Part shown: in pieces, positions 1 to 64,000 of the stretch
Numbering within the stretch: position 1 is the stretch's first letter
Layout of the letters: every line of letters begins with the position of its first letter
NCBI GenBank assembly: GCA_011037195.1
Contig: JAAEAF010000210.1
Span: forward strand, 1-64,000
DNA: 64,000 bases
From: Triatoma infestans
Lineage: Eukaryota > Arthropoda > Insecta > Hemiptera > Reduviidae
Direction of reading: 5' to 3'
Notes under the pieces: generated by a model
Told to the model about the DNA's origin: nothing
Database searches by the model: none
What the model saw: only the letters and a program-made list of their open reading frames with translations
Translations under genes and position numbers: made by a program

Positions 1-185
1 AGCCTTCTCAGTGCACTGCCGGTCTCCGGACAGTGTTCTCACACTTACAGACAACACTGTCCATCACCGGACAGTGAGCTGTAGAGGCTCCTAGGAAGAA
101 AAAATCTAAGGGTAGCAAGCTGGACTCGAACCCGGGTCCTCCGCGTGGGAATCCAGTACACTAACCACTTAACACCCACACACAC
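1..185 (-). mobile_element. tRNA-derived SINE, cut by window edge
   Basis: On the minus strand a tRNA-like head lies at about 105-175, with an A-box-like TAAGTGGTTAG and a B-box GGTTCGAGTCC. It is followed by a body carrying the paired motif CACTGTCCGG / CCGGACAGTG that can form a hairpin. The same head and body recur at 35153, 52690 and 54161, which defines a family. The copy continues beyond the left edge. The B-box is intact, but nothing shows it is transcribed. Confidence 0.85.
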
Positions 186-244
186 CCTATATATATATAT
201 GTATGTATGTGAACAACATAGCTCAAAAGTTCGAACTTGATATT

Positions 245-1031
245 CCGTTTAGTTATCACCATAGGATTTGACAGGACGTTATCTGTCAAAATTCCTCAAC
301 CGAAAGTACCACTTTACTAGTTTTTTTTTTTTTTTTTTTTTTTTACGTTTTTACTATTTTCTCAAAAAAAGCTCCAACGATTTTCTTCAAACATGGTATA
401 TTAACTACATATACTAACAACTACAACTTTTATTTTAAACATTTCTCCGGGAAAATTCATTTCAGGGCACTTCCGGGGGAGAGGTGGGGTTAGGTTTTCA
501 TCTAAATGCTATTTCAGTTTATTAGACAATTCTGCCTTCTTAATAATGTTAATTAGAATTAAATATGTTGTTGAAATTCCGAGTTTGAAAAAATCGGATA
601 ACCGAAGTGCGTTTATTTTAACACTTTACTAAATGATTTCTTCACTTTTTCGCGATTTTCAAAAATGGCTCTGACGATTTTCTTGAAACTTCTTATATAA
701 ACTAAAACATGCAAAGATCTACATCATTTATTTAAAACATTTCTCTTGGAAAATTCATTTAAGGGCACTTTTAGGGGAGGGGTGGTACAGTTTCCTCTAA
801 AGTTGATTATACAATTCTATCATCCAAACAAAATTAATTAGAAATAAATAGATTGCTAAAATTCCAAGTTTCAAGAAAATTAGTGAACCGGAAGTGCGTT
901 TTTATTGAACAGTTTTTTCAGTTTTCGACGAATTGCGTTAAATTTGGTACACAAACTATAAAATTTGTCAATTATAATTTTAACAACTGGAGTAAGAGAA
1001 AGTTGTGTGAGTGTTTCCACCAGATTTTTTT
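245..1031. repeat. Dispersed A/T-rich repeat with ~290-bp internal units
   Basis: Three diverged tandem units. Each opens with an AACCGGAAGTGCG-like motif (near 299, 600 and 884), then a T-rich stretch, a CAACGATTTTCTTCAAAC-like motif, a CATTTCTCCGGGAAAATTCA-like motif and a G-rich GGGGGAGGGGTGG-like motif. The right end is a conserved AATTTGTCAATTATAATTTT block followed by GTTGTGTGAGTG and CCAGATTTTTT. Related pieces occur at 3799, 19240, 30893, 49395, 53040 and 58995. No coding potential is seen. The class is unknown. Confidence 0.7.
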
Positions 1032-1227
1032 GTAGTCATTGACATCGATATCAACTTTAGTTGAGTGGAGTGTATCAACTAAATTTGCTCTGTGCAAGTC
1101 TATGCTATCACGCTGTTTTGACAAAAAAAAACATCCTGATAATAGGCGAACGCCCGAAACCGGTCAATGACGACAAAAAAAAAAAAAAAAAAAAAGAAGC
1201 AGGCTATCACGGAAAATATCTCTGATG
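1023..1227 (+). repeat. Decayed Penelope-type foldback with hammerhead relic
   Basis: The right half matches the right arm of the palindromic elements at 10968 and 61198, with GGCGAACGCCCGAAACCGGTC followed by AAGCAGGCTATCACGG. The left arm is mostly lost. The hammerhead-like core at 1132-1169 reads CTGATAA instead of CTGAAGA, and the first stem I pair is broken (A instead of G after the cleavage C). It should be inactive. About 570 bases of A/T-rich intron without recognised features separate it from the exon at 1800. Confidence 0.6.
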
Positions 1228-1799
1228 AAAAGTGATATGCTTACATATGTGGGATCGTTCACCAATTTTAAAAAAAGAATCATTGGTACTGTTTTCGACG
1301 AAATCACGAAGTACTGAAAGAATGAGGAATAATTATGTAATGATGGTGAATGATATAATGTGGAAAACACAAAACTCATTACCTACACTTAACACAAATT
1401 TATAATTTGACGATATTCAGTGACAGGAGAAAAATACACAGGTATTTATTCTATACATTTATAATTTGAAATTTGACGATATTCAAAGGAATAAAAATCG
1501 TTTGGCAAGCTTTCAGCTTTCTCTGGCTTTTGTCCCCACAATTTTTTTTTTTTAATCCATCAAATTCAAATATACTATGTACATATTAGTAGGAAAACAG
1601 AGCTTAAAAAAATATTTTAGTGTCACCTTAAACCACGAAATATTAGAATTAAAGTATTTAGGTATTACATTTAATACAAAATTTAATAGTTAATGTTAAT
1701 TTATGTATGTTCAGAAAGCTCTAACCTGGTTGGTTGACTCGCAAGAACTGAGAGACAATCCACCCACAAAAAAAAAGCATATAATAATTTGTGTTTCAG

Positions 1800-2051
1800 T
1801 TCAAATCCAAACCTGACCTCCGATTATTTTTAGAAAATCTCAAAATTAAATTCAAAGAAGAGATAGAAAAACTGGAAGCAGCCAAATCTGATAATACAGG
1901 TAAATCACTGGCAAGCAGCTGGATTTCGTTAACGAAGCTGATGGAACAATCTTACGAAGAATTAGAAAGAGCTGGGGGAAATAAAAAAGAACTGGATAAA
2001 TACTTTGAATCATTGCTTAAGAAACTGAAGCAAAGCGCCCAAGAATTTGAG
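1800..2051 (+). CDS. Internal exon, type B module (84 codons), copy 1
   Basis: The acceptor TTTCAG ends at 1799 and the donor GAG|GTATGT starts at 2052. The reading frame is open across exactly 252 bases, phase 0 at both ends. The product starts FKSKPDL and carries KSLASSW, SLTKLM, AGGNKKELDKYF and LKQSAQEFE. It is about 57% identical by eye (48 of 84) to the exon at 13309 and also related to the one at 32462. The composition is rich in Lys, Glu and Leu, with spacing that suits amphipathic helices. There is no Cys, no transmembrane segment and no signal peptide. I do not recognise the family. Conservation of frame, length and splice sites while the introns fill with transposons argues that it is functional. 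No exon precedes it in the window, so the gene must begin to the left. Confidence 0.8.
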
Positions 2052-2124
2052 GTATGTCATTAATTATTAATAACTGGAATAGACAAGTGTTCTACTTTTT
2101 ATGGCATGTCAAGTTCTGAGATCA

Positions 2125-2208
2125 AGGATGGTCGTGTCTTCTCCAGTATAGAGCTCACCACCGGACAATGAGTTGTTCAGGCTCTTAGGGAAAGAAAATC
2201 TAAGAGGA
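2125..2208 (-). mobile_element. SINE body fragment
   Basis: A short match to the hairpin-bearing body of the SINE family at 1, 35153, 52690 and 54161: a CACCGGACAATGAG motif, then GGCTCTTAGGGAAAGAAAATC. The tRNA-like head is missing. It sits directly against the LINE fragment that follows. Confidence 0.5.
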
Positions 2209-2244
2209 ATGTTGATTAGTCTCGTACCCAGTGCGCTAATAATA

Positions 2245-3118
2245 CTGGTTAGTTACTCCCAAACCTTGGTGTTTGGGCCTAGAACCAAACACTCGGAACC
2301 CATGGGCAGATTTCCCAGCATCTTCCAGGCGGAAATTCACGCTATTGGAAGGTACGTTCAGTTGAACCTTGACAGAGGATATCGGAATCAGGAGATAGTT
2401 ATCCTATCCGATAGTCAGGCTGCTATTAAAACACTGAATTCTTATGTTATCAGTTCTAAAATGGTATGGGAATGCCTAGGTAAGCTCAACGACCTATGCA
2501 GAAGAAATAAAGTCACCCTCTATTGGGTGCAGGAACTTGTCGGCTTGGAAGGCAATGAGGTAGCCGACACCCTGGCAAAAGAAGGCGCTGGAGATGCATC
2601 TCCTCTCTTTGGGCCAAAGACCTTTTGCGGAGTCAGCGACCAAGTATTCTTAGAAGAAATCAAGAAGGAGGAGGTGGCGAAAAGAGCTCGTCTCTGGTAC
2701 TCCATCCCGGCATTGAGGCAGGCCAAGGTCTGTCTGGATGGTTATAACCAGGAAAGGTCGGAAGCCTGCATCAGTCTGAGTAAGAACAGGATCCGTATTC
2801 TTACAGGATTCCTTAAGGGGCATTGCAAACGCAGGGGGGACACCTGAGGAAGCTTGGCCTTGAAGATGATGGCACATGCAGATTCAGTGAGGATATGGAA
2901 GAAACTCCGATACATCTCCTCACAGAATGTGATGCCGTCATCCAAGAAGATTTAGTAGTCTGGGGCGTTACCAGATAGGGGAGCAGGAAATACCCACCCT
3001 TCCAGGATTTTGGGGATTCCTCAGGGAGCTCAACCTGGAGAGGGTGCTGTAGATGAGCTAGCTCATCTTCGGCACCAGAGGGGGTACAATAAATGGTCGC
3101 AGTACAGAACCCTAAAAA
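2245..3118 (+). pseudogene. R1-like LINE 3' end: RNase H and C-terminal region
   Basis: The translated segment contains RNase H motifs: FQAEIHAI (acidic Glu), ILSDSQAAIKTL (Asp) and GNEVADTLAKEGA (Asp), then the family-specific FCGVSDQVFLEE, a KNRIRILTGFLKGHC segment and a degraded zinc-like C-terminus. WVPGHVG has become WVQELVG. A frameshift near 2845 moves the C-terminus to another frame. The 3' end is A-rich (3110-3130). It is 5'-truncated, with no RT or endonuclease. Close relatives are at 27924-30605 (minus) and 56150-56790 (plus). Confidence 0.85.
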
Positions 3119-3494
3119 TAGAAAAAAAAGAAAGTAATAATCCCAAACCTTCCAGAATGTTGTATGGGCGATTAAAGATATATGGAGATATCGTCCCTTG
3201 AAGTTAACAAAGAATGTTAGAATGGTGAATTGAAGATTAAATAATTTGTGCCACATAATCAACATTCTAACGATAACCTAATGATATCTTTATTTGCTAC
3301 GAGGGATTCGTATTTAAGGCAATGCAAATTTTCTCCAAGTAAATAATAATAATAATAAACAAACTGATCCTCACAAGAGTTTCTTTTAAAGTAGTTTGCA
3401 TAGTAATAATTGACATATTTACTTCATACATAATTTTTAAAATGTACGAGTTGTCTCCAATTTAATATTTATTGGAGAATCTAAACTTAATAAA

Positions 3495-3759
3495 ATGATC
3501 AGAGATTATTCCCGTTAGCCTGTTTCATTTTGTGAACATCGACCGGTTTCAGATTGTCGCTCTATCAACAATACTTCTTGATTAAACAATCTGACAGAGA
3601 GTAACACACAAGAAGGAATGTGTAAACTGATATTTCTCTGAGCTTAGTCTGACGTTTTCACGCTGTTTATTTAAGGCATTTTGATGATGTGAGCCAACGT
3701 CCAATCCGGTCGATGACCGCAAAATGAAGCAGTCTTATCACTGGAAAAATTTTTGATAA
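3495..3759. repeat. Decayed palindromic Penelope-type element
   Basis: The left arm (GTTTCATTTTGTG, CATCGACCGGTTTC) and right arm (CCGGTCGATGACC, CAAAATGAAGCAG) are inverted copies of one another and match the arms of the elements at 10968 and 61198. The central part has diverged. The ACCGGTC-GATG part of the hammerhead survives in both arms, but the stem II and CTGAAGA parts are damaged. Confidence 0.6.
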
Positions 3760-3798
3760 TTTGTAGCTCTGCGCATCCAATCGCAACAATTAATAAAA

Positions 3799-3975
3799 TG
3801 AGTTTTTTTTTTTTTTTTAGGAAAGCTAATTACCCTTCTCCCCAAAAACTTCTTAATTCTCCATAAATGTTTCAATTAAAAGTCACAGACCTTCTTGTAC
3901 CTGTAAGTGAAGATAAATCGTTGGAGCCATTTTCAAGAAAATCGCAAAAAAACTGAAAAAATCCATTCAGTTATT
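3799..3975 (-). repeat. Fragment of the ~290-bp-unit repeat
   Basis: On the minus strand it shows the block TTGCGATTTTCTTGAAAATG, then a CCAACGATTTATCTTCAC-like motif and a G/A-rich motif in the order seen at 245-1031. It is a single partial unit next to T-rich runs. Confidence 0.5.
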
Positions 3976-4179
3976 TCTTTTTTTTCTTTACGCCATTTTT
4001 ACTTTGGCTATTCAGCCATTTTACGTCGCGCGGCCCAATAATAAAATTGGTAATTTGTAAAAATGATTCTTGTCGTTAAATTGAAATCTAATGTCTGCTA
4101 ATTCGGGACAAGGGTTAAGGTGATCTGCGGACATGTCATCTTGAAGTCCCAATGGACAGACTGGACTCGTCGCCAACTG

Positions 4180-5242
4180 GCATACGCGATGTAAATGTGG
4201 ATCTCTGAATGGTGAGTTCTATCAGGCGCTTAGCTGTGTTTAATGTAAATGGAGAGGTCAGCTGTTCCGACCGCGCACCCTCCCCGCAAGCCTGCCGGCC
4301 TCCTCATTATTGGGGATACCGCAGTGCCCAGGAATCCATTGCAATACCATGTTATGTTCACGCGCTATGAGTTGGTGTATCTGAACATCCTGGGAGTCAT
4401 GAGGGGTCGAGCTGGTGGCAGCCGTGATCATTGCTTGCGTGTCTACCAGGATTACAACATGTGAATCCCATCTTTCTCGTATCTCATCGAGAGCAAACGC
4501 AATTTCCCCCTTTTTCTCGCCGTTAAAATTTGTCGCGATACTCCCCACAGGACATACGCGCTGAAAATCTCTACTATATACACCAGCTCCTGCGTTTGAG
4601 TTGGGTCCCAGGGACGAACACATCAGCTATGTTGACATGGGGTAACGCGCCTCTAGGGTTTCCAGAACTCTAAGTTCATAGGGAAGAGACCGGTTGGCAC
4701 AGATCCAACTGACATTCCGCCGAAAAGAAGTGGCAGGAATATTTGGAGGTTTTCAAGGGGAAGCCCCCAGGAAGCTTTAATGTTTCCACCGCTACAGTGA
4801 AGTTGGTCTGGGTTACAAGTCTAGGTGAGGTGGGTGATAACCATCCCAGTGCCCAGGCGCTTTAAGCGCTCAAGTAAGCTTAGTGCTGAAGCCTGTTTCC
4901 TGGATGTGTAGGGGGGCTGGATGCCCGACTGGAGTTCCATTGCAATTATTGGACAAGATTTGACGCCTCCCATAATCAGTCTAACAGCTTTGTCTTGGAC
5001 CCTCAGACAGGATTCCGACACCGTGATAGCCACGTCGGACCCATATTCTAATATGCTGATAGAGCGGGGCGCAATAGGATTTGTACATCATTCAGTAAAG
5101 TGATACGTCCGGTTGACGAATTTGGACAGGTCCAACTTCCTGTCGGATCTCTTGGCAATATCAAACGTATGTTCAGTTTAAACATACTGAGATTTTTCGC
5201 CGTTGAGCTATGCTGTTTACATACAGATGTGTATATTTTCAC
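4180..5242 (-). pseudogene. LINE fragment: RT-RNase H linker and RNase H
   Basis: Read on the minus strand, 5033-4821 encodes a segment typical of the end of a LINE reverse transcriptase (LRVQDKAVRLIMGG, MELQSGIQPPYTSRKQ). 4623-4258 encodes an RNase H with GAGVYS, KKGEIAFAL, VILVDTQAM and LQWIPGHCGI. The final catalytic Asp region (GNE-AD in family members) reads NNEEAGRL, so the last acidic residue is lost. The two parts are in different frames and separated by degraded sequence. It belongs to a different family from the R1-like copies in this window. Confidence 0.75.
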
Positions 5243-5979
5243 AGACTAATTTCTAAAAACGAGTTTTTCTGTCTCAGGAAACCTCAAAATATGTATATCC
5301 TATGAAAACTCGATATCGAAAATTTGATATAATCGTAATACTTCCTCTCACCTACTTTCGTTGGGAAAACTAAATTGTAGATAATAGAAAGTAAGGTATT
5401 AGATAATTAGTTATAAAGATAAATTGAGAAAGTTTAGATAATTTCATTATAGATTAAGTAATCTCTGTTTGAAAAAAATTTAGACATTCTTTTTTGTAAT
5501 TTGGCATTCATTGAATAGATGTTAAATTTGCCGTTTTGCTAAGAATTAAAAGCCATTTTGGTTTCTGCAGAAAATCAAATACATGTAGTAGTCGAATGTA
5601 TAAGAGTAGTCGAATTAACTTAGCAATGCTATTATCACGTGGATGTGACGCTATATTGACCTGATAGAATCTGGTAATTTAAATTCTTTGATTCAAATAA
5701 AAATTCTCCTCACAGCTAATAATTCAGTATGTAATAAATCGGGTGAATATTCCTTAATAGGATTTCCTATTACCTGTTTCTAGTGTATTTGAAATGATGT
5801 TAGTCAGATACGTTAAAGCTTTAAATTGCATATTCTATTCAATAACAGAAGTAAATATAGAAGTAGAAGAGAAGTTAATTGTTGGCTGTTCGTCTTGTGA
5901 AAGAAAGGGTGCAATACTTCATAAAATTATCTAATAATTATTTGCCCAATTTTGAGTGCTTAGAGAAGAAAGTGGTTTT
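5243..5979. other. Intron sequence, nothing recognised
   Basis: A/T-rich sequence of about 740 bases with no credible coding frame, splice-bounded exon or recognised repeat. Confidence 0.5.
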
Positions 5980-6371
5980 AAGTGATAGATCGGATATACC
6001 CTCACACCCTTCCACAAAACTTTGCCATACCAACACCCAGAAAAACTCTAAATCAGCATCATACAAGTACACATATACTCGTACAAGTAATAGAAACTTG
6101 GTCTAAAAAGTGGCGAATTAAAATGAACACTCAAAAACGCCAACATTGCACATTTTACTCTCCGGCAGGGTCCTGTCCTCTCTGTTTACTTCAAAAGCGG
6201 TATTATACCTATTACAGATCTGGTGTGCTACATTGGGCTCTTCATACATAAACGACCCACAAGTAACCCATAGACAAGACTTAAAAGACACGCAATGATT
6301 AAAGACATTCCAAACTTCTTTACAGATTTGTTGGAAGACGATCTAAACTACCTATCAAATTGAAAAGACGT
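5980..6371 (+). pseudogene. Jockey-like LINE relic, split by the mariner element
   Basis: About 6110-6210 encodes a segment typical of the region after the RT catalytic box in Jockey-type elements (WRIKMNTQK). 6320-6371 encodes GRRSKLPIKLKR. After the mariner element the reading resumes at 7772 with VLKPIRAYELELWG. This matches the usual order in that region of the polymerase, so the transposon landed inside an older LINE. The frame is broken at several points. Confidence 0.65.
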
Positions 6372-6372
6372 A

Positions 6373-6488
6373 TGGGTTATTACAAATGATGGACTCATTT
6401 TTAAAAAAATCGTATTTATTAAAGTACAAATCCAAAATTAACAATATTTATACCAATGAAAAGAGGAAGTTTCAAAGTTTTTTCCATG
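6373..6488 (+). repeat. Left terminal inverted repeat of the mariner element
   Basis: It is complementary to 7654-7769 along about 116 bases, from TGGGTTATTAC at the outer end to TTTCCATG at the inner end. An inner part (GAAAAGAGGAAGTTTCAAAG) is perfectly kept and could hold transposase binding sites. That is inference. Confidence 0.9.
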
Positions 6489-6596
6489 TGGTATGTTTTC
6501 GGCGGGCGGGCGGTGATGGTTCCAGAAGCGGCCGGTAGAGTTCTCGCGGCAATAGGCTGCCACTTTGTGTCACAGTTCAGTTCAGTTGTGAGTGAG

Positions 6597-7651
6597 ATGG
6601 CTACTGTGGAGCACAAGGTTTACTGCGTTATTGAGTTCGCAAGAAGTGACTCGCAAATTGTAGTGGAGCGGGAATTTCGTGCCAAATTCGGTATTGAACC
6701 ACCAACTAGAAAAAGCATTAGCCGTTGGTTTAAGCAATTTCAACAGACTGGAAGTGTGTGTAAAGGAAAAAGCACGGGCCGACCGCGTGTGTCTGAGGAG
6801 ATTGTCAGACGGATTGAGGAAAGTTTTGTTCGCAGTCGAAGTAAGTCTACCAATAGAGCTAGTAGAGAACTTGGAATACCCCAACCAACTGTATGGAAAG
6901 TTCTGAGACGGCGTTTGCTGTACAAGCCTACCGATTACAACTTGTGCAGGCTCTCAAACCTAATGACAAAGAGATGCGTCTCGAATTTTGTGGTTATATG
7001 GTAGAAATGATAGCGGATGACGCGTTTCTACAGCGTATAATTTTTAGCGATGAAGCGACTTTCCACCTTAGTGGAAAAGTCAACATACATAATGTTCGCA
7101 TATGGGGATTGCAAAATCCACATTCAACATTACAACACGAAAGAGACTCACCGAAGATAAACGTGTTCTGTGCCTTATCCAGTACAAAGGTTTATGGGCC
7201 ATTTTTCTTTGCGGAGGGAACTGTAACTGGAATAACGTACCTTGACATGCTGCAACAATGGCTGTTCCCTCAACTTACGGAAGATTCACAGGACTTCATT
7301 TTCCAACAGGATGGAGCTCCGCCCCATTGGCACCTCCATGTACGAGGCTTTTTAAATGAATCCCTTCCTCATCGCTGGATAGGTCGCAGGGGAAATGAAG
7401 ACCTGTCTCTACACTTATGGCCAACGAGATCTCCTGATCTCACCCCATGTGACTATTTCTTATGGGGTTATGTTAAGGAAGCTGTTTACGTCCCGCCTCT
7501 ACCAACAACTCTGAGCGACCTGCGGAACCGTATCACTGCTGCCGTGCACTCAGTAACAGCAGATATGCTAAGTCGGGTGTGGGACGAGTTTGGCTACCGC
7601 GTAGATGTTTGCCGTGCTGCTGCTAACGGTGGCCACATTCAACACTTATAA
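6597..7651 (+). pseudogene. DD41D mariner transposase, one frameshift
   Basis: ATG at 6597 starts an N-terminal helix-turn-helix region (MATVEHKVYCVIEFARSDSQ, RKSISRWFKQFQQTGS, GRPRV). A second HTH with SRELGIPQPTVWKVLRR follows. The frame then shifts near 6930, apparently through loss of one base, and continues to the stop at 7651. The catalytic triad is visible: IFSDEATFHL, FQQDGAPPHW and RSPDLTPCDYFLWG. I count 41 residues between the second and third Asp, hence DD41D. All three acidic residues are present. Apart from this frameshift the gene looks complete, but it cannot make a full protein as it stands. Confidence 0.88.
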
Positions 7652-7653
7652 GG

Positions 7654-7769
7654 CATGGAAAAAAACTTTGAAACTTCCTCTTTTCGTTGGTATAAAGATT
7701 GTTAATTTTGGGTTTATACTTTAATAAATATGATTTTTTAAAAATGGGTCCATCATTTGTAATAACCCA
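7654..7769 (-). repeat. Right terminal inverted repeat of the mariner element
   Basis: Inverted counterpart of 6373-6488. It begins CATGGAAAAAAAC, three bases after the transposase stop codon, and ends AATAACCCA. The transposase stop therefore lies directly against the inner end of the repeat. Confidence 0.9.
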
Positions 7770-8425
7770 TGATATGGTCCTCAAACCTATAAGGGCTTAT
7801 GAACTAGAACTGTGGGGTTCACCCCTACCTTAAACATACGAACTATACAGACATGTTGTAACAGCAACCAAAGAAAGTAAAGAGAAGAGAAACGAACCCA
7901 ACCACTCTCTCGAACTGGAAGGGATGATGTAAGTTTCTGACGTAATTGTTGTTGAAAGGCTTGTAATTGTGTTATTTTCTTTGAGCGAAAGTTGATGAAT
8001 AGAATTTATAGTGTGTTTGTGTGATGAATTTTGTATCTCCGGGTTGTAATGAATGTAGGCGATTGGAAAATTTTTGGTGATGGAGATCTCATGGTGTATG
8101 GGTTTTATTAGTGTAATTGCACAAGCATTATTGTGTACGTTTGTCAGTGTGTGTGGCAAGTAAAGTCCTGTGCGAAGAATGTCATGTTGTGTCAACATTA
8201 TGGAACCATCTGGAATTTTTGTGTGAAGAGTGTATGTATTGACTATGTGTGTGCGTGCCGGAATTATGATTTTATGTCGTGATGACAATGTTTCGGGTAG
8301 TGTTATGTTTTGAATGTTATTGATATATGATGATGTGGTGTCTGTTAAAAATGGAATTGCTGTTTTGTTGATGATAATGTTCTGATTTTTAAAGTAGTAG
8401 CTCTCTCCCAATGATTACTTCAAAT

Positions 8426-8653
8426 TCATTTTTTCATTGTGAAGCTAAAAAATTTCCCCTGAATTTCCGTGTTTTCGTCTAGCGAGAAGGAAACGTTTGA
8501 CAGACTATAGTTGGGTATAATCTGATTCGAAATTGATTTTAGGATTATATCAGATTTTTCGGGCCTCGATTTGATATAACTGGCATCTATGAGGGAATGC
8601 GAAGCGCCTGTGTCGATTAACACTTCAACTTTTTTGTTGTTAATTTGAAGCAT
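8426..8653 (-). pseudogene. Retroelement aspartic protease fragment
   Basis: The minus-strand frame contains VLIDTGASHSLID, the DTG active-site loop of retropepsins. It is followed by an ILKSISNQII flap-like region. 75 codons are open. The downstream frame at 8411-7930 encodes a segment with IPARTHIVN and IPDGSIMLTQHDIL, as found between protease and RT in gypsy-like elements. The remnant is not functional alone. Confidence 0.8.
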
Positions 8654-9042
8654 AATTAATAAATTATTTCAATCGTGGAGTGCCGGAATAAGTACAGTGG
8701 TAGCCGTTTGAGAAAACGGCTGAGCGCCTAGTCGTTTTTTGAATTAAACCAGCATGCCTTTGCTGTGTCTCAAGCTTTTCGCATATCTGGCATGTTGGCG
8801 GAATCCAAAGGTTTGAATTATTGCCACTATTAAATTTATTATTGTTACTACGATTATTATTATTATTTTTATTATTATTACTGTTTTTATTATTATAATA
8901 AACTTTGTTTTTTCTTAGGGCTACTTTGCCTGAAGGGACGATAGCTTGACTGAAATTGGGAATTTTTGCCAAAATTAGTGCGCGTTTTGTTTTGATTTTT
9001 ATTCCTACACTCGCGATTCCAATGGTCACCTTCACAGAATTT

Positions 9043-9362
9043 CAGCAACCAAAGAGAGATCAGCAACGAAAGAGAGTAAATTGAAGAGAAACGAACCCAA
9101 CCACTCTTTCGGATTGGAGTGAGAGAAAATGTATAAATACAGCGATGGACAGTTCGATACAGTTCAATATAGATCACTATAATTCATCATTTCGCCAGTC
9201 ACTTCGTGTCATATTCATACCACTCTACCTTAACCATTCTCTATTGTAAACTCCAGGCAGACAGTGTCTCTTTATTGTTATTCATAGTTAACCAGTTTAA
9301 CCAAGTCTTCTCATATCATCAACCAGACCCAAATTCTCTCCACCTAACACATCCATTATACA
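9043..9362. repeat. LTR copy (about 320 bp)
   Basis: It runs from CAGCAACCAAAGAGAG to CATCCATTATACA. A TATAAATAC box on the plus strand lies near 9134-9142. An AATAAAG motif on the minus strand could serve as a poly(A) signal if the element is read that way. It is homologous to 59910-60246. Confidence 0.7.
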
Positions 9363-10140
9363 TTTCAATCTAAAATTTACTTTGACAAATAGTTTACGCT
9401 CCCTACCTACTATGTCACAAATTTCACTCTCTATAATGATCTCAACTTGCTAAGGTAAAGTATCTCAAATATCTCTCGTTACTATAATCCATTTGTCTCT
9501 CGCCGCATCTACCCCTGAAAATCCTCCTCGCCGTTTGGATCGTCTAAAGCTCGAGATTTTCTTCAGAATTGATCAAGTACCACTATGACATCCCAGAGAG
9601 AATGCTACCATTGGGTAGTTTCTCTCCTCCTGCTCTTCACATTAAGATATCATTTCATCTCGTCCTATTTACTTATTTTATATATATTACTATACATATT
9701 GTCAATTTTTAAATTTACAATCTATTATGATAGAAAATCTTTAATGAGCGATATATGTAGCTCTTTTTATAAAGATATTGTCTATATAAATGTAACACCT
9801 CTTTAATCTTTTATTTTTTATTATAAAAATGTTCTATTTCATTTGTTTATCATATAAATTTATAATTAAATTATCTAAAAAAAATAAATATATATATATA
9901 TATTTTATATTTTAAATGCTACTAAGAAATGTACAAATTGACTTGGTAGATTTGTATCACATTTTAATTATCAGCCAACTTATAATTCTGTACGAAAACA
10001 ATATCTGCTAAAGAAATAGCAATTCATAATTTATTATTTTCAAATTATCCTAAACTAGATAAAATAATTATTAAACTGTCAGTTGATTATTTTAGAATTG
10101 AGCTTGTTCATTTTGATAATTGAAATTTCTTTTCTGAGAT
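9363..10140. other. Intron sequence, nothing recognised
   Basis: A pyrimidine-rich start grades into very A/T-rich sequence with a short (TA)n run near 9890-9905. No credible gene, exon or repeat boundary is visible. Confidence 0.5.
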
Positions 10141-10146
10141 TATATA

Positions 10147-10177
<31 letters not shown>

Positions 10178-11044
10178 TGCTTTATTTCATAATGACAAAG
10201 TAAATACAAAATTACATTCTTGACATTCTACGGCATAGTAAGTAAAACCGTCTGCCGGAGGTTGATAATGGCGAAGAAAAATAAAATAATAAATAAATAA
10301 AAAAATGAAAAAAAGAGAGAGAAAGTAATAATAATAATGACATGAAATACTTGACAAACAAAAATGATAATCGCTCAAAGATGATCACAAAAGGAATAAT
10401 ATTATGAAAATACCTATATTATTTTATAATAATTCAAATGTATATAGCTAATGATTGTGATTAAAAATAAAAAATTACAGAATGAAGATAAAAGTTATCT
10501 AACACAACAATAGAAACCGGGCCAATCATAGTAGTTAATTAAATAAAATTGAAACATTTGATTGACATTACATAAGAAACAAAATATGGATACTAAATAA
10601 TAGAAACTAAGTAAAGTTAGATTCTCTTTAACTAAATTTTGGCGATAAATCCAAGATTGCTGCGCAAATTTAATAAGTCTCATAAAATTTTTCCTATTAA
10701 GAATCTGAACTAGCTGATCCTTTGATAATGTTTTTGCACCTAAATAGAGATATCTGAATTCGGAAAGTATAGGACAAACCCCCAAAAAGTTGGAATATAT
10801 CCTCCCTCACGCGGAGATTACACAAAGAGCAGCAACTAGGCTCTCTTTCAAACCAAGGGTTATAATTTAAATAAAGTAACTCACATCGTAACTTAAAAAA
10901 ACCAACCCAAATCGATGAGTGAAACTTCCACTGTGCTAGACTCTAAATTTAAAACGTCTAAAGAGTATTTGTTGTGGTGGTTGGTTCCGCAGAGCTGGAA
11001 AGCATCAGAGACATTTTCCGTGGTAGCCTGCTTCATTTTGTGGT

Positions 11045-11082
11045 CATCGACCGGTTTCGGGCGTTCGCCCATCTTCAGGATG
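11045..11082 (-). ncRNA. Hammerhead ribozyme motif, minus strand
   Basis: On the minus strand: CATC, core CTGAAGA, one bulged T, stem II GGGC-GAAC-GCCC, GAAA, a two-base-pair stem III with AC-CG-GT, then C, with cleavage predicted between that C and GATG (plus 11049|11048). GATG closes stem I with CATC. All conserved core positions C3 U4 G5 A6 G8 A9 G12 A13 A14 are present. The very short stem III with self-complementary ACCGGT fits the dimer-type hammerheads described for Penelope-like elements. Confidence 0.75.
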
Positions 11083-11186
11083 CGTTTTCCAGACAGTGTG
11101 ACAACACAGACCGCATAGAGTACCTTATTTAGTGTGAAACTAAGTTACTCTATGAGAGTCTGTGTTGTCACACTGTCTGAAAAACG

Positions 11187-11224
11187 CATCCTGAAGATGG
11201 GCGAACGCCCGAAACCGGTCGATG
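11187..11224 (+). ncRNA. Hammerhead ribozyme motif, plus strand
   Basis: Mirror of the motif in the left arm. CATC (11187-11190) pairs with GATG (11221-11224) as stem I. The core CTGAAGA is 11191-11197. Stem II is GGGC/GCCC with a GAAC loop (11199-11210), followed by GAAA (11211-11214). Stem III is AC/GT closed by CG, and C17 is 11220. Cleavage is predicted after 11220. The core is complete. The extra T after A9 is shared with the variant at 61023. Confidence 0.78.
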
Positions 11225-11655
11225 ACCACAAAATGAAGCAGGCTACCACGGAAAATGTCTCTGATGTCTAAAGAGTAGTTTAAATCTCTAAACAAGGTCA
11301 ACCGGAAAGACTGACGGGCTCTCTGTTCACATTCCTCATAATGCCTCGTTCTCAAACATTGCACCATGGTCGACAACTGACCTTGCCACTTGTCAAAACT
11401 ATCCAACCCTGAATCAAACTCGCAAAAATATTTTTCAGCCTTCTATGAACAATCTTATTTTTCCCTCCGTTAAACTAACGTAAATAATGATCCCAAGTAT
11501 CCATAACTGGCAAACGCTGACGAATTTGCTGAAGATCTGGGCTTCTATACAAACCTAGATCGCAGAGCTTTTTTTATTATTAAATAAATTCCATTCTGTA
11601 CTGTCCCATTTTTACTTGTCAAGGCAGCATTTATAGCTGGGTCAAGATATAATAC

Positions 11656-12000
11656 TGCAATAAGATCCTAAGAGAGGGCTCTAAAGCAGATAGAGTGGGA
11701 CACGAAGTTGAGAATCTTACTCGCTACTTAGGCCAGACTAGAGTGGGAGACTGTCTTTATATACAGTAGCGCTAGCTCTGCAGGGGACAGTGTTTAGAAC
11801 AGTTTATACAGAGTTACAACGCGTCAGCAACCAACTACTACCTTTCTCCTTCATTAACTCTAAATCTTTCACTATCGATTTCTCTTATATGTGTAAAGTC
11901 CTGGCAGTTTGCGTTACTTCTTGATTATACAGTGTTCAGCATTATTTCCAGTTTATTTATCTCTTAAACCTAATTCTCTCCTTCTCATAATCATTATAAA
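11656..12000 (+). mobile_element. Solo LTR, family 2 (about 345 bp)
   Basis: It runs from TGCAATAAGATCC to TCATTATAAA, homologous along its length to the LTRs at 28559 and 55558, whose ends are better kept (TGTAATAGG...ATTATACA). A degenerate TATA-like box lies near 11758, and the GTAAAGTCCTGGCAG segment is shared by the family. No internal coding region adjoins it, so it is a solo LTR. It ends only 56 bases upstream of the exon at 12057. Confidence 0.75.
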
Positions 12001-12056
12001 GAAGGAATACATTTCAAACATATTGATAGAACGTTCATAATTTTCTTTATTTGCAG

Positions 12057-12254
12057 GGCAGAGGATTAGTTCAAGTTCAAACAATGAACTTTGAAGAGTT
12101 ACTTAAAAATACAAAAAAGCTTTTAGATGAACAGGCCAAAGAGGTGACTATTCTTCATGATCTGAAAAGAGAAGAATTAACGATTCTCTTTAGGGAATAC
12201 AAAGAGAAAATTATTCGAAGTTTGATTGAAACTGGTCAACAAATTGAAGAAGAG
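12057..12254 (+). CDS. Internal exon, type A module (66 codons), copy 1
   Basis: The acceptor TTTGCAG ends at 12056. The exon starts GGC AGA and ends GAA GAG before the donor GTTGGT at 12255, which is weaker than GTAAGT. Phase is 0 at both ends. The product has NFEELLKNTKKLLDEQA, then LKREELTILFREYKEK, then LIETGQQIEEE. It aligns end to end with the exons at 27335 and 60671; shared features are F-x2-L-x2-N-x-K-x-L-L-D, an EY/EH-x-E/D-K-L core and the (I/L)-x-E-E end. It is predicted to form two or three amphipathic helices and has no Cys or hydrophobic segment. The 5' neighbour module is type B at 1800, the 3' neighbour type B at 13309. Function unknown. Confidence 0.8.
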
Positions 12255-13308
12255 GTTGGTAAAAAAAAAAATTGAAAATAATATTTTACAATTAAAATGA
12301 GCTAGTGGTAAATATAAAAACTTAATTCATGAACAATTCTGATTATTGTTAAGATGTGAGTTATTATTTGACTGAAATGATTAAAAAATATTAATACTTA
12401 TTATTTAAAGATTGAGTAGAAACCAAAGTTTGAAGAAAAATAAATTATTTTTTAATTCATTTATGAAAAGGTATTCAGTGTGATGGATAGGATTATGATT
12501 ACAGTAGGAAGAGAGCTCTGGCCGCAGAGTTGGGAATTATAACTAGATAGGTTAGGAATATTTGAGGCAGTACTATTAGAAGAGGCTAATTAATTTTCAT
12601 ACAGCACTTTTAATGATAAAATAATTAATACTGTAGTTAAATATAATTTGCATTTAATAGAGACATAAGAATATTTAATAATAGGTAGTAAAAGGTTTAA
12701 AATAGCGCAAGTTTTGAGGTTCCTTCTCTTAATAAGATATCTACCATAGGTTGTTTCTTGAGAGAAATACAATGGTTTTTTTGTGAGTACTTTTTGTTAA
12801 TATTAGATATTTCCATATTTTACATTTTTATAGTTGAGGTGTATTCTTAATTCTTCCTTTACCTTGCAATATTAGCAACAGTTTAAAATATTTCAATTTG
12901 CTATATTATAACTCGTATTATATAGAATACTTTTTTATTTATACTTTTTTTTGTTTTATTTAGTATAATTTTTTATACTTTTAGAAAAAGAGAAAAAAAA
13001 AATGAGATTTTATTTTAACATTTATTTTAGAAATTTAATTTTATCCCATTTTGAGATTAAAAACTGATTATTACTGACTTTTCACTCATTCAATATACTT
13101 TTATTTATCTCTAATATAATAATATTAGATTTATATCCTATTTGTCATTATAATAAAATTTTTATTTGAAAAAAGTAGGTGATGCGCTAATTTGGAACAG
13201 GAATAATGATATAATGTATATAATGATAATTTATGAATAATAATTCCAAATTTTCTATTACTTCTGAAGAATGGCTGATTAATTATTACAAAGTAATTTG
13301 TGTTTCAG
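12255..13308. other. Short intron between type A and type B exons
   Basis: About 1.05 kb, the shortest module intron in the window and the only one free of a recognisable transposon. Very A/T-rich. It ends in TTTGTGTTTCAG, nearly identical to the acceptor in front of the exon at 1800, so acceptor-side intron sequence was copied along with the exon. Confidence 0.7.
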
Positions 13309-13560
13309 TTTAAATCCGAACATGATCTCCATTTATTTGTAGAAAATCTCAAAACTAAATTTAATAAAGAGATCGCTAAACTAACCATTGCTGACACTGG
13401 GGACATAGCGAAATCTTTGACAAATAGTTGGGACTCATTGACGAAACTGATGCAACAATTAGATGATGATTTTAAGAAAGCCGGTGGAGATAAACAAGAA
13501 CTCGAAAAATACTTCGTACTTTTACTTATTAGATTGAAGCAAAGCGCCGAAGAATTTCAG
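13309..13560 (+). CDS. Internal exon, type B module (84 codons), copy 2
   Basis: The acceptor GTGTTTCAG ends at 13308 and the donor CAG|GTATTT follows 13560. 252 bases are open, phase 0 at both ends. The product starts FKSEHDLHLFVENLK and contains AKSLTNSWDSLTKLM, AGGDKQELEKYF and RLKQSAEEFQ. It matches the exon at 1800 at about 48 of 84 positions and has identical length. Differences are spread over the exon and mostly conservative in the helical core, as expected for duplicates kept under selection. Function unknown. Confidence 0.82.
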
Positions 13561-13617
13561 GTATTTAATTAGATTATAAAATTATCCTAAAAATTAAGTT
13601 TCAGTAGATTATAAAAT

Positions 13618-15310
13618 AACTTAGATTAGATTAGATTAAAAGCGAGCGGGGGAGGAAGCCTCATTCCACTGCGACCTGCAAATCGAGGTCTATTGTGGAT
13701 CCCCTTTAAATTACAGCACAAACCCACAGCTTTGGCCTCCTGATCAATCGTAGCATAGCTGAGAGCGGCTCCGTCATGAAGCTTCTAGCTTCGGGATTGC
13801 CTGTCCCCAATTGAAGAAACCTAATCCTCGCCAGGCCGGCGCACTCACAAAGGATGTGCGCCGGGGTTTCTTCCTTTATCTTGCAGAATCGGAATACCGC
13901 ACTACCCGCAAGTTGTAGGTGGTGCATGTGTCTGTTCAGCCTACAATGCCCTGTTAGTAGACCCACAATTAACCTTATATCCCTTCGGGTCTGGCTCAGT
14001 AGGTGTCTGGTAAATTTAGGCAAATGTCTTTTGATGAAGAGCTTTGCCTGCCTCTGTCCTGGTGTTCCCTCCCACCAACGCAGACGCTGATCTTCTATCC
14101 ACCCCTTGATAGAAGTTTGGATGAGGCTCCTGGACAAGCCGCAGAAGGGTTCGGGGCCTATAAAGGTATCCTGCAAACGCTTCCTCGCTAAGGCATCCGC
14201 CCTCTCATTGCCCAGAAACCCCGCATGTCCCGGCACCCAGGCGAGTGTCAGTTTATGCCGAATACCCAACTCGGTGAGGGCAAGTAGGCAATCCCACACC
14301 AGTCTTGAGACTATTTAGTGTGCGGAAAGTGCCTTCATGGCTACCTGACTATCGGAATATATGGCCACTCTTCTACCCACTATACTTTGCCTTATAATCA
14401 CCCTAGCGCAGAGTTGTACCTCCACGGCTTCAGCCTGAAAGACCGTGGCGTACTTCGCTAGGCTGACCTTTATTTTAACTTTAGGCCTGCCCCCATAGAC
14501 CCCAGCTCCGACCCCAGTTGGAGTTTTGGATCCATCTGCATACCAGATCGAGTTACCGAACAGGGGTGGGTCACAGTCCCATTCGCCTCTGCTCGGTATA
14601 ATAATATGGAAGTTATTTTCGAAATAATACCCAGGAACCATCCAATCAGTTGGCATCCCAAGAAGATGGTCCGCCTTGATTTCCTCGATCAACCTCTGGT
14701 TATTACGATCATGCCTAGAGGTGATGAGAGGCTGCCCCTGCAGGAGCCTATGTATTCCCATTCTGGCTTCGCCTTGAACGAGACTGTGTAGTGGTGGCAA
14801 ATTGAGGAGGACTTCCAACGCAGTCGGGGTGGTTTTCATGGCCCCCGTGGAACCCAGGCATGCTCGCCTTTGGACCCCACCAAGCCTTTCCACCGCCCCC
14901 TTCTGCAGTGTCTTGGTCCACCAAACCACCGACCTATGTGACCATGCGTCTGATGATCCTGGTATAGATCCATAGTGACAAACTTGGGCGCAAGCCTCAG
15001 TTTCTCCCACAAAGACGCCTGCACCTACTAAATGACGCATCGGCCTTGTGAGAAATTTTGTCAATGTGTTGATTCCAAGTGAGTCTGCGGTCAGAAGTAA
15101 CACCAAGGTACTTAGTCTCCATCGCAAATGGAATCGGAGTGTGCCCAAGTGATGGTGGCCTAAGGCCTTCCAACTTGTGGCGTAATGTGAAAGGAACTAT
15201 TACGGTTTTATGGAGGTTTATGGACAAGTCCATAAACAAAACTGGCGCAACTTTCAAGAAGTTTTGCGGGGGGGGGTGGTATTTTATGAAGTTTAAATTC
15301 TCCAGTTGAT
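13618..15310 (-). pseudogene. R1-like LINE 3' half: RT end, RNase H, C-terminus
   Basis: On the minus strand, 15300-15000 encodes the end of RT (ETKYLGVTSDRRLTWNQHI). 14990-14700 encodes the linker (WWTKTLQKGAVERLGGVQRR), and 14560-14200 an RNase H with WYADGSKT, FQAEAVEVQL, IYSDSQVAMKAL and GNERADALARKR. A C-terminal region with FCGLSRSL, LIVGLLTGHC and PAHILCEC follows. One in-frame stop (about 14307) and at least two frameshifts break it. The 3' end carries a (TCTAA)n-like tail (13622-13640). 5'-truncated. Confidence 0.88.
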
Positions 15311-15639
15311 GTATAATAATTATAGACAAGCAAACATTTAAGTAAAAATTATATTGGAAGAAAAATTTGTCAGTTAAATCTTATAATAACTTTTACGTTA
15401 TACCTTAACTTGTCTTAACTAAACTTGTCTTAAATCTTGGGAAATTTTTTTATTAATATTAACTTGTTATTTTAAGGCATTTTCAGATTATTTCCATAGT
15501 CATCTTTCTTGTTTTGCGTCAATAAGTTTCATAAAATTTAGATACGAAAATAAATTCGAAAACATCAGTCATTCGACCATCCTTTTTACCTTCTCTTATT
15601 GTTTTGAACACGTGCCGATTGTTCAAACTTAGTAATGTT

Positions 15640-18600
15640 TGTGATGTGATCTGATCAAAATTGTAAGTGTTTATGATGTGAAAAATGTTGAGTGAAGACT
15701 AATCTCAACAGTGCAATATTGAATACAGAACTGAATCTAATAAATTATAATATATATTTCGTGCGGACGGAAGTGCTAATAATACTAGCAGCAAGAAAAC
15801 CGGAGATGGAGTACTTATAGCAATTAAATCTTCTCGGACAGCCAGGTGGCGCTGAATGCTCTTCGGGCGTTCAGAATCATCTCCCCTTTGGTCAGGGAGT
15901 GCAGAGACTCCCTGGAGACATTATCCCGGCACAATAAAGTGCGGCTAATATGGGTGCCCGGGCATAAGGGGATTATGGGAAATGAGATAGCCCACCAACT
16001 GGCCAGGGAGGGAGCGAATACTCCCTTCCCTGGACCGGAACCTGCTCTAGGGGTGGCCAAAAGTATGGTAAGAGCGGCTCTGAGAGATTGGACTCGGAGG
16101 GAACATAACCGATACTGGAGGCTGAGTACTGGAGCGAAACACGGCAAGATGGCTATGCCAGAGCTGTGTGATAAAAGAACCAGACACATCCTGGGGTTAA
16201 GCAGGTATCAGATTTCTCTGATAACGGGCCTGTTTACTGGGCATGGCAGGTTCAGAAAGCATCTGCACAAGGTGGGGTTGTTGGAAGTAGAGCCCTTGTG
16301 CAGGCTATGTCAGGAGGAGGAAGAGACGGCCTCTCACCTGTTGTTTGATTGTGTTGCAATCGCTAGACTGAGGTACGAGATCTTCGGCACGCTGAGACCG
16401 GAGGAAATCGTGCTCCAGGAGGGACTGGTAGGGAAGGTTCTGGACCTCATGAAGAGGGGGGGCTTCCGCTACTAGGTTTTAGGGGTTGGCACAATAAGCC
16501 TCATTGGGAGGCTGCGGTGCCTGGGTCTCAGTCCCCCCCTGCAGCATTCTATTCTATAGCAATTAAAGGTAATATTAAGGCTGAATTAATTAATGTACCC
16601 GAATTTAACGTTGAACAAGTATTTGTTAGAATCATAGCAGGTAGCTTTAAAATACTGTTTGGTTGTGTTTATATTCCGCCAGCTTCGACCAAGCATTTAT
16701 ATCAAGATCACTGTGATACTATTGAAAGGCTGTCTACAGTCACTTCCTTTTTTATACATTAGTAATTGCTGGTGATTTTAACATACCTTCAATTAATTGG
16801 AATAGTCTTTCAGATAGCTTATCTAGTTAAGTCCAGTTACTTACACTTATATGAACATGCGCCAGAGTAATAATGTGCTTAACAATAGAACGTAGTTCTC
16901 GACTTGGTATTATGCTCTGACTGTAACCTTCAAGTTTCAATTGCTGTTGACCTTTTGTTTAAAATTAAAGCTTGTCATCCACCGTTACAATATTCATTAG
17001 ACATATTTAATGAAAATATGAAGTCAATGGAATAGTGCATTTCAGTGTGTGATTACAAGAACTGTGATTTTATAACTGTGAGTCACTATATTGATTCAAT
17101 AGACTGGGCCCACAACTCTTCACAATTTAGATGTGGACAGTAGTTTTAATATTTTCTACATACATTACAAAATGCTACTGCATATAATACGCCCAGCAAG
17201 AGAATATTAGATTCCAAATTTCCTGTATGGTTCATCTCAGATATAAAGAAACTTGTATTCCGAAAAATTTCACACATTTTATCTATAAGAATACATCTAA
17301 GAAGGAGGATTATCTTGAATTTGCTAAACACAGAACTCAGTGCAAATTTCTGGTTAACACTGCTTATAAGGAATATAAAAACGATATTGAGAACTGTATC
17401 ATCAATCCTGCAGAAAACGATAATAGTAGAGTGATAAAGTTCTGGAATTACATCAACTCTCTAAAACAAATCTAATTCCTTAGCAGAATCCATGTTTCTC
17501 GATAACATTGTCTCAATCCAATCCACAAACAATAGCTCATCTATTTGCTTACCATTTCTCAAGTGTTTATACATCCGACAGCAAACCAGAAGATGCTTCA
17601 AATCATCCATCTTTTAATTCAGTGAATATATCTTCATTAACCACAGACTTTTTTCAAGTGGTTGAGAAACTTGCCTTGGTAAAGGAGAATAAAAGTTCAG
17701 GACCCGACGGAATTTCGCCTCGGATTCTTAAAAATTGTTGTGCTTCATTAGTACCAATTATAACTATATTATTTAATAAATCTCTATCTGCAGACAAATT
17801 TCCAGAAGCCTTCAAGTCAAGCTATATCGTACCTATTCACAAAGATGGTGAAAGATCCAATGTTAAAATTTATAGACCTAATTGCATACAGTCATCCTTA
17901 GCCAAAGTATTCGAATCTCTAGTTATAGATAAAATAATTTCTGACATTAACAGTACAATTATTCCGGAACAACATGGTTTCCACTCTGGCCGGTCAACTC
18001 TCACGAATCTATTGCTATTCCAGGACTATACTTTGAAATCCTTCTCTACATCGAATCAAGTAAACATGATATTTACTGATTTTTCGAAAGCATTCGATAC
18101 AGTTGATCAATACATCCTTCTTGGTAAACTCCAAACCTACAGTATCCATGGAACGCTTCTCGAGTATCCGGAAGAATACAAATAGCAAAAATAAAATCAC
18201 ACATTTCAACAAAGTTCTTGGCATCTTCAGGTGTACCACAAGGTTCTCATCTTGGTCCTATACTCTTCAAAATTTTTATAACGACATTGCCGTAATCACC
18301 AATAATAGTAGTGTTCCGTTGGCTTTTTTTTTTTGCGGTTGATCTAAAACTTTACTCCAAGATTGCTTCTATAGAGGTGTTTAGATAAGCTTCAAGAATG
18401 GTGCATCAATAATAATATGAAACATAATATTACAAATGCAGAGTTATGACTTTCCATAGAATAAAGCAACCAATCATGTATAAATACAATATTTCTGGTG
18501 TTTAGTTGGAACGGGTGGGTCAATACAAGGATCTCGGAGTTCTTATGGAACCTGATCTCAAATTTGTGACGCATTTCAATTCTATCATAGGCAAGGCGTA

Positions 18601-19240
18601 CAAAAGTCTTGGATTTATATCAAGATCTTGCAAAAGTATCCAACAACGTAATGTTCCGTATCTGCAACGTATGTATCTGTTCCGTGTTCGACCAATTCTT
18701 GAGTACTGCTGTGTAATCTGGTGTCCTTATCACAACAGCCACGTAAAAAGATTTGAAGCGGTGCAGAATCGTTTCCTTCGTATTGTTCACCATAGATACT
18801 TCCCAGGCGACACCATCAACTATGAAGATCTTAGATTGTACCTTCAAATTCAAAATTTAGATTTGCGTAGACAACTTGCTGATTGTATTTTTATTTTCAA
18901 AATTATTCACCATTTTATTGATTGCAACAACTTATTATACCTCTTAAATTTTAATATTCCTAGATGTTCCATTAGACAAAAAATAACTTTTAATATTTCC
19001 TATTATGACTCTGATTACGTTAAATGGAGTCCTAGAATGTTGCGCCAATTAAATAACTTCTCTATTGATATTTTTAATATGAACTTGAGAAAATTTCAAA
19101 AATTATTAGTTAATTTTATGTTATCTATTTGTATATTTTATATTGTATTTTTGTATAGTGAATTATTTGTGTTTAATGTTCTCTATTATGTACTTTAGTA
19201 TTTTATTTACTTTTGTATAATTATTAATATGTATTTTCGT
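15640..19240 (+). pseudogene. CR1/Jockey-group LINE, split by another LINE piece
   Basis: Coding order on the plus strand is an endonuclease start (GDGVLIAIK at about 15800), the insertion at 15829-16554, then the rest of the endonuclease (FGCVYIPPAS, VIAGDFNIPSINWN near 16765). After a degraded stretch comes reverse transcriptase: SSGPDGISPRILKNC at 17697, VPIHKDGERSNVKIYRP, FTDFSKAFDTVDQ, and GVPQGSHLGPILF at 18230. The catalytic YxDD box around 18340 is destroyed. The thumb and C-terminal part (18506-19198) are long and open. There is no RNase H. Many stops and frameshifts show a dead copy; the family name is approximate. Confidence 0.82.
15829..16554 (+). mobile_element. 5'-truncated R1-like LINE tail with 13-bp target duplication
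   Basis: It is flanked by TATAGCAATTAAA at 15816-15828 and 16555-16567, which restores the endonuclease reading of the host LINE when removed. The insert is a 726-base 3' piece encoding half of an RNase H (FSDSQVALNAL, WVPGHKGIMGNEIAHQLARE) and a C-terminus with PALGVAKSM, SLITGLFTGHG and ASHLLFDC, open from 15846 to 16475. The GNE-AD motif reads GNEIAHQL, so the last catalytic Asp is His. There is no poly(A) tail; it ends CTGCAGCATTCTATTC. Confidence 0.9.
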
Positions 19241-19882
19241 TTGTAAAAATATTTTAACCGGAAATGCCACTTTACTCAATAATTCTTTTCAGTTTTTTGG
19301 TGATTTTCTCAAAAAGCTGCTCCAAAATTCATGTAGCTAAGTGCACTTTTGGGGGAGGGGTGGAATTAGGTTTTCCTCAAAATTGCTATTTCAGTTTACT
19401 ACACAATTCTAAATTATATAATTAGAATTAAATATATTGTTTAAATTGCGACTTTGAAGAAAATCCGATGACCGGAAGTACGTTTTTACTGAAAAGTATT
19501 TTTCTTTTGCTATTTTCTCTTATACGCCTCCAACGATTTTTTTTAAAAGTAATTATGTGAACTACACATAAAAAAAGCTATAACTTTTATTTGAAACATT
19601 TCTTCGAGTAAAGTCATTCAAAGGGGGCTTTTGGGGAAGAGGGATTATGTTTTCGTCTAAAGTGCTGTCATAGTTGATTATAATATCCAAACAAAATCAA
19701 TTAGAAATAAATACATTGCCAAAACTCCTAGTTTCCAACAAAAAAAAAAATAGTAAACCGGAAATGCGTTTTTACTAAACAGTTCTTTTTTTCAGCTTTC
19801 GCGATTTTCTTCATAAAAAAAAACCGACGAATTGCATTAAATTTGGTAAATTAACAAGAAAATTTGTCAATTACAATTTTGA
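19240..19882. repeat. ~290-bp-unit repeat, left part, interrupted by the I-like LINE
   Basis: Tandem units start at about 19254, 19469 and 19755 with AACCGGAAATGC-like motifs, as at 245-1031. The repeat is cut at 19882 by the LINE and resumes at 26547, where the block ATTACAATTTTGA is repeated and followed by AAGAAATAGTTGTG and CACCAGATTTG up to about 26612. Confidence 0.75.
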
Positions 19883-20378
19883 GTATAGCGCACCAACAGG
19901 TAAACTTGAGCTCCCCACCACACACACTCACTCACACCTGAACACTCGACACTTTACAGACGACCACACACACTGCATGAACAAGGACACGCACTCGTCG
20001 AGAGTTCAGAGTATAAATACCTCTCCCTCGTGCTTGCCGGCACGAGGCTTTGGGGCTAGGGTGGAAAAGAAGGTCCTGGACATTGAGGGAAACGATCGAT
20101 GACCTGCGGGCATCCAATCCCAACACATGTCTTTGGCCTCGACTTCACCCGAGAGCTCTACCTGGGGGATAGCCCGACCCCAGGAAGGCTAGGGAATTCC
20201 GCCTCAGGTGGGTTCCTAGGGTTAGGAGGGGGCGCGGGTCGACGCCATTGCGTTGGACTGCCGCCTTTCGTGGCACCCGACTATATCGTGTGCGATGGCC
20301 CACCCGGAAAGTAACCGGGTCCACTTTGAGCGTCCGAGGAGGCGGGGTCACGTATATTGACGAATATTAAGTTTTGTT

Positions 20379-21985
20379 ATGGATACACAAAATTTCTCTT
20401 TAGGGCAATGCCCACCAATTAATCCACCTCTCCCGAATTCCCAAATCCTCCAACACCCATCCCCTACCCATCCCATTATTCCTATGAATTACCCACCTTC
20501 ACCTAACTCCCATCCCAAATCCCCCAACGAGCACTGTAACTTAATGGCTACTGACACTGGCGAGAATAAGGACCTACATAATAATCAAAAAACGACTGAA
20601 CAATCAGCCAAGGCTGCAATAACCTTGCAACCTTATGAACCCTCTTCCCCGCCGAGGAAGAAAGCAAAGGGAGGCAACTCAGGAAAGAAAAGAGAAACCA
20701 TTCCGTTTTTAAATTTAGAGGAAGATAATTGGGCACGTTTTTATATCTTGAAAAAGAAAGAAGGAAACTTTGCAAACTGTTGCTCCTTCAAGTTGAGCAC
20801 ACTAATCAAGAATATATTGGAAAGGCTAAACGTGTGAAGAAACTCGGTGACGGTTCAATCTGCATTGAAGCCCCATCCCCAAGCCAAGCAACTGCAATAC
20901 TGGCTCTTAGTAAACTAGGAGAGATTGAATTAGAAACAGCTCCCCATAAGAGATTAAACTCCTCGCAGGGAGTGATTATCTGTAGAGACTTCTTGAATAG
21001 CACCCTCGACGATATTAAGGAAGGATTGGCATCAGAGGGAGTTACTGATGTCAGAAGAATTAAGAGGAAGCAAGGAGAATCTCTTGTAGATACTGCCTCC
21101 TTAGTACTAACATTTAACAAGCCAAAAGCACCCTCAGTAATCGAAGCCGCTTTTTATAAGCTGAAGGTTCGTCCGTATATCCCATTGCCGATGCGTTGCT
21201 TTAAGTGCCAGCGATTTGGACATACGTCGCAAAGATGTAAGGCAGTTGAAAATATATGTGTATGCGGTAAAGTGGCCCATGAAGGAGAATGCATACCACC
21301 CATTGTATGTGTGAACTGTAGTGGTGATCATAATGCAAAATCAAGTGAATATCCAATACTACAGAAAGAAAAGGAAATACAGAAGATTAAAACACTCCAA
21401 CAATTGTCTTACCCTGAGGCTAAGGGAATTGTGCAGAGTAAGTACTATGCTACATCGGCTACGTCATTTGCCAACAAGGTAAAAACTCCAATATTCATAT
21501 TTGAAGCTGGCCTGTCCCCGGCCTTAAAGGGACAATACACAATAAATAATAAGGTGGATACTATACCACCACCCTCTATCATAGACCCCACCGGGGCACC
21601 GTCAACTTCAAAGTTGACAATAAAGAACCCCACAAGTGATGGGTATCTTCAAAACACGGTAGGGTTAGACCTACTCAAAACTAATCCTTCTTCGGAGGAA
21701 GGCTGGCAAGTTATGCCTCCCCCTCGCCACTCTCCAAGAAGGAAAACTCAAAAGAAGCTACCTCAACCCGTGAGGGTACAAGGTAGCAAAATCAAGAAGC
21801 AGATCGGAGGCCCTAGAGCCCCCAACACCAATTATAATCTCCGCCCCCCTCACCAACAATGGAAATTGTTGGGAACGGATTTAGATGCCTCTGAGTCGGA
21901 GGGTGGCGACATCTCAGATCAGCCCTCGACTCACCGGAAAAGAGAGCGAACTAAACGAAAATATGGAAAGAATGCAACGGATTAA
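20379..21985 (+). pseudogene. LINE ORF1 (gag-like nucleic-acid-binding protein), frameshifted
   Basis: ATG at 20379 opens a Pro-rich N-terminus and a basic patch (PPRKKAKGGNSGKK). The frame shifts near 20780 and continues in the frame ending at 21985. Zinc knuckles follow: CFKCQRFGHTSQRC, then CVCGKVAHEGEC, then CVNCSGDHNAKSSEY, where the last Cys is Tyr. In family members this protein coats the element RNA. The C-terminal 180 residues are Pro, Ser, Lys rich. Loss of one knuckle ligand and one frameshift are both disabling. Confidence 0.88.
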
Positions 21986-22186
21986 CTGCCTCTATTATAT
22001 ATATAAAATTCTTATGTATTTAAAAATTTATTTTCTCCAGTTCATAGCTAGTAATAACTACAGCTCTATTAGAAAATATTTTAATAAGGTAGAAGTAAAC
22101 AAAGAAGAAACTGTAAAATTCCCTTTCCAATTTTTGCTGAGTGAAATCCTACCAAGAGTGGTTACTCTGCACAAAGAACTATTTTT

Positions 22187-25100
22187 ATGTTTGAATCCAT
22201 AATCCAATGGAATATGCGGGGTTATATCAATAATGTAGAAGGCATACGACGTATGATTGCGAAGTACCACCCACTAGGCATGTGCCTTCAAGAAACTAAA
22301 TTACGCCCTGGTCATACCGTCAAGATTCCTGGATACAATCTATACGGTATGGAGATACAACCCGCTCCTGGTGGAAGAGCGCACGGCGGTGTGGCCGTGT
22401 GCGTGAGAGAAAATTTGCGCTGCAGGCGGATCTCTTTACAAACAAATTTACAGGCTGTGGCTGTCCGTTTAGAGACACCGCTGCAGATCACCCTAACAAG
22501 TATTTACTTGCCGGATGCATCCTGGCGGAAGAGTGAATTAGAGAAATTACTCTCACAGCTACCTGCGCTATTACTATTGATGGGAGACTTTAACTCCCAC
22601 AATACTTGGTGGGGTTCTGCCAAAAGCGATGCCAGGGGAAAAATTCTTGAGGAAATCTTTGATAATTCAAACGTAACTCTCCTCAACAGTGGAGCAAGTA
22701 CACATTTCAACGCACACTCAGGGACCTTTAGCTCAATTGACCTGAGTGTTGCGACACCCACTTTAGCCATTCGGCTGAAATGGACAACTGCTGATGAATT
22801 GTTTTACAGTGACCACTACCCTAAAATAGTGAAGAGCTCCATCTCCAGATCTGAATATCTACCCCCAAAGAAATATGATATTAGGAGGGCAAACTGGTCC
22901 AACTTTTCTGCAAGAGTGGTAACGCCCTCACTGACGGGAGATACCACAGTTGATTCGGCAATGTTTGCACAAGCGCTGATACGAGCCGCAGAGAGCACCA
23001 TACCGAAGGTAGGCGGGAAAATTTCAAGACCTCCTGTCCCTTGGTGGAGCGCTGAATGTAAAATTGCCAACGCGGTGAAAAAGCGGGCCTTCAATAAACT
23101 CAAGAGGTACCCGGCAGGAGAGAATTTAATGAACTTCAAAATGCTGAGGGCCAAAGAGAGATATATTACAAAAAAAGCCAAAAAGGAAACCCTCGCTACC
23201 TATGTGTCAGGAATCACAACTACTACTACACTGAAAGAAGTTTGGAATAAGATGAAAGCTCTCTCCGGCCGGCGAAATAACCCATCTATACCAGTTCTTT
23301 CAACAAACAATGTTATAATTACTGAAACACAGGACGTAGCTGAGTGCTTAGCCAGATACTTTTCCCAAGTATCAAGTACCCAGGCATATTCGTCTGAATT
23401 TATCCAACGAAAATCTGAGATGGAGCTGCAGCCATTAGATTTTAATACAACCACTTACGAAGAATACAATAATTCTCCCCTTACTATGCAAGAATTGGAA
23501 AGGGTAATAATGAAAACCAGGGACACCTCAGCAGGTGTAGACGGTATACCTTATGCAATGATAAGGAATTTAGATGCATTAGGGAAAACTTGCCTGTTCA
23601 ATTTGTATAACTTCATATGGAACACAGGGCAGTATCCTGACGGGTGGCGAGAATCACTTATTGTTCCGATTCCCAAAGAGGGAAAAAATCCTAGTGACCT
23701 CTCCAGTTATAGGCCCATAACACTGACCACCTGTTTAAGTAAAGTCCTTGAAGCCATGGTGAACTATAGACTGGTGTATGTTCTTGAAACCAGAGGACTT
23801 TATAGTCAATCCCAGGCGGGATTCCGCAGACACCATTCTACACTGGATCAGATGAGCCGCTTAGAAGCTTATGTTCAAAACGCTTTTTTAAATAGACAAC
23901 ATGTACTGGCTGTGTTTTTTGACATCGAAAAAGCCTACGATACCACGTGGAGGTTTGCAATTTTGCGGAGATGCCATGAGTGGGGATTAAGAGGGAATCT
24001 ACCAAAGTTCCTCCAGGGATTCCTGGAATTAAGAAGGTTTCGAGTGCGCTTGGGGTCAGTCTTATCAAACCCCTACATTCTAGAAAATGGAATACTCCAG
24101 GGATCAATACTAAGCGTAACTCTTTTCTTGGTGGCAATAAATTGCCTAGCCGAAGTCGTGGCAGAACCTTTACAAGCATCCTTATACGTTGATGACCTTG
24201 CCATCTACCTCTCAGGTGAAAACTTGGATGACGTTGGGGCAATTCTCCAACAAACTATAAACAGAGTGGCAGCAGAAGCTACTAAAAACGGATTTAAGTT
24301 CTCGCGTCAAAAAACAGTAAGTCTTCATTTCTGTCGATTAAGACACGAGCATAGCCCACCCAGCTTATTTTTGAATAACACACCGGTAGAATACAAAGAA
24401 AGCGTTCGCTTTTTGGGTCTCGTATTTGACTCCAAACTGAACTGGCAGGAGCATCTCGAATCTACATACATAAAAGCAAAACGAACTTTAGACATTCTAA
24501 AATTTTTAGGAAGCTATAAATGGGGAATGGAGCGAGACATATTGCGACGTATATTTATTTGCCTCACCCGTTCAAAATTAGATTATGGATCTCAAATTTA
24601 TAGCTCGGCACGCAAATCAAGACTTAAAATAGTAGATAAAGTATACAATGAGGGTATCAGAATTATTACAGGCGCCTTTCGCACAAGTTCCCTGCAGAGT
24701 CTATATGTTGAATCGGGTTTACTGCCACCTCAACTCAGACGAGAACAGTTAATCCTAACCTACTACGTTGGAATATGGGGGAGACCAACTCAGTCATTGT
24801 TTTCAACAACATTTGAGAATCCCTACAATGAACAATTTCGTCAGCAAAGAACACGGACGCGGCCCTTTGGCATTAGAGCCAAGACCATACTACAAGCGGA
24901 GGAAATGGAAATTGGCCCAATAGAACACTGGAATTTTAATCACCAACCCCCTTGGCTAATGAACTCAGCATGCATCCGTTTGGACCTATCGACCCATAAG
25001 AAAGAAGAAACCCCTCCATTGTCTATAGGCAGAAATTGTTGGAAATTTTAAACTTTTATATGGACTATCGACCGATATTCACAGATGGGTCAAAAGTAGA

Positions 25101-25873
25101 CAATGGTGTTGGATGTGCAATGTACACTGAAGGAGTTACAGCTACCTGGACACTCCCCCATTACGCAACAGTATACACTGCTGAAACATATGCCATCTGG
25201 CAGGCTTTAAAAATGATTAGTGATAGGAATTACCCTAAGGCGCTGGTGCTGACAGACTCCTTAAGCGCATTAAAGGCGCTCCAGGATAAGTTTTCGAATG
25301 ATCCTTTAATTAATCATATCTATGATACATTACACCACTTGTCAACATGCGGGCAGAGAGTGATATTTGTGTGGGTGCCAGGTCATATAGGTATATCTGG
25401 AAATGAAAAAGCCGATGAAGCAGCCGAACTTGCTGCGTCTTCAAATGTAGAATATGCCATCCCTGTCCGACCAACTGACCTCAAAACATTGATGAAAACA
25501 GTTATTGCTAGGAAAATGGCAAACCCAATGGAATAGTCTAAATGAAAAATTAAAGGAGGTAAAATCGTGTGTGTTAAGGAGGTCGGTTGAGAGTTTCCCT
25601 AGGCGCGAGTCAGTCATTCTTACAAGGCTCAGGATTGGGCATACGCGTTTGACACATGGATATCTTTTAGTGAATGAAAAGAGACCAGAATGTCCAACAT
25701 GTAGGGAAAGGTTGACGGTGGCCCACATATTAGAAGGGTGCCAGGCACTGCGTGAACAAAGGCAAAGAGCAGGCCTGCCACACGACTTGCGTGCAATATT
25801 GAAAAATGGTTCCCCATATATCAGAGGACTATTTGCCTTCCTGAAGAATATTAATTTATATAATAAGATTTAG
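22187..25873 (+). pseudogene. LINE ORF2: endonuclease, reverse transcriptase, RNase H; two frameshifts
   Basis: The first 954 codons are open from ATG 22187. An APE-type endonuclease spans residues 1-220 (QWNMRG, LQETKL, GDFNSHNTWWG, YSDHYP). RT occupies about 420-730, with SAGVDGIPYAM, SYRPITLTTCLSKVLE, FFDIEKAYDT, NGILQGSILS and catalytic YVDD at residues 667-670. A one-base frameshift near 25030 moves to RNase H (FTDGSKVDNG, AETYAIWQAL, LTDSLSAL, GNEKADEAAE, all acidic residues kept). A second frameshift near 25515 leads to the C-terminal region with CPTCRERLTVAHILEGC, a zinc-like motif, ending at 25873. Confidence 0.93.
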
Positions 25874-26612
25874 GTTGTTAGCTAGTTAGTTTAGGTAGTA
25901 GTTAGGTAGTTAGGAATATGGTATAGTTAGTTTGTTAGGTTCTATTTTAATGGGGAGCGGAATATATAGTACCCTCCCCTAGTGTGAATGAAGTATGTAC
26001 GTATTTATTGGTGCGGATGTATTTATCAGCGAGAATGTTGGTACAAATGTTTTTAGGTTAGTATTTTAACGGGGAGTGCAAGGAAATTATATAAAAGTAC
26101 TTCACTCCCACTTGTGTATAGTGTGTATAGATTATGATTAGGAGTAGGAGATGTTGCAAATAGTCCCCTCTGAAGTGAACTAAGTAGATCTCACAAAGAA
26201 GACGGGAACAAAATAGATCAATGAAAATTCTCGACTCAAAATTAAAATGAACATAGTAACAGCATTACCCATTGATACATCTTTTTACTGGTGGCCTAAT
26301 GGACGGCGCATATCTCCCTTGACTCTCCCCCCCCGTCGGTAAGCACGATGGTCAAGAGGGGACGGGAAGACAGAACGGGAGTAACCCGTGCTTACCACGC
26401 TCCGACCGTCTTTGGAAACAAAGAGTCGATCTGGATGCTGAGTATGATTGGGGTGAACGCCTACCCAGCTCTAGAGGAAATGTTTGTAATGGAAAATTTG
26501 AGGCGCGGTAATAACCTTACTAGTTGATGCGCCAAAAAAAAAAAAAATTACAATTTTGAAAACTACAGTAAGAAATAGTTGTGCTTTCACACCAGATTTG
26601 TTTTCTTGTTTT

Positions 26613-27334
26613 GCGCAATTTTTGCCAAAACAGTTACCTTAATTATCTAATTATTCATTAGGTATTATATACTAAAATTAAGAAAAGATCTATTAGTTTA
26701 ATTTGAAATGTTTTTCTGAGATATGTATTGTGGGAGTTCTGATGACGCTGCGACATTAATAGCTCTTCTTTTTAGCACATTTCATTTATTGTACAGTTCC
26801 TCAACTATACTATATTGAGAACTGTAAAAATACTTTGCAAAAAACCACGCCTATGAGAAAATGTATGAATTACAACTTGAATATTGAATAGACGATATCG
26901 AGTCTCTCGAGTGGTGTTTTCGTTGCGAACTTTTTTCTAAAACTCTGTCTGTGCTGCGGTGTTTCCTATAAATCCATTGCGACTAATGCTCATAATGTTT
27001 TTTTTATTTATTTAATGATTCCATTATGGATTTAAAATAGGTTGAATTTGTAGCATTGTGCCTTCTCTGTCAAATTACACTTCTTGCTAATCGAATTCAT
27101 GGTTCCAGCCAAACCAAATCATACAATATTTAACAGGTGCTGCAAAATCTGTTTTACATCTGGGCATTAGTTGAAATTGCACAGATCGCATTGATAGCTT
27201 CTTTGCTAGATCGCTTGAAAAGTACTCAAATTAAAAATTACCAAAATGCAATAAATATACGAAAATTTAGTAAAAAAAACAATTAAATAATTTTTACTTA
27301 GCCAATGTGACTTTAATAATTCTGTAATTTGCAG
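26613..27334. other. Intron sequence before the type A exon, nothing recognised
   Basis: A/T-rich, no recognised repeat and no open exon-like frame. It ends in the acceptor TAATTTGCAG used by the exon at 27335. Confidence 0.5.
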
Positions 27335-27544
27335 GCCGCGGGACCGTTTAAACAATATTCACCTGATTTCCAAGACTTAGTTAATAATACAAAACAGCTG
27401 TTAGATGAACAGGCCAATAATCTGATAAAAACAATGGGTCTTTATGATACTCTTAAAAGAAAAGAATTAATTAAATTCTATAAGGAATACAATGAAAAAC
27501 TTATTCAGAATTTGCTGGAAACTAGCAAAACCATTGAAGAAGAG
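27335..27544 (+). CDS. Internal exon, type A module (70 codons), copy 2
   Basis: The acceptor ATTTGCAG ends at 27334 and the donor GAG|GTACGT follows 27544. 210 bases are open, phase 0 at both ends. The product contains FQDLVNNTKQLLDEQANN, then LKRKELIKFYKEYNEKL, then LLETSKTIEEE. It is four residues longer than the exon at 12057 through a small insertion after the first helix (IKTMGLY region), and otherwise closely alike. No hydrophobic or Cys-containing segment. About 4.9 kb of intron, filled by LINE and LTR sequence, separates it from the type B exon at 32462. Function unknown. Confidence 0.82.
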
Positions 27545-27923
27545 GTACGTAAAAAATTGAAAGAGTATTTTGCAATTAAAAATCAGCATGATTGAGGCAT
27601 TAATCTCAAAAACGAAAACTCGCAAATAGCCAAAACGATTTGCCTATAGGTACCATATCATCGAATCAGGTACGAAGATTTTAGATAGAATCCATCAACC
27701 GAATGAGCCGAGTGAATGGTTTTTACTTCTTTCTTCAGTTTTTGTTTCTTCAGTTTTTGCGACTGGCCCACGAATGCTTTGTATTCGGCCGGCGACCTGA
27801 TGATTTCTTGCCCAAAAATCGATGATTTAAAATCGATCTTTTAAGGGTTAAAACAAAAAAATCCTATGTTCTAAAAAACATTATTTTTGTCAATCAAATT
27901 ACGTATTTTAATAATTCTCTTTT
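27545..27923. other. Intron start, nothing recognised
   Basis: A/T-rich intron sequence directly after the donor. The frame stays open for a few codons past the donor before a stop. No repeat or gene is recognised. Confidence 0.45.
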
Positions 27924-30605
27924 AGGGGGGGGGGTAAGGAGAGGGTTGTACTGCAACCTACGCGGTCTATTGCGTTATGCCCCTCGGTGCCGTAGGCTAG
28001 CCTACAGCACCCTCTCAGGTACCATGTGCGAGCCTACCAGGTTAAGATCTCTAAAGAAATTTTAATATCCTGGGGGGCTCTAGGGAGGGTATATCCTCCT
28101 CCTCCTCCTGGTAACTACCCAGGTTCCTAAAACTTTTCTGGATGGCAGCATTGCAGTCCGTTAGGAGATGTATTGGAATTTTCTCCATCTCCCCATAGAA
28201 TCTGCACATCCTAACAATCTCACCTGAATCTACAATGCCCCGTGAGGAAACCCGTAAGAATACGGAGCTTTTTGTTACTGAGGCCGATGCATGCTTCCTC
28301 TCTGGGTTAAAATTCCCCAAGCATTCTTTGCCTGCCTCAGTCCTGGGAGGTAGTACCAGAGTTGAGACCTCCTTGTTTCCTCCACGTTCTTGAGTTCCTC
28401 TAGTAGAGTGAGGTCGCTGACCCCATAAAATGGTTCAAGCTGCAGAAGTGGAGATGCAGCATCTTTCCTTACCAGAGCGTCGGCCATTTCATTTCCTTCA
28501 ATGCCAACATGCCCTGGCACCCAAAAGAGGGTGACTCGTTTCCCTGCCCAGGTCATTTGTGTGATAGGATCCGAAGCAGAGAGACAGACACAAAATTGAG
28601 AATCTCACTCTCTACTTAAGCCAGACTAGGGAGACTCTGTATATATATATATATAGCTGCGCTAGCACTACAATGAGAAGCCTTTGGAACAGTTTATACA
28701 GCAGCAACATCGCGTCAGCAACCAACAGTTCCTACATGTCTCTTTACTCAGTCTAAATCTCTCACTACTTAATTACTATTTAAATGTAAAGTCCAGCCAG
28801 TTTTGTTTTCTAGTTAATTATACAGGGTTCAACATTCATTCCAGCTTATTTCTCAAAAACCCTTCCTCACTCATTTCTCTCTTTCTAAAACCTATTAAAG
28901 CATATAATATGGAAGCTCAGTGCTCTAATGACGGCCTGACTATCGGAAAGGATTACAATCTCCTGGTTCCGATAACCCCTATCGAGGTTAAATTGAACGC
29001 ACTTCCATTTGCGTGTATTTCCGCTTGGAAGATACTGGGAAACATGCCCATGGTTCTGAGTGTTTGGTTCTTGGCCCAATCACCAACGTCCAGGTTTCCT
29101 TGAGGATCTTGGATCCATCCGTATACTATTTTATGGATGTTCCCTGATATCGCCAGAGCGGATCCATCGCTCCATTCTTTCTTGGCACCCAGCTTCAAAG
29201 AAACATTTTTGAAAAAGCTGTATTTCTTGATCATACAGTCACTAGGGCGATTCTAGGTGAGGAATCCTGTAGATAGAGATGACCACTCCCTAGCCTCAGG
29301 CCCCCATCCCTTCCCGTACCTTCTCTAAAATCCTGAGGAGAGCGCCAGCACAAGGTGCAGTGAGACAATCCTCTCCCGCCATTCATACGCATTCGAGAAT
29401 TCGTATGACGGTCGAGAATCTTCTTGACGGTCGCTGTCATGGTCTTCTTGTACAACGACTTGCGCTATAGTGATAACAGGCATCACCTCATGATGTACAT
29501 CCACCGTAGGATACTCGGAGGGCATCCGCAGGACTTGCCCGCCATTCTCCTACATACCATGAGGGCGTCAGTGGCCTTGCTAAACTTGAATCAATATGTT
29601 TATTCCAAAGGAGTTTTACTATCAACAGTGATAACTCTTGATACCTCAAGAGGGATACCTAGGAATTTAACCTCCTTCTTCCAGTCTAATTTTGCTCCGT
29701 CTAGCCGGATACCTTTCAGATGTGGAAGTGTTCTTCTAGTAAAGGGTATGATGGTGGTTTTTGGAGAATTATCCACCTACTTACTATTAATGTCTAATTC
29801 TCTCTGTATTATGTCATAGAGGGTTTCTTCGAACTTCCCTCTAGCAATTATGACGACTACATCGGCTTATTCCTGACAGGAAATACTGAGGTCCGTCAAA
29901 CTGCAGAGAGGCTCCACATTAAAGGTGACAAAACCTCTCCTTAGTAGAACTGAAAGTGATAGTTCGTGAGCCCACCACTGTTCTCGTGGACAGCATCTCC
30001 TTCATCCATCGTGCTGTCTACCCCTCTTCTGATCAGGGCTTTACTGGCCGTCTCATAAGAGGTGTTATCAAAGGCGCCTTTTATGTCAAGGAAGGCACAA
30101 ATGGCCGTTTCCTTGACATCTAGAGTTCTCTGAATTACATCCGTCAACTGATATAGGGCGCTATCCGTTGATCCTTCCGCCCGGCACCTTTTCTAGAACC
30201 TCTGTCCTAATATAATTATCCACGGCCTTCTCCAATTTCTTTAAGAGAAAAGACGTAAGGCAGATAGGCCTGAAGGATTTAGGTAGGATGGCGCCCTTCT
30301 CTCCGCTTTGGGGATGGATACCATATTGGCACTTCTCTATGGTTTCGGTCACGCCCGAGTGTGCCAAACTGCTTTGAGTAATTCTGACTAAGTGTGGAAG
30401 ATAATCCCTTATTATGCTCTTTTGCAAAAGGGTAGGGAAGATACTGTTCACACCATGCGACTTGAAGGGCTGGAAGTTGCCAATTGCCCATTCCTACCTT
30501 GACGGCGTGCAGATATGTCTTAGCCATGTTCCAGTCATTCCTGCTCGGTCTGCTGGGTTCTATCATCTCTATAACATCCTCTGGACTCCCCGGAAAGTGG
30601 GTCTC
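27924..30605 (-). pseudogene. R1-like LINE, minus strand, split by an LTR
   Basis: In coding order on the minus strand: an RT start (30451-30161, with SFRPICLTSFLLKKLEKAVD), the RT catalytic region (30147-29941, FLDIKGAFDN), a degraded middle with no YxDD seen, RNase H beginning at about 29230 (WSDGSALA, FQAEIHANG, ILSDSQAVIRAL), the inserted LTR at 28559-28901, then the rest of RNase H (WVPGHVGIEGNEMADALVRK) and a C-terminus (FYGVSDLTLLEELK) down to about 27930. The frame is broken many times. Same family as 2245-3118 and 56150-56790. Confidence 0.85.
28559..28901 (+). mobile_element. Solo LTR, family 2, inserted in an RNase H region
   Basis: It starts near TGTGATAGGATCC and ends near CTATTAAAGCA. 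It contains a (TA)n stretch where relatives have a TATA-like box, the CAGTTTATACAGCAGC segment and GTAAAGTCCAGCCAG. Removing it joins the two halves of the minus-strand RNase H (VIRAL...SSD side at about 28920 and the TWAGKRVTLFWVPG side at 28556). I could not define an exact target duplication. Confidence 0.75.
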
Positions 30606-31563
30606 TAAATAATTTTCTTAAAATATAATTGTACTTGTATTTTTTTTAAACTTGTAATATTTTTTTATAAAATAAAAATTATTAAAAATTTAAAATCTGG
30701 ATGCTGGTATAACCGTTTATGTTAGTTGTATAGGCCAGGCAATATGAGGGCCTTTCTATTTTGATTTAATTTATGTTTTTTCCTCGGAATAATATTGAAT
30801 CAGGTTCGCATCTGTTACATATCTAATTGACTAGCCCTTGAGCTGCGTTTGAATTTGAGACCCCTGATTTGGATAATATTAAGCTATAATAAAATAGAAA
30901 TCCAAATCTGAAGAAAATCAGTTAACCATAAATCCAACTTTATAGAATTGGCGCAGTTTTCTTGGAAATGATTGCAACGATTTCCTTTAAACTTGGTATG
31001 CTAAATGCACACAAAATATCAATCTATCACTTTTACTTGAAAGACTTCCAGAAAAATTAATTTTACGACGCTCTGGAAAGATCTACGACATAGATTTCAA
31101 GTATTATTCGGATTTGATTAAATGCTTTCTGTGTATTAGTTGTTAAACACTACTATATTTTAGGTTAATTTTTCAGTTAATTTTACCTGCACTCGTCCTG
31201 GCAGAATTTTCACATTATTTGCTGAAGTGATACCAATAAATCCCAGTAAACATTGATTTCGATAATTTACAGCCAAGCCGTGCCAGGCTTGTTGGACAGA
31301 GGAGGAACATCGAGCCAACTACAACTTAAGGAATTACAATTTTAATCTCGATACAGTTTATCATAGGTAGATTTCATTAATAGTGTTAATATACAAAGAG
31401 TTGAGTGTTTTAATAATTTGATTAAAAACGAAATTAAAGACAAGATGGATGTTATAATTGAAAGAAGGGACGTGTTTTTTAAAGAAATTTGTTTTAAATT
31501 TGTTGTAAATCTTGATTTTACAATTAAAGAATTTTTAATTCAACTAAATTTTAATTATGCAAA
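30606..31563. other. Intron sequence with one repeat fragment
   Basis: 30893-31080 is a degraded unit of the ~290-bp repeat (AACCATAAATCC, CAACGATTTCCTTTAAACTT, then TTTTACTTGAAAGACTTCC). The rest is A/T-rich. 31418-31606 is open on the plus strand but has no splice-site frame or similarity to the A or B modules, so I do not call it coding. Confidence 0.45.
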
Positions 31564-31900
31564 TGTTACCGGGGTTCGAATCATTCATATGATCCGAAGA
31601 ACTTAATTATTCTCTATCTAGGCCAAACTAGAGAGGGAGAATTCTATATATTCAGAGGCGAGCTAGGCCTATAGAGTTATCGACAAATCAGTCGGCCAGC
31701 ATCATTCTAGGTACTTTCTATTCTCAGTCAGTCTGCCTCACTGCTTAACTATTCTCTCGCTACCTTATTCTCTAATAATATTCAACAGTGTTAAGTCCTT
31801 GTAGTTAGTGTGTTTATTTCATTATATCAGTGTTCACCATATGGTTTCATCCAGGTTGTTTCTTTATTCTCCTAAATTCTTCCCTTTCACATCTACCACA
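31564..31900 (+). mobile_element. Solo LTR, diverged (about 337 bp)
   Basis: It runs from TGTTACCGGGG to ATCTACCACA, with TG...CA ends. It shares with the other LTRs an AGGCCAAACTAGAGAGGGAG block, a TATATA-like box near 31644, TCGACAAATCAGTCGGCCAG in place of GTCAGCAACC, and GTTAAGTCCTTG. No adjacent internal region, so it is a solo LTR of a related family. Confidence 0.65.
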
Positions 31901-32461
31901 GAAGCAATAAAGATTTTTTTATTCTTAAACTTTCTTAAATTTTTTTTCAGTGAGAAAACTTTTCAGTTACATAGTGAGGTAAGTTTCCAGGAGATCCCCA
32001 TTTTGTATAAAAAAAAAAGGGACTTTGAAAAACATTTTATTTTTATAATTGCAAACAATAAGAGAAAGTTTTGTGTGTGTGTGTGTGTTTATTTCACGCC
32101 AGATTTTTTTTTTTAAATTTAAAACCTCAGACAAAAATTAAATTTACTATGTTTAATACCAATAAATTAATCCATAATTAAAAATGTAAGTATTTAATCA
32201 ACATAAACTCTATTTAGTTGTGAAATTCGAGGATTTCTTGCGGCGCTTCTTTAATTCTTCCACATATCTATCCATAGTGGTTCTAGTTGGCGAAACTATG
32301 GAATAATAGTGAAGTGGCACTTAATACGAACAATACCCTTTATTAACACAATATACATAATTATAATATATTTATATATATAAAAAATTAAGAATTATTA
32401 CACACCAACTAAAAACTAGTAAAGATAGAGATTAATTGACCGAATCTTATTTCTATTTCAG

Positions 32462-32713
32462 TATAAATCCAATCCAAATTATCAATCATTTATAGTAAAC
32501 TTCAAAAGTAAAGTTAATATAGAGGCTGACAAACTTAAAGCTTCCGGCGAAGGAAACATAGGAAAATCGTTGCAAAATAATTGGGACTCATTGACGAAAA
32601 TGATGCTATATTTATTCGATGATTTCAAGAGAGCAGGCGGAGATAAGGAAGAACTCGAAAAGTATTTTGAATCATTATTTATTAAACTGAGGCAAAGCGT
32701 CCAAGAATTTAAG
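32462..32713 (+). CDS. Internal exon, type B module (84 codons), copy 3
   Basis: The acceptor TTCTATTTCAG ends at 32461 and the donor AAG|GTAATT follows 32713. 252 bases are open, phase 0 at both ends, and the exon has no early ATG. The product starts YKSNPNYQSFIVNFK and carries GKSLQNNWDSLTKMM, AGGDKEELEKYF and KLRQSVQEFK. The KSL-x3-WDSLTK and AGGDK-x-ELEKYF blocks match the exon at 13309 exactly or nearly so, while the first 30 residues are more diverged. Same length as the other two B exons. It lies 210 bases upstream of a DDE transposon. Function unknown. Confidence 0.82.
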
Positions 32714-32922
32714 GTAATTCTATAATCATCATGTGGGATGGCAAAAATCAAATTCTGGAAGGATAAGTTTCTAATTTTTTTTTTCAGTAAGATTACTCTT
32801 AGTTTACGCTAAACCTTACAATTTAATTTAATATTAGTTAGTTTGACAAGAAAATCCGATAATGACTATGAAATTGTAATTACCGACCATCATTTTGTTT
32901 GTTAAATAATTTTGATTTGAAT

Positions 32923-34474
32923 AATTGAACCAGCAGTTTGAAGAAGGGAACAAGCGTTAAAAACTTGAAATTGTTTTTTTTGTGGCCCCAACGTGTCTTA
33001 ATATATACCCGCAAATTTTTAGTTAGAAGAAAGCAACAAGAACGACCCGCTTAATGGTGTAATTGGTCTTCAGAATATTCATCAGTTTGAAGAAGAGAAC
33101 GAATCCAGGTCTTGTTCCCTTGTTCAAATTGATACCGAACGATCCCCATCTGGTGGCCTGTCATTCGCGCTTTCTAACAGCTATTATGAGTTGCTATTCA
33201 CGTCCTTGTTTAATCTTATGATCATTATTGGATAAGAAACACACTATAGCATCAAAAAAATAAAATATTTGATTGCTGAAGAAAACATTAAAACCTTGTA
33301 TGAGCTCTCTTGTAAAGAGCACCCAAATCTGGCCAATCAAATCAAATATGACTTTTACAGAAAATATTTCAATGAAAATCATGACTACAGATTTGGACGT
33401 CTCCACATAGATGTATGTAGCACTTGCCAAGAGTTAACTGCAAAGATTAGAAGTCCCCATCTCAATGAAAATACAAATCGTGCTACTATCGCCGAAAAGA
33501 TTGTTCATCTTCGCCGAGCCAAGAAGTTTTATAAGAAACAACGAGAAGTGAATAATTTTTGTTCTAATGATCCTGAGGTTGGAGCGATTGTCTTTTTTGA
33601 CTTCATGCAGAATCTTTCGTTACCGAAAATACCGGTACAAGAGATGTTATATCTCTGAACACTTTGGTTATATGTTTTTTGCATTCATGACCTGAAAACT
33701 CATTTTCAGCCGATTTCTATGTGTACACGGAAGGAGAAGCTAAACGCGGTCCCGATGAAGTTTTTAGAATGTTATGGTTAAACATTCAAAATATGAGCCC
33801 TGAAATCAAAGAGCTTCACGTTTTCAGTGATGCCTGCGGAGGGCAAAACCGTAACATTAGTATAGTTATTCCTAACACTGGTGGCCAGAGGGCGATTTCA
33901 TAAGATCTATCAATACTTCCCAGTGCGCAGTCATTCATTTTTACAATGTAACCGTAACTTCGTGAGTGCCAAAAAAAAAAAAACATCAGAAAAATGGACA
34001 GAATTTATGCACCAGAACAGTCAGGATTTAACGTTACTCAAATTTTTGCAGAAAGTGTTCTAGACTTTAAGAACTGCTGGCCGAAGTTCTACAAAAAACA
34101 GCAAAGCCTCGAGATAAAACCCTATTTCCGATTTCCAAATACAAGCAATTGAAATACTCCTTGCCAAAAGGTTATTTAACCACATCTGAGTATATTGATG
34201 GCATAATGAAATACACTTTCCTGCTGCAAAAGCCAAACACAGAAGTACTCCAGATCCCAACTGACAAGGCGTATGATGGAAAAATCCCAATAAACCACAA
34301 GAAGATGCAGGAGACAGCCAATACAAAGTACTGGAATAGTGGGTTAATGTAAAGAGGTTATTATAAAATTTTGATGAGGAAATAATGAAAAATAACGAAA
34401 GTAGGAAATTGTTTTTAATTTTCCAAAAAACGCATTTTTGGATTCTTTCCCTTCTTCAAACTGCTGGTTCAATT
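32923..34474 (+). mobile_element. DDE-type DNA transposon with 25-28 bp inverted ends (~1.55 kb)
   Basis: The ends are GAACCAGCAGTTTGAAGAAG (left, 32927) and its complement (right, to 34470), extended by AATT on the outer side of both ends. An internal copy of CAGTTTGAAGAAG lies at about 33088. A transposase-like coding region lies between. AATT may be a target duplication or part of the ends. Confidence 0.75.
33269..34063 (+). pseudogene. Transposase-like protein (DUF7869-like), broken
   Basis: The first frame (33269-33658) contains DVCSTCQELTAKI (a Cys-x2-Cys motif) and GAIVFFDFMQNLSLPKIP. A second frame (33721-33880) has VYTEGEAKRGPDEVFRML and LHVFSDACGGQNRN, an acidic motif resembling a DDE catalytic strand. 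A third (33881 on) has GRFHKIYQYFPVRSHSFLQC. Together the order matches a widespread animal protein group that I know as DUF7869, usually regarded as transposase-derived. At least two frameshifts separate the parts. The group name is from memory and not checked. Confidence 0.65.
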
Positions 34475-35149
34475 AGTCTAAAAAAATCAATAAGGTTGCA
34501 TGACAAGTCAGAAGAGTGCCACCTATTGTTTATCTTGTGGCAGATTGTTTTACAGAGTTGAACTAATCCGAATTGGTGAAGTAAGTTGGCGTTTTATTGT
34601 GTTAAGCGAAGATAACTTGAGATAAATTTTTGTTATTACAGTGAAGATGTTATCAGTAATGTTTATTAAATTGTAAGACAAAACCATTCTCAAGAAGGAA
34701 GCAAAACAGAATTTCGAAACTAATATGGAAAATTATTCATATTAAATTAACTCACTTTGAAGAAGTTTTCGATTGTTTCTCATATGATTTCGTCAGTCGA
34801 TTATATAATCTTTCGCATGGGAAAGTAAATTGCTTTCTAAACACCAAGCTCTTCGATTTGTCTCATTTTGTTTGGTTAAAAAAAAAAAATAACCAAGCAA
34901 AGCTGCAGAGTAATTTAAGCCTTCGCATTATAATGACGACTTACTGCATGTTTGCCCGCAAGGGATTTCTCTTGCATGCAGTTACTTGGGGAGTAACGAC
35001 CCCACGGGTTACCACAGCTCAGTACTCCATTCACTTCGTCTGAACAGTACACAATACACTTAAACTACATACACTTTACAGACAAGGACAAACACAGTAC
35101 ACAAACTAAGGCCTCCGTCCCTAGTTAATTGGCGAAAGCCATGGGAGAA
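34475..35149. other. Intron sequence, little recognised
   Basis: A/T-rich. The last 150 bases (34985-35140) are CA-rich and loosely resemble the 5' UTR of the I-like LINE at 19883 (CACTTTACAGAC, ACAAGGACA), so a 5' LINE fragment is possible. No gene. Confidence 0.4.
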
Positions 35150-35152
35150 GGA

Positions 35153-35400
35153 AGGGATTAGCTCAGTGGTAGCGCGCTGGACTAGCAACGCGGGAGCTCC
35201 GGGTTAGAATCCAGCATGCTGCCCTTAGATTTTCTCTTTCTAGGAGCCTCTACAACGCACTGTCCGGTGATGGACAGTGTTGTCTGTAGCTAGAGAACAC
35301 TGCATGGAGGCCGGCTGTGCATTGGAGAAGGCTCCCGTGGGCACATCAGATCTTTCAGATCGCAGTGCAAAAATCCCCTACAACAATCTACAATCTACAG
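35153..35400 (+). mobile_element. tRNA-derived SINE, longest copy
   Basis: The tRNA-like head at 35153-35225 has the A-box TAGCTCAGTGG and a B-box reading GGGTTAGAATCC (one change from GGTTCGANTCC). The body has the hairpin pair CACTGTCCGGTGATGGACAGTG, then CACTGCATGGAGGCCGG, and a tail with TCAGATCTTTCAGATC. This copy shows more 3' sequence than the others. It is not a tRNA gene: the cloverleaf is incomplete and the transcript would continue into the body. Confidence 0.85.
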
Positions 35401-36043
35401 CATGTTGGATATACTGTAGTTTAACTAACCAAGATGGGCAGTAGGAAGTATTTAGCGAAGCTGGCTCACTTAAAATACAAAATGACGGCGATACCCACCA
35501 CCATTCATCTCCACCCCACCCCTAGATCACGCCCATTACCCCTACTTATTAACATAACGTCCAATCCGATCTCTATTTCCCCACCCCAGTAAGCCAGCCT
35601 ATCCGGCCAAATAGAAACTACCAATTTTCCACCTACCACCCCTGAGCGCCAACAATTTACTCACAACAATTTCAACTGACCAATCAGATCACGTTATCCT
35701 CCACAACACTTTCACTCCCTAATTTTTTTCATACAAACTAATAATAGTATGTTGATATTGAAAAAAAAGGTAGATAATAAATTTGTTAAGAAGGGCAAAG
35801 TTTATTTATAGCATTTTGTGTATCTAAGACATCAGAAAAAAACATGTTCAGACTGGTTGAGTAAGATGAAAGATAAATGCAAAACAATTATTATTCTTAA
35901 TAAATCAAAATGCTTGATTGATCGACGTTATATACATATGTATATACACATTCGCTTAGTATAATTCATTCATTAATCTATCCATAAGTTATAGTACTTG
36001 CCCAGAAAATTGTAATTCTAATGGCTAAAACTAGAGTGTTGTT
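35401..36043. other. Intron sequence, nothing recognised
   Basis: A CA/CC-rich stretch (35480-35720) unlike the A/T-rich surroundings, followed by A/T-rich sequence. No coding frame or defined repeat. Confidence 0.4.
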
Positions 36044-36257
36044 CATGGTGGATAAGGATTGTGAGATTCGTTTTTTTTTTTTAAAATAAAAAAACTTAAA
36101 TTTTTGCCAACGTTTCGAGAAATATATTGTCTTTATCTAGGCCAACAACATACAAATGCAACGGGTACTTTTTTAGAAAGACAAAATCAAGAAACAAAAA
36201 CAGAAAGTAATACAAAGAAAAAATATAGATTAATTTATAATTTTTTTGTTTGTTTAC

Positions 36258-36790
36258 TTACATAAAAATAAGAAATGTTAAACTTAAACTTATGAAAAAA
36301 AAAGTTGAGAACACCTCAACACCAGAGAGAATAAATGAACAGATAAACCTCAGCGAACAGCGGGCAGGTATAGTTATAACGGGTCTAGTGGAAAGAGGGG
36401 GCCTATTGGGAAAACCAAGGTCAGGGGTTAAGAAATGAGGTTTATAACAAAGAGGCAAGAGATTGTTGGTATCTTTTCTGTAGTTAATAGATTTTTTCTG
36501 TTCTTTTATATATAGCGTTTCCAAAAAGTTAAGTTTTTCCAATTACGTTCAGTTGCCAAAATACTGGTGTTAGAAAAATCAAAATCGTGACTTTTTTCAG
36601 TATGATGTTTAGTGAGTGCTGTTATGTTTTCAGAGTTAGGCTTGTTTTTTCTACAGTCATAGTCGTGTTGTATAATCTGTTGTTTAAATATTGTTTCGTC
36701 TGACCAATATATATGGCTGAACATTGCTGGCAATTTATTTTATAAATAATATTTGATTGTAATTCTATCGGGGTAGGATCTTTGTGATTT
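36258..36790 (-). pseudogene. GIY-YIG endonuclease C-terminus of a Penelope-like element
   Basis: Two overlapping minus-strand frames. 36733-36506 contains HDYDCRKNKPNSENITALT, KHHTEKSHDFDFSNTSIL and ATERNWK. 36542-36258 contains the continuation FLETLYIKEQKKSINYRKD and NNLLPLCYK. In family members this part of the GIY-YIG domain carries the basic patch, the His and the Glu that complete the nuclease site. The GIY and YIG strands themselves (expected near 36740-36800) are not clear. One frameshift near 36520. Confidence 0.82.
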
Positions 36791-36930
36791 TTTAACATTT
36801 CTTATTTTTATGTAAGTAAACCAAAAAAAAATTATAAATTAATCTATATATTTTATTTTGTATTACTTTCTGTTTTTTTTTTCTTGATTTTTGTGTTTCT
36901 AAAAAGAACCTGTTATATTGTATGTCGTAG

Positions 36931-36967
36931 GCCTTGATAAAGACAATATATTTGTCGAAACGTTGGC
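36931..36967 (+). ncRNA. Hammerhead-like motif in the Penelope arm (degenerate)
   Basis: GCC (36931-36933) pairs with GGC (36965-36967) as stem I. The core reads TTGATAA in place of CTGANGA, so positions 3 and 8 deviate. A one-base bulge follows, then stem II GACAA/TTGTC with a TATAT loop (36942-36956), GAAA, and ACGT as a loopless, self-complementary stem III before T. Layout matches the short-stem-III, dimer-type hammerheads of Penelope-like elements. The left arm has a worse copy on the minus strand at 36106-36143. Likely inactive as written. Confidence 0.5.
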
Positions 36968-37348
36968 AAAAATTTAAGTTTTTTTTTTTTTTAAAAAAAA
37001 AGACCGAATCTACAATCCTTACCGATCATTTAAGGACGGTCGAGAAGAATCTTCCATAGTTGTACATGGTATTCGATGGATCGGTTACAGCGCTTAGCAA
37101 ATTTTGAAGAATGAAATTTGCAATTTTATTAGCTGGCAAGTGTATTAGGCTTGCGCAATAAGTTACAGGATCAATTAATCGATTTATAGAGTGTATCCTC
37201 TCCCCAAGAGAGCACAGTGATAGGGATGGCCGCCATTTTGTATTTTAGGTGTGCCAGTTCCGTCAAACCCTCTCTACTATTGTACATCCAGCCATATGTG
37301 ATAAACTTAGTGAGATTTGCCAGCGATTAAATGTTTCTGTTGTTTAAG

Positions 37349-37554
37349 GGCGGTTGTTCAGATAAACAACAGTTTATTAGAGTTCCAAGAGTTACTTAAT
37401 AATGCCAAACTGATTTTAGAAGTTCGGGCAGAAGAGCTGAGAAATATTGAGTCTTGCTGATTTTATCGAAAGAAAAAGAATTTCCTACATCTTCAGGAAA
37501 CTTTATTAAAGTCCACAGAATTGGATCGAAGCTAGTGAAAATATTGAAGAAGGG
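37349..37554 (+). pseudogene. Dead type A exon
   Basis: The 206 bases align with the type A exons: GAGTTCCAAGAGTTACTTAA matches the FEELL region, then AAACTGATTTTAGAAG, GAAGAGCTGAGAAA, and at the end ATTGAAGAAGGGGTTGGT against ATTGAAGAAGAG|GTTGGT at 12254. The acceptor is TTTAAG instead of TTTGCAG. The length is not a multiple of three, and there are in-frame stops (a TAA soon after the start and a TGA in the middle). Closest in layout to the exon at 12057, including its GTTGGT donor. No live exon overlaps it. Confidence 0.8.
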
Positions 37555-38689
37555 GTTGGTAATATTTAAAAAAGTATATTGATTTCATAGTGAATAAATC
37601 TGATGCATTAATAAAAAAAAAAGTTACGACTCCTTTATTATGTATTATTTTTAAATTATGTTTTGTTATTAAATTAATAAATTAAAAATATTAATAAATT
37701 ATGATTATTAAAGATATATAATATATCTTGATTATGATTAATAAATTATAAGATAATTTGCAATTTGAAATGAACTCAAGAAATATTTAAATATTATTAT
37801 GCCTTAAATATTATATCAGTCTTAGCGAAAGATTTCTGACAAATGGAAGATTAAGAAAGATGAACACATTTTTATCTGTCAAGTTTGTTTACTTGGAAAT
37901 GTAAGGTCTGGATAAGATAGAAGTGCCTCGAATTGTAACTTTTGGTATCATTTACTGTTACCGAAGAAATAAAGAAATAGCAGATCCAGGTTAGCTCAAT
38001 CGAACTCAAAGTTCCATTTCCAATTAAACAGGCTTAACAGATAAAAATGTGTTTATCTTCCTCTTGCCTACTTATATTTGTATTGTATATATATATATAC
38101 CTCAATACACCACTCATTTAAAGATAAGTCTTTAGAAAACCTATAATTGTGGAATCAGCTTCATTTTCGAATGAAATTGTTGATCGCGAAAACAATTTTT
38201 GAGCTTGAAGGGGAGCCCGAGTCACCCTAGGTGCTAGTTGAATGAGCGAGATAAGATGGATGCTCAATAATTTTGATCTCAAACGTAGCTAAAAACTTGA
38301 CATATATCTGGCTAAAATTACCCATCCCACGAAATAAAATGCTTTTGACTGAAAACAGTAAAACATTTTTCTTTCTAAAAATTCACATTACTATAAAGGC
38401 CTGTTATTTTTTATTTCAAACATTTACACCAGGAAATTAATTTTTCTGAGTTAAGTTTATCTAAGAAATACTGCTTCATGAAATACTGTTTCATCGTCTA
38501 TGTACCATTTAGAGCAATTAAATGTTTATTAAATTTCACTTGTCAGAAATAATTTGAACTGAAACATGGGCATTAGCAAAAATGAAATTTAAAACATGTT
38601 AGGTTTATAACAAATAATCAGAAAAAAACCTGCTTTATTAAAAAGTTAATCGATTATATGATAATTTATATCGTTGGAATGCCACAGTT
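37555..38689. other. Intron sequence, nothing recognised
   Basis: Very A/T-rich with many TAT and TTAA runs and a short (TA)n near 38087. No type B exon was found here, although the alternating order would call for one. Confidence 0.5.
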
Positions 38690-39055
38690 TTAGCTACAGA
38701 AAGAATTAGGAAAAGAGATAAGAAAATTAAAAAAACAAAAAAACAAATCCCCCGATGTAGACCGATTTAATTCAAAATTTAGGAAAAAATATTTCGAAAA
38801 AACTGTATAATCTACCCTTACGAAAATAATAAATTTTATAATTATGTATGGTTACTTTCATGATATATAGAAAATTGGCTATGGGGCCAATCTCCCTAAT
38901 TCCTTGTCTCAGTAAGCTGATTGAGAAAATTATTTTAGAAGATCCATCTCATTCATAGTTCATTATCTTCCTGTCAGTTTGGTTTCTGTCACTCGACTAC
39001 TGCCCAGCTAGCAAGAGTAACAGATCTAATAGATCAAGAATATATAATGTTTTAT
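38690..39055 (+). pseudogene. LINE reverse transcriptase relic
   Basis: 38880-39050 encodes, with frame breaks, a PISLIPCLSKLIEKII-like segment and a SCQFGFCHSTTAQLA-like segment. These are the motifs that precede the catalytic boxes in Jockey/CR1-type RT. It is cut at 39065 by the LTR of the gypsy element. Confidence 0.6.
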
Positions 39056-39064
39056 AATATGATT

Positions 39065-39376
39065 TGTTAAAAACGATTTTTTTTATGAAATAACAGCTAT
39101 ACTGAGTTTCTATGTAAGAAAAAGTTTATTTTTATTAATAACACAATCTTTTGATTAAATTACATTATAGGCTTGATTTATTATATAATCTTACCTGTAA
39201 GAAAAAGAAACGACATTAAAAGCTATTAATTCACTATTTTTCAACAATCACAACAATTCACTGTAACCACTTTAACATAACCTATTCGTTATATCTCTCC
39301 ATGCTGGTTATCCTCAGCTATCATTTCAGTGCCATTTAAATTCAATTAAAAGAAGTACGATGGACTTACTTTTACA
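39065..39376 (-). repeat. 3' LTR of the gypsy element (312 bp)
   Basis: On the minus strand it starts TGTAAAAGTAAGTCC and ends TTTTTAACA. It is preceded by a purine tract. It contains TTCTTTTTCTTACAGGTAAG, which could act as a splice acceptor or donor, and AATAAA motifs. It is homologous to 44203-44360 (same strand) and, inverted, to about 41090-41380. Confidence 0.88.
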
Positions 39377-39420
39377 TCTCCCCCCTTTACAGGAAAAAAA
39401 TTATTTTTTTTTTATATAAG

Positions 39421-40896
39421 TTATGTTTCGTGGAGGAATCGCGGAACTGGAACGAGCTTTGTGATATGGAAAAGGTTTGACTCTGATTTCTTGTGACCTG
39501 TATCTATTCTGTATATTGAGGTTGAGATTTTTTCCAAAACTTTATATGGTCCAATTTTTAATTCAGCCAATTTGTTCCTGTTTAAGTGATTTCCGTTATC
39601 TACATATACCAAGTCTCCTTCGTTAAATTCCCAATTTATTCTGTTTTTGTCAAACTGTTGTTTATTATAATTATGGGACTTTATTGTATTGTCTAAGGCA
39701 AGTTTTCTATCTTGAAGTAAATTATTATATGTTGTTTCCTGTTTCATTTCCTCCGGTAAAATGTTCATGTCTTTCCCTTCCAACCTTTGTTCAATGTTCA
39801 TGTCTTTCTTTTGTAAAATGTTCATGTCTTTCCCTCCCATCACTGTATGCTCCGTTTCATTATATCTTTGCGTGCATTCATATGCTATGGTCGTCCAGGC
39901 CATTTTTTTATTTGTTTCATTCATCCTACATCTAATTTTATTGACTAGAGTTTGATTAAGTCTTTCATTTAAACCGTTTGAGAATGGTGCGTTAACTACA
40001 GTGAAGATAATTGGTATGTTTGCTTTCTGTAAATAGTGTTTAAAATCTTTTGAATTGATACCTGGATATTGATCTGATTAAATGATACCAATTTTATTAC
40101 CTTGGCTTACTACTGGATGAATTAGTTTTATAAAATCACTTGAGGTCTGTGTCTTCGAAGTCAAAATGTAGGCGTATCTTGTGAAGTGATCAACAAGAAG
40201 GTGTAAATATTTTTTTGTAGAACGTGAGCCTCCGAATCCACCAATGGTATCTATGGACATTATTTCGAAAGAATAAGTAGCGGGGCCTAAGTGAGACATT
40301 GATCCAAATTTATATTTTCCCCTTGATTTGTTTTTTATGCAGGTTTCACATCTTTCACAAATTGTTTTTATATTATATGTTAAGTTGTTTGCTGTATAGA
40401 ATGGTTTAATCTTATTTTTGCATTTGTTTTATTCCTATGTGACAATAACAATAGTGTATATTTTCGATAAAAGTTTTACTAAATTCCTCCGACAATATAA
40501 TCTTTTCCTTTGTTCCAATCTTTTTATAATATTTTTTATTTTTTAATTTCAGTTTATGTTTATTGTTTTTTATATCTTCGTTTTTTTCTTGATCATTTTG
40601 GATGTCCTCTAGTTTTATTAAGTTCACAATTTTTAAACTTTCATCCTGATGTTCATGTGGTTCTAATACTGGATTTCTGCTCAAACAGTCTGCCTCTAAG
40701 TTATATTTTCCTGGAGAATATATGACCTCGAAATTAGATAATACGCTAAATCTCCGAGCTCTTCATCCGTTCATTCTTTCGAATGATCAGAAAAAACTTT
40801 AAATTTCTTTCCGATGAGCCAGTGCTGCCAATATTTTACTGCCTCTTTTATCGCTAGACATTCCAGATAGATGGCTTTTTTCCTTTTCTGAGTGTC
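39421..40896 (-). pseudogene. RNase H end and integrase of the gypsy element
   Basis: 40890-40770 encodes the second half of RNase H (ECLAIKEAVKYWQHWL, FKVFSDH). 40740-40670 has EADCLSRNP, marking the RNase H-integrase boundary. 40480-40420 has IHYCYCHIG, a degraded HHCC finger. The integrase core has IMSIDTIGGF (first Asp), SDQYPG near 40070 (second Asp) and NGLNERLNQ near 39965 (Glu). The C-terminal 167 codons are open to the stop at 39421 and contain a local triplication of KDMNI. Frame breaks lie near 40745, 40410 and 40080. Confidence 0.85.
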
Positions 40897-41380
40897 ACAA
40901 ATTGGCTGAATTAAAAATTGGACCATATAAAGTTTTGGAAAAAATCTCAACCTCAATATACAGAATAGATACAGGTCACAAGAAATCAGAGTCAAACCTT
41001 TTCCATATCACAAAGCTCGTTCCAGTTCCGCGATTCCTCCGCGAAACATAACTTATATATAAAAAAAAAAAAAAAATGCCTGTAAAGGGGGGAGATGTAA
41101 AAGTGAGTCCATCGTTCTTCATTTAATTGAATTTAAATGGCACTGAAATGATAGCTGAGGATAACCAGCATGGAGAGATATAAGGAATAGGTTATGTTAA
41201 AGTGGTACAGTGAATTGTGATTGCTGAAAAATAGTGAATTAATATCTTTTAATGTCGTTTCTTTTTCTTACAGGTAAGATTATATAATAAATCAAGCATG
41301 TAATGTAATTTAATCAAAAGATTGTGTTATTAATAAAAATAAACTTTTTCTTAGAGACAAACTCAGTATAGCTGTCAATT
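40897..41380 (+). mobile_element. Inverted piece of the same gypsy element (integrase end plus LTR)
   Basis: On the plus strand it encodes the last part of integrase (LAELKIGPYKVLEKIS to PVPRF) and stops, then has the purine tract AAAGGGGGGAGATG and about 290 bases of LTR. It is nearly identical to the minus-strand sequence at about 39085-39590. It interrupts the pol frame between FSRKL (41384 side) and TQKRKKA (40890 side). TGTCA occurs at both junctions (40892 and 41379), a possible 5-bp target duplication. Confidence 0.85.
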
Positions 41381-41383
41381 TCC

Positions 41384-42617
41384 TTGAAAAATAGGCGTAT
41401 GGTTTCTCTTCTTGACTTTGCTGTGGCTGTTTCAAGATAGCTCCTATTCCGTGTATACTTGCATCTGTATAAATATGTATCGGTAAGTCTGGATCAAAGA
41501 TAGCTAAAATAGGTTTTAAGCAAAGTAATTTTTTTATTGTCTCAAAGGATTTCTGACATTGTTCCGACCAAATAAATTTTTGTCCTTTTCGTAATAAGTT
41601 ATGTAAAGGATCTGATATAATTGATATATTTGGCACATATTTTCCATAAAAATTTATTTTCTCTAAAAATTGTCGGATATTCTTTTGTGTCCTGGGAACT
41701 GGAAAGTTTCTTATAGCAACTAAATTATCCTTCAATGGACTAATTGTATTATTTTGTATTAAGCGGCCTAAATATTTCACCGAATCTTGTGCGAAGGTAC
41801 ATTTTGAAAATTTTAATCTGAAGCCTTCCGTCAAAACTGCTTCCAGTAACAATGACAAGTGTTTAATGTGTAGTGGAAATGTTTTTGAAAAAATAAGTAT
41901 ATCATCTATATAGTTTACAACGAAATCTGATAGTTTATGTTTCCTTATAATATTACATAAAATTCTTTGAAAAATTGCTGGTGAAGTTTTTAAACCAAAA
42001 GGTAAACAAGTCCACTGATAATGGCCTTCCTGAGTAACAAATGCTGTTTTATGCTTGTCTTCAATCCTCAAGGGAATCGACCAGAATGCTGAGTTTATAT
42101 CCAGTGTAGAAAAAAATGTACACCCTCTTGTTTTAACCATTAAATCCTCAATTAATGGGAAGGGGTGTGACTGAGGAATTACAATTTTGTTTAAATCGCG
42201 GAAGTCTATACATAATCTTGATCTTTTTCCTTCTTCTTTTTTGTAGGCCAGTGTTACCGGGGCAGCAAAAGGGCTATATGATTCTTCGATTAGATTTTTT
42301 TGTAATAATGATGATACTTGTTGTTCTATTTCTTTTTTATCTTCAATAGTACACCTATATGGTCTTTTGCTGCAATATTTATCTATTAACAAATCAATAC
42401 GTGCTTCATAACCTTTTACAGTGCCTATATCATATTTATCTTTCGCAAAAAGTGATTTGTATTTGTATATTAAGTCATCTATTTGAGACTGTTGATGGGA
42501 ATCAAGATGATTTACTGAAATGTTAAAATTTGCCACTTCTGTGTGTTCATTAAAGTTTATTTTATAGTCTTCATTTATGTTATCTATATTTTCCCCTAGG
42601 ATGTGAACATGTTCCAT
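41384..42617 (-). pseudogene. Reverse transcriptase of the gypsy element
   Basis: About 410 codons are open on the minus strand. Motifs in order: RPYRCTIEDKKEIEQQVSSL, SRLCIDFRDLNKI, FFSTLDINSAFW, WTCLPFGLKTSPAIFQ, catalytic YIDD in VVNYIDDILIF (about 41900), KYLGRLI, and the start of RNase H (IHIYTDASIHGIGA, AYFSRKL). The frame runs out inside the inverted insertion. The RT itself looks intact from ATG 42617, though the polyprotein is broken before and after. Confidence 0.9.
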
Positions 42618-42639
42618 TAATATTTTGTAAATTTTGTTG

Positions 42640-44202
42640 TTCTTCCTTAGTTTTACCTGAGAAGTCAGGAATTATTTCTGGAATTTACTTCCTGTTTATT
42701 GTATTTCTTTGTGAAATTGTGAGGTTTTTGTGTAATTTCTAGTTTTTCATTTTGAATTATATGAAAATTTTGTATGCAATCTAGCCCAATTAAAAAATCA
42801 TAATCAAAATCCATCTATTACAAAAACATTAATATTTTTTTCAATGTCAAAAATTTATGGACTCTTTAGACTTACCATTCCTATAGTTTTTTTCACGCCA
42901 TTAATCGTCTTTAAATTTAAGTTTTTTTTATTGCTAATTTGTTTATTTTTTAAACATAATAATCTAGAATTTATTAGGGAAATATTTGAACCTGAATCAT
43001 AAAATTCCCAAAATTTCTAATTTGTCATTTAGCTATAATTTAATTTTGATTAATGGCGGAACTATTAGTTTTATTGGTCCATTTCATTTAATTCTGTTTC
43101 TAATTCGGAATTATTAACCATTTTTATTTGATCTCTTTTTGGCGTATCATTTTTTTTTTTAAACCAACGTAATGATTCAGGATGGTAACGAATACCTTTG
43201 TTTTCTTTTTCGCAAATTTTGCACGGTTTGTCCCTTCCACTTTTGTTTTTAATTTTATTTTCCAAACTTGTTACCATCTTTTTTTCCGAATTCTTTTTAT
43301 TAACTAAATGTTCTAAACCTCTGATGTTATTAAATAAATCATTAGTTTCTTTCAGGCAATGTCTATCAATTTTATCAGATATAAAATTTGGCAGCCCCGT
43401 TGCAATGAGATCAATTAGAGTGGGCTTATCTATTGATTTATTTATTTCCAATAACAGTCTTTCTTTTTTTTAAAGCATATTCTAATAATGAACCCTGTAT
43501 GTATTTGAATGAAAATGCGTACCTGATTGGCGTCCATCCTTTGTCCGCATAAGTTTCACAAAAGTTATCTCGCCATATTGACCACGCTGAGTTTATCGTA
43601 TGTTTTATAAGCATGGAACTATACCAGTCCAGACATGACTCTTCCAGAAATAGCCTAAGAACTTCGATTTTTTCAATATCCTCTTCTATTCCCAAACGGG
43701 TACATTCGCTTTCAAAAGTTAGGTACATTCCTAATTGGATTACATTTGCGGTTTTTCTTGTGAAGTTTTCTAATACAAATTTTGCTGACAATTTTGTTAT
43801 GTTATGGTAACCAGTGGCAGAGTTCTTTTTTTCAGAAAAAGTTTCCAGGATTCTTGTTAAGGCCTCTTCTGTAATTCCCGCAGTATACGATTCTGTTGCC
43901 GAAAATTTGTAATTTCCTCTAAGAAATAACCCTTAAACTGCATATTTCCGTCTACATCTATATAAACATCCTTTATTTCATCTGTCATCGAAATCCATAC
44001 TTGTCTTTTATCGTGTCTCTTTTGCAATTTAGTTTTCACTTTTTGGTAGGCTTGAGTTTTTGTAACTGTTTTATGTAGTTTTGCTGGTTGAAATTGTTCT
44101 GGAAGGACGAACGTCTGTTTATTGATCGTGGTGATTGAGGTTATACATATTAAATTCGTTTTTGGGTCATCTGCAGCTTTTACTAGAAATTCAAATCTTA
44201 AT
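42640..44202 (-). pseudogene. gag and protease region of the gypsy element
   Basis: On the minus strand, 44196-43857 is one open frame (KAADDPKTNLICITS and QVWISMTDEIKDVYIDVDG). 43791-43438 has a capsid-like segment (ECTRLGIEEDIEKIEVLRLF, SCLDWYSSMLI). After a frameshift near 43450, 43440-43071 has a Lys-rich segment and CKICEKENKGIRYH, a poor zinc-finger-like motif. A protease-like YDSGSNISLIN lies near 42990-43005, then a broken stretch to the RT start. Several frameshifts and stops. The gag start is lost at the LTR junction. Confidence 0.75.
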
Positions 44203-44365
44203 TAAGCTATTAATTCACTATTTTTCAGCAATCACAACAATTCACTGTAACCATTTTAACATAACCTATTCGTTATATCTCTCCATGCTGGTTATCCTCA
44301 GCTATCATTTCAGTGCTATTTAAATTCAATTAAAAGAAGTACGATGGACTTACTTTTACATACAT

Positions 44366-44890
44366 ATATAATGACTTGAAACAAAGGTGCATCCAAAAAT
44401 TGAATGCCATCAAAGTTGTAAAAGGTACTGCACGTGGAGCCGATCGCCAAAACTTATTAAATTTTTATAAAGCTTTTGTTCGTAGCAGACTAGATTATAG
44501 TAGTATAATTTACGGGTCTGCAAGAGACTCGGTACTCAAAATAATAAATACTATCCATAACGAGGGTTTGCGCATGTCACTCGGAGCTCTCAGAACAAGT
44601 CCAATAGAAAGTATTCTAGCTGAAAGTGGAGAACCAGCACTTTAAGTTAGAAGGGACATCCTGATATGTAACTATGTGTCAAGGTTGTTGCCATTAAAAA
44701 ATCATGTCGCCTATGAAGTAATTTACAATCCTCAATTTGAACATTTATATGCTAGGACAAATACAAGCACTTTACCTTTGAGCATACGTTTTAAACATTT
44801 CTGTTTGCTAAACAATGTATCCATTCCCATGCCTGTATGTTCGGTCTCTCCAAAAATAGAACCTTGGAACCAGGATATGCATCCCGGATA
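44366..44890 (+). pseudogene. I-like LINE fragment (end of RT region)
   Basis: Plus-strand frames encode FYKAFVRSRLDYSSIIYGSA, IINTIHNEGLRMSLGALRTS and PIESILAESGEPAL, then after a stop RRDILICNYVSRLL. These align with the ORF2 region of the I-like element at 19883 that has LDYGSQIYSSARKS and RIITGAFRTSSLQSL. It is a relative, not the same copy. The gypsy LTR ends a few bases before it. Confidence 0.75.
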
Positions 44891-44984
44891 AGTCCTTACA
44901 AATTAGAAACAGGTGCAAAGGACCATAGCTGCTGTGCACCTTAAAAAAATCTAGGGAAAAAAAAGAATATAGGGATTCCTTAAA

Positions 44985-45620
44985 TAGATGTGGCAAAAGC
45001 CTTCGATTGTGTATATGGCACGATGTGTGTAACTTTCTGAGAAGTTTATTTTATTAAAAGGTATTTATCAAATAGAAAATTCAACATTACACTCGGTGGT
45101 GCAGTATCTGGTGTGAGGTTTAATTAAAGCTGATGTCTCCCAAGGGTCAGCCCTGAGGCATTATAAATTTTTTAATATTTTTATAAGCGAGATAACCAAT
45201 CTAAAATTCAAATCCAGGTGTTCCCTTTTCGCTGAGTTTACTGCCTACTTTATATCTTCTTTCAGAACTGATACAATAGCTGTTGACAATAGTTTTAAAT
45301 ATTTCATCAAATGTAAAATAGGGCCTAACGATGCCCAAACGCAAATGATATTATTCACGCGTAGAAGACCACTTGTAAATAATTTTGTTCCCTTCGTGGA
45401 ATAAAGAAGTTACTCCACTAGCCACTAGTGGGGCTAGTGTTAGACTCAAAGCTAACATTCACCAAATATATAAACACAATCCGTGACAAATCAATAGGCA
45501 TTATGTGCAGTCTATTTTCACTTTTAAATCGCAACTCTAAACTTCCTTAACAACAAACTAATTTATTATCTATATATCCGTCCCACACTTCTACATATAT
45601 GCAGCCCGTGGCCAAGGGCC
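44985..45620 (+). pseudogene. Jockey-like LINE RT relic
   Basis: Broken plus-strand frames encode DVAKAFDCV near 44990, a RYLSNRKFNI segment, ADVSQGSALR near 45135, SLFAEFTAYF where YADD should be, and SFRTDTIAV. The order and spacing match the RT palm of Jockey-type elements as at 62398-63102. Catalytic Asp residues are lost. Confidence 0.65.
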
Positions 45621-45949
45621 CACGCCCTGTTACGCTGTCGTATCAACTATGCTTAAGTCCAAAACAAATGCTTCAGTTTAATTGAGCCCTTTCTTGATAG
45701 ACACCTACATACTTCTTGCATGCAGCACTTGATGTTGTCCATGTGTCAACATGTATTTCTATTATATCCTGTGTACATAGTCCTTACCCTCATATAAAAA
45801 GTATTGTAGTTTACAACTTAAGTTCCTTTCATTATAAAAAAGTATAAGCATAAAAGGCTATTTGGTTAGTTAATAATTTTACAAGTTTAATAGATTGAAT
45901 AGAATAATTTTATTGGCAACTATCGTTACAAATAAACAAACAGAAGTTC
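45621..45949. other. Intron sequence, nothing recognised
   Basis: A/T-rich sequence between a LINE relic and a gypsy LTR. It may include the 3' remainder of the LINE. No gene. Confidence 0.4.
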
Positions 45950-46439
45950 GTACACAATCTTGTATATAGTCCACTTAGCTGTGGACGGACTAAATCTGTA
46001 TATAGTCCGTTCAGCTTCGTTTTTCAATTACTTCACTTTTAAGAAATATGATTATTTTACAATATACACAATTACATTTATATATTTATTTATAGAAGGG
46101 ACATTTCCGTCAAACTTAATACGCACAAGAGTTCACAATAGTCACATAGGAATCATAGACTCTAACCTCTTTCCCGCTCAATCACTCTCTCTTTCTATCT
46201 TCACTGGTGCCTACTTCTTTTGTTAACACTCGTCCATCCTAACCTTCAGATTGTCCAACCTAACCCGCACACTACCTCAGTTAATAGTCGAGCTCATAAT
46301 CCAGCAGATGTGCTGCCTTCTTCCTGCGTCTTTGGGCATTCTCTTTCCGAATTGGTTGCACATCTGCGGGCTGGTAATCGGCTGATGCCTTGGGGTCTGT
46401 CCCACTCTCGTCGCTCGCACTATGTGTAGTTTCAGTTTC

Positions 46440-47582
46440 TTCTTCTTCTTCTGGTGACTATATCTTCATGTCTGAGGCGTGTACAGAGGAAGAGAAACGT
46501 TTAGCTTTGGAGTGATATAGTGCAAGGACTGGGCTACTCGTCAATGCATCCTTCAAAATCTCGAATTCTTTTTGTTGATCATTCTTCCACTCAAACACTA
46601 CTCCCTTTTTCATTAATTTGGTCAAAGGCGTTATTTCGCTGCATACCCTAGTACAAATCTTCAGAAGAATCCTGTCAATCCCAGGAATCTCCTTATCTCT
46701 TGTACGTTCCTGGCTCTAGTATAATATTCAAGTATAGCCTCAGTTTTCAAGCCGACCTGGTCTAATACCTTCTGTTGTAACTATAAAACGAGGTATTTGA
46801 TTGCTTTGACTCCAAAATAGCAGTTAGTTAATCGCAGACTTAGTCGTGCTGCCCTCAGACTCTCCAAAACTTTTTTTTTTAGCCTTATCTTCCCAAGTTC
46901 TAGCCGGTATTAGCAAGCCATCCAAATAGCACAGAACTATATTATTTCTTAATGGTCCCAGTACTTTTGATATCATCCTGGTAAACTCATAAAAGGCGTT
47001 TTTCAGTCCAAACGATATTCTTTCAAACTGGACTTGGTCATCCGGGTCACCAAAGCTGCCTTTTCCTTCGCACTTTCGCTCAGGGCCACTTGCAGGTATC
47101 CATCAGCCATATCTAAAGTTAACAAAAATTTTGCGCCGCTCAGCAACTCCAACTGGTCATTCATTGTCGGAAACAGGATTGCTTGAGTAACCATATGGTA
47201 GTTCAATCTTCGATAGTCCACTACCATTTCTCTCTTCAATTCCTTTTCTTTACTAACAGCACAGGACTCGCGTACGGGGATTTGCTGCCTCTAACAATTC
47301 CGTGCGCTTTCCACTCTTATATAATTCCTTCATAGTTGCCCTTTCTGCGGTGCTGGCTCTACAGGACTTCATATTTACTGGATTGCTATCTGGCTTTTCC
47401 ATAATATCCATTGTCGTGAGCCAAATTTCTGTAATGGAGGTAGCAAAGCACATCTTATACTGATTTAAAAGACTCATCAGTTCCTTCCTCTGCTCTAATG
47501 GTATCTTCTCTTCTATATTCACTTCGGACTCTTCAATTTCTCCTTGCATTCCTACCATTTTATTTGCTTCCAAGACCTTCAC
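46440..47582 (-). pseudogene. gypsy reverse transcriptase relic
   Basis: Minus-strand frames encode PLEQRKELMSLLNQYKMCFA (start of RT), VDYRRLNYHMV, KFLLTLDMADGYLQVALSE, and near 46920 LCYLDGLLIP, where the catalytic YxDD has lost its second Asp. Later RFLGLTGFF and FEWKNDQQKEFEILKDAL mark the start of RNase H. Several frameshifts. The part after about 46450 is lost. Confidence 0.82.
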
Positions 47583-48525
47583 AGTGCCTTTTTCCTAAAT
47601 TTCCCCCTTCGGCAATGTTTTGTCCGCCGTATTCGCTTCCACCAAATCGGTACCTGGAAGTATGTGGCAGCCAGCTCAGGGCAATATTGGTTCAGGAACT
47701 TCCTCAATCTGCATATTTCTGAAAGGATTCTGGTCGTTATATCCCACCATTCGGGATCGAGCTCTGCTGTAGAAAGCTATGTGCTCAGTTCACTGTCAGC
47801 TCTTCCAAACTAACTAGACTACTACATATTCTTGTGTCCATATTCATATCATCTTCACAATCAAGGTTAAGCATTTGACAGATTAGCACCAATTCTACAA
47901 TTCTAAATTTCGTAATTACCTGTTTAACTTACGAAAACTTACGAATACACAACAATCACACAATAACCATTTACATTTATATATTTATTTATAGAAGGGG
48001 CTGTTTGTCGTCATACGCCTTACCTCTCTCACGCCTCCGCTTCCGCCCGCGCGTGCGTACGCGCTAATCCGCTTGGCAGTGCCTTTAAAAATAATCTCCG
48101 CCGCTAATGGATTCCTAGAAACATGTTTATGGCCTCACCGACTATCTGCACTTCCCCTCTTCCATCCCTTTTCCTATTTCGCCATCTGGCCACGTTATTT
48201 ATCCCCCCTTTACCTCCTACGCCTCAGCCAACGCCAACGCCTTCCGGTGCTCTAAACGCTAACATCTGTGTGTCTGCTTGTAGTTCGCCTTGTGTACTGA
48301 GTGCTATCACCTTATTCGCGCCTTCGCCCTTTAATTCATATTCTTTACTAGTGAAAATTAAACTTCATCTTATCCGCACCATCGCCTTCAGGGGAACTTA
48401 CCTTCCGCGCCTGGGTTGCTTCACCACTATCAGCAACGTCAACAACAGCGTCATCTGCTTTACCGTGCCCTCTACTTCTTGTATCCGCGCCTGAATTCCC
48501 TTCTTCATTACGCCCTCGCACCCGA

Positions 48526-48550
48526 ACACACACACACACACACACACACA
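48526..48550. repeat. (AC)n microsatellite
   Basis: An uninterrupted AC run of about 25 bases within the long LTR block of the second gypsy relic. It gives low-complexity THTHT and CVCVC frames that are not genes. Confidence 0.9.
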
Positions 48551-48999
48551 GCATATCCACATACAGCAGACGTCACCGCTTCCTATCCCCCTTCCACCTA
48601 TCACTTCATCGCCTTTGCGTCAGCATTCACCGCCATTAAGAGGGTAAGTCTCGCCTTTGCTTATTATGTCTTTTTACAGTTCAAATTCTTCAAGTTCGCC
48701 GTTGGTTTTTTTTTCGCTTCTGACTTTCGCCTTAACGTTTGCCAGCTCGCCTTGGGTGTCTGCCGCGCAGACAGGGACATTTCCGTCAAACTTAATACGC
48801 ACAAGAGTACACAATAGTCACATAAGAACCATAGACTCTAACCTCCTCCCCGCTCAATCACCCTCTTTTTCTATCTTAAGTATTTCTACCTGTTGTGTTA
48901 ACAGGCTAAAGCACATTTTCGTCTAGTTAAGGTTTTTTAATTTATTTTTTCCTACGTAAGTAAATCGATTAATTAATCTGTCTAATTAGTTACCTTGTA

Positions 49000-49395
49000 G
49001 TGGTGTATAGGCACTGCAGTCTGTAACCTCTTTTGTTTTTGTAAGATTTGCAGTGATGTTTTTATCTTGTAAATAAAGTTTCATTTGTTCATTCATTTAT
49101 TTATCATATTACAATTTTGTAATCGATAAAATAGTTAATCTACATTTCCATGGTTACAGGCAAAATTTTAAACAATAAAAATATATTCAGAATTAAATAT
49201 GAGTAAAATGAGTAAAGACAACGTGAAAGGTTTTTATGATCTAAATGTTTTAATCAGTATATTATATTTTATAATAAAATTAGAGCATGGTTGTTGCAGG
49301 GTTGAATTATGTATTAAGAATCAAACTGTCGAAAGTGCTCTTCTACATTATCACCCTGCCCTTTCCATCTATACCATTGTCAGTAAAATTGCATG
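49000..49395 (+). repeat. Partial copy of the foldback element at 57158
   Basis: It shares with 57412-57755 the segments ATCTTGTAAATAAAGTTTCA, (ATTC)n, TATTCAGAATTAAA, GAGCATGGTTGTTGCAGGGT, ATTAAGAATCAAA and GTCGAAAGTGC. Only one arm of the inverted pair is present here. 49395-49500 then matches the right end of the ~290-bp repeat family on the minus strand (TTTTGAAAACTGGAGTAAGA). Confidence 0.65.
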
Positions 49396-49719
49396 TAAAA
49401 GAAAAATCTGGTATAACCCTCACATAACTTTCTCTTACTCCAGTTTTCAAAATTGTAATTGACAAATTTTATAGCTTAAATTTAATGAAATTCTTTTATT
49501 TAATCATGGTCATTCCAAGGTAACTACCTTTTACAGCGGTCTACCCTTAGGTTCATAAATACAAAATATATACAGGTAGAATACATAAAATAACTATGGC
49601 AGAGGTCTTTGAACCAGTTCTTTTTATATTCAATAATTACGTAAATTACAAAGTACATGCATATGTACAAGGGTTGCATACATAAGTATGCATGAACTTC
49701 AAGGGTTTTCTTCATTAAC

Positions 49720-50940
49720 GTTGCTGGTGAAGTTTCGTAAGCTTCAGAAGAGGCGCTGTAGGTGCTTCAGACAAAGGTAGCTGGAAGCTGTTGCCAACAC
49801 ACTCCCAAGAGATGATCCTCTGGTCGGGTCTCTAGAGCTCTCCTTCTGAGGTTTTGACTCTTACTAGACGAACACCAGCTGTCTTCTCTAGAATTTCGCC
49901 CAGTGGCTAATTTAGACGCTTGCTGTGCTTCAAATCCACTAGTAAAATATTACCCACAGTTACTGCTTCCGGGGATAGGACTGTCTCAGCTGGCCTAAGT
50001 ATTCGTTTCGAAAACGTCTCAAATCTTATCTGATCTTTTGCAGATAGCCAAATCTGCAGGCTTTTGGCATCCACTTGATCGCAATCAGGAATACTCTCTT
50101 CTTATAACTTCATTAAAGATTCCTCTAGTCTAACTTCCGCTAATTTTAAATTATTGGGAATCGGTAGATGTCTTTCTAACAAGGACAAACACACCTCATA
50201 CCTCCCCTCTTCGTTGATCTTATTTGAGCTGCTGCCTTCAACTCTTCTTTCGATCTCTCTACCTCTCTTCTTTGGGTCTCTGATACCAGCTCAATTGAGA
50301 GTTGAGTTATCGAGCTATCTGCCGGGACGAAACGGACATGGTGGCACTTTTTTCTTTACAAATAGCCGGAACTTTCCCCATGAGAGTCAGCTGTTCCAAT
50401 CAGCAGATTTATTGGTTCATAAATTTACGCCTTTCAGTGAGATGTTGGCGCGAGACACCTCTGTAAACTACTCGTTCTTATGTGTTGCATCAATTTGCCC
50501 ACATATAGTGACTTGATCTATTTCTTCCTATCGACAGGCATATCATCTATCCAGACTCAATAACCTGACCTCAAAGCAATCGTGGTTCTGCTCCTCCGTA
50601 TTTCTCCCGCCAAATAGAGAATGGATGAGGCTTCATGCTTGATTGGCTTGTACCCCATTGGTTTCCACAACTACATGGTTTGACGTACGACCTTTGGGAT
50701 CCGCTGTCTAGGATCGCCCTTATCTCTTTTTCTTCACTATCATTTCTGACCAACACTCTCATGGTTTGCAAAAATGTATGCACCTTACATCTCCGGCTCT
50801 GATGTCCCACTTTCAAGCAAGCGAAGGTGCCTTTCTCTGTACAAGTAAGCGTCCCACAGAAGACCAATGAAAGAATGTGGTGCCAGAGAGCTAGAAGAGG
50901 AAGTAGGGCATTCACTACGAAGTTAAGAGGTTTATAAGAG
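49720..50940 (-). pseudogene. BEL/Pao retrotransposon, internally deleted
   Basis: In minus-strand order: half of a gag zinc knuckle (KVGHQSRRC near 50800), an aspartic protease motif AILDSGSQRSYV near 50715, an RT start (GRYEVCLSLLERHLPIPNN near 50190), then directly the integrase C-terminal DUF5641-like region (VGNILLVDLKHSKRLNWPLG and VRLVRVKTSEGE, 49960-49850). RT core, RNase H and integrase core are deleted. No LTR of this element is recognised. Confidence 0.78.
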
Positions 50941-51059
50941 GATTGATAACGGTTTTGAAGTCTGAAAGAAAAGAATTAAGGATAAAAGAGATATCAAGTG
51001 ATAAGGCAGGTATGGACGGCTGTGCAGCCCCACCACCACCTGAGAATATGTAGATCTAT

Positions 51060-52010
51060 TGTTATTGTTATTGTGTTTTATCTGGCTTGAATTCTTCAGT
51101 GGCAAGAAGTCAGTAGGTTGAGTGAATATCCTGGATTTAACAATGAGAAGCGTTGACCAGATAGATGGCTATTTACTGGGGTTGTCTTCTTGGCTCGTTG
51201 AAGTTTTCTATATAATGCGCAGACTTTGTGATTGGCGGAATGTTCGCCGTTGCTTAACACAATTTTGGCAGGAGTGTTGCGTTGCTTGGTAGACTCTGGT
51301 GTGAAATGCTCTCCTGCGCATTTCACACGTCGAGGTCGGTGTTGGCAATAGGACTTGCTATGCCCATATTCTTCACAGCTTTTACACTGAATGATCAGAT
51401 GCTGCTTGTGTAGATATCAAAGATTATTATTGGCATTAGGTTCTAGGTCCACGAAGAAAAGGGGTAAAGATTACCTGGTGACTGGATGTATTACTGGAGT
51501 CGCATTGCATACAATATGGCCCATTTCTTCTAATTGTTGCTTTAAGAACTCAGATGGTGTTGAATAGTGCAGATGACTAATTAACACACGATAACACGGT
51601 CTTATCTTCCTGTAGGTAGTATGTATGTTGTTATTCAGCTTTTTTATCGTTTAGTTAATGTATCATCCCTCTATAGCCATCTACGGTGTAGGCATTAACA
51701 ATTAGGTCGGTTTTACATTAACCAGTAAAATCGTCAGCTCCGTCTAAATCTGAGAGGGCTTTGCATAGGTCGGCGCGCTTAGTTACGCTTTTAATGTATA
51801 TAAGCGGAGATTTGTGGAAGCGTTGTGTTGATGAAGCTGTAGCTGTTGTTTCCATTTCATCTGTTACGGCAGTCGGTGAAAAAGGATTATATGTTGGAAC
51901 TCCTGGTGGGGCTGTCATTGTCTCCTCTAAGGTGGGATCACTGTTTAGTTGATGGCTGGATCCTGAATGGTTGATAATTGTTGTTCGTAGTCTGGGATAA
52001 GATGTCAATA
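51060..52010 (-). pseudogene. Jockey-type LINE ORF1 (gag-like)
   Basis: 52008-51718 is open and ends SVTKRADLCKALSDLDG. Broken frames then continue to 51400. 51380-51096 holds Cys/His-rich motifs with KCAGEHFTPEST and SNGEHSANHKVCALY, as in gag-like proteins of Jockey elements with several zinc knuckles; some Cys have been replaced. No ORF2 follows. The BEL relic adjoins. Confidence 0.72.
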
Positions 52011-52680
52011 TGTATTTTACTTACTGATTTTTTATTTTTCTTAGTGGCCATTGTGGCTTTTGAACACTTATTATTGTTTGGAAGTTAACTCTTAGATTTT
52101 TTTATTTTTTTTTTTAAGGATTTAGTAGTGATAGAAGTGACACACTCATCTGAGAAGCTGATGCATGGTTCAACGTTAAGAACCATCAGAATGAGTCGTT
52201 AGCAATTGAAGTTAAATTAAATATAAATAAAAAAATGAAGAAAAATAAATCAAATAAATAAAGAATAATGAATAAATAAATAATTGAGAAACTAAATGGG
52301 GAATTAATAAAATAAAATAAAGAAATCTTACAAGAAATAATTATTTTGATTTAATAGTTTGTCACAAAATGTACTCACTTATAGGTTAGTTATTTATTAG
52401 TTTTTACTAAAATAAACTTTAAAAGTTAATTACGATACACTTAACAGTACATAAATGACATAATCAGTTGGTAATACGTGTCACTGATTTACACTACTTC
52501 AAGCATTGGAATTACTCACAAAATGTAGACACAATTTGTAAGCAATTTGTTTACATTTGAAGACAGCTGATTCGCAAATGCAAAAAACACAAAATATCAA
52601 TGGCAGAGCGTTTCTGAACCAGTTTTTTTTTTTTTTTTTTTGTAATTTAAAGCGCGTCAACATCTATAGTCATTGGCGCC
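52011..52680. other. Intron sequence, nothing recognised
   Basis: A/T-rich with AAATAAATAA runs (52215-52325) and a T20 run near 52625. It may include the 5' UTR of the Jockey relic. No gene. Confidence 0.4.
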
Positions 52681-52689
52681 CGGATCGAA

Positions 52690-52872
52690 GCTTACTCAGT
52701 GCCATGCCAGCCTCCGGACAGTGTGCTCTCGATACAGACAACATTGTCCATCACCGACAGTAAGCTGTAGAGGGCTCCAAGGAAGAAAAAAATCTAACGG
52801 CAGCTGGACTCCATCCCGGAACCTCTGAGTGGGAGTCTAGTATGCTAACCACTTAGCTATTCCCTTCCCTAT
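52690..52872 (-). mobile_element. tRNA-derived SINE
   Basis: Minus-strand head at about 52800-52870 with AATAGCTAAGTGGTTAGC and a B-box region reading GGGATGGAGTCC. Body with CACTGTCCGGAGGC and the TGTCGGTGATGGACAATG hairpin. A family member is at 54161 in the opposite orientation. Confidence 0.82.
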
Positions 52873-53039
52873 CAGTTTTTATTATTTTCAATAATATTAT
52901 TACACAAATTACAAAGTAAATACATAGAATTGCAAGTTATCATCACTTAGCAACACATTTGGTGACCAGCAGCAATCACACATACTCCAGAACTCCCCAA
53001 CCCCAACATCAGATTTTGTTGAATACACATTTAAAATAT

Positions 53040-53480
53040 AAGTGCAGTTATTATTCTAAGTTTAAAGAAAATCGTTGTAGTTATTTCTGAGAAAATTCCC
53101 TCCCCAAAAAAAAATCTCAAAAACCAATTCTGTAAAGTCCGGTAAACGAATTCAATTCAAAATTGGATTCCAATATTGCTTCTAATGAACTTAATATTAT
53201 ATAGAAGAGGTAGAACCACATGCCGTGCTGAAATTCTACTTTAGAGAAATGCTTAACTTTACGATTCCCCAAGAAACATAAAAAAAATCAATTTTCCCTC
53301 CCAATAAAAGTTTCAAATAAAATTGACACAATTGTACAAAACTGAAAAAAAAAAAATAAAACAATAACCTCAGTAAACTTGCACATCCCATGGATGGACC
53401 TTAATCCATAATCTTCGTATGAGATGTGGTAATGTTACCTACAAGGAAATCCCATGTTTAAGTTTACACTAACTTACTAA
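53040..53480 (-). repeat. ~290-bp-unit repeat family, minus strand
   Basis: Inverted match to 58490-59170: CCAAGTTTAAAGAAAATC-type and GAAAATTCCCTCC motifs at one side, and ATCTCATACCAAGG-like plus TAAACTTAAACATGGG at the other. One copy here against a tandem pair at 58455. Confidence 0.6.
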
Positions 53481-53924
53481 AAAAAATAATAAATAATCCG
53501 TTTATTTGTTAAAATTTTATGACAATCTAGATAAAGAAAAAAAGCAAAACACAATAATTCATGGAGTGAACACCTGTCTGCATGAGTTGTGCAATACACT
53601 CAAGAACTTTAACTAATAAACAAATTGTTAGAACTGATACAATTAAATTGAAGAAGATCTCAAAACAAAATTATGTCAAAATAAAATTTATTCTTGAAAT
53701 GAAAAATTGTATGAAATAATAAATATAATAAAAATAATAATAATTGAATTTATTATTTAATGTAGAAAGATAAAATAATTGAAGATGAATTTAACTACTA
53801 TATAGTTGGGCAATAACTTACATTTTATTCCTTATATCTAATTAAAAGTAAAAAAATCAAATTCTTTAACTAATAAAAAATTTCTATAACTGAACGCATC
53901 CCTTAAGAAATAACAAAGCATTCT

Positions 53925-55440
53925 CCGTTACCATTTAGATATTCACAAAGTTCTACCGCTGAGTATTTTTTTGTTAAAATATTTAATTCTGTCCAGAGAT
54001 AAAATGGGCAAATGGCCACAAAATGCGATACGTCTTCAATTTCTCTCAAATTGCACGTTGAGCACATGCTAGCAATCATCAATGTTGAACAATTTGTATT
54101 TTTAAATTTAGAGCTTTAAATCTAGACTTTAAAATGAACTTTGCTTCATCGAAAGAGAAAGGGAATAGCTAAGTGGTTAGCGCACTGTACTCCCACGCGG
54201 AGGACCCCGGTTCGAGTCCAGCTGTGCTGCTACCTTTAGATTTTTTCTTACTAGATGCCTCTACAGCTCACTGTCCAGTGTTGTCTGTAACGAGAGAACA
54301 CTGTCCGGAGGTAATTATAATAATAATAATAAAAAAAAAGAGTTTGTACTAATATAATTACAGTTATAGCTCAGCTTAGAATATAACTTATGATGTTACG
54401 TATGGCCAGGCTTTTATTTTAGAATTTTATTTTAAGGCCTCTTTACAGACCTGATGTAAAGTTTGTCACATGGGCTTTTATTTAATACAAATGGCATTTT
54501 GAATACAATTCACAAGGGTTGTTATGGAATTTTGGTGATCACCACTGAAGTCATGCTCATCCAATTGATTTCGTAATTATTTTTTTTATATTTTGAGCTA
54601 TTTTTTCTCAATCCAAATTTAACTTTAGCAAAAGTGGAATATTAACAACTTCATTTACTTATTTTATTATCTAGGTAATGCAAAGTTAAAGCAATCGGAC
54701 AGTGATCTGAAAAAAATTACTGATAAAACTGTAAATTTTACAACAGAAGAGAAAAAGTAATGCAGAAAAGAATTATTCACTGATGACCCCTATAGCTCCT
54801 ATAAATGTTAAATCCCCTTCCTTTTGTCGCCTTCTGTTCTACCATTTAATACAATTAAGTGATGATTGTTAAAAAGTTCCAGGAATTGTTTACATTTTAA
54901 TTATATAGCATTTAAATATTTTTTTCTTTAGATTTACCCTCAGAAAATAATTTTATCATTAAAGTAGGTTTACTCAGAACGAATAACTTGTACATCAGGA
55001 ATTCGTACATTAAAATCACAATAATAATAAAATTATTTACCTCCGTTATAATAAATACAATAAATAGATTCTCCAAATTTTCAAATTCTTTCTCCCAATA
55101 ATTACAATTAATATATATTGACACAATATAAATTAAAATATCATTTTGCACTAATTTAATAACTACATTTTATTATTCACACTTCTAAAATTGAATGCAG
55201 TAACATTGAATTTTGATTTTTTGAAATCAGAAACACTACTCACCCCTCCCCGTTACCATTCCTTACCGCTGGGTTAACAATAAAATAACACTCACTGAAA
55301 TAAAATTCACATGACTCTACTCTGTATCACTTTCCTCTAAAAAACTCTCGAATAATAAAATAATATCATATCTTTTAACGAAATTAAAAAAATTAAAATT
55401 ATCCCTTTAGGTTTTTAAAGCTTGCACTATTATAAGCCAT
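53925..55440 (-). pseudogene. LINE relic: endonuclease part and C-terminus, RT deleted
   Basis: On the minus strand, 55150-54660 encodes pieces of an endonuclease (CNYWEKEFENLENLF; SDHCPIALTLHYLDN near 54690). 54100-53930 encodes the cysteine-rich C-terminus (SMCSTCNLREIEDVSHF). The RT between is missing, and a SINE sits at 54161-54316. Frames are broken throughout. Confidence 0.6.
54161..54316 (+). mobile_element. tRNA-derived SINE, best-kept head
   Basis: GGGAATAGCTAAGTGGTTAG (A-box) and CCGGTTCGAGTCC (B-box, consensus) about 40 bases apart, then the body with CTCACTGTCCAGTG and AACACTGTCCGGAGG. It ends near a (TAA)n tract at 54320-54340. Both pol III promoter boxes are close to consensus, so transcription is possible but unproven. 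Confidence 0.85.
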
Positions 55441-55557
55441 AATAGTGAAAACAGAATCGTTAAAAAAGCGGCTGCTTGAGAACTTCATCTACTTTTCTCT
55501 TCTTTAACCTCTTTGTTTTTCTCACTAATTTTCCTTCCTTTATTCAATTACGCAGAG

Positions 55558-55887
55558 TGTAATAGGATCCGAAGAGAGGGATTCAAAACAGAGAGGGAGA
55601 AACAAAATTGAGAATCTCACCCGCTACTTAGGTCAGAATAGAGTGGGAGGCTCTGCGCTAGATCTACAAGGACAGCCTTTAGAACAGTTCATTCAGTAGT
55701 TGCAACGCGTCAATTACTACCCTTTCTACCCTTCTCTTCACTCACTCTAAATCTCTTGCTAACTAATTTCTATTATTGGTGTAAAGTCCTGGCAGTTTGT
55801 GTTGTTCTTCATTATACAGTATTCAGCATTATTTCCAGTTTATTTATCTCTTAAACCCAATTCTCTCCTTCTCATATCCATTATACA
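55558..55887 (+). mobile_element. Solo LTR, family 2, best-kept copy (330 bp)
   Basis: TGTAATAGGATCCG to TCCATTATACA, with TG...CA ends and inverted TGTAA/TTATACA. It matches 11656-12000 and 28559-28901. The TATA-box region is deleted in this copy. No target duplication is obvious (CAGAG left, GAATA right). Confidence 0.78.
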
Positions 55888-55889
55888 GA

Positions 55890-56150
55890 ATACCGTCTCA
55901 TAAATTTTCTACACCAGTATTTACCAGATTCTTCCCCCGCCTCGTTTTTTGAGGTACAAACTGAACTTTCAACACCCTTTTTTTTTGTAAATCCTCCAGA
56001 CTCTAGAGTTTTCCGTCCACCTCTAGCTTGTCATAAGTAATATAAGCCTTTTTATATTCAGTATTAGCATTCTTCCAATAGGGTAAAGCTTTTTTCTAAC
56101 TTCTCTTACACTCAAAGGAAAATCCTCAAATAAAACTAAATTTGTACGTA
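55890..56150 (-). pseudogene. Possible LINE ORF1 C-terminal fragment
   Basis: A minus-strand frame with LVLFEDFPLSVREVRKKLYP, YWKNANTEYKKAYITYDKLE and VDGKLWSLEDLQKK. This resembles the conserved C-terminal part of ORF1-like proteins that come before endonuclease-RT proteins in some insect LINEs. Not an intact gene. The assignment rests on motif memory only. Confidence 0.4.
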
Positions 56151-56790
56151 GCCAAGCAGCCGTTAGAACATTGAGCTCTTTGGGCATCAGCTCTAAAATA
56201 GTTTGGGAATTGCTTAGGTAAACTTATCTAGGCAAGAGGAATAAAGTCACTCTTTTTTGGGTGCCAGGGCATGTTGGCATTGAAGAGAATGAGATGGCCG
56301 ACGCTGTGGCCAAAGATAGGTGCTGCATCCCCGCTTCTAGGGCCTGAACCTTTTTGTGTGGTCAGTGAACAGTTTCTCTCGGAAGAACTTAGGAAGAAGT
56401 TGGAGGTAAAGAGGTCTCAACTCTGGTACTCCATCCTCCTACTGTGGCAGGACAAGACCTGCCCGGGAAATTATAACCAACGGAAATCGGAGGCGTGCAT
56501 TGGCCCTTAGTAAGAACAAGCTCCGCGCTTTTACATGTTTCCTCACGAGACATTGTCGACTCAGAGAACACTTGACGAAAGCTGGGTTTGGCGAGTGACA
56601 GTAAATGCAGATTCTGTGGAGAGATGGAGGAATCTGCATTACATTTCCTAACGGACTGCGAGGCTGCCACTCAGAGAAGGCTTACGAACCTGGTAACTTA
56701 CCAGGAGGAGGAGGGGAATATACACTCCGTAGAGCCCGTCAGGTTATTGAAAATTCAGCCCAATATTTTGTTAAGATGATGAAGTCTATT
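56150..56790 (+). pseudogene. R1-like LINE 3' end: RNase H and C-terminus
   Basis: Plus-strand frames with VTLFWVPGHVGIEENEMADAVAKD, EPFCVVSEQFLSEELRKKLE, LWYSILLLWQ and, after frameshifts, MQILWRDGG in place of the CRFCGEMEE seen in frame at 56600. Ends near 56790. Same family as 2245-3118 and 27924-30605. Confidence 0.8.
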
Positions 56791-57157
56791 ACCAAACGAT
56801 CACTAACAAATATTAAAAGCGAGAGTTACCTGATTTTGAATTATGTCACTAAATATGAAGATGACAAACACATAGACAGATAGATATTTACTTAAACACA
56901 CAACGAGGTTTTCTTAGCATTTGTATTTGAAAACTTTTTCCGAATAATTAATCATTGGCGATGAGACTTTGAGGCTTCCCTCTTTAATGCTTAATCATGG
57001 AAAGTCTGGCTCTGCAGTCTGGCCAATTTAATTTAGCTTATGCTAAAAAAAAAAAAATTAAAATTAATTTTAGCGTAAGTTCTATGCCAGTGAATAGATG
57101 AACAGTAACCCCTCCAGACACCCAGTCTCTACCTGATTTCCATTTAACATGCAATCA

Positions 57158-57755
57158 TGGTATAGTTGTGAAGGGCGGGGGGTGATAATGTAGAAGAGCA
57201 CTTTCGACACTTTGATTCTTAATAGTTAATTTGACCCTGCAACAACCACGCTCTAATATTATTATAAAATATATATTAATTAAACAATTTAGATCATAAA
57301 ACTTCTTACCATTTTTTTTTATTCATTTTTTAAGGTGAACTATAATGTAATATATTATTAGTGCTAATATTAGTAACATTAATATTGATATCATTTTTTG
57401 TATGATTTGTAACTATGTTTTTATCTTGTAAATAAAGTTTCAATTATTCATTCATTTATTTATCATATGAAAAATTTTTGTAACAAAAGAAATGTGATGT
57501 GAACAAAAACAAAATAATAGTCAATATACATTTTACTTAGATACATGAAAATATTTGAACAATAATAAATAAATTCAGAATTAAACAAGAGCAAAATGAG
57601 TAAGGTGAGAGGTTTTATGATTGAAATTTTTTAATTAATATATATTTTAGAATAATATTAAAGCGTGGTTGTTGCAGGGTCAAATTAACTATTAAGAATC
57701 AAAGTGTCGAAAGTGCACTTCTAGATTATCATCCTGCCCTTGCCATTTTTAATAT
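57158..57755. repeat. Foldback element with ~150-bp inverted arms
   Basis: The left arm (57158-57312) and right arm (57600-57755) are inverted copies: GATAATGTAGAAGAGCACTT against AAGTGCACTTCTAGATTATC, and CCCTGCAACAACCACGCTC against its complement. The centre (57313-57599) contains GTAAATAAAGTTTCA and (ATTC)n, which looks like a LINE 3' end. A one-armed copy is at 49000. No coding region. Class unknown. Confidence 0.7.
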
Positions 57756-58300
57756 GATGGCTTACTTACTTCCTTAAGGGCTATAGAGGACACGAGCCTC
57801 AGCTACTGCAGCTCTATCCCTTGCTGACGTTCTCCATCCTTGCTGACCAAGGGCTTCCAAATCGTCCTGCATATACCTTAACTATTTCAGCCGAAGCCTG
57901 CCCCTCGACTTCTAACAACGTGTGGCTGATCCATTAAGGGAAAGATTTTTAAAGGGAAAGAGTGTCACCCTCGCCCAATCCCCAACCTGTAGGACCAGTG
58001 AGTTAGCATGGGGTCCCTTCTCCTAGATGGCCTGCCTTCGCCAACTACCCCTAGCAGTAATCATCTAACTAGACCATAAATGCCGCCGTTGATAGCAATG
58101 CAATTCCTCCTGCTGCCAGCTCACCACTTCCAATAGGCCAGCACTCAGTTTACTCCCAAGCTGCCCTGCTAGGTCCCTTTTAGTCAACTTTTATGACAGG
58201 CAGCTATTCCATGGAGCTATTCTAATCCGACTCCACACGGGTTTCAGTATGATTGTATGTCAAAAATAAATCAGGTAGACACTGGAGGAGTTATTCTGTT
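57756..58300 (-). mobile_element. Probable retroelement 3' end with (AAGT)n-like tail
   Basis: A block with higher G+C than its surroundings. On the minus strand it ends GAAGTAAGTAAGCC, a short tetranucleotide tail of the kind seen at RTE-type LINE or SINE 3' ends. No coding motif is recognised, so the class is a guess. Confidence 0.4.
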
Positions 58301-58454
58301 CACTCCTTCACTGATATAGAATTTACCCTAAAATCAATTTTCTATGCGTAAGGTTAAATTGATCAGACTGCATAACCAGCCGGTCCATGATACCGTATTG
58401 AAGAGGGAAGCCTCAACGTCTCTCGTCGCAGTCAGTATTTCGGAAAAGGTTTTG

Positions 58455-58994
58455 ATATAAGTAGTAGGTTATATATGTTTACTGTAAACTTAAACGTGAG
58501 ATTTTCTAGCTGGTAACATTATCACATCTCATACCAAGGTTTAGTGAAAATGTAACTCTACTGAGGTTTTTTTTTTCAGTTTATCACAATTAAGCCTTGA
58601 AACTTGAATCTTTTACTTGAAACGTTTTTCGGGAAAACTGATTCCTTAGATGTTTCTAGCGGAATCGTAAAGTTAAGCTTTTTTTTTAAAGAATAATTTT
58701 AGCACGATGTATAGTTCGTTGGTAGATTATATAAGTAGTAGATTATATATGTTTATTGTAAACTTAAACGTGAGATTTCCTAGCTGGTAACATTATCACA
58801 TCTCATACCAAGGTTCAGTGAAAATGTAACTCTACTGAGTTTTTTTTTTCAGTTTATCACAATTAAGCCTTGAAACTTGAATCTTTTACTTGAAACGTTT
58901 TTCGGGAAAACTGATTCCTTAGATGTTTCTAGCGGAATCGTAAAGTTAAGCTTTTTTTTAAAGAATAATTTTAGCACGATGTATAGTTCGTTGG
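58455..58994. repeat. Tandem duplication, two ~270-bp units
   Basis: Unit 1 is 58455-58728 and unit 2 is 58729-58994. Both begin ATATAAGTAGTAG and run through GTAAACTTAAACGTGAGATT, CTAGCTGGTAACATTATCAC and GGAATCGTAAAGTTAAGC to ATGTATAGTTCGTTGG. They differ at a few bases and in T-run length. Related to the minus-strand sequence at 53200-53480. Confidence 0.9.
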
Positions 58995-59470
58995 CACATT
59001 TTATATAATAGTAAGTTCATTAGAAGCAATATTGGAATCCAAATTTGAAGATAATTCGTTTACCGGACTTTACAGAATTGGTTTTTCAGATTTTTTTGGA
59101 GGGAAATTTACTCGGAAATAACTACAACGATTTTCTTTAAACTTGGAATGGTAACTGCACTGATATATTTAAACTTGCAATTATTATTTCAAATATGTTT
59201 TCACTAAAATCTGATGCTGGGAAGGAGGAAATTGTGATATCAAATAAGCGTTATCCTGTTTTGGCATTGACCTAACCGCTACAATATAATCGCACAATCA
59301 CAGTAGTACTATAACTATCACCCTATGTGCACAGAAGCTACATGTACCCACCCCACCAATACATTTCTGTTACCGCACCATTTTTGTAAAAATTCGAAAT
59401 TTATATAAAATATATCAAATTTATAATTTTAATAATTGCTGCAAGAAATAGTTGTTCACATCACAATTCT
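58995..59470. repeat. ~290-bp-unit repeat family, right end
   Basis: GTTTACCGGACTTTACAGAA, then CTACAACGATTTTCTTTAAA and ending with TATCAAATTTATAATTTTAA, GCAAGAAATAGTTGTTCACA. This is the same right end as at 969-1031 and 26547-26612. Confidence 0.65.
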
Positions 59471-59661
59471 TTTATTTTTGTTCCCATGACAACCTACAGT
59501 GTTACTAAATTTTAGTTTTCGATATGATTTTATTTTTAATTAATAATTAATTATTTTTGTAACATATGGGAAAACCACAGTTTTATTGTGCTGTTTGTTA
59601 ATGAAAATTCGATAAATGATGTTTGGAATCTCGTTGTTTTTTTTTTTTTTAATTAAATTAA

Positions 59662-59900
59662 AATCCGGAACCGGTCAGGAGTAAAAGAAATATGCATGTT
59701 TCGACGGATAAAATACCAGATGTTATCCAGTATTGCGGACCCATCCACATATTCAACATATTTAAAAATGTTTGAAATTGAGGTCCCAACGATGGGGAGA
59801 AAAATGTCAAACAGATCATTCATGATGATGTTAACCAAAATAGGTGCAGGACAACTGTCATGGCCAAACCATCTTTTTGTAGGTAAAAATTATTTATAGG
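59662..59900 (+). repeat. Fragment related to the hammerhead repeat at 61023
   Basis: 59662-59765 matches 61046-61140: CCGGAACCGGTCAG, AAATATGCATG, CGACGGATAAAATACCAG, TGTTATCCA and ATCCACATAT. The hammerhead core upstream of CCGG is missing, so only the 3' side of the motif is left. Confidence 0.6.
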
Positions 59901-59909
59901 TTACGTGAA

Positions 59910-60246
59910 TGTAACAGCAACCAAAGAGAGTAAAGAGAAGAGAAACAAACCCAACCACTCTCTCGGACTAGAGTGGGAGAAACTGTATAAATACAGCTAC
60001 GGACAGTCCATGAAAATACAGTTCAAAACACAGTTTGATACAGTTCAACACGTTTCCTCTATAGTTCATCATCTCACCAGTCATTTCGTGCCATTTTCAT
60101 ACCACTCTACCTTAACCATTCTGTATTGTAAAGTCCAGGCAGACTGTGTCTCAGTATTATTATACATAGTTTTAATCAGTGTTAACTCTATCTTCTTATA
60201 TCATCAACCAGATCCAAATTCTCTCCACCTAACACATCCAATATAT
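59910..60246 (+). mobile_element. Solo LTR, family 1 (about 337 bp)
   Basis: TGTAACAGCAACC to ACACATCCAATATATTA, homologous over its length to 9043-9362. The TATAAATACAG box is near 59989, and CTGTATTGTAAAGTCCAGGC is shared with family 2. No internal region adjoins. It lies about 425 bases upstream of the exon at 60671. Confidence 0.8.
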
Positions 60247-60615
60247 TAAAGTATCCTAATTTTTAACATAGATTCAGCTTTTTTATAAAGAGATCGTTTG
60301 GTGTGGGGTTGCCGTCCAATTATCGGAGTTTAATGTGTTTACTTTATCTAGTGGAATATTTGTGATAGGGAGGAAACGACAAGTGGGATCATTATGTATT
60401 CAGGCAGACTTGATTCAATGTTTTCTATAAATGATTCTATAAACTGAAATGAATTTTTAACATCAGAAGTTTCTTAGAAAATAAATGATTGAACTACTGT
60501 AAGTTGAAATGCTGGAATAAATATATCTAATATTAGTAATTTTTTTTTTTATTATGGGGGCCTCAAGTTTGATTTTGCGGCGAGGACTGCAAATACGAGT
60601 TATGCCACTGTCTCT

Positions 60616-60618
<3 letters not shown>

Positions 60619-60649
<31 letters not shown>
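60619..60649. repeat. (AT)n microsatellite next to a splice acceptor
   Basis: About 15 uninterrupted AT units. The run ends 21 bases before the exon at 60671, where the branch point and pyrimidine tract are expected; only TTTTTTTGG-type sequence separates it from the TAG acceptor. Confidence 0.92.
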
Positions 60650-60653
<4 letters not shown>

Positions 60654-60670
60654 CTTTTTTTGGTTTGTAG

Positions 60671-60877
60671 GGCACAGGATCCGGTCAACAAAGAACTCCA
60701 GAATTCGAAGAGGCATTTGAAAATATCAAAAAATTTTTACTAGATAAAGGTGAAGAGCTGAAAAAAACAAAACCCCTTCCTCCTCATAAAAATGACCTGT
60801 TAGGTAAAATCTTTAAAGAACATCATGATAAACTTATGCAGAAACTTAATGAAACTAACCCGAAACTTCAAGAAGAG
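60671..60877 (+). CDS. Internal exon, type A module (69 codons), copy 3
   Basis: The acceptor TGGTTTGTAG ends at 60670, and the donor GAG|GTAAGT, a perfect consensus, follows 60877. 207 bases are open, phase 0 at both ends. The product starts GTGSGQQRTPEFEEAFENIK and has FLLDKGEELKK, then LGKIFKEHHDKLMQKL, then LNETNPKLQEE. The exon lacks an early ATG. It is the most diverged of the live type A exons but keeps the F-x2-A/L-x2-N-x-K start, the K-E-H/Y-x-D/E-K-L core and the E-E end. The intron before it, from the B exon at 32713, is about 28 kb and includes the dead type A exon. Function unknown. Confidence 0.78.
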
Positions 60878-61022
60878 GTAAGTAAAAGTTAAAATAAGGG
60901 GAAAAAGGAATCTTATATTGTGTCCAAAGTAAATAATGAACATATTTGGGGTATTGCTAAATAGGAAGACTATCATCTGCTATTTTATCCGTCGTTCACA
61001 CTTTCTACACGAACTTGGTGAA

Positions 61023-61064
61023 TTTGCTTTGACGATGGATGAAAATCCGAAACCGGTCAGCAAG
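61023..61064 (+). ncRNA. Hammerhead-like motif, second family (one core change)
   Basis: Stem I: TTTGCT (61023-61028) pairs with AGCAAG (61059-61064), five Watson-Crick pairs plus one wobble. The core TTGACGA (61029-61035) matches CTGANGA except C3 to T. A bulged T follows, then stem II GGAT/ATCC with a GAAA tetraloop (61037-61048), GAAA, stem III AC/GT with CG, and C17 at 61058. Sequence to about 61140 repeats the block at 59662. The complete stems and the shared bulged T support a real ribozyme relative; the C3 change probably weakens or kills it. Confidence 0.6.
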
Positions 61065-61236
61065 AAAATAAATATGCATGCTACGACGGATAAAATACCA
61101 GGTGTTATCCAACATTGCGGATCCATCCACATATCCAGTAAGACTACCGTCTGACTGATATAATTATTTATTCACGAGGCAATCACAACACTATAATCAG
61201 AGACATTTTCCGTGGTAGCCTGCTTCATTTTGTGGT

Positions 61237-61274
61237 CATCGACCGGTTTCGGGCGTTCGCCCATCTTCAGGATG
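61237..61274 (-). ncRNA. Hammerhead ribozyme motif, minus strand, complete core
   Basis: Identical in the core to the minus-strand motif at 11045-11082: CTGAAGA, stem II GGGC/GCCC, GAAA, ACCGGTC and closing GATG. All conserved residues are present. Confidence 0.75.
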
Positions 61275-61432
61275 CGTTCTTCAGACAGTGTGCCAACACA
61301 GACTCGCATAGAGTAACTTAGTTTCACACTAACTGAGGCGTAACAGTTAGTGTTACTAACTCAGTCACTAACAGTTAGTGTGAAACTAAGTGACTCAATG
61401 CGAGTCTGTGTTGTCACACTGTCTGAAAAACG

Positions 61433-61469
61433 CATCCTGAAGATGGGCGAACGCCCGAAACCGTCGATG
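61433..61469 (+). ncRNA. Hammerhead ribozyme motif, plus strand, one base missing
   Basis: Same motif as 11187-11224, but GAAACCGTC replaces GAAACCGGTC, so one G of the stem III segment is lost. The self-complementary ACCGGT is destroyed. Core residues are otherwise kept. Confidence 0.65.
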
Positions 61470-61554
61470 ACCACAAAATGAAGCAGGCTACCACGGAAAA
61501 TGTCTCTGATGCTTTCCAGCTCTGCGGAACCAACCACCACAACAACACTATAAT

Positions 61555-62002
61555 GTTAGATTGCGCAAGACTAAGAAATGCTAGTAGAAGTATAAGATTC
61601 TGCAGGGCGACTATGTCTAGAAGACTTAAGTGACGTACCATTCTGTTTACTGGTGATAATTAAAACTTTACGATAACCCCCCCCCCTCAATGTTATTTAT
61701 TACTAAATAAAATCTATCACCATTGATATTAATTGAAAAAACCTAATGTGTAGCAAATGTCTTACTTTCTCTCATACTGCACTCGTAGTATGTTTCACAA
61801 ATTTACTTCAAAGTTGGACGATTATTGGCGTTAATGATTAGTGACTTTTAATTGGTGCTAGGAATATTATAACGGAGTGGTATCGTACATTTAACTGATA
61901 TAGTATTTTAGATATATAACGGTACATTTATTGATATACATTTATGGATAAATGCTATGGTTGTGAATAAATCTAAGCACTGCTTAGACAATTGATATAA
62001 TC
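61555..62002. other. Intron sequence, nothing recognised
   Basis: A/T-rich, with a C9 run near 61680. No gene or recognised repeat. Confidence 0.45.
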
Positions 62003-64000
62003 AATAGATAGATAGATACAATATTTATTTACCAAAATAAATATACAAATATAAATACAGATTATTTGGAAGTTCAAATATATAATTATATTACACCCTT
62101 CCTATAGCTAACATTAGATATAATACATACATTTACTATATAACTACTAGTTGGGGAAAAAAGTTGATTAAAAACCCCATGACATTTGAAAAATAAAGTT
62201 TATAGAGAAAATTGAATATTGGAGAGATTAAATTTTATGAATTAAGTATATGTTTTATTCTTTTATGGCGGGAGGTCTGTGAAGAATCGTAATCAGCAAT
62301 GGATTGTCAGAGAGGGTTGGGGTGCGTCCTGACTCTGGCGAGTAGTTTTTTCACTCTTAGTTTAATAAAGTCGCTTATAGTAGAGGTGTCCGTGATGTCA
62401 TAAAGATGGGAAATATGGGAATTTGTTTTGGGTAATTTGGAGTTTGGAGAGGTTAGATTTACAGGTGGAACTCCAGGCTGCACTGGCATATGTTAGCATT
62501 GGACGGATGACGACTTTATAGAGGATCAGTTTATTTCTGGCAGACATGTTTGAATTTCGGGACAGAAGTGGAAAAAGGAGCCTAATTGCTTTTTTACCTG
62601 TGTTTACTCTGTCTGTTATGTGTGCTGTAAAGTTAAGTTTGGAGTCGAGTAATATGCCTAAGTATCTGATGCTTTTGGACCAAGGTACTGTAATTCCGTT
62701 AGCTGTGACGTAACGTGTAATGTACGGTCTGCGTTTTGTAAACATGATGGCTTCAGTCTTGTCATTGTTGATGCGGAGTTTCCATTTTTGGCAGTATTTT
62801 GAGATCTTCTTCAGTCCTCCAGTGAGTCTGTTGGCTATTGTATCAGTCCTAAATGAGGTAGTATACAGTGCAAGATCATCAGCGTATAAGGCAAGGTTGA
62901 CATGTTCGGTTTTAAGGATGGAGTTTAGATATGTGATGAATAATGCAGGACCAAGGATAGAGCCTTGGGGTACTCCGGCAGAGACGGGATAAGATGAAGA
63001 TAAGGCGGAGTTTATGGAGACACAGGATTTTCTATTGGAAAGGTAGGAACGGATTAATTTTAGGAGATATGGAGGGAAGTTGTACTCGATTAGACGGTAC
63101 AATAGACCATGGGCCAGACAGTGTCGAATGCCTTTTCCATATCTATTAGAACCATGCCTGTATGCTTTTTCCTATGGAAATTAGCAGTGATGTAATCTAT
63201 TATTCTGGTGAGTTGTAGCGCTGTGGATAGTAGAGGTCTAAAGCCAAACTGTTCATTTATTTAAATGTTGTTGGATTTTAGAAAGTCCATTTATCTGGTA
63301 AGGATAAGTTTTTCAAAAATTTTGCTGAGGGCGCTGAGAAGGCTGATTGGACGATAACTATGAGGGGAGGAGACAGGTTGACCAGATTTTCGAACCAGTA
63401 TTGTTTTTGATCTCTTCCATGTAGAGGGAAGTAGCTCAACAAGAACATACTATTAAAAAATAGCTTAGTAATTTGTAGTAAACCTTTACGAGGTAGATGT
63501 TTCGGCAGTATGTTAGTTATACCGTCAAGTCCAGGACTAGTTTTATTTCTTCTAGAGTGAATAATGGTGGAAACTTCTTTTGGTGTGGTTAAATTGCAGT
63601 CAGAAGCAGGGAAACTATTAAGTAAATGTGTATTTTACTACTTGTGTCACTCTGTTAGAGTGAGAAGTGATACCTAAATTTGAGGTAAGTAAGTGCACAG
63701 ATTGAAAGTAACTGGCCATGATATTGTTTTTTTCAAAGTCAGAGCTATAAGTTTGGTTATTATAAGTAAGAAGAGAATCAGAGGAAATATGAGGAGTATT
63801 AAAGTATTTTATTGTCTTCCAGAAAAAAGACTGAGAGTTATCGAGATGTGATAGAAACTTTTGCCACTTCTTATTACGCCAGTTGCTAATGTGTTTATGT
63901 ATTGTTGTTTGAAATCTATTTAGAAGTTTCTTATATTCTGGATATCTGTGTTTTTGGTACAGATGCGGAAAATAATTTTTTAGTTTAATGAGAATTTTTA
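62003..64000 (-). mobile_element. Jockey-type LINE, minus strand, runs off the right edge
   Basis: The 3' end has AATAAATATTG followed by (TCTA)n (62005-62018). In minus-strand order from the edge: an RT approach region with WRNKKWQKFLSHLDNS near 63860, SYRPISLLSALSKIFEKLIL near 63330, FGFRP, MVLIDMEKAFDTVW near 63130, then the open frame at 63102-62398. No RNase H, which agrees with Jockey-type elements. Stops and frameshifts near 63470-63620 and 63260 mark it as dead. The endonuclease should lie beyond the window. Confidence 0.85.
62307..63102 (-). pseudogene. LINE reverse transcriptase palm and thumb
   Basis: 63102-62398 is 234 open codons with YLSNRKSCVSINSALSSSYP, GVPQGSILGPALF, catalytic YADD in LALYADDLALYTTS (near 62880), WKLRINNDKTEAI, IRYLGILLDSKLNF and LYKVVIRPMLTYASAAW. 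The frame then shifts near 62420 and continues to 62307 with ISDFIKLRVKKLLARV. The palm motifs are intact, but the protein as a whole is interrupted. Confidence 0.88.

Follow-up and report, generated by a model that had tools for sequence, protein, structure and literature searches.

Small exons of two alternating types, A and B, are found in the first 64 kb of a Triatoma infestans contig that is 193,832 bases long. The question raised by this locus is whether these exons belong to one long gene encoding a repetitive protein, as the initial annotation had proposed, or to several short genes lying one after the other. In the following, the window is this whole stretch of 64,000 nucleotides; the contig starts at window base 1.

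Exons of the window

Three B exons and three A exons are present, all of them on the + strand, as had been described. The B exons are localized at 1800-2051 (unit 0), 13309-13560 (unit 1) and 32462-32713 (unit 2) and have 84 codons each. The A exons are localized at 12057-12254 (unit 1, 66 codons), 27335-27544 (unit 2, 70 codons) and 60671-60877 (unit 3, 69 codons). Phase 0 at both ends holds for 6 of the 6 exons, each with an AG acceptor and a GT donor. The A exon that would be the partner of the B exon at 1800 would fall off the contig. The size given for the A module (66-70 codons) is confirmed, but the count of six exons missed a seventh one: a decayed A copy at 37347-37562 on the + strand (nhmmer, E 2.7e-20), interrupted by a frameshift and an in-frame stop. 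No B remnant was found between this decayed copy and 60671, and a search of both strands of the window found no further A or B copy.

The mutual similarity of the exons is far above chance. The identity is 51-57% for the window B pairs (E 4e-23 to 1e-26) and 34-43% for the window A pairs (E 7e-7 to 3e-13). The open frames are not due to chance: at the observed divergence, 1-10 unconstrained simulations out of 500 per pair are free of stops (2, 1 and 10 for the B pairs; 7, 3 and 1 for the A pairs). According to a simple score against a donor consensus, two of the six donors are weak, i.e., A1 (GAG|gttggt, 2.2) and B1 (2.1), the remaining four scoring 3.8-8.0. The donor form of A1 recurs in A5 and A7. 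The presence of transposons in the introns is also borne out, since reverse transcriptase (RT), integrase-type or DDE transposase domains were recognized in 6 of the 10 open reading frames scanned.

The array beyond the window

The A/B pairs run on past the window to the end of the contig (C202), along one strand. The B exon of unit 3, which pairs with the A exon at 60671, is at contig 77646-77897, i.e., outside the window. Contig C12920 contains one further unit and contig C367 a single separate unit (unit 8). A unit is made of A (65-70 codons) and B (84-90 codons); units 3-8 also have a third exon, C, of 10 codons plus a stop. The splice signals of the units would join A, B and C in phase 0. 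The serial duplication of an A+B pair, suggested by the initial annotation, is supported. Tandem duplication is directly visible, a 14.3-kb stretch recurring 40 kb further on, and some copies have decayed.

In the 941-Mb assembly, the B queries match at least 11 places on 4 contigs; there is therefore no dispersed repeat. The A query matches at least 12 places (13 rows, one place being split in two) on the same four contigs. Both numbers are lower bounds, and A1 and the decayed A of the window are not among the matches listed for the genome-wide A search. The possibility of a repetitive element present at many unrelated loci was rejected on these low counts for A and B.

Exon C and the limits of a unit

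A short exon bearing a stop is found about 220 bases 3' of B in all five of units 3-7 (e.g., AKLEEFKKTK-stop); considering units 3-8, the distance from B to C is 0.2-1.2 kb. The exon C of unit 3 (AKLEEVKKTK-stop) is at contig 78123, beyond the window. In unit 8, B8 is followed by a C-like exon (AKIEKITKKN-stop) with a strong polypyrimidine acceptor and a score of 23, the next candidate having a score of 9 and the minus-strand control of the same stretch at most 11. The score alone is no proof, a minus-strand control also reaching 23 in the 28 kb that follow B2. The scan of the stretches after B0, B1 and B2 found no exon C for units 0-2; this exon is short and can be missed.

Since units 3-8 each carry a stop-bearing C, each of them can end its own protein, and a self-contained gene of the form A-B-C seems to be what the family is built from. 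A single gene with a single transcript is thus left unsupported, and the idea of one giant gene is weakened by the same exons. A more restricted version, in which at least units 0-2 are spliced serially, from B to the next A, giving several five-helix bundles and ending at C3, is improbable. It agrees with the phase 0 observed throughout, with the three intervals between the window units, where no C or first exon was found, and with the results of tblastx, in which no further shared exon came up once transposons are set aside (of 102 test pieces 30 codons long, 63 are detected at E 10). Nevertheless, units 3-8 each have their stop-bearing C, though a short C can again be missed, and the search with a concatenated query of 527 aa found no relative with a length of about 290-922 aa, none of the 7994 scored candidates having E <=10.

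The use of B as a last exon through read-through of its donor was considered and rejected. No AATAAA is present within 300 bases of B0-B2. The read-through frame of B0, B1 and B2 ends after exactly three intron codons (VCH-stop, VFN-stop and VIL-stop, respectively); in B8 the stop comes after five codons and in B3-B7 it is not so early. For comparison, the first stop is at codon 4 for 4.3% of the GTA sites of the window. The early stop common to B0-B2 is an odd coincidence, but these three copies have a common ancestry. At the last codon of B the first base is variable but AG|GTA is retained, as would be expected of a donor.

Units 0-2 may also be old, dying copies, the ends of which were lost to transposons, units 3-8 being the live ones. 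This reading is compatible with the assignment to apolipophorin-III discussed below, and is judged unlikely. The decayed A at 37.35-37.56 kb, exon C not being found, repeat sequence starting only about 60-105 bases 3' of B1 and B0, and the weak donors of A1 and B1 are all consistent with it. On the contrary, B0-B2 are all open with dN/dS values of 0.25-0.47, and every splice site is kept.

First exon

In the three intervals of the window, the candidates for a first exon or a signal peptide are not above the minus-strand control (8 vs. 11). No first exon was recognized on C202 or in the 6.7 kb upstream of A8, and none plausibly recurs once per unit, the search being for a hydrophobic core between an ATG and a phase-0 donor, so that exons in other phases or devoid of such a core would be missed. 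The candidates are few and are either in repeats or not recurring per unit. The upstream blocks common to A3-A6 resemble old transposon or repeat sequence.

These results, together with the phase-0 cassettes and the fact that units 3-8 end on their own, would also be expected if one leader exon, located off the contig, were spliced alternatively to A-B-C cassettes that each supply a separate stop and 3' end. This is very improbable: unit 8, being on another contig, would need a leader of its own and none is seen there, and splicing across up to 200 kb would be required. Since no leader is seen for unit 8 either, none may have been found simply because first exons are difficult to recognize. 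With separate small genes, which we prefer, each unit would have a first exon of its own, coding for a signal peptide, and its product would be secreted.

Relationship to apolipophorin-III

Once spliced, unit 8 (A+B+C) matches the Pfam family ApoLp-III (PF07464) with 41.3 bits (E 2.1e-10) from position 4 to 144 of the profile (141 of 146 positions), the cut-off being 36.3 bits. It is the sole tested unit above this value. Units 7, 5, 4 and 3 are below the cut-off (28.5, 24.7, 20.4 and 17.5 bits, respectively), and so is unit 2 in the window (20.1 bits), while unit 1 has no match. ApoLp-III is the best Pfam family for units 3, 4, 5 and 7 (E 4.8e-3 to 1.9e-6) and also for unit 2 (E 7.5e-4). Unit 8 was also scored against a profile built from 16 lepidopteran sequences: it has 29.3 bits, a value that none of 500 residue shuffles and none of 500 block shuffles attains, and it outscores its own reversal. 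A8 and B8 match successive parts of the Pfam profile (4-52 and 51-124) at one place; taken singly, these matches are weak (17.1 and 18.3 bits). Genome-wide, the Pfam model gives 89 single-stretch matches, of which none is over the cut-off and many are stronger than A8 or B8 alone. Unit 8 has weak amphipathic-helix matches to Apolipoprotein A1/A4/E (PF01442; 15.9 bits, cut-off 90) and to perilipin (PF03036; 18.8 bits, cut-off 33).

The units of the window are placed in this family because of their similarity to unit 8 and not by their own profile score. With B8 as a query against the whole genome, B0, B2 and B1 are matched with E values of 2.0e-11, 1.7e-9 and 1.8e-7, respectively; A8 vs. A2 gives 1.4e-12 (30-kb target). 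The window units are not above block shuffles, the score of unit 1 being reached by 41 of 500 and that of unit 2 by 219 of 500. When the profile of the family is compared with that of lepidopteran apolipophorin-III, the score is within the controls: 6 of 200 shuffles reach it and the reversed alignment scores above the true one (24.1 vs. 18.3). Protein searches with window-exon queries found no homologue.

An unrelated helical family, secreted or cytosolic, of which unit 8 would match the profile by convergent amphipathic-helix composition, is worth considering: the window units do not exceed shuffles that keep the local helix pattern, profile-profile tests fail, and single-exon matches to the ApoLp-III model are common in the genome. 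We regard it as distinctly improbable, since unit 8 is above a curated cut-off along almost the full profile, and stands above all 1000 shuffles (500 residue, 500 block) as well as above its reversal. The initial annotation had described a repetitive helical protein of an unrecognized family. Helices are indeed predicted, but judging from the match of unit 8 the family of the array is most likely apolipophorin-III.

Exon A is predicted as 2 helices (pLDDT 80) and exon B as 3 helices (pLDDT 67), the two being folded apart. Among the 15 predicted helices, 9 exceed 950 or more of 1000 shuffles in amphipathicity. No convincing match was found in the PDB, either by sequence or by fold. Exon C would lengthen the last helix of B, and each unit would fold as a single bundle of five amphipathic helices (two from A, three from B). 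The length of A+B+C (159-170 residues) is like that of apolipophorin-III (PF07464), and the 2+3 predicted helices fit the five-helix bundle described for this protein (PMC5383653). It is probable that the window contains part of a tandem array of likely separate small genes, i.e., diverged copies of insect apolipophorin-III, each with a predicted five-helix bundle.

Selection on old and young copies

Selection on the exons, which had been proposed from their conservation, is verified for B only: the pooled dN/dS is 0.32 for B (95% CI 0.14-0.54), clear of 1, but 0.76 for A (CI 0.41-1.23), close to the value near 1 that would have spoken against the initial proposal; the A exons are thus not clearly conserved in sequence. 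The old B copies are under purifying selection (0.25-0.47 among B0, B1 and B2). Among the old copies, synonymous sites approach saturation and the estimators disagree; the B1-B2 value is 0.57 by ML and 0.70 by YN00, which exceeds one A pair in each case (0.50 and 0.65, respectively), YN00 giving values for only 3 of the 6 old-copy pairs. The dN/dS between old copies is compatible with a recent death.

In young paired copies, amino-acid change is up to 3.5x the rate of the flanking introns; in exon A, most of this change is at its start. For the young B copies it is 1.7-2.7x that of the flanking introns in 6 of 6 pairs, with p<0.05 in 5 of them (p 0.12 for B5-B7); for the young A copies, p<0.05 is obtained in 4 of 10 pairs (A4-A5, A4-A7 and two pairs of a paired and a solitary copy), these young pairs being few, sharing branches and thus not independent. 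The p values for A shift with the alignment of the exon start (0.0005 vs. 0.0032 for A4-A5; 0.074 vs. 0.014 for A5-A7), and they become 0.34, 0.14 and 0.11 for the three pairs of paired copies when the first 7 codons of A are removed. In the pairs with B3, the synonymous rate is also above the intron rate (0.15-0.18 vs. 0.10), 142-148 gapped intron columns having been dropped. The quick change of the young copies would reflect selection for new binding surfaces, and it would fit an immune or other conflict-driven role more than housekeeping lipid transport.

Discussion

Apolipophorin-III, an exchangeable apolipoprotein of insects, is usually treated as one small gene. Small duplications occur elsewhere, with two proteins each in Manduca sexta and Choristoneura fumiferana. 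The present array differs from apolipophorin-III elsewhere by at least 8 strongly diverged units and by the excess of amino-acid changes in its young copies. In the literature, searched by title and abstract opening, no tandem or diversifying apolipophorin-III cluster is described. The Anopheles stephensi gene, as presented in PMC5383653, is split into two coding exons (45 and 540 bp), unlike the units found here, which have at least 3 coding exons each. According to the same source, apolipophorin-III carries lipids and, as a second function, senses microbes (PMC5383653). The units of the array would work in the same manner, the bundle opening on lipid or microbial surfaces.

Bicycle genes have many small exons and bicycle proteins have paired CYC motifs; on the contrary, no cysteine is present in the six exons of the window, and no relation is claimed. 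In gall aphids, bicycle genes are a fast-changing insect gene family (PMC9168663).

A bolder reading, which we consider improbable as a whole, is that an apolipophorin-III gene gave rise to a fast-diversifying cluster, hypervariable at the start of A and with young exons outpacing their introns, and that units 0-2 may have lost C and been fused in phase 0 into a multi-bundle «poly-apolipophorin». If this were true, a lipid-shuttle protein would have been recruited for an arms race, and exon loss would be a simple route from tandem genes to a repeat protein.

As for the tandem array of separate small genes, it corrects a natural misreading: tandem units in phase 0 resemble a single modular gene when their very small last exon escapes notice. 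The array would illustrate the way in which a small gene for a helical bundle is multiplied in a genome packed with transposons. Moreover, a cluster with young copies outpacing their introns would make the immune role of apolipophorin-III testable by evolution.

Organization of the array

The window is best explained as part of a tandem array of likely separate small apolipophorin-III-like genes, rather than as the single long gene proposed by the initial annotation. The six exons then claimed are all present on the plus strand: type B at 1800-2051 (B0), 13309-13560 (B1) and 32462-32713 (B2), each of 84 codons; type A at 12057-12254 (A1, 66 codons), 27335-27544 (A2, 70 codons) and 60671-60877 (A3, 69 codons), the digit being the unit number. 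Each is indeed phase 0 at both ends, with an AG acceptor and a GT donor. Identity among the window copies is 51-57% for B and 34-43% for A, and intron similarity between copies is confined to tens of bases next to the exons. A DNA profile of the three A exons detects an additional A copy with a frameshift and a stop (37347-37562, E 2.7e-20); no B copy was found in the window beyond the three. The search for exons shared between window intervals gave transposons and weak matches; of 102 test pieces, each 30 codons long, it detects 63 even at a threshold of E 10.

The window covers positions 1-64000 of contig C202, which is 193,832 bases long; its remainder was read as well and the assembly (941 Mb, 13,959 contigs) was searched. 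On the plus strand, C202 continues with B3 (77646-77897), A4 (116701-116895), B4 (118727-118978), A5 (144482-144679), B5 (148502-148753), A6 (184684-184881) and B6 (188703-188954). Units 5 and 6, 40 kb apart, lie inside a 14.3-kb stretch whose copies are 99.4% alike. Solitary A exons occur on the minus strand, a broken one at 126.7-126.9 kb and an open one at 168.47-168.66 kb of C202 and another at 31632-31811 of contig C12920, about one per 40-kb unit; no B was found with them on that strand. On C12920, a copy of unit 5/6 is followed by an inverted A and by unit 7. The offset between the two contigs is constant (172,474) at unit 6 and almost as constant at unit 5 (132,272-132,273), which suggests that C12920 may overlap the end of C202 and that the array is one longer locus. 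Contig C12628, with one A and one B resembling those of C202, may be a redundant copy. A separate unit 8 lies on contig C367 (A8 31696-31905, B8 33447-33716, terminal exon C8 34943); B8 and B1, used as queries, find the same 11 places. Upon grouping, B0-B2 separate from B3-B7, and A3 clusters with A4-A7.

Terminal exons

An acceptor followed by AKL(E/D)E(F/V)KKTK-stop is found 220-225 bases after B in B3, B4, B5, B6 and B7 (5/5). C8, preceded by a strong polypyrimidine tract, encodes AKIEKITKKN-stop and scores 23 in its 11-kb stretch (next candidate 9, minus-strand control at most 11); this score alone is no proof, because the control also reaches 23 in the 28-kb interval after B2. These stop-bearing exons imply that the 3' ends of units 3-7, and likely of unit 8, are complete. 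After B0, B1 and B2 the same scan gave no C exon above the control in those intervals. Read-through of these three donors (2052-2063, 13561-13572, 32714-32725) meets a stop after exactly three codons (3/3), which is not so in B3-B7. No first exon was found for any unit. The odds of the rival explanations are not exclusive, since units 0-2 could also be decaying within an array of separate genes.

Transposons and repeats

The introns do contain transposons, as initially described: reverse transcriptase, integrase-type or DDE transposase domains occur in 6 of 10 scanned ORFs. A long open LINE ORF of 968 codons, with endonuclease and reverse transcriptase domains, spans 22145-25051 (plus strand), and LTR-retrotransposon Pol pieces (reverse transcriptase, RNase H-like and integrase C-terminal type domains) lie at 39421-42671 (minus strand). 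A repeat of about 280-350 bases, perhaps a solo LTR, occurs on the plus strand at 11656-12003, 28574-28854 and 55558-55890 (first and third copies 79% alike); the copy ending about 50 bases upstream of A1 initially resembled a promoter or first exon. Another block (C202:139500-141300) also lies upstream of A3, A4 and A6, as well as of the inverted A copies. It apparently retains reverse-transcriptase-like remnants in its 3' part and is probably an old transposon carried along.

Family assignment

Unit 8, spliced to 170 aa, scores 41.3 bits against Pfam ApoLp-III (cut-off 36.3; E 2.1e-10), its residues 23-164 aligning with positions 4-144 of 146. ApoLp-III is also the best family for units 7, 5, 4, 3 and 2 (28.5, 24.7, 20.4, 17.5 and 20.1 bits), all below the cut-off; unit 1 has no match to this model. 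Membership of the window units rests on their likeness to unit 8 and not on a direct profile match. Against a profile built from 16 lepidopteran sequences, unit 8 reaches 29.3 bits, above 500/500 residue shuffles and 500/500 block shuffles (best 24.8); block shuffles reach unit 1 in 41/500 and unit 2 in 219/500, and when the family as a whole was compared with the lepidopteran alignment, profile against profile, the result was not above its controls. A genome-wide scan with the Pfam model gave 89 matches of a single stretch each, all short of the cut-off; among them A8 and B8, lying at one place, match adjoining profile parts (4-52 and 51-124), though weakly (17.1 and 18.3 bits). Two helices are predicted for A (pLDDT 80) and three for B (pLDDT 67), consistent with a five-helix bundle; no convincing match to any PDB structure was obtained.

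Selection on the exons

Selection had been claimed for the exons; this holds for B, and A shows no clear conservation. By Nei-Gojobori, the B pairs of the window have dN/dS of 0.25, 0.31 and 0.47 (pooled 0.32, CI 0.14-0.54) and the A pairs 0.87, 0.61 and 0.99 (pooled 0.76, CI 0.41-1.23), A exceeding B in 1964 of 2000 bootstraps. Other estimators agree broadly, not for each pair: ML places B1-B2 (0.57) above A1-A3 (0.50), and YN00, with values for 3/6 pairs only, B1-B2 (0.70) above A1-A2 (0.65). In simulations without constraint, copies escaped stop codons in 2, 1 and 10 of 500 runs for the B pairs and in 7, 3 and 1 for the A pairs. Together, dN/dS and simulations indicate that B is constrained, and that A remains open yet changes fast.

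Among young copies that belong to an A-B pair, amino-acid-changing differences per site are more frequent than those in introns: 0.100 vs. 0.028 for A4-A7 (p 0.00012), 0.087 vs. 0.026 for A4-A5 (p 0.0005, or 0.0032 with the exon start aligned otherwise), 0.230 vs. 0.098 for B3-B4 (p 1.6e-6) and 0.080 vs. 0.037 for B4-B5 (p 0.012). For B the excess is 1.7- to 2.7-fold in 6/6 pairs (p<0.05 in 5/6), these pairs, like those of A, being drawn from few copies and not independent. For A most of it falls in codons 1-7; once these are left out it is 1.4-2.1-fold and not significant. The two open solitary inverted A copies have no excess (0.074 vs. 0.066 in introns). It must be noticed that the start of exon A is hypervariable: the first 5-7 codons are strongly unlike among the copies at C202:116701, C202:144482 and C12920:48562 and the inverted ones (starts ESDIG, LGGVLP, LGALP and LGAVG), the flanking introns being about 95-98% alike. 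The excess in paired copies and its lack in the solitary ones would fit diversifying selection on pairs that are live, with drift in the orphans, as far as few copies can tell.

Proposed mechanism

The cluster would be fed by tandem duplication, its introns lengthened by transposons, and some copies would die (37.35-37.56 kb; 126.7 kb). Each unit would have its own promoter and first exon and would yield a secreted five-helix bundle. A passage in PMC5383653 describes bundle opening of apolipophorin-III on lipid or microbial surfaces; by analogy, the product of each unit may open on such surfaces in the same manner.
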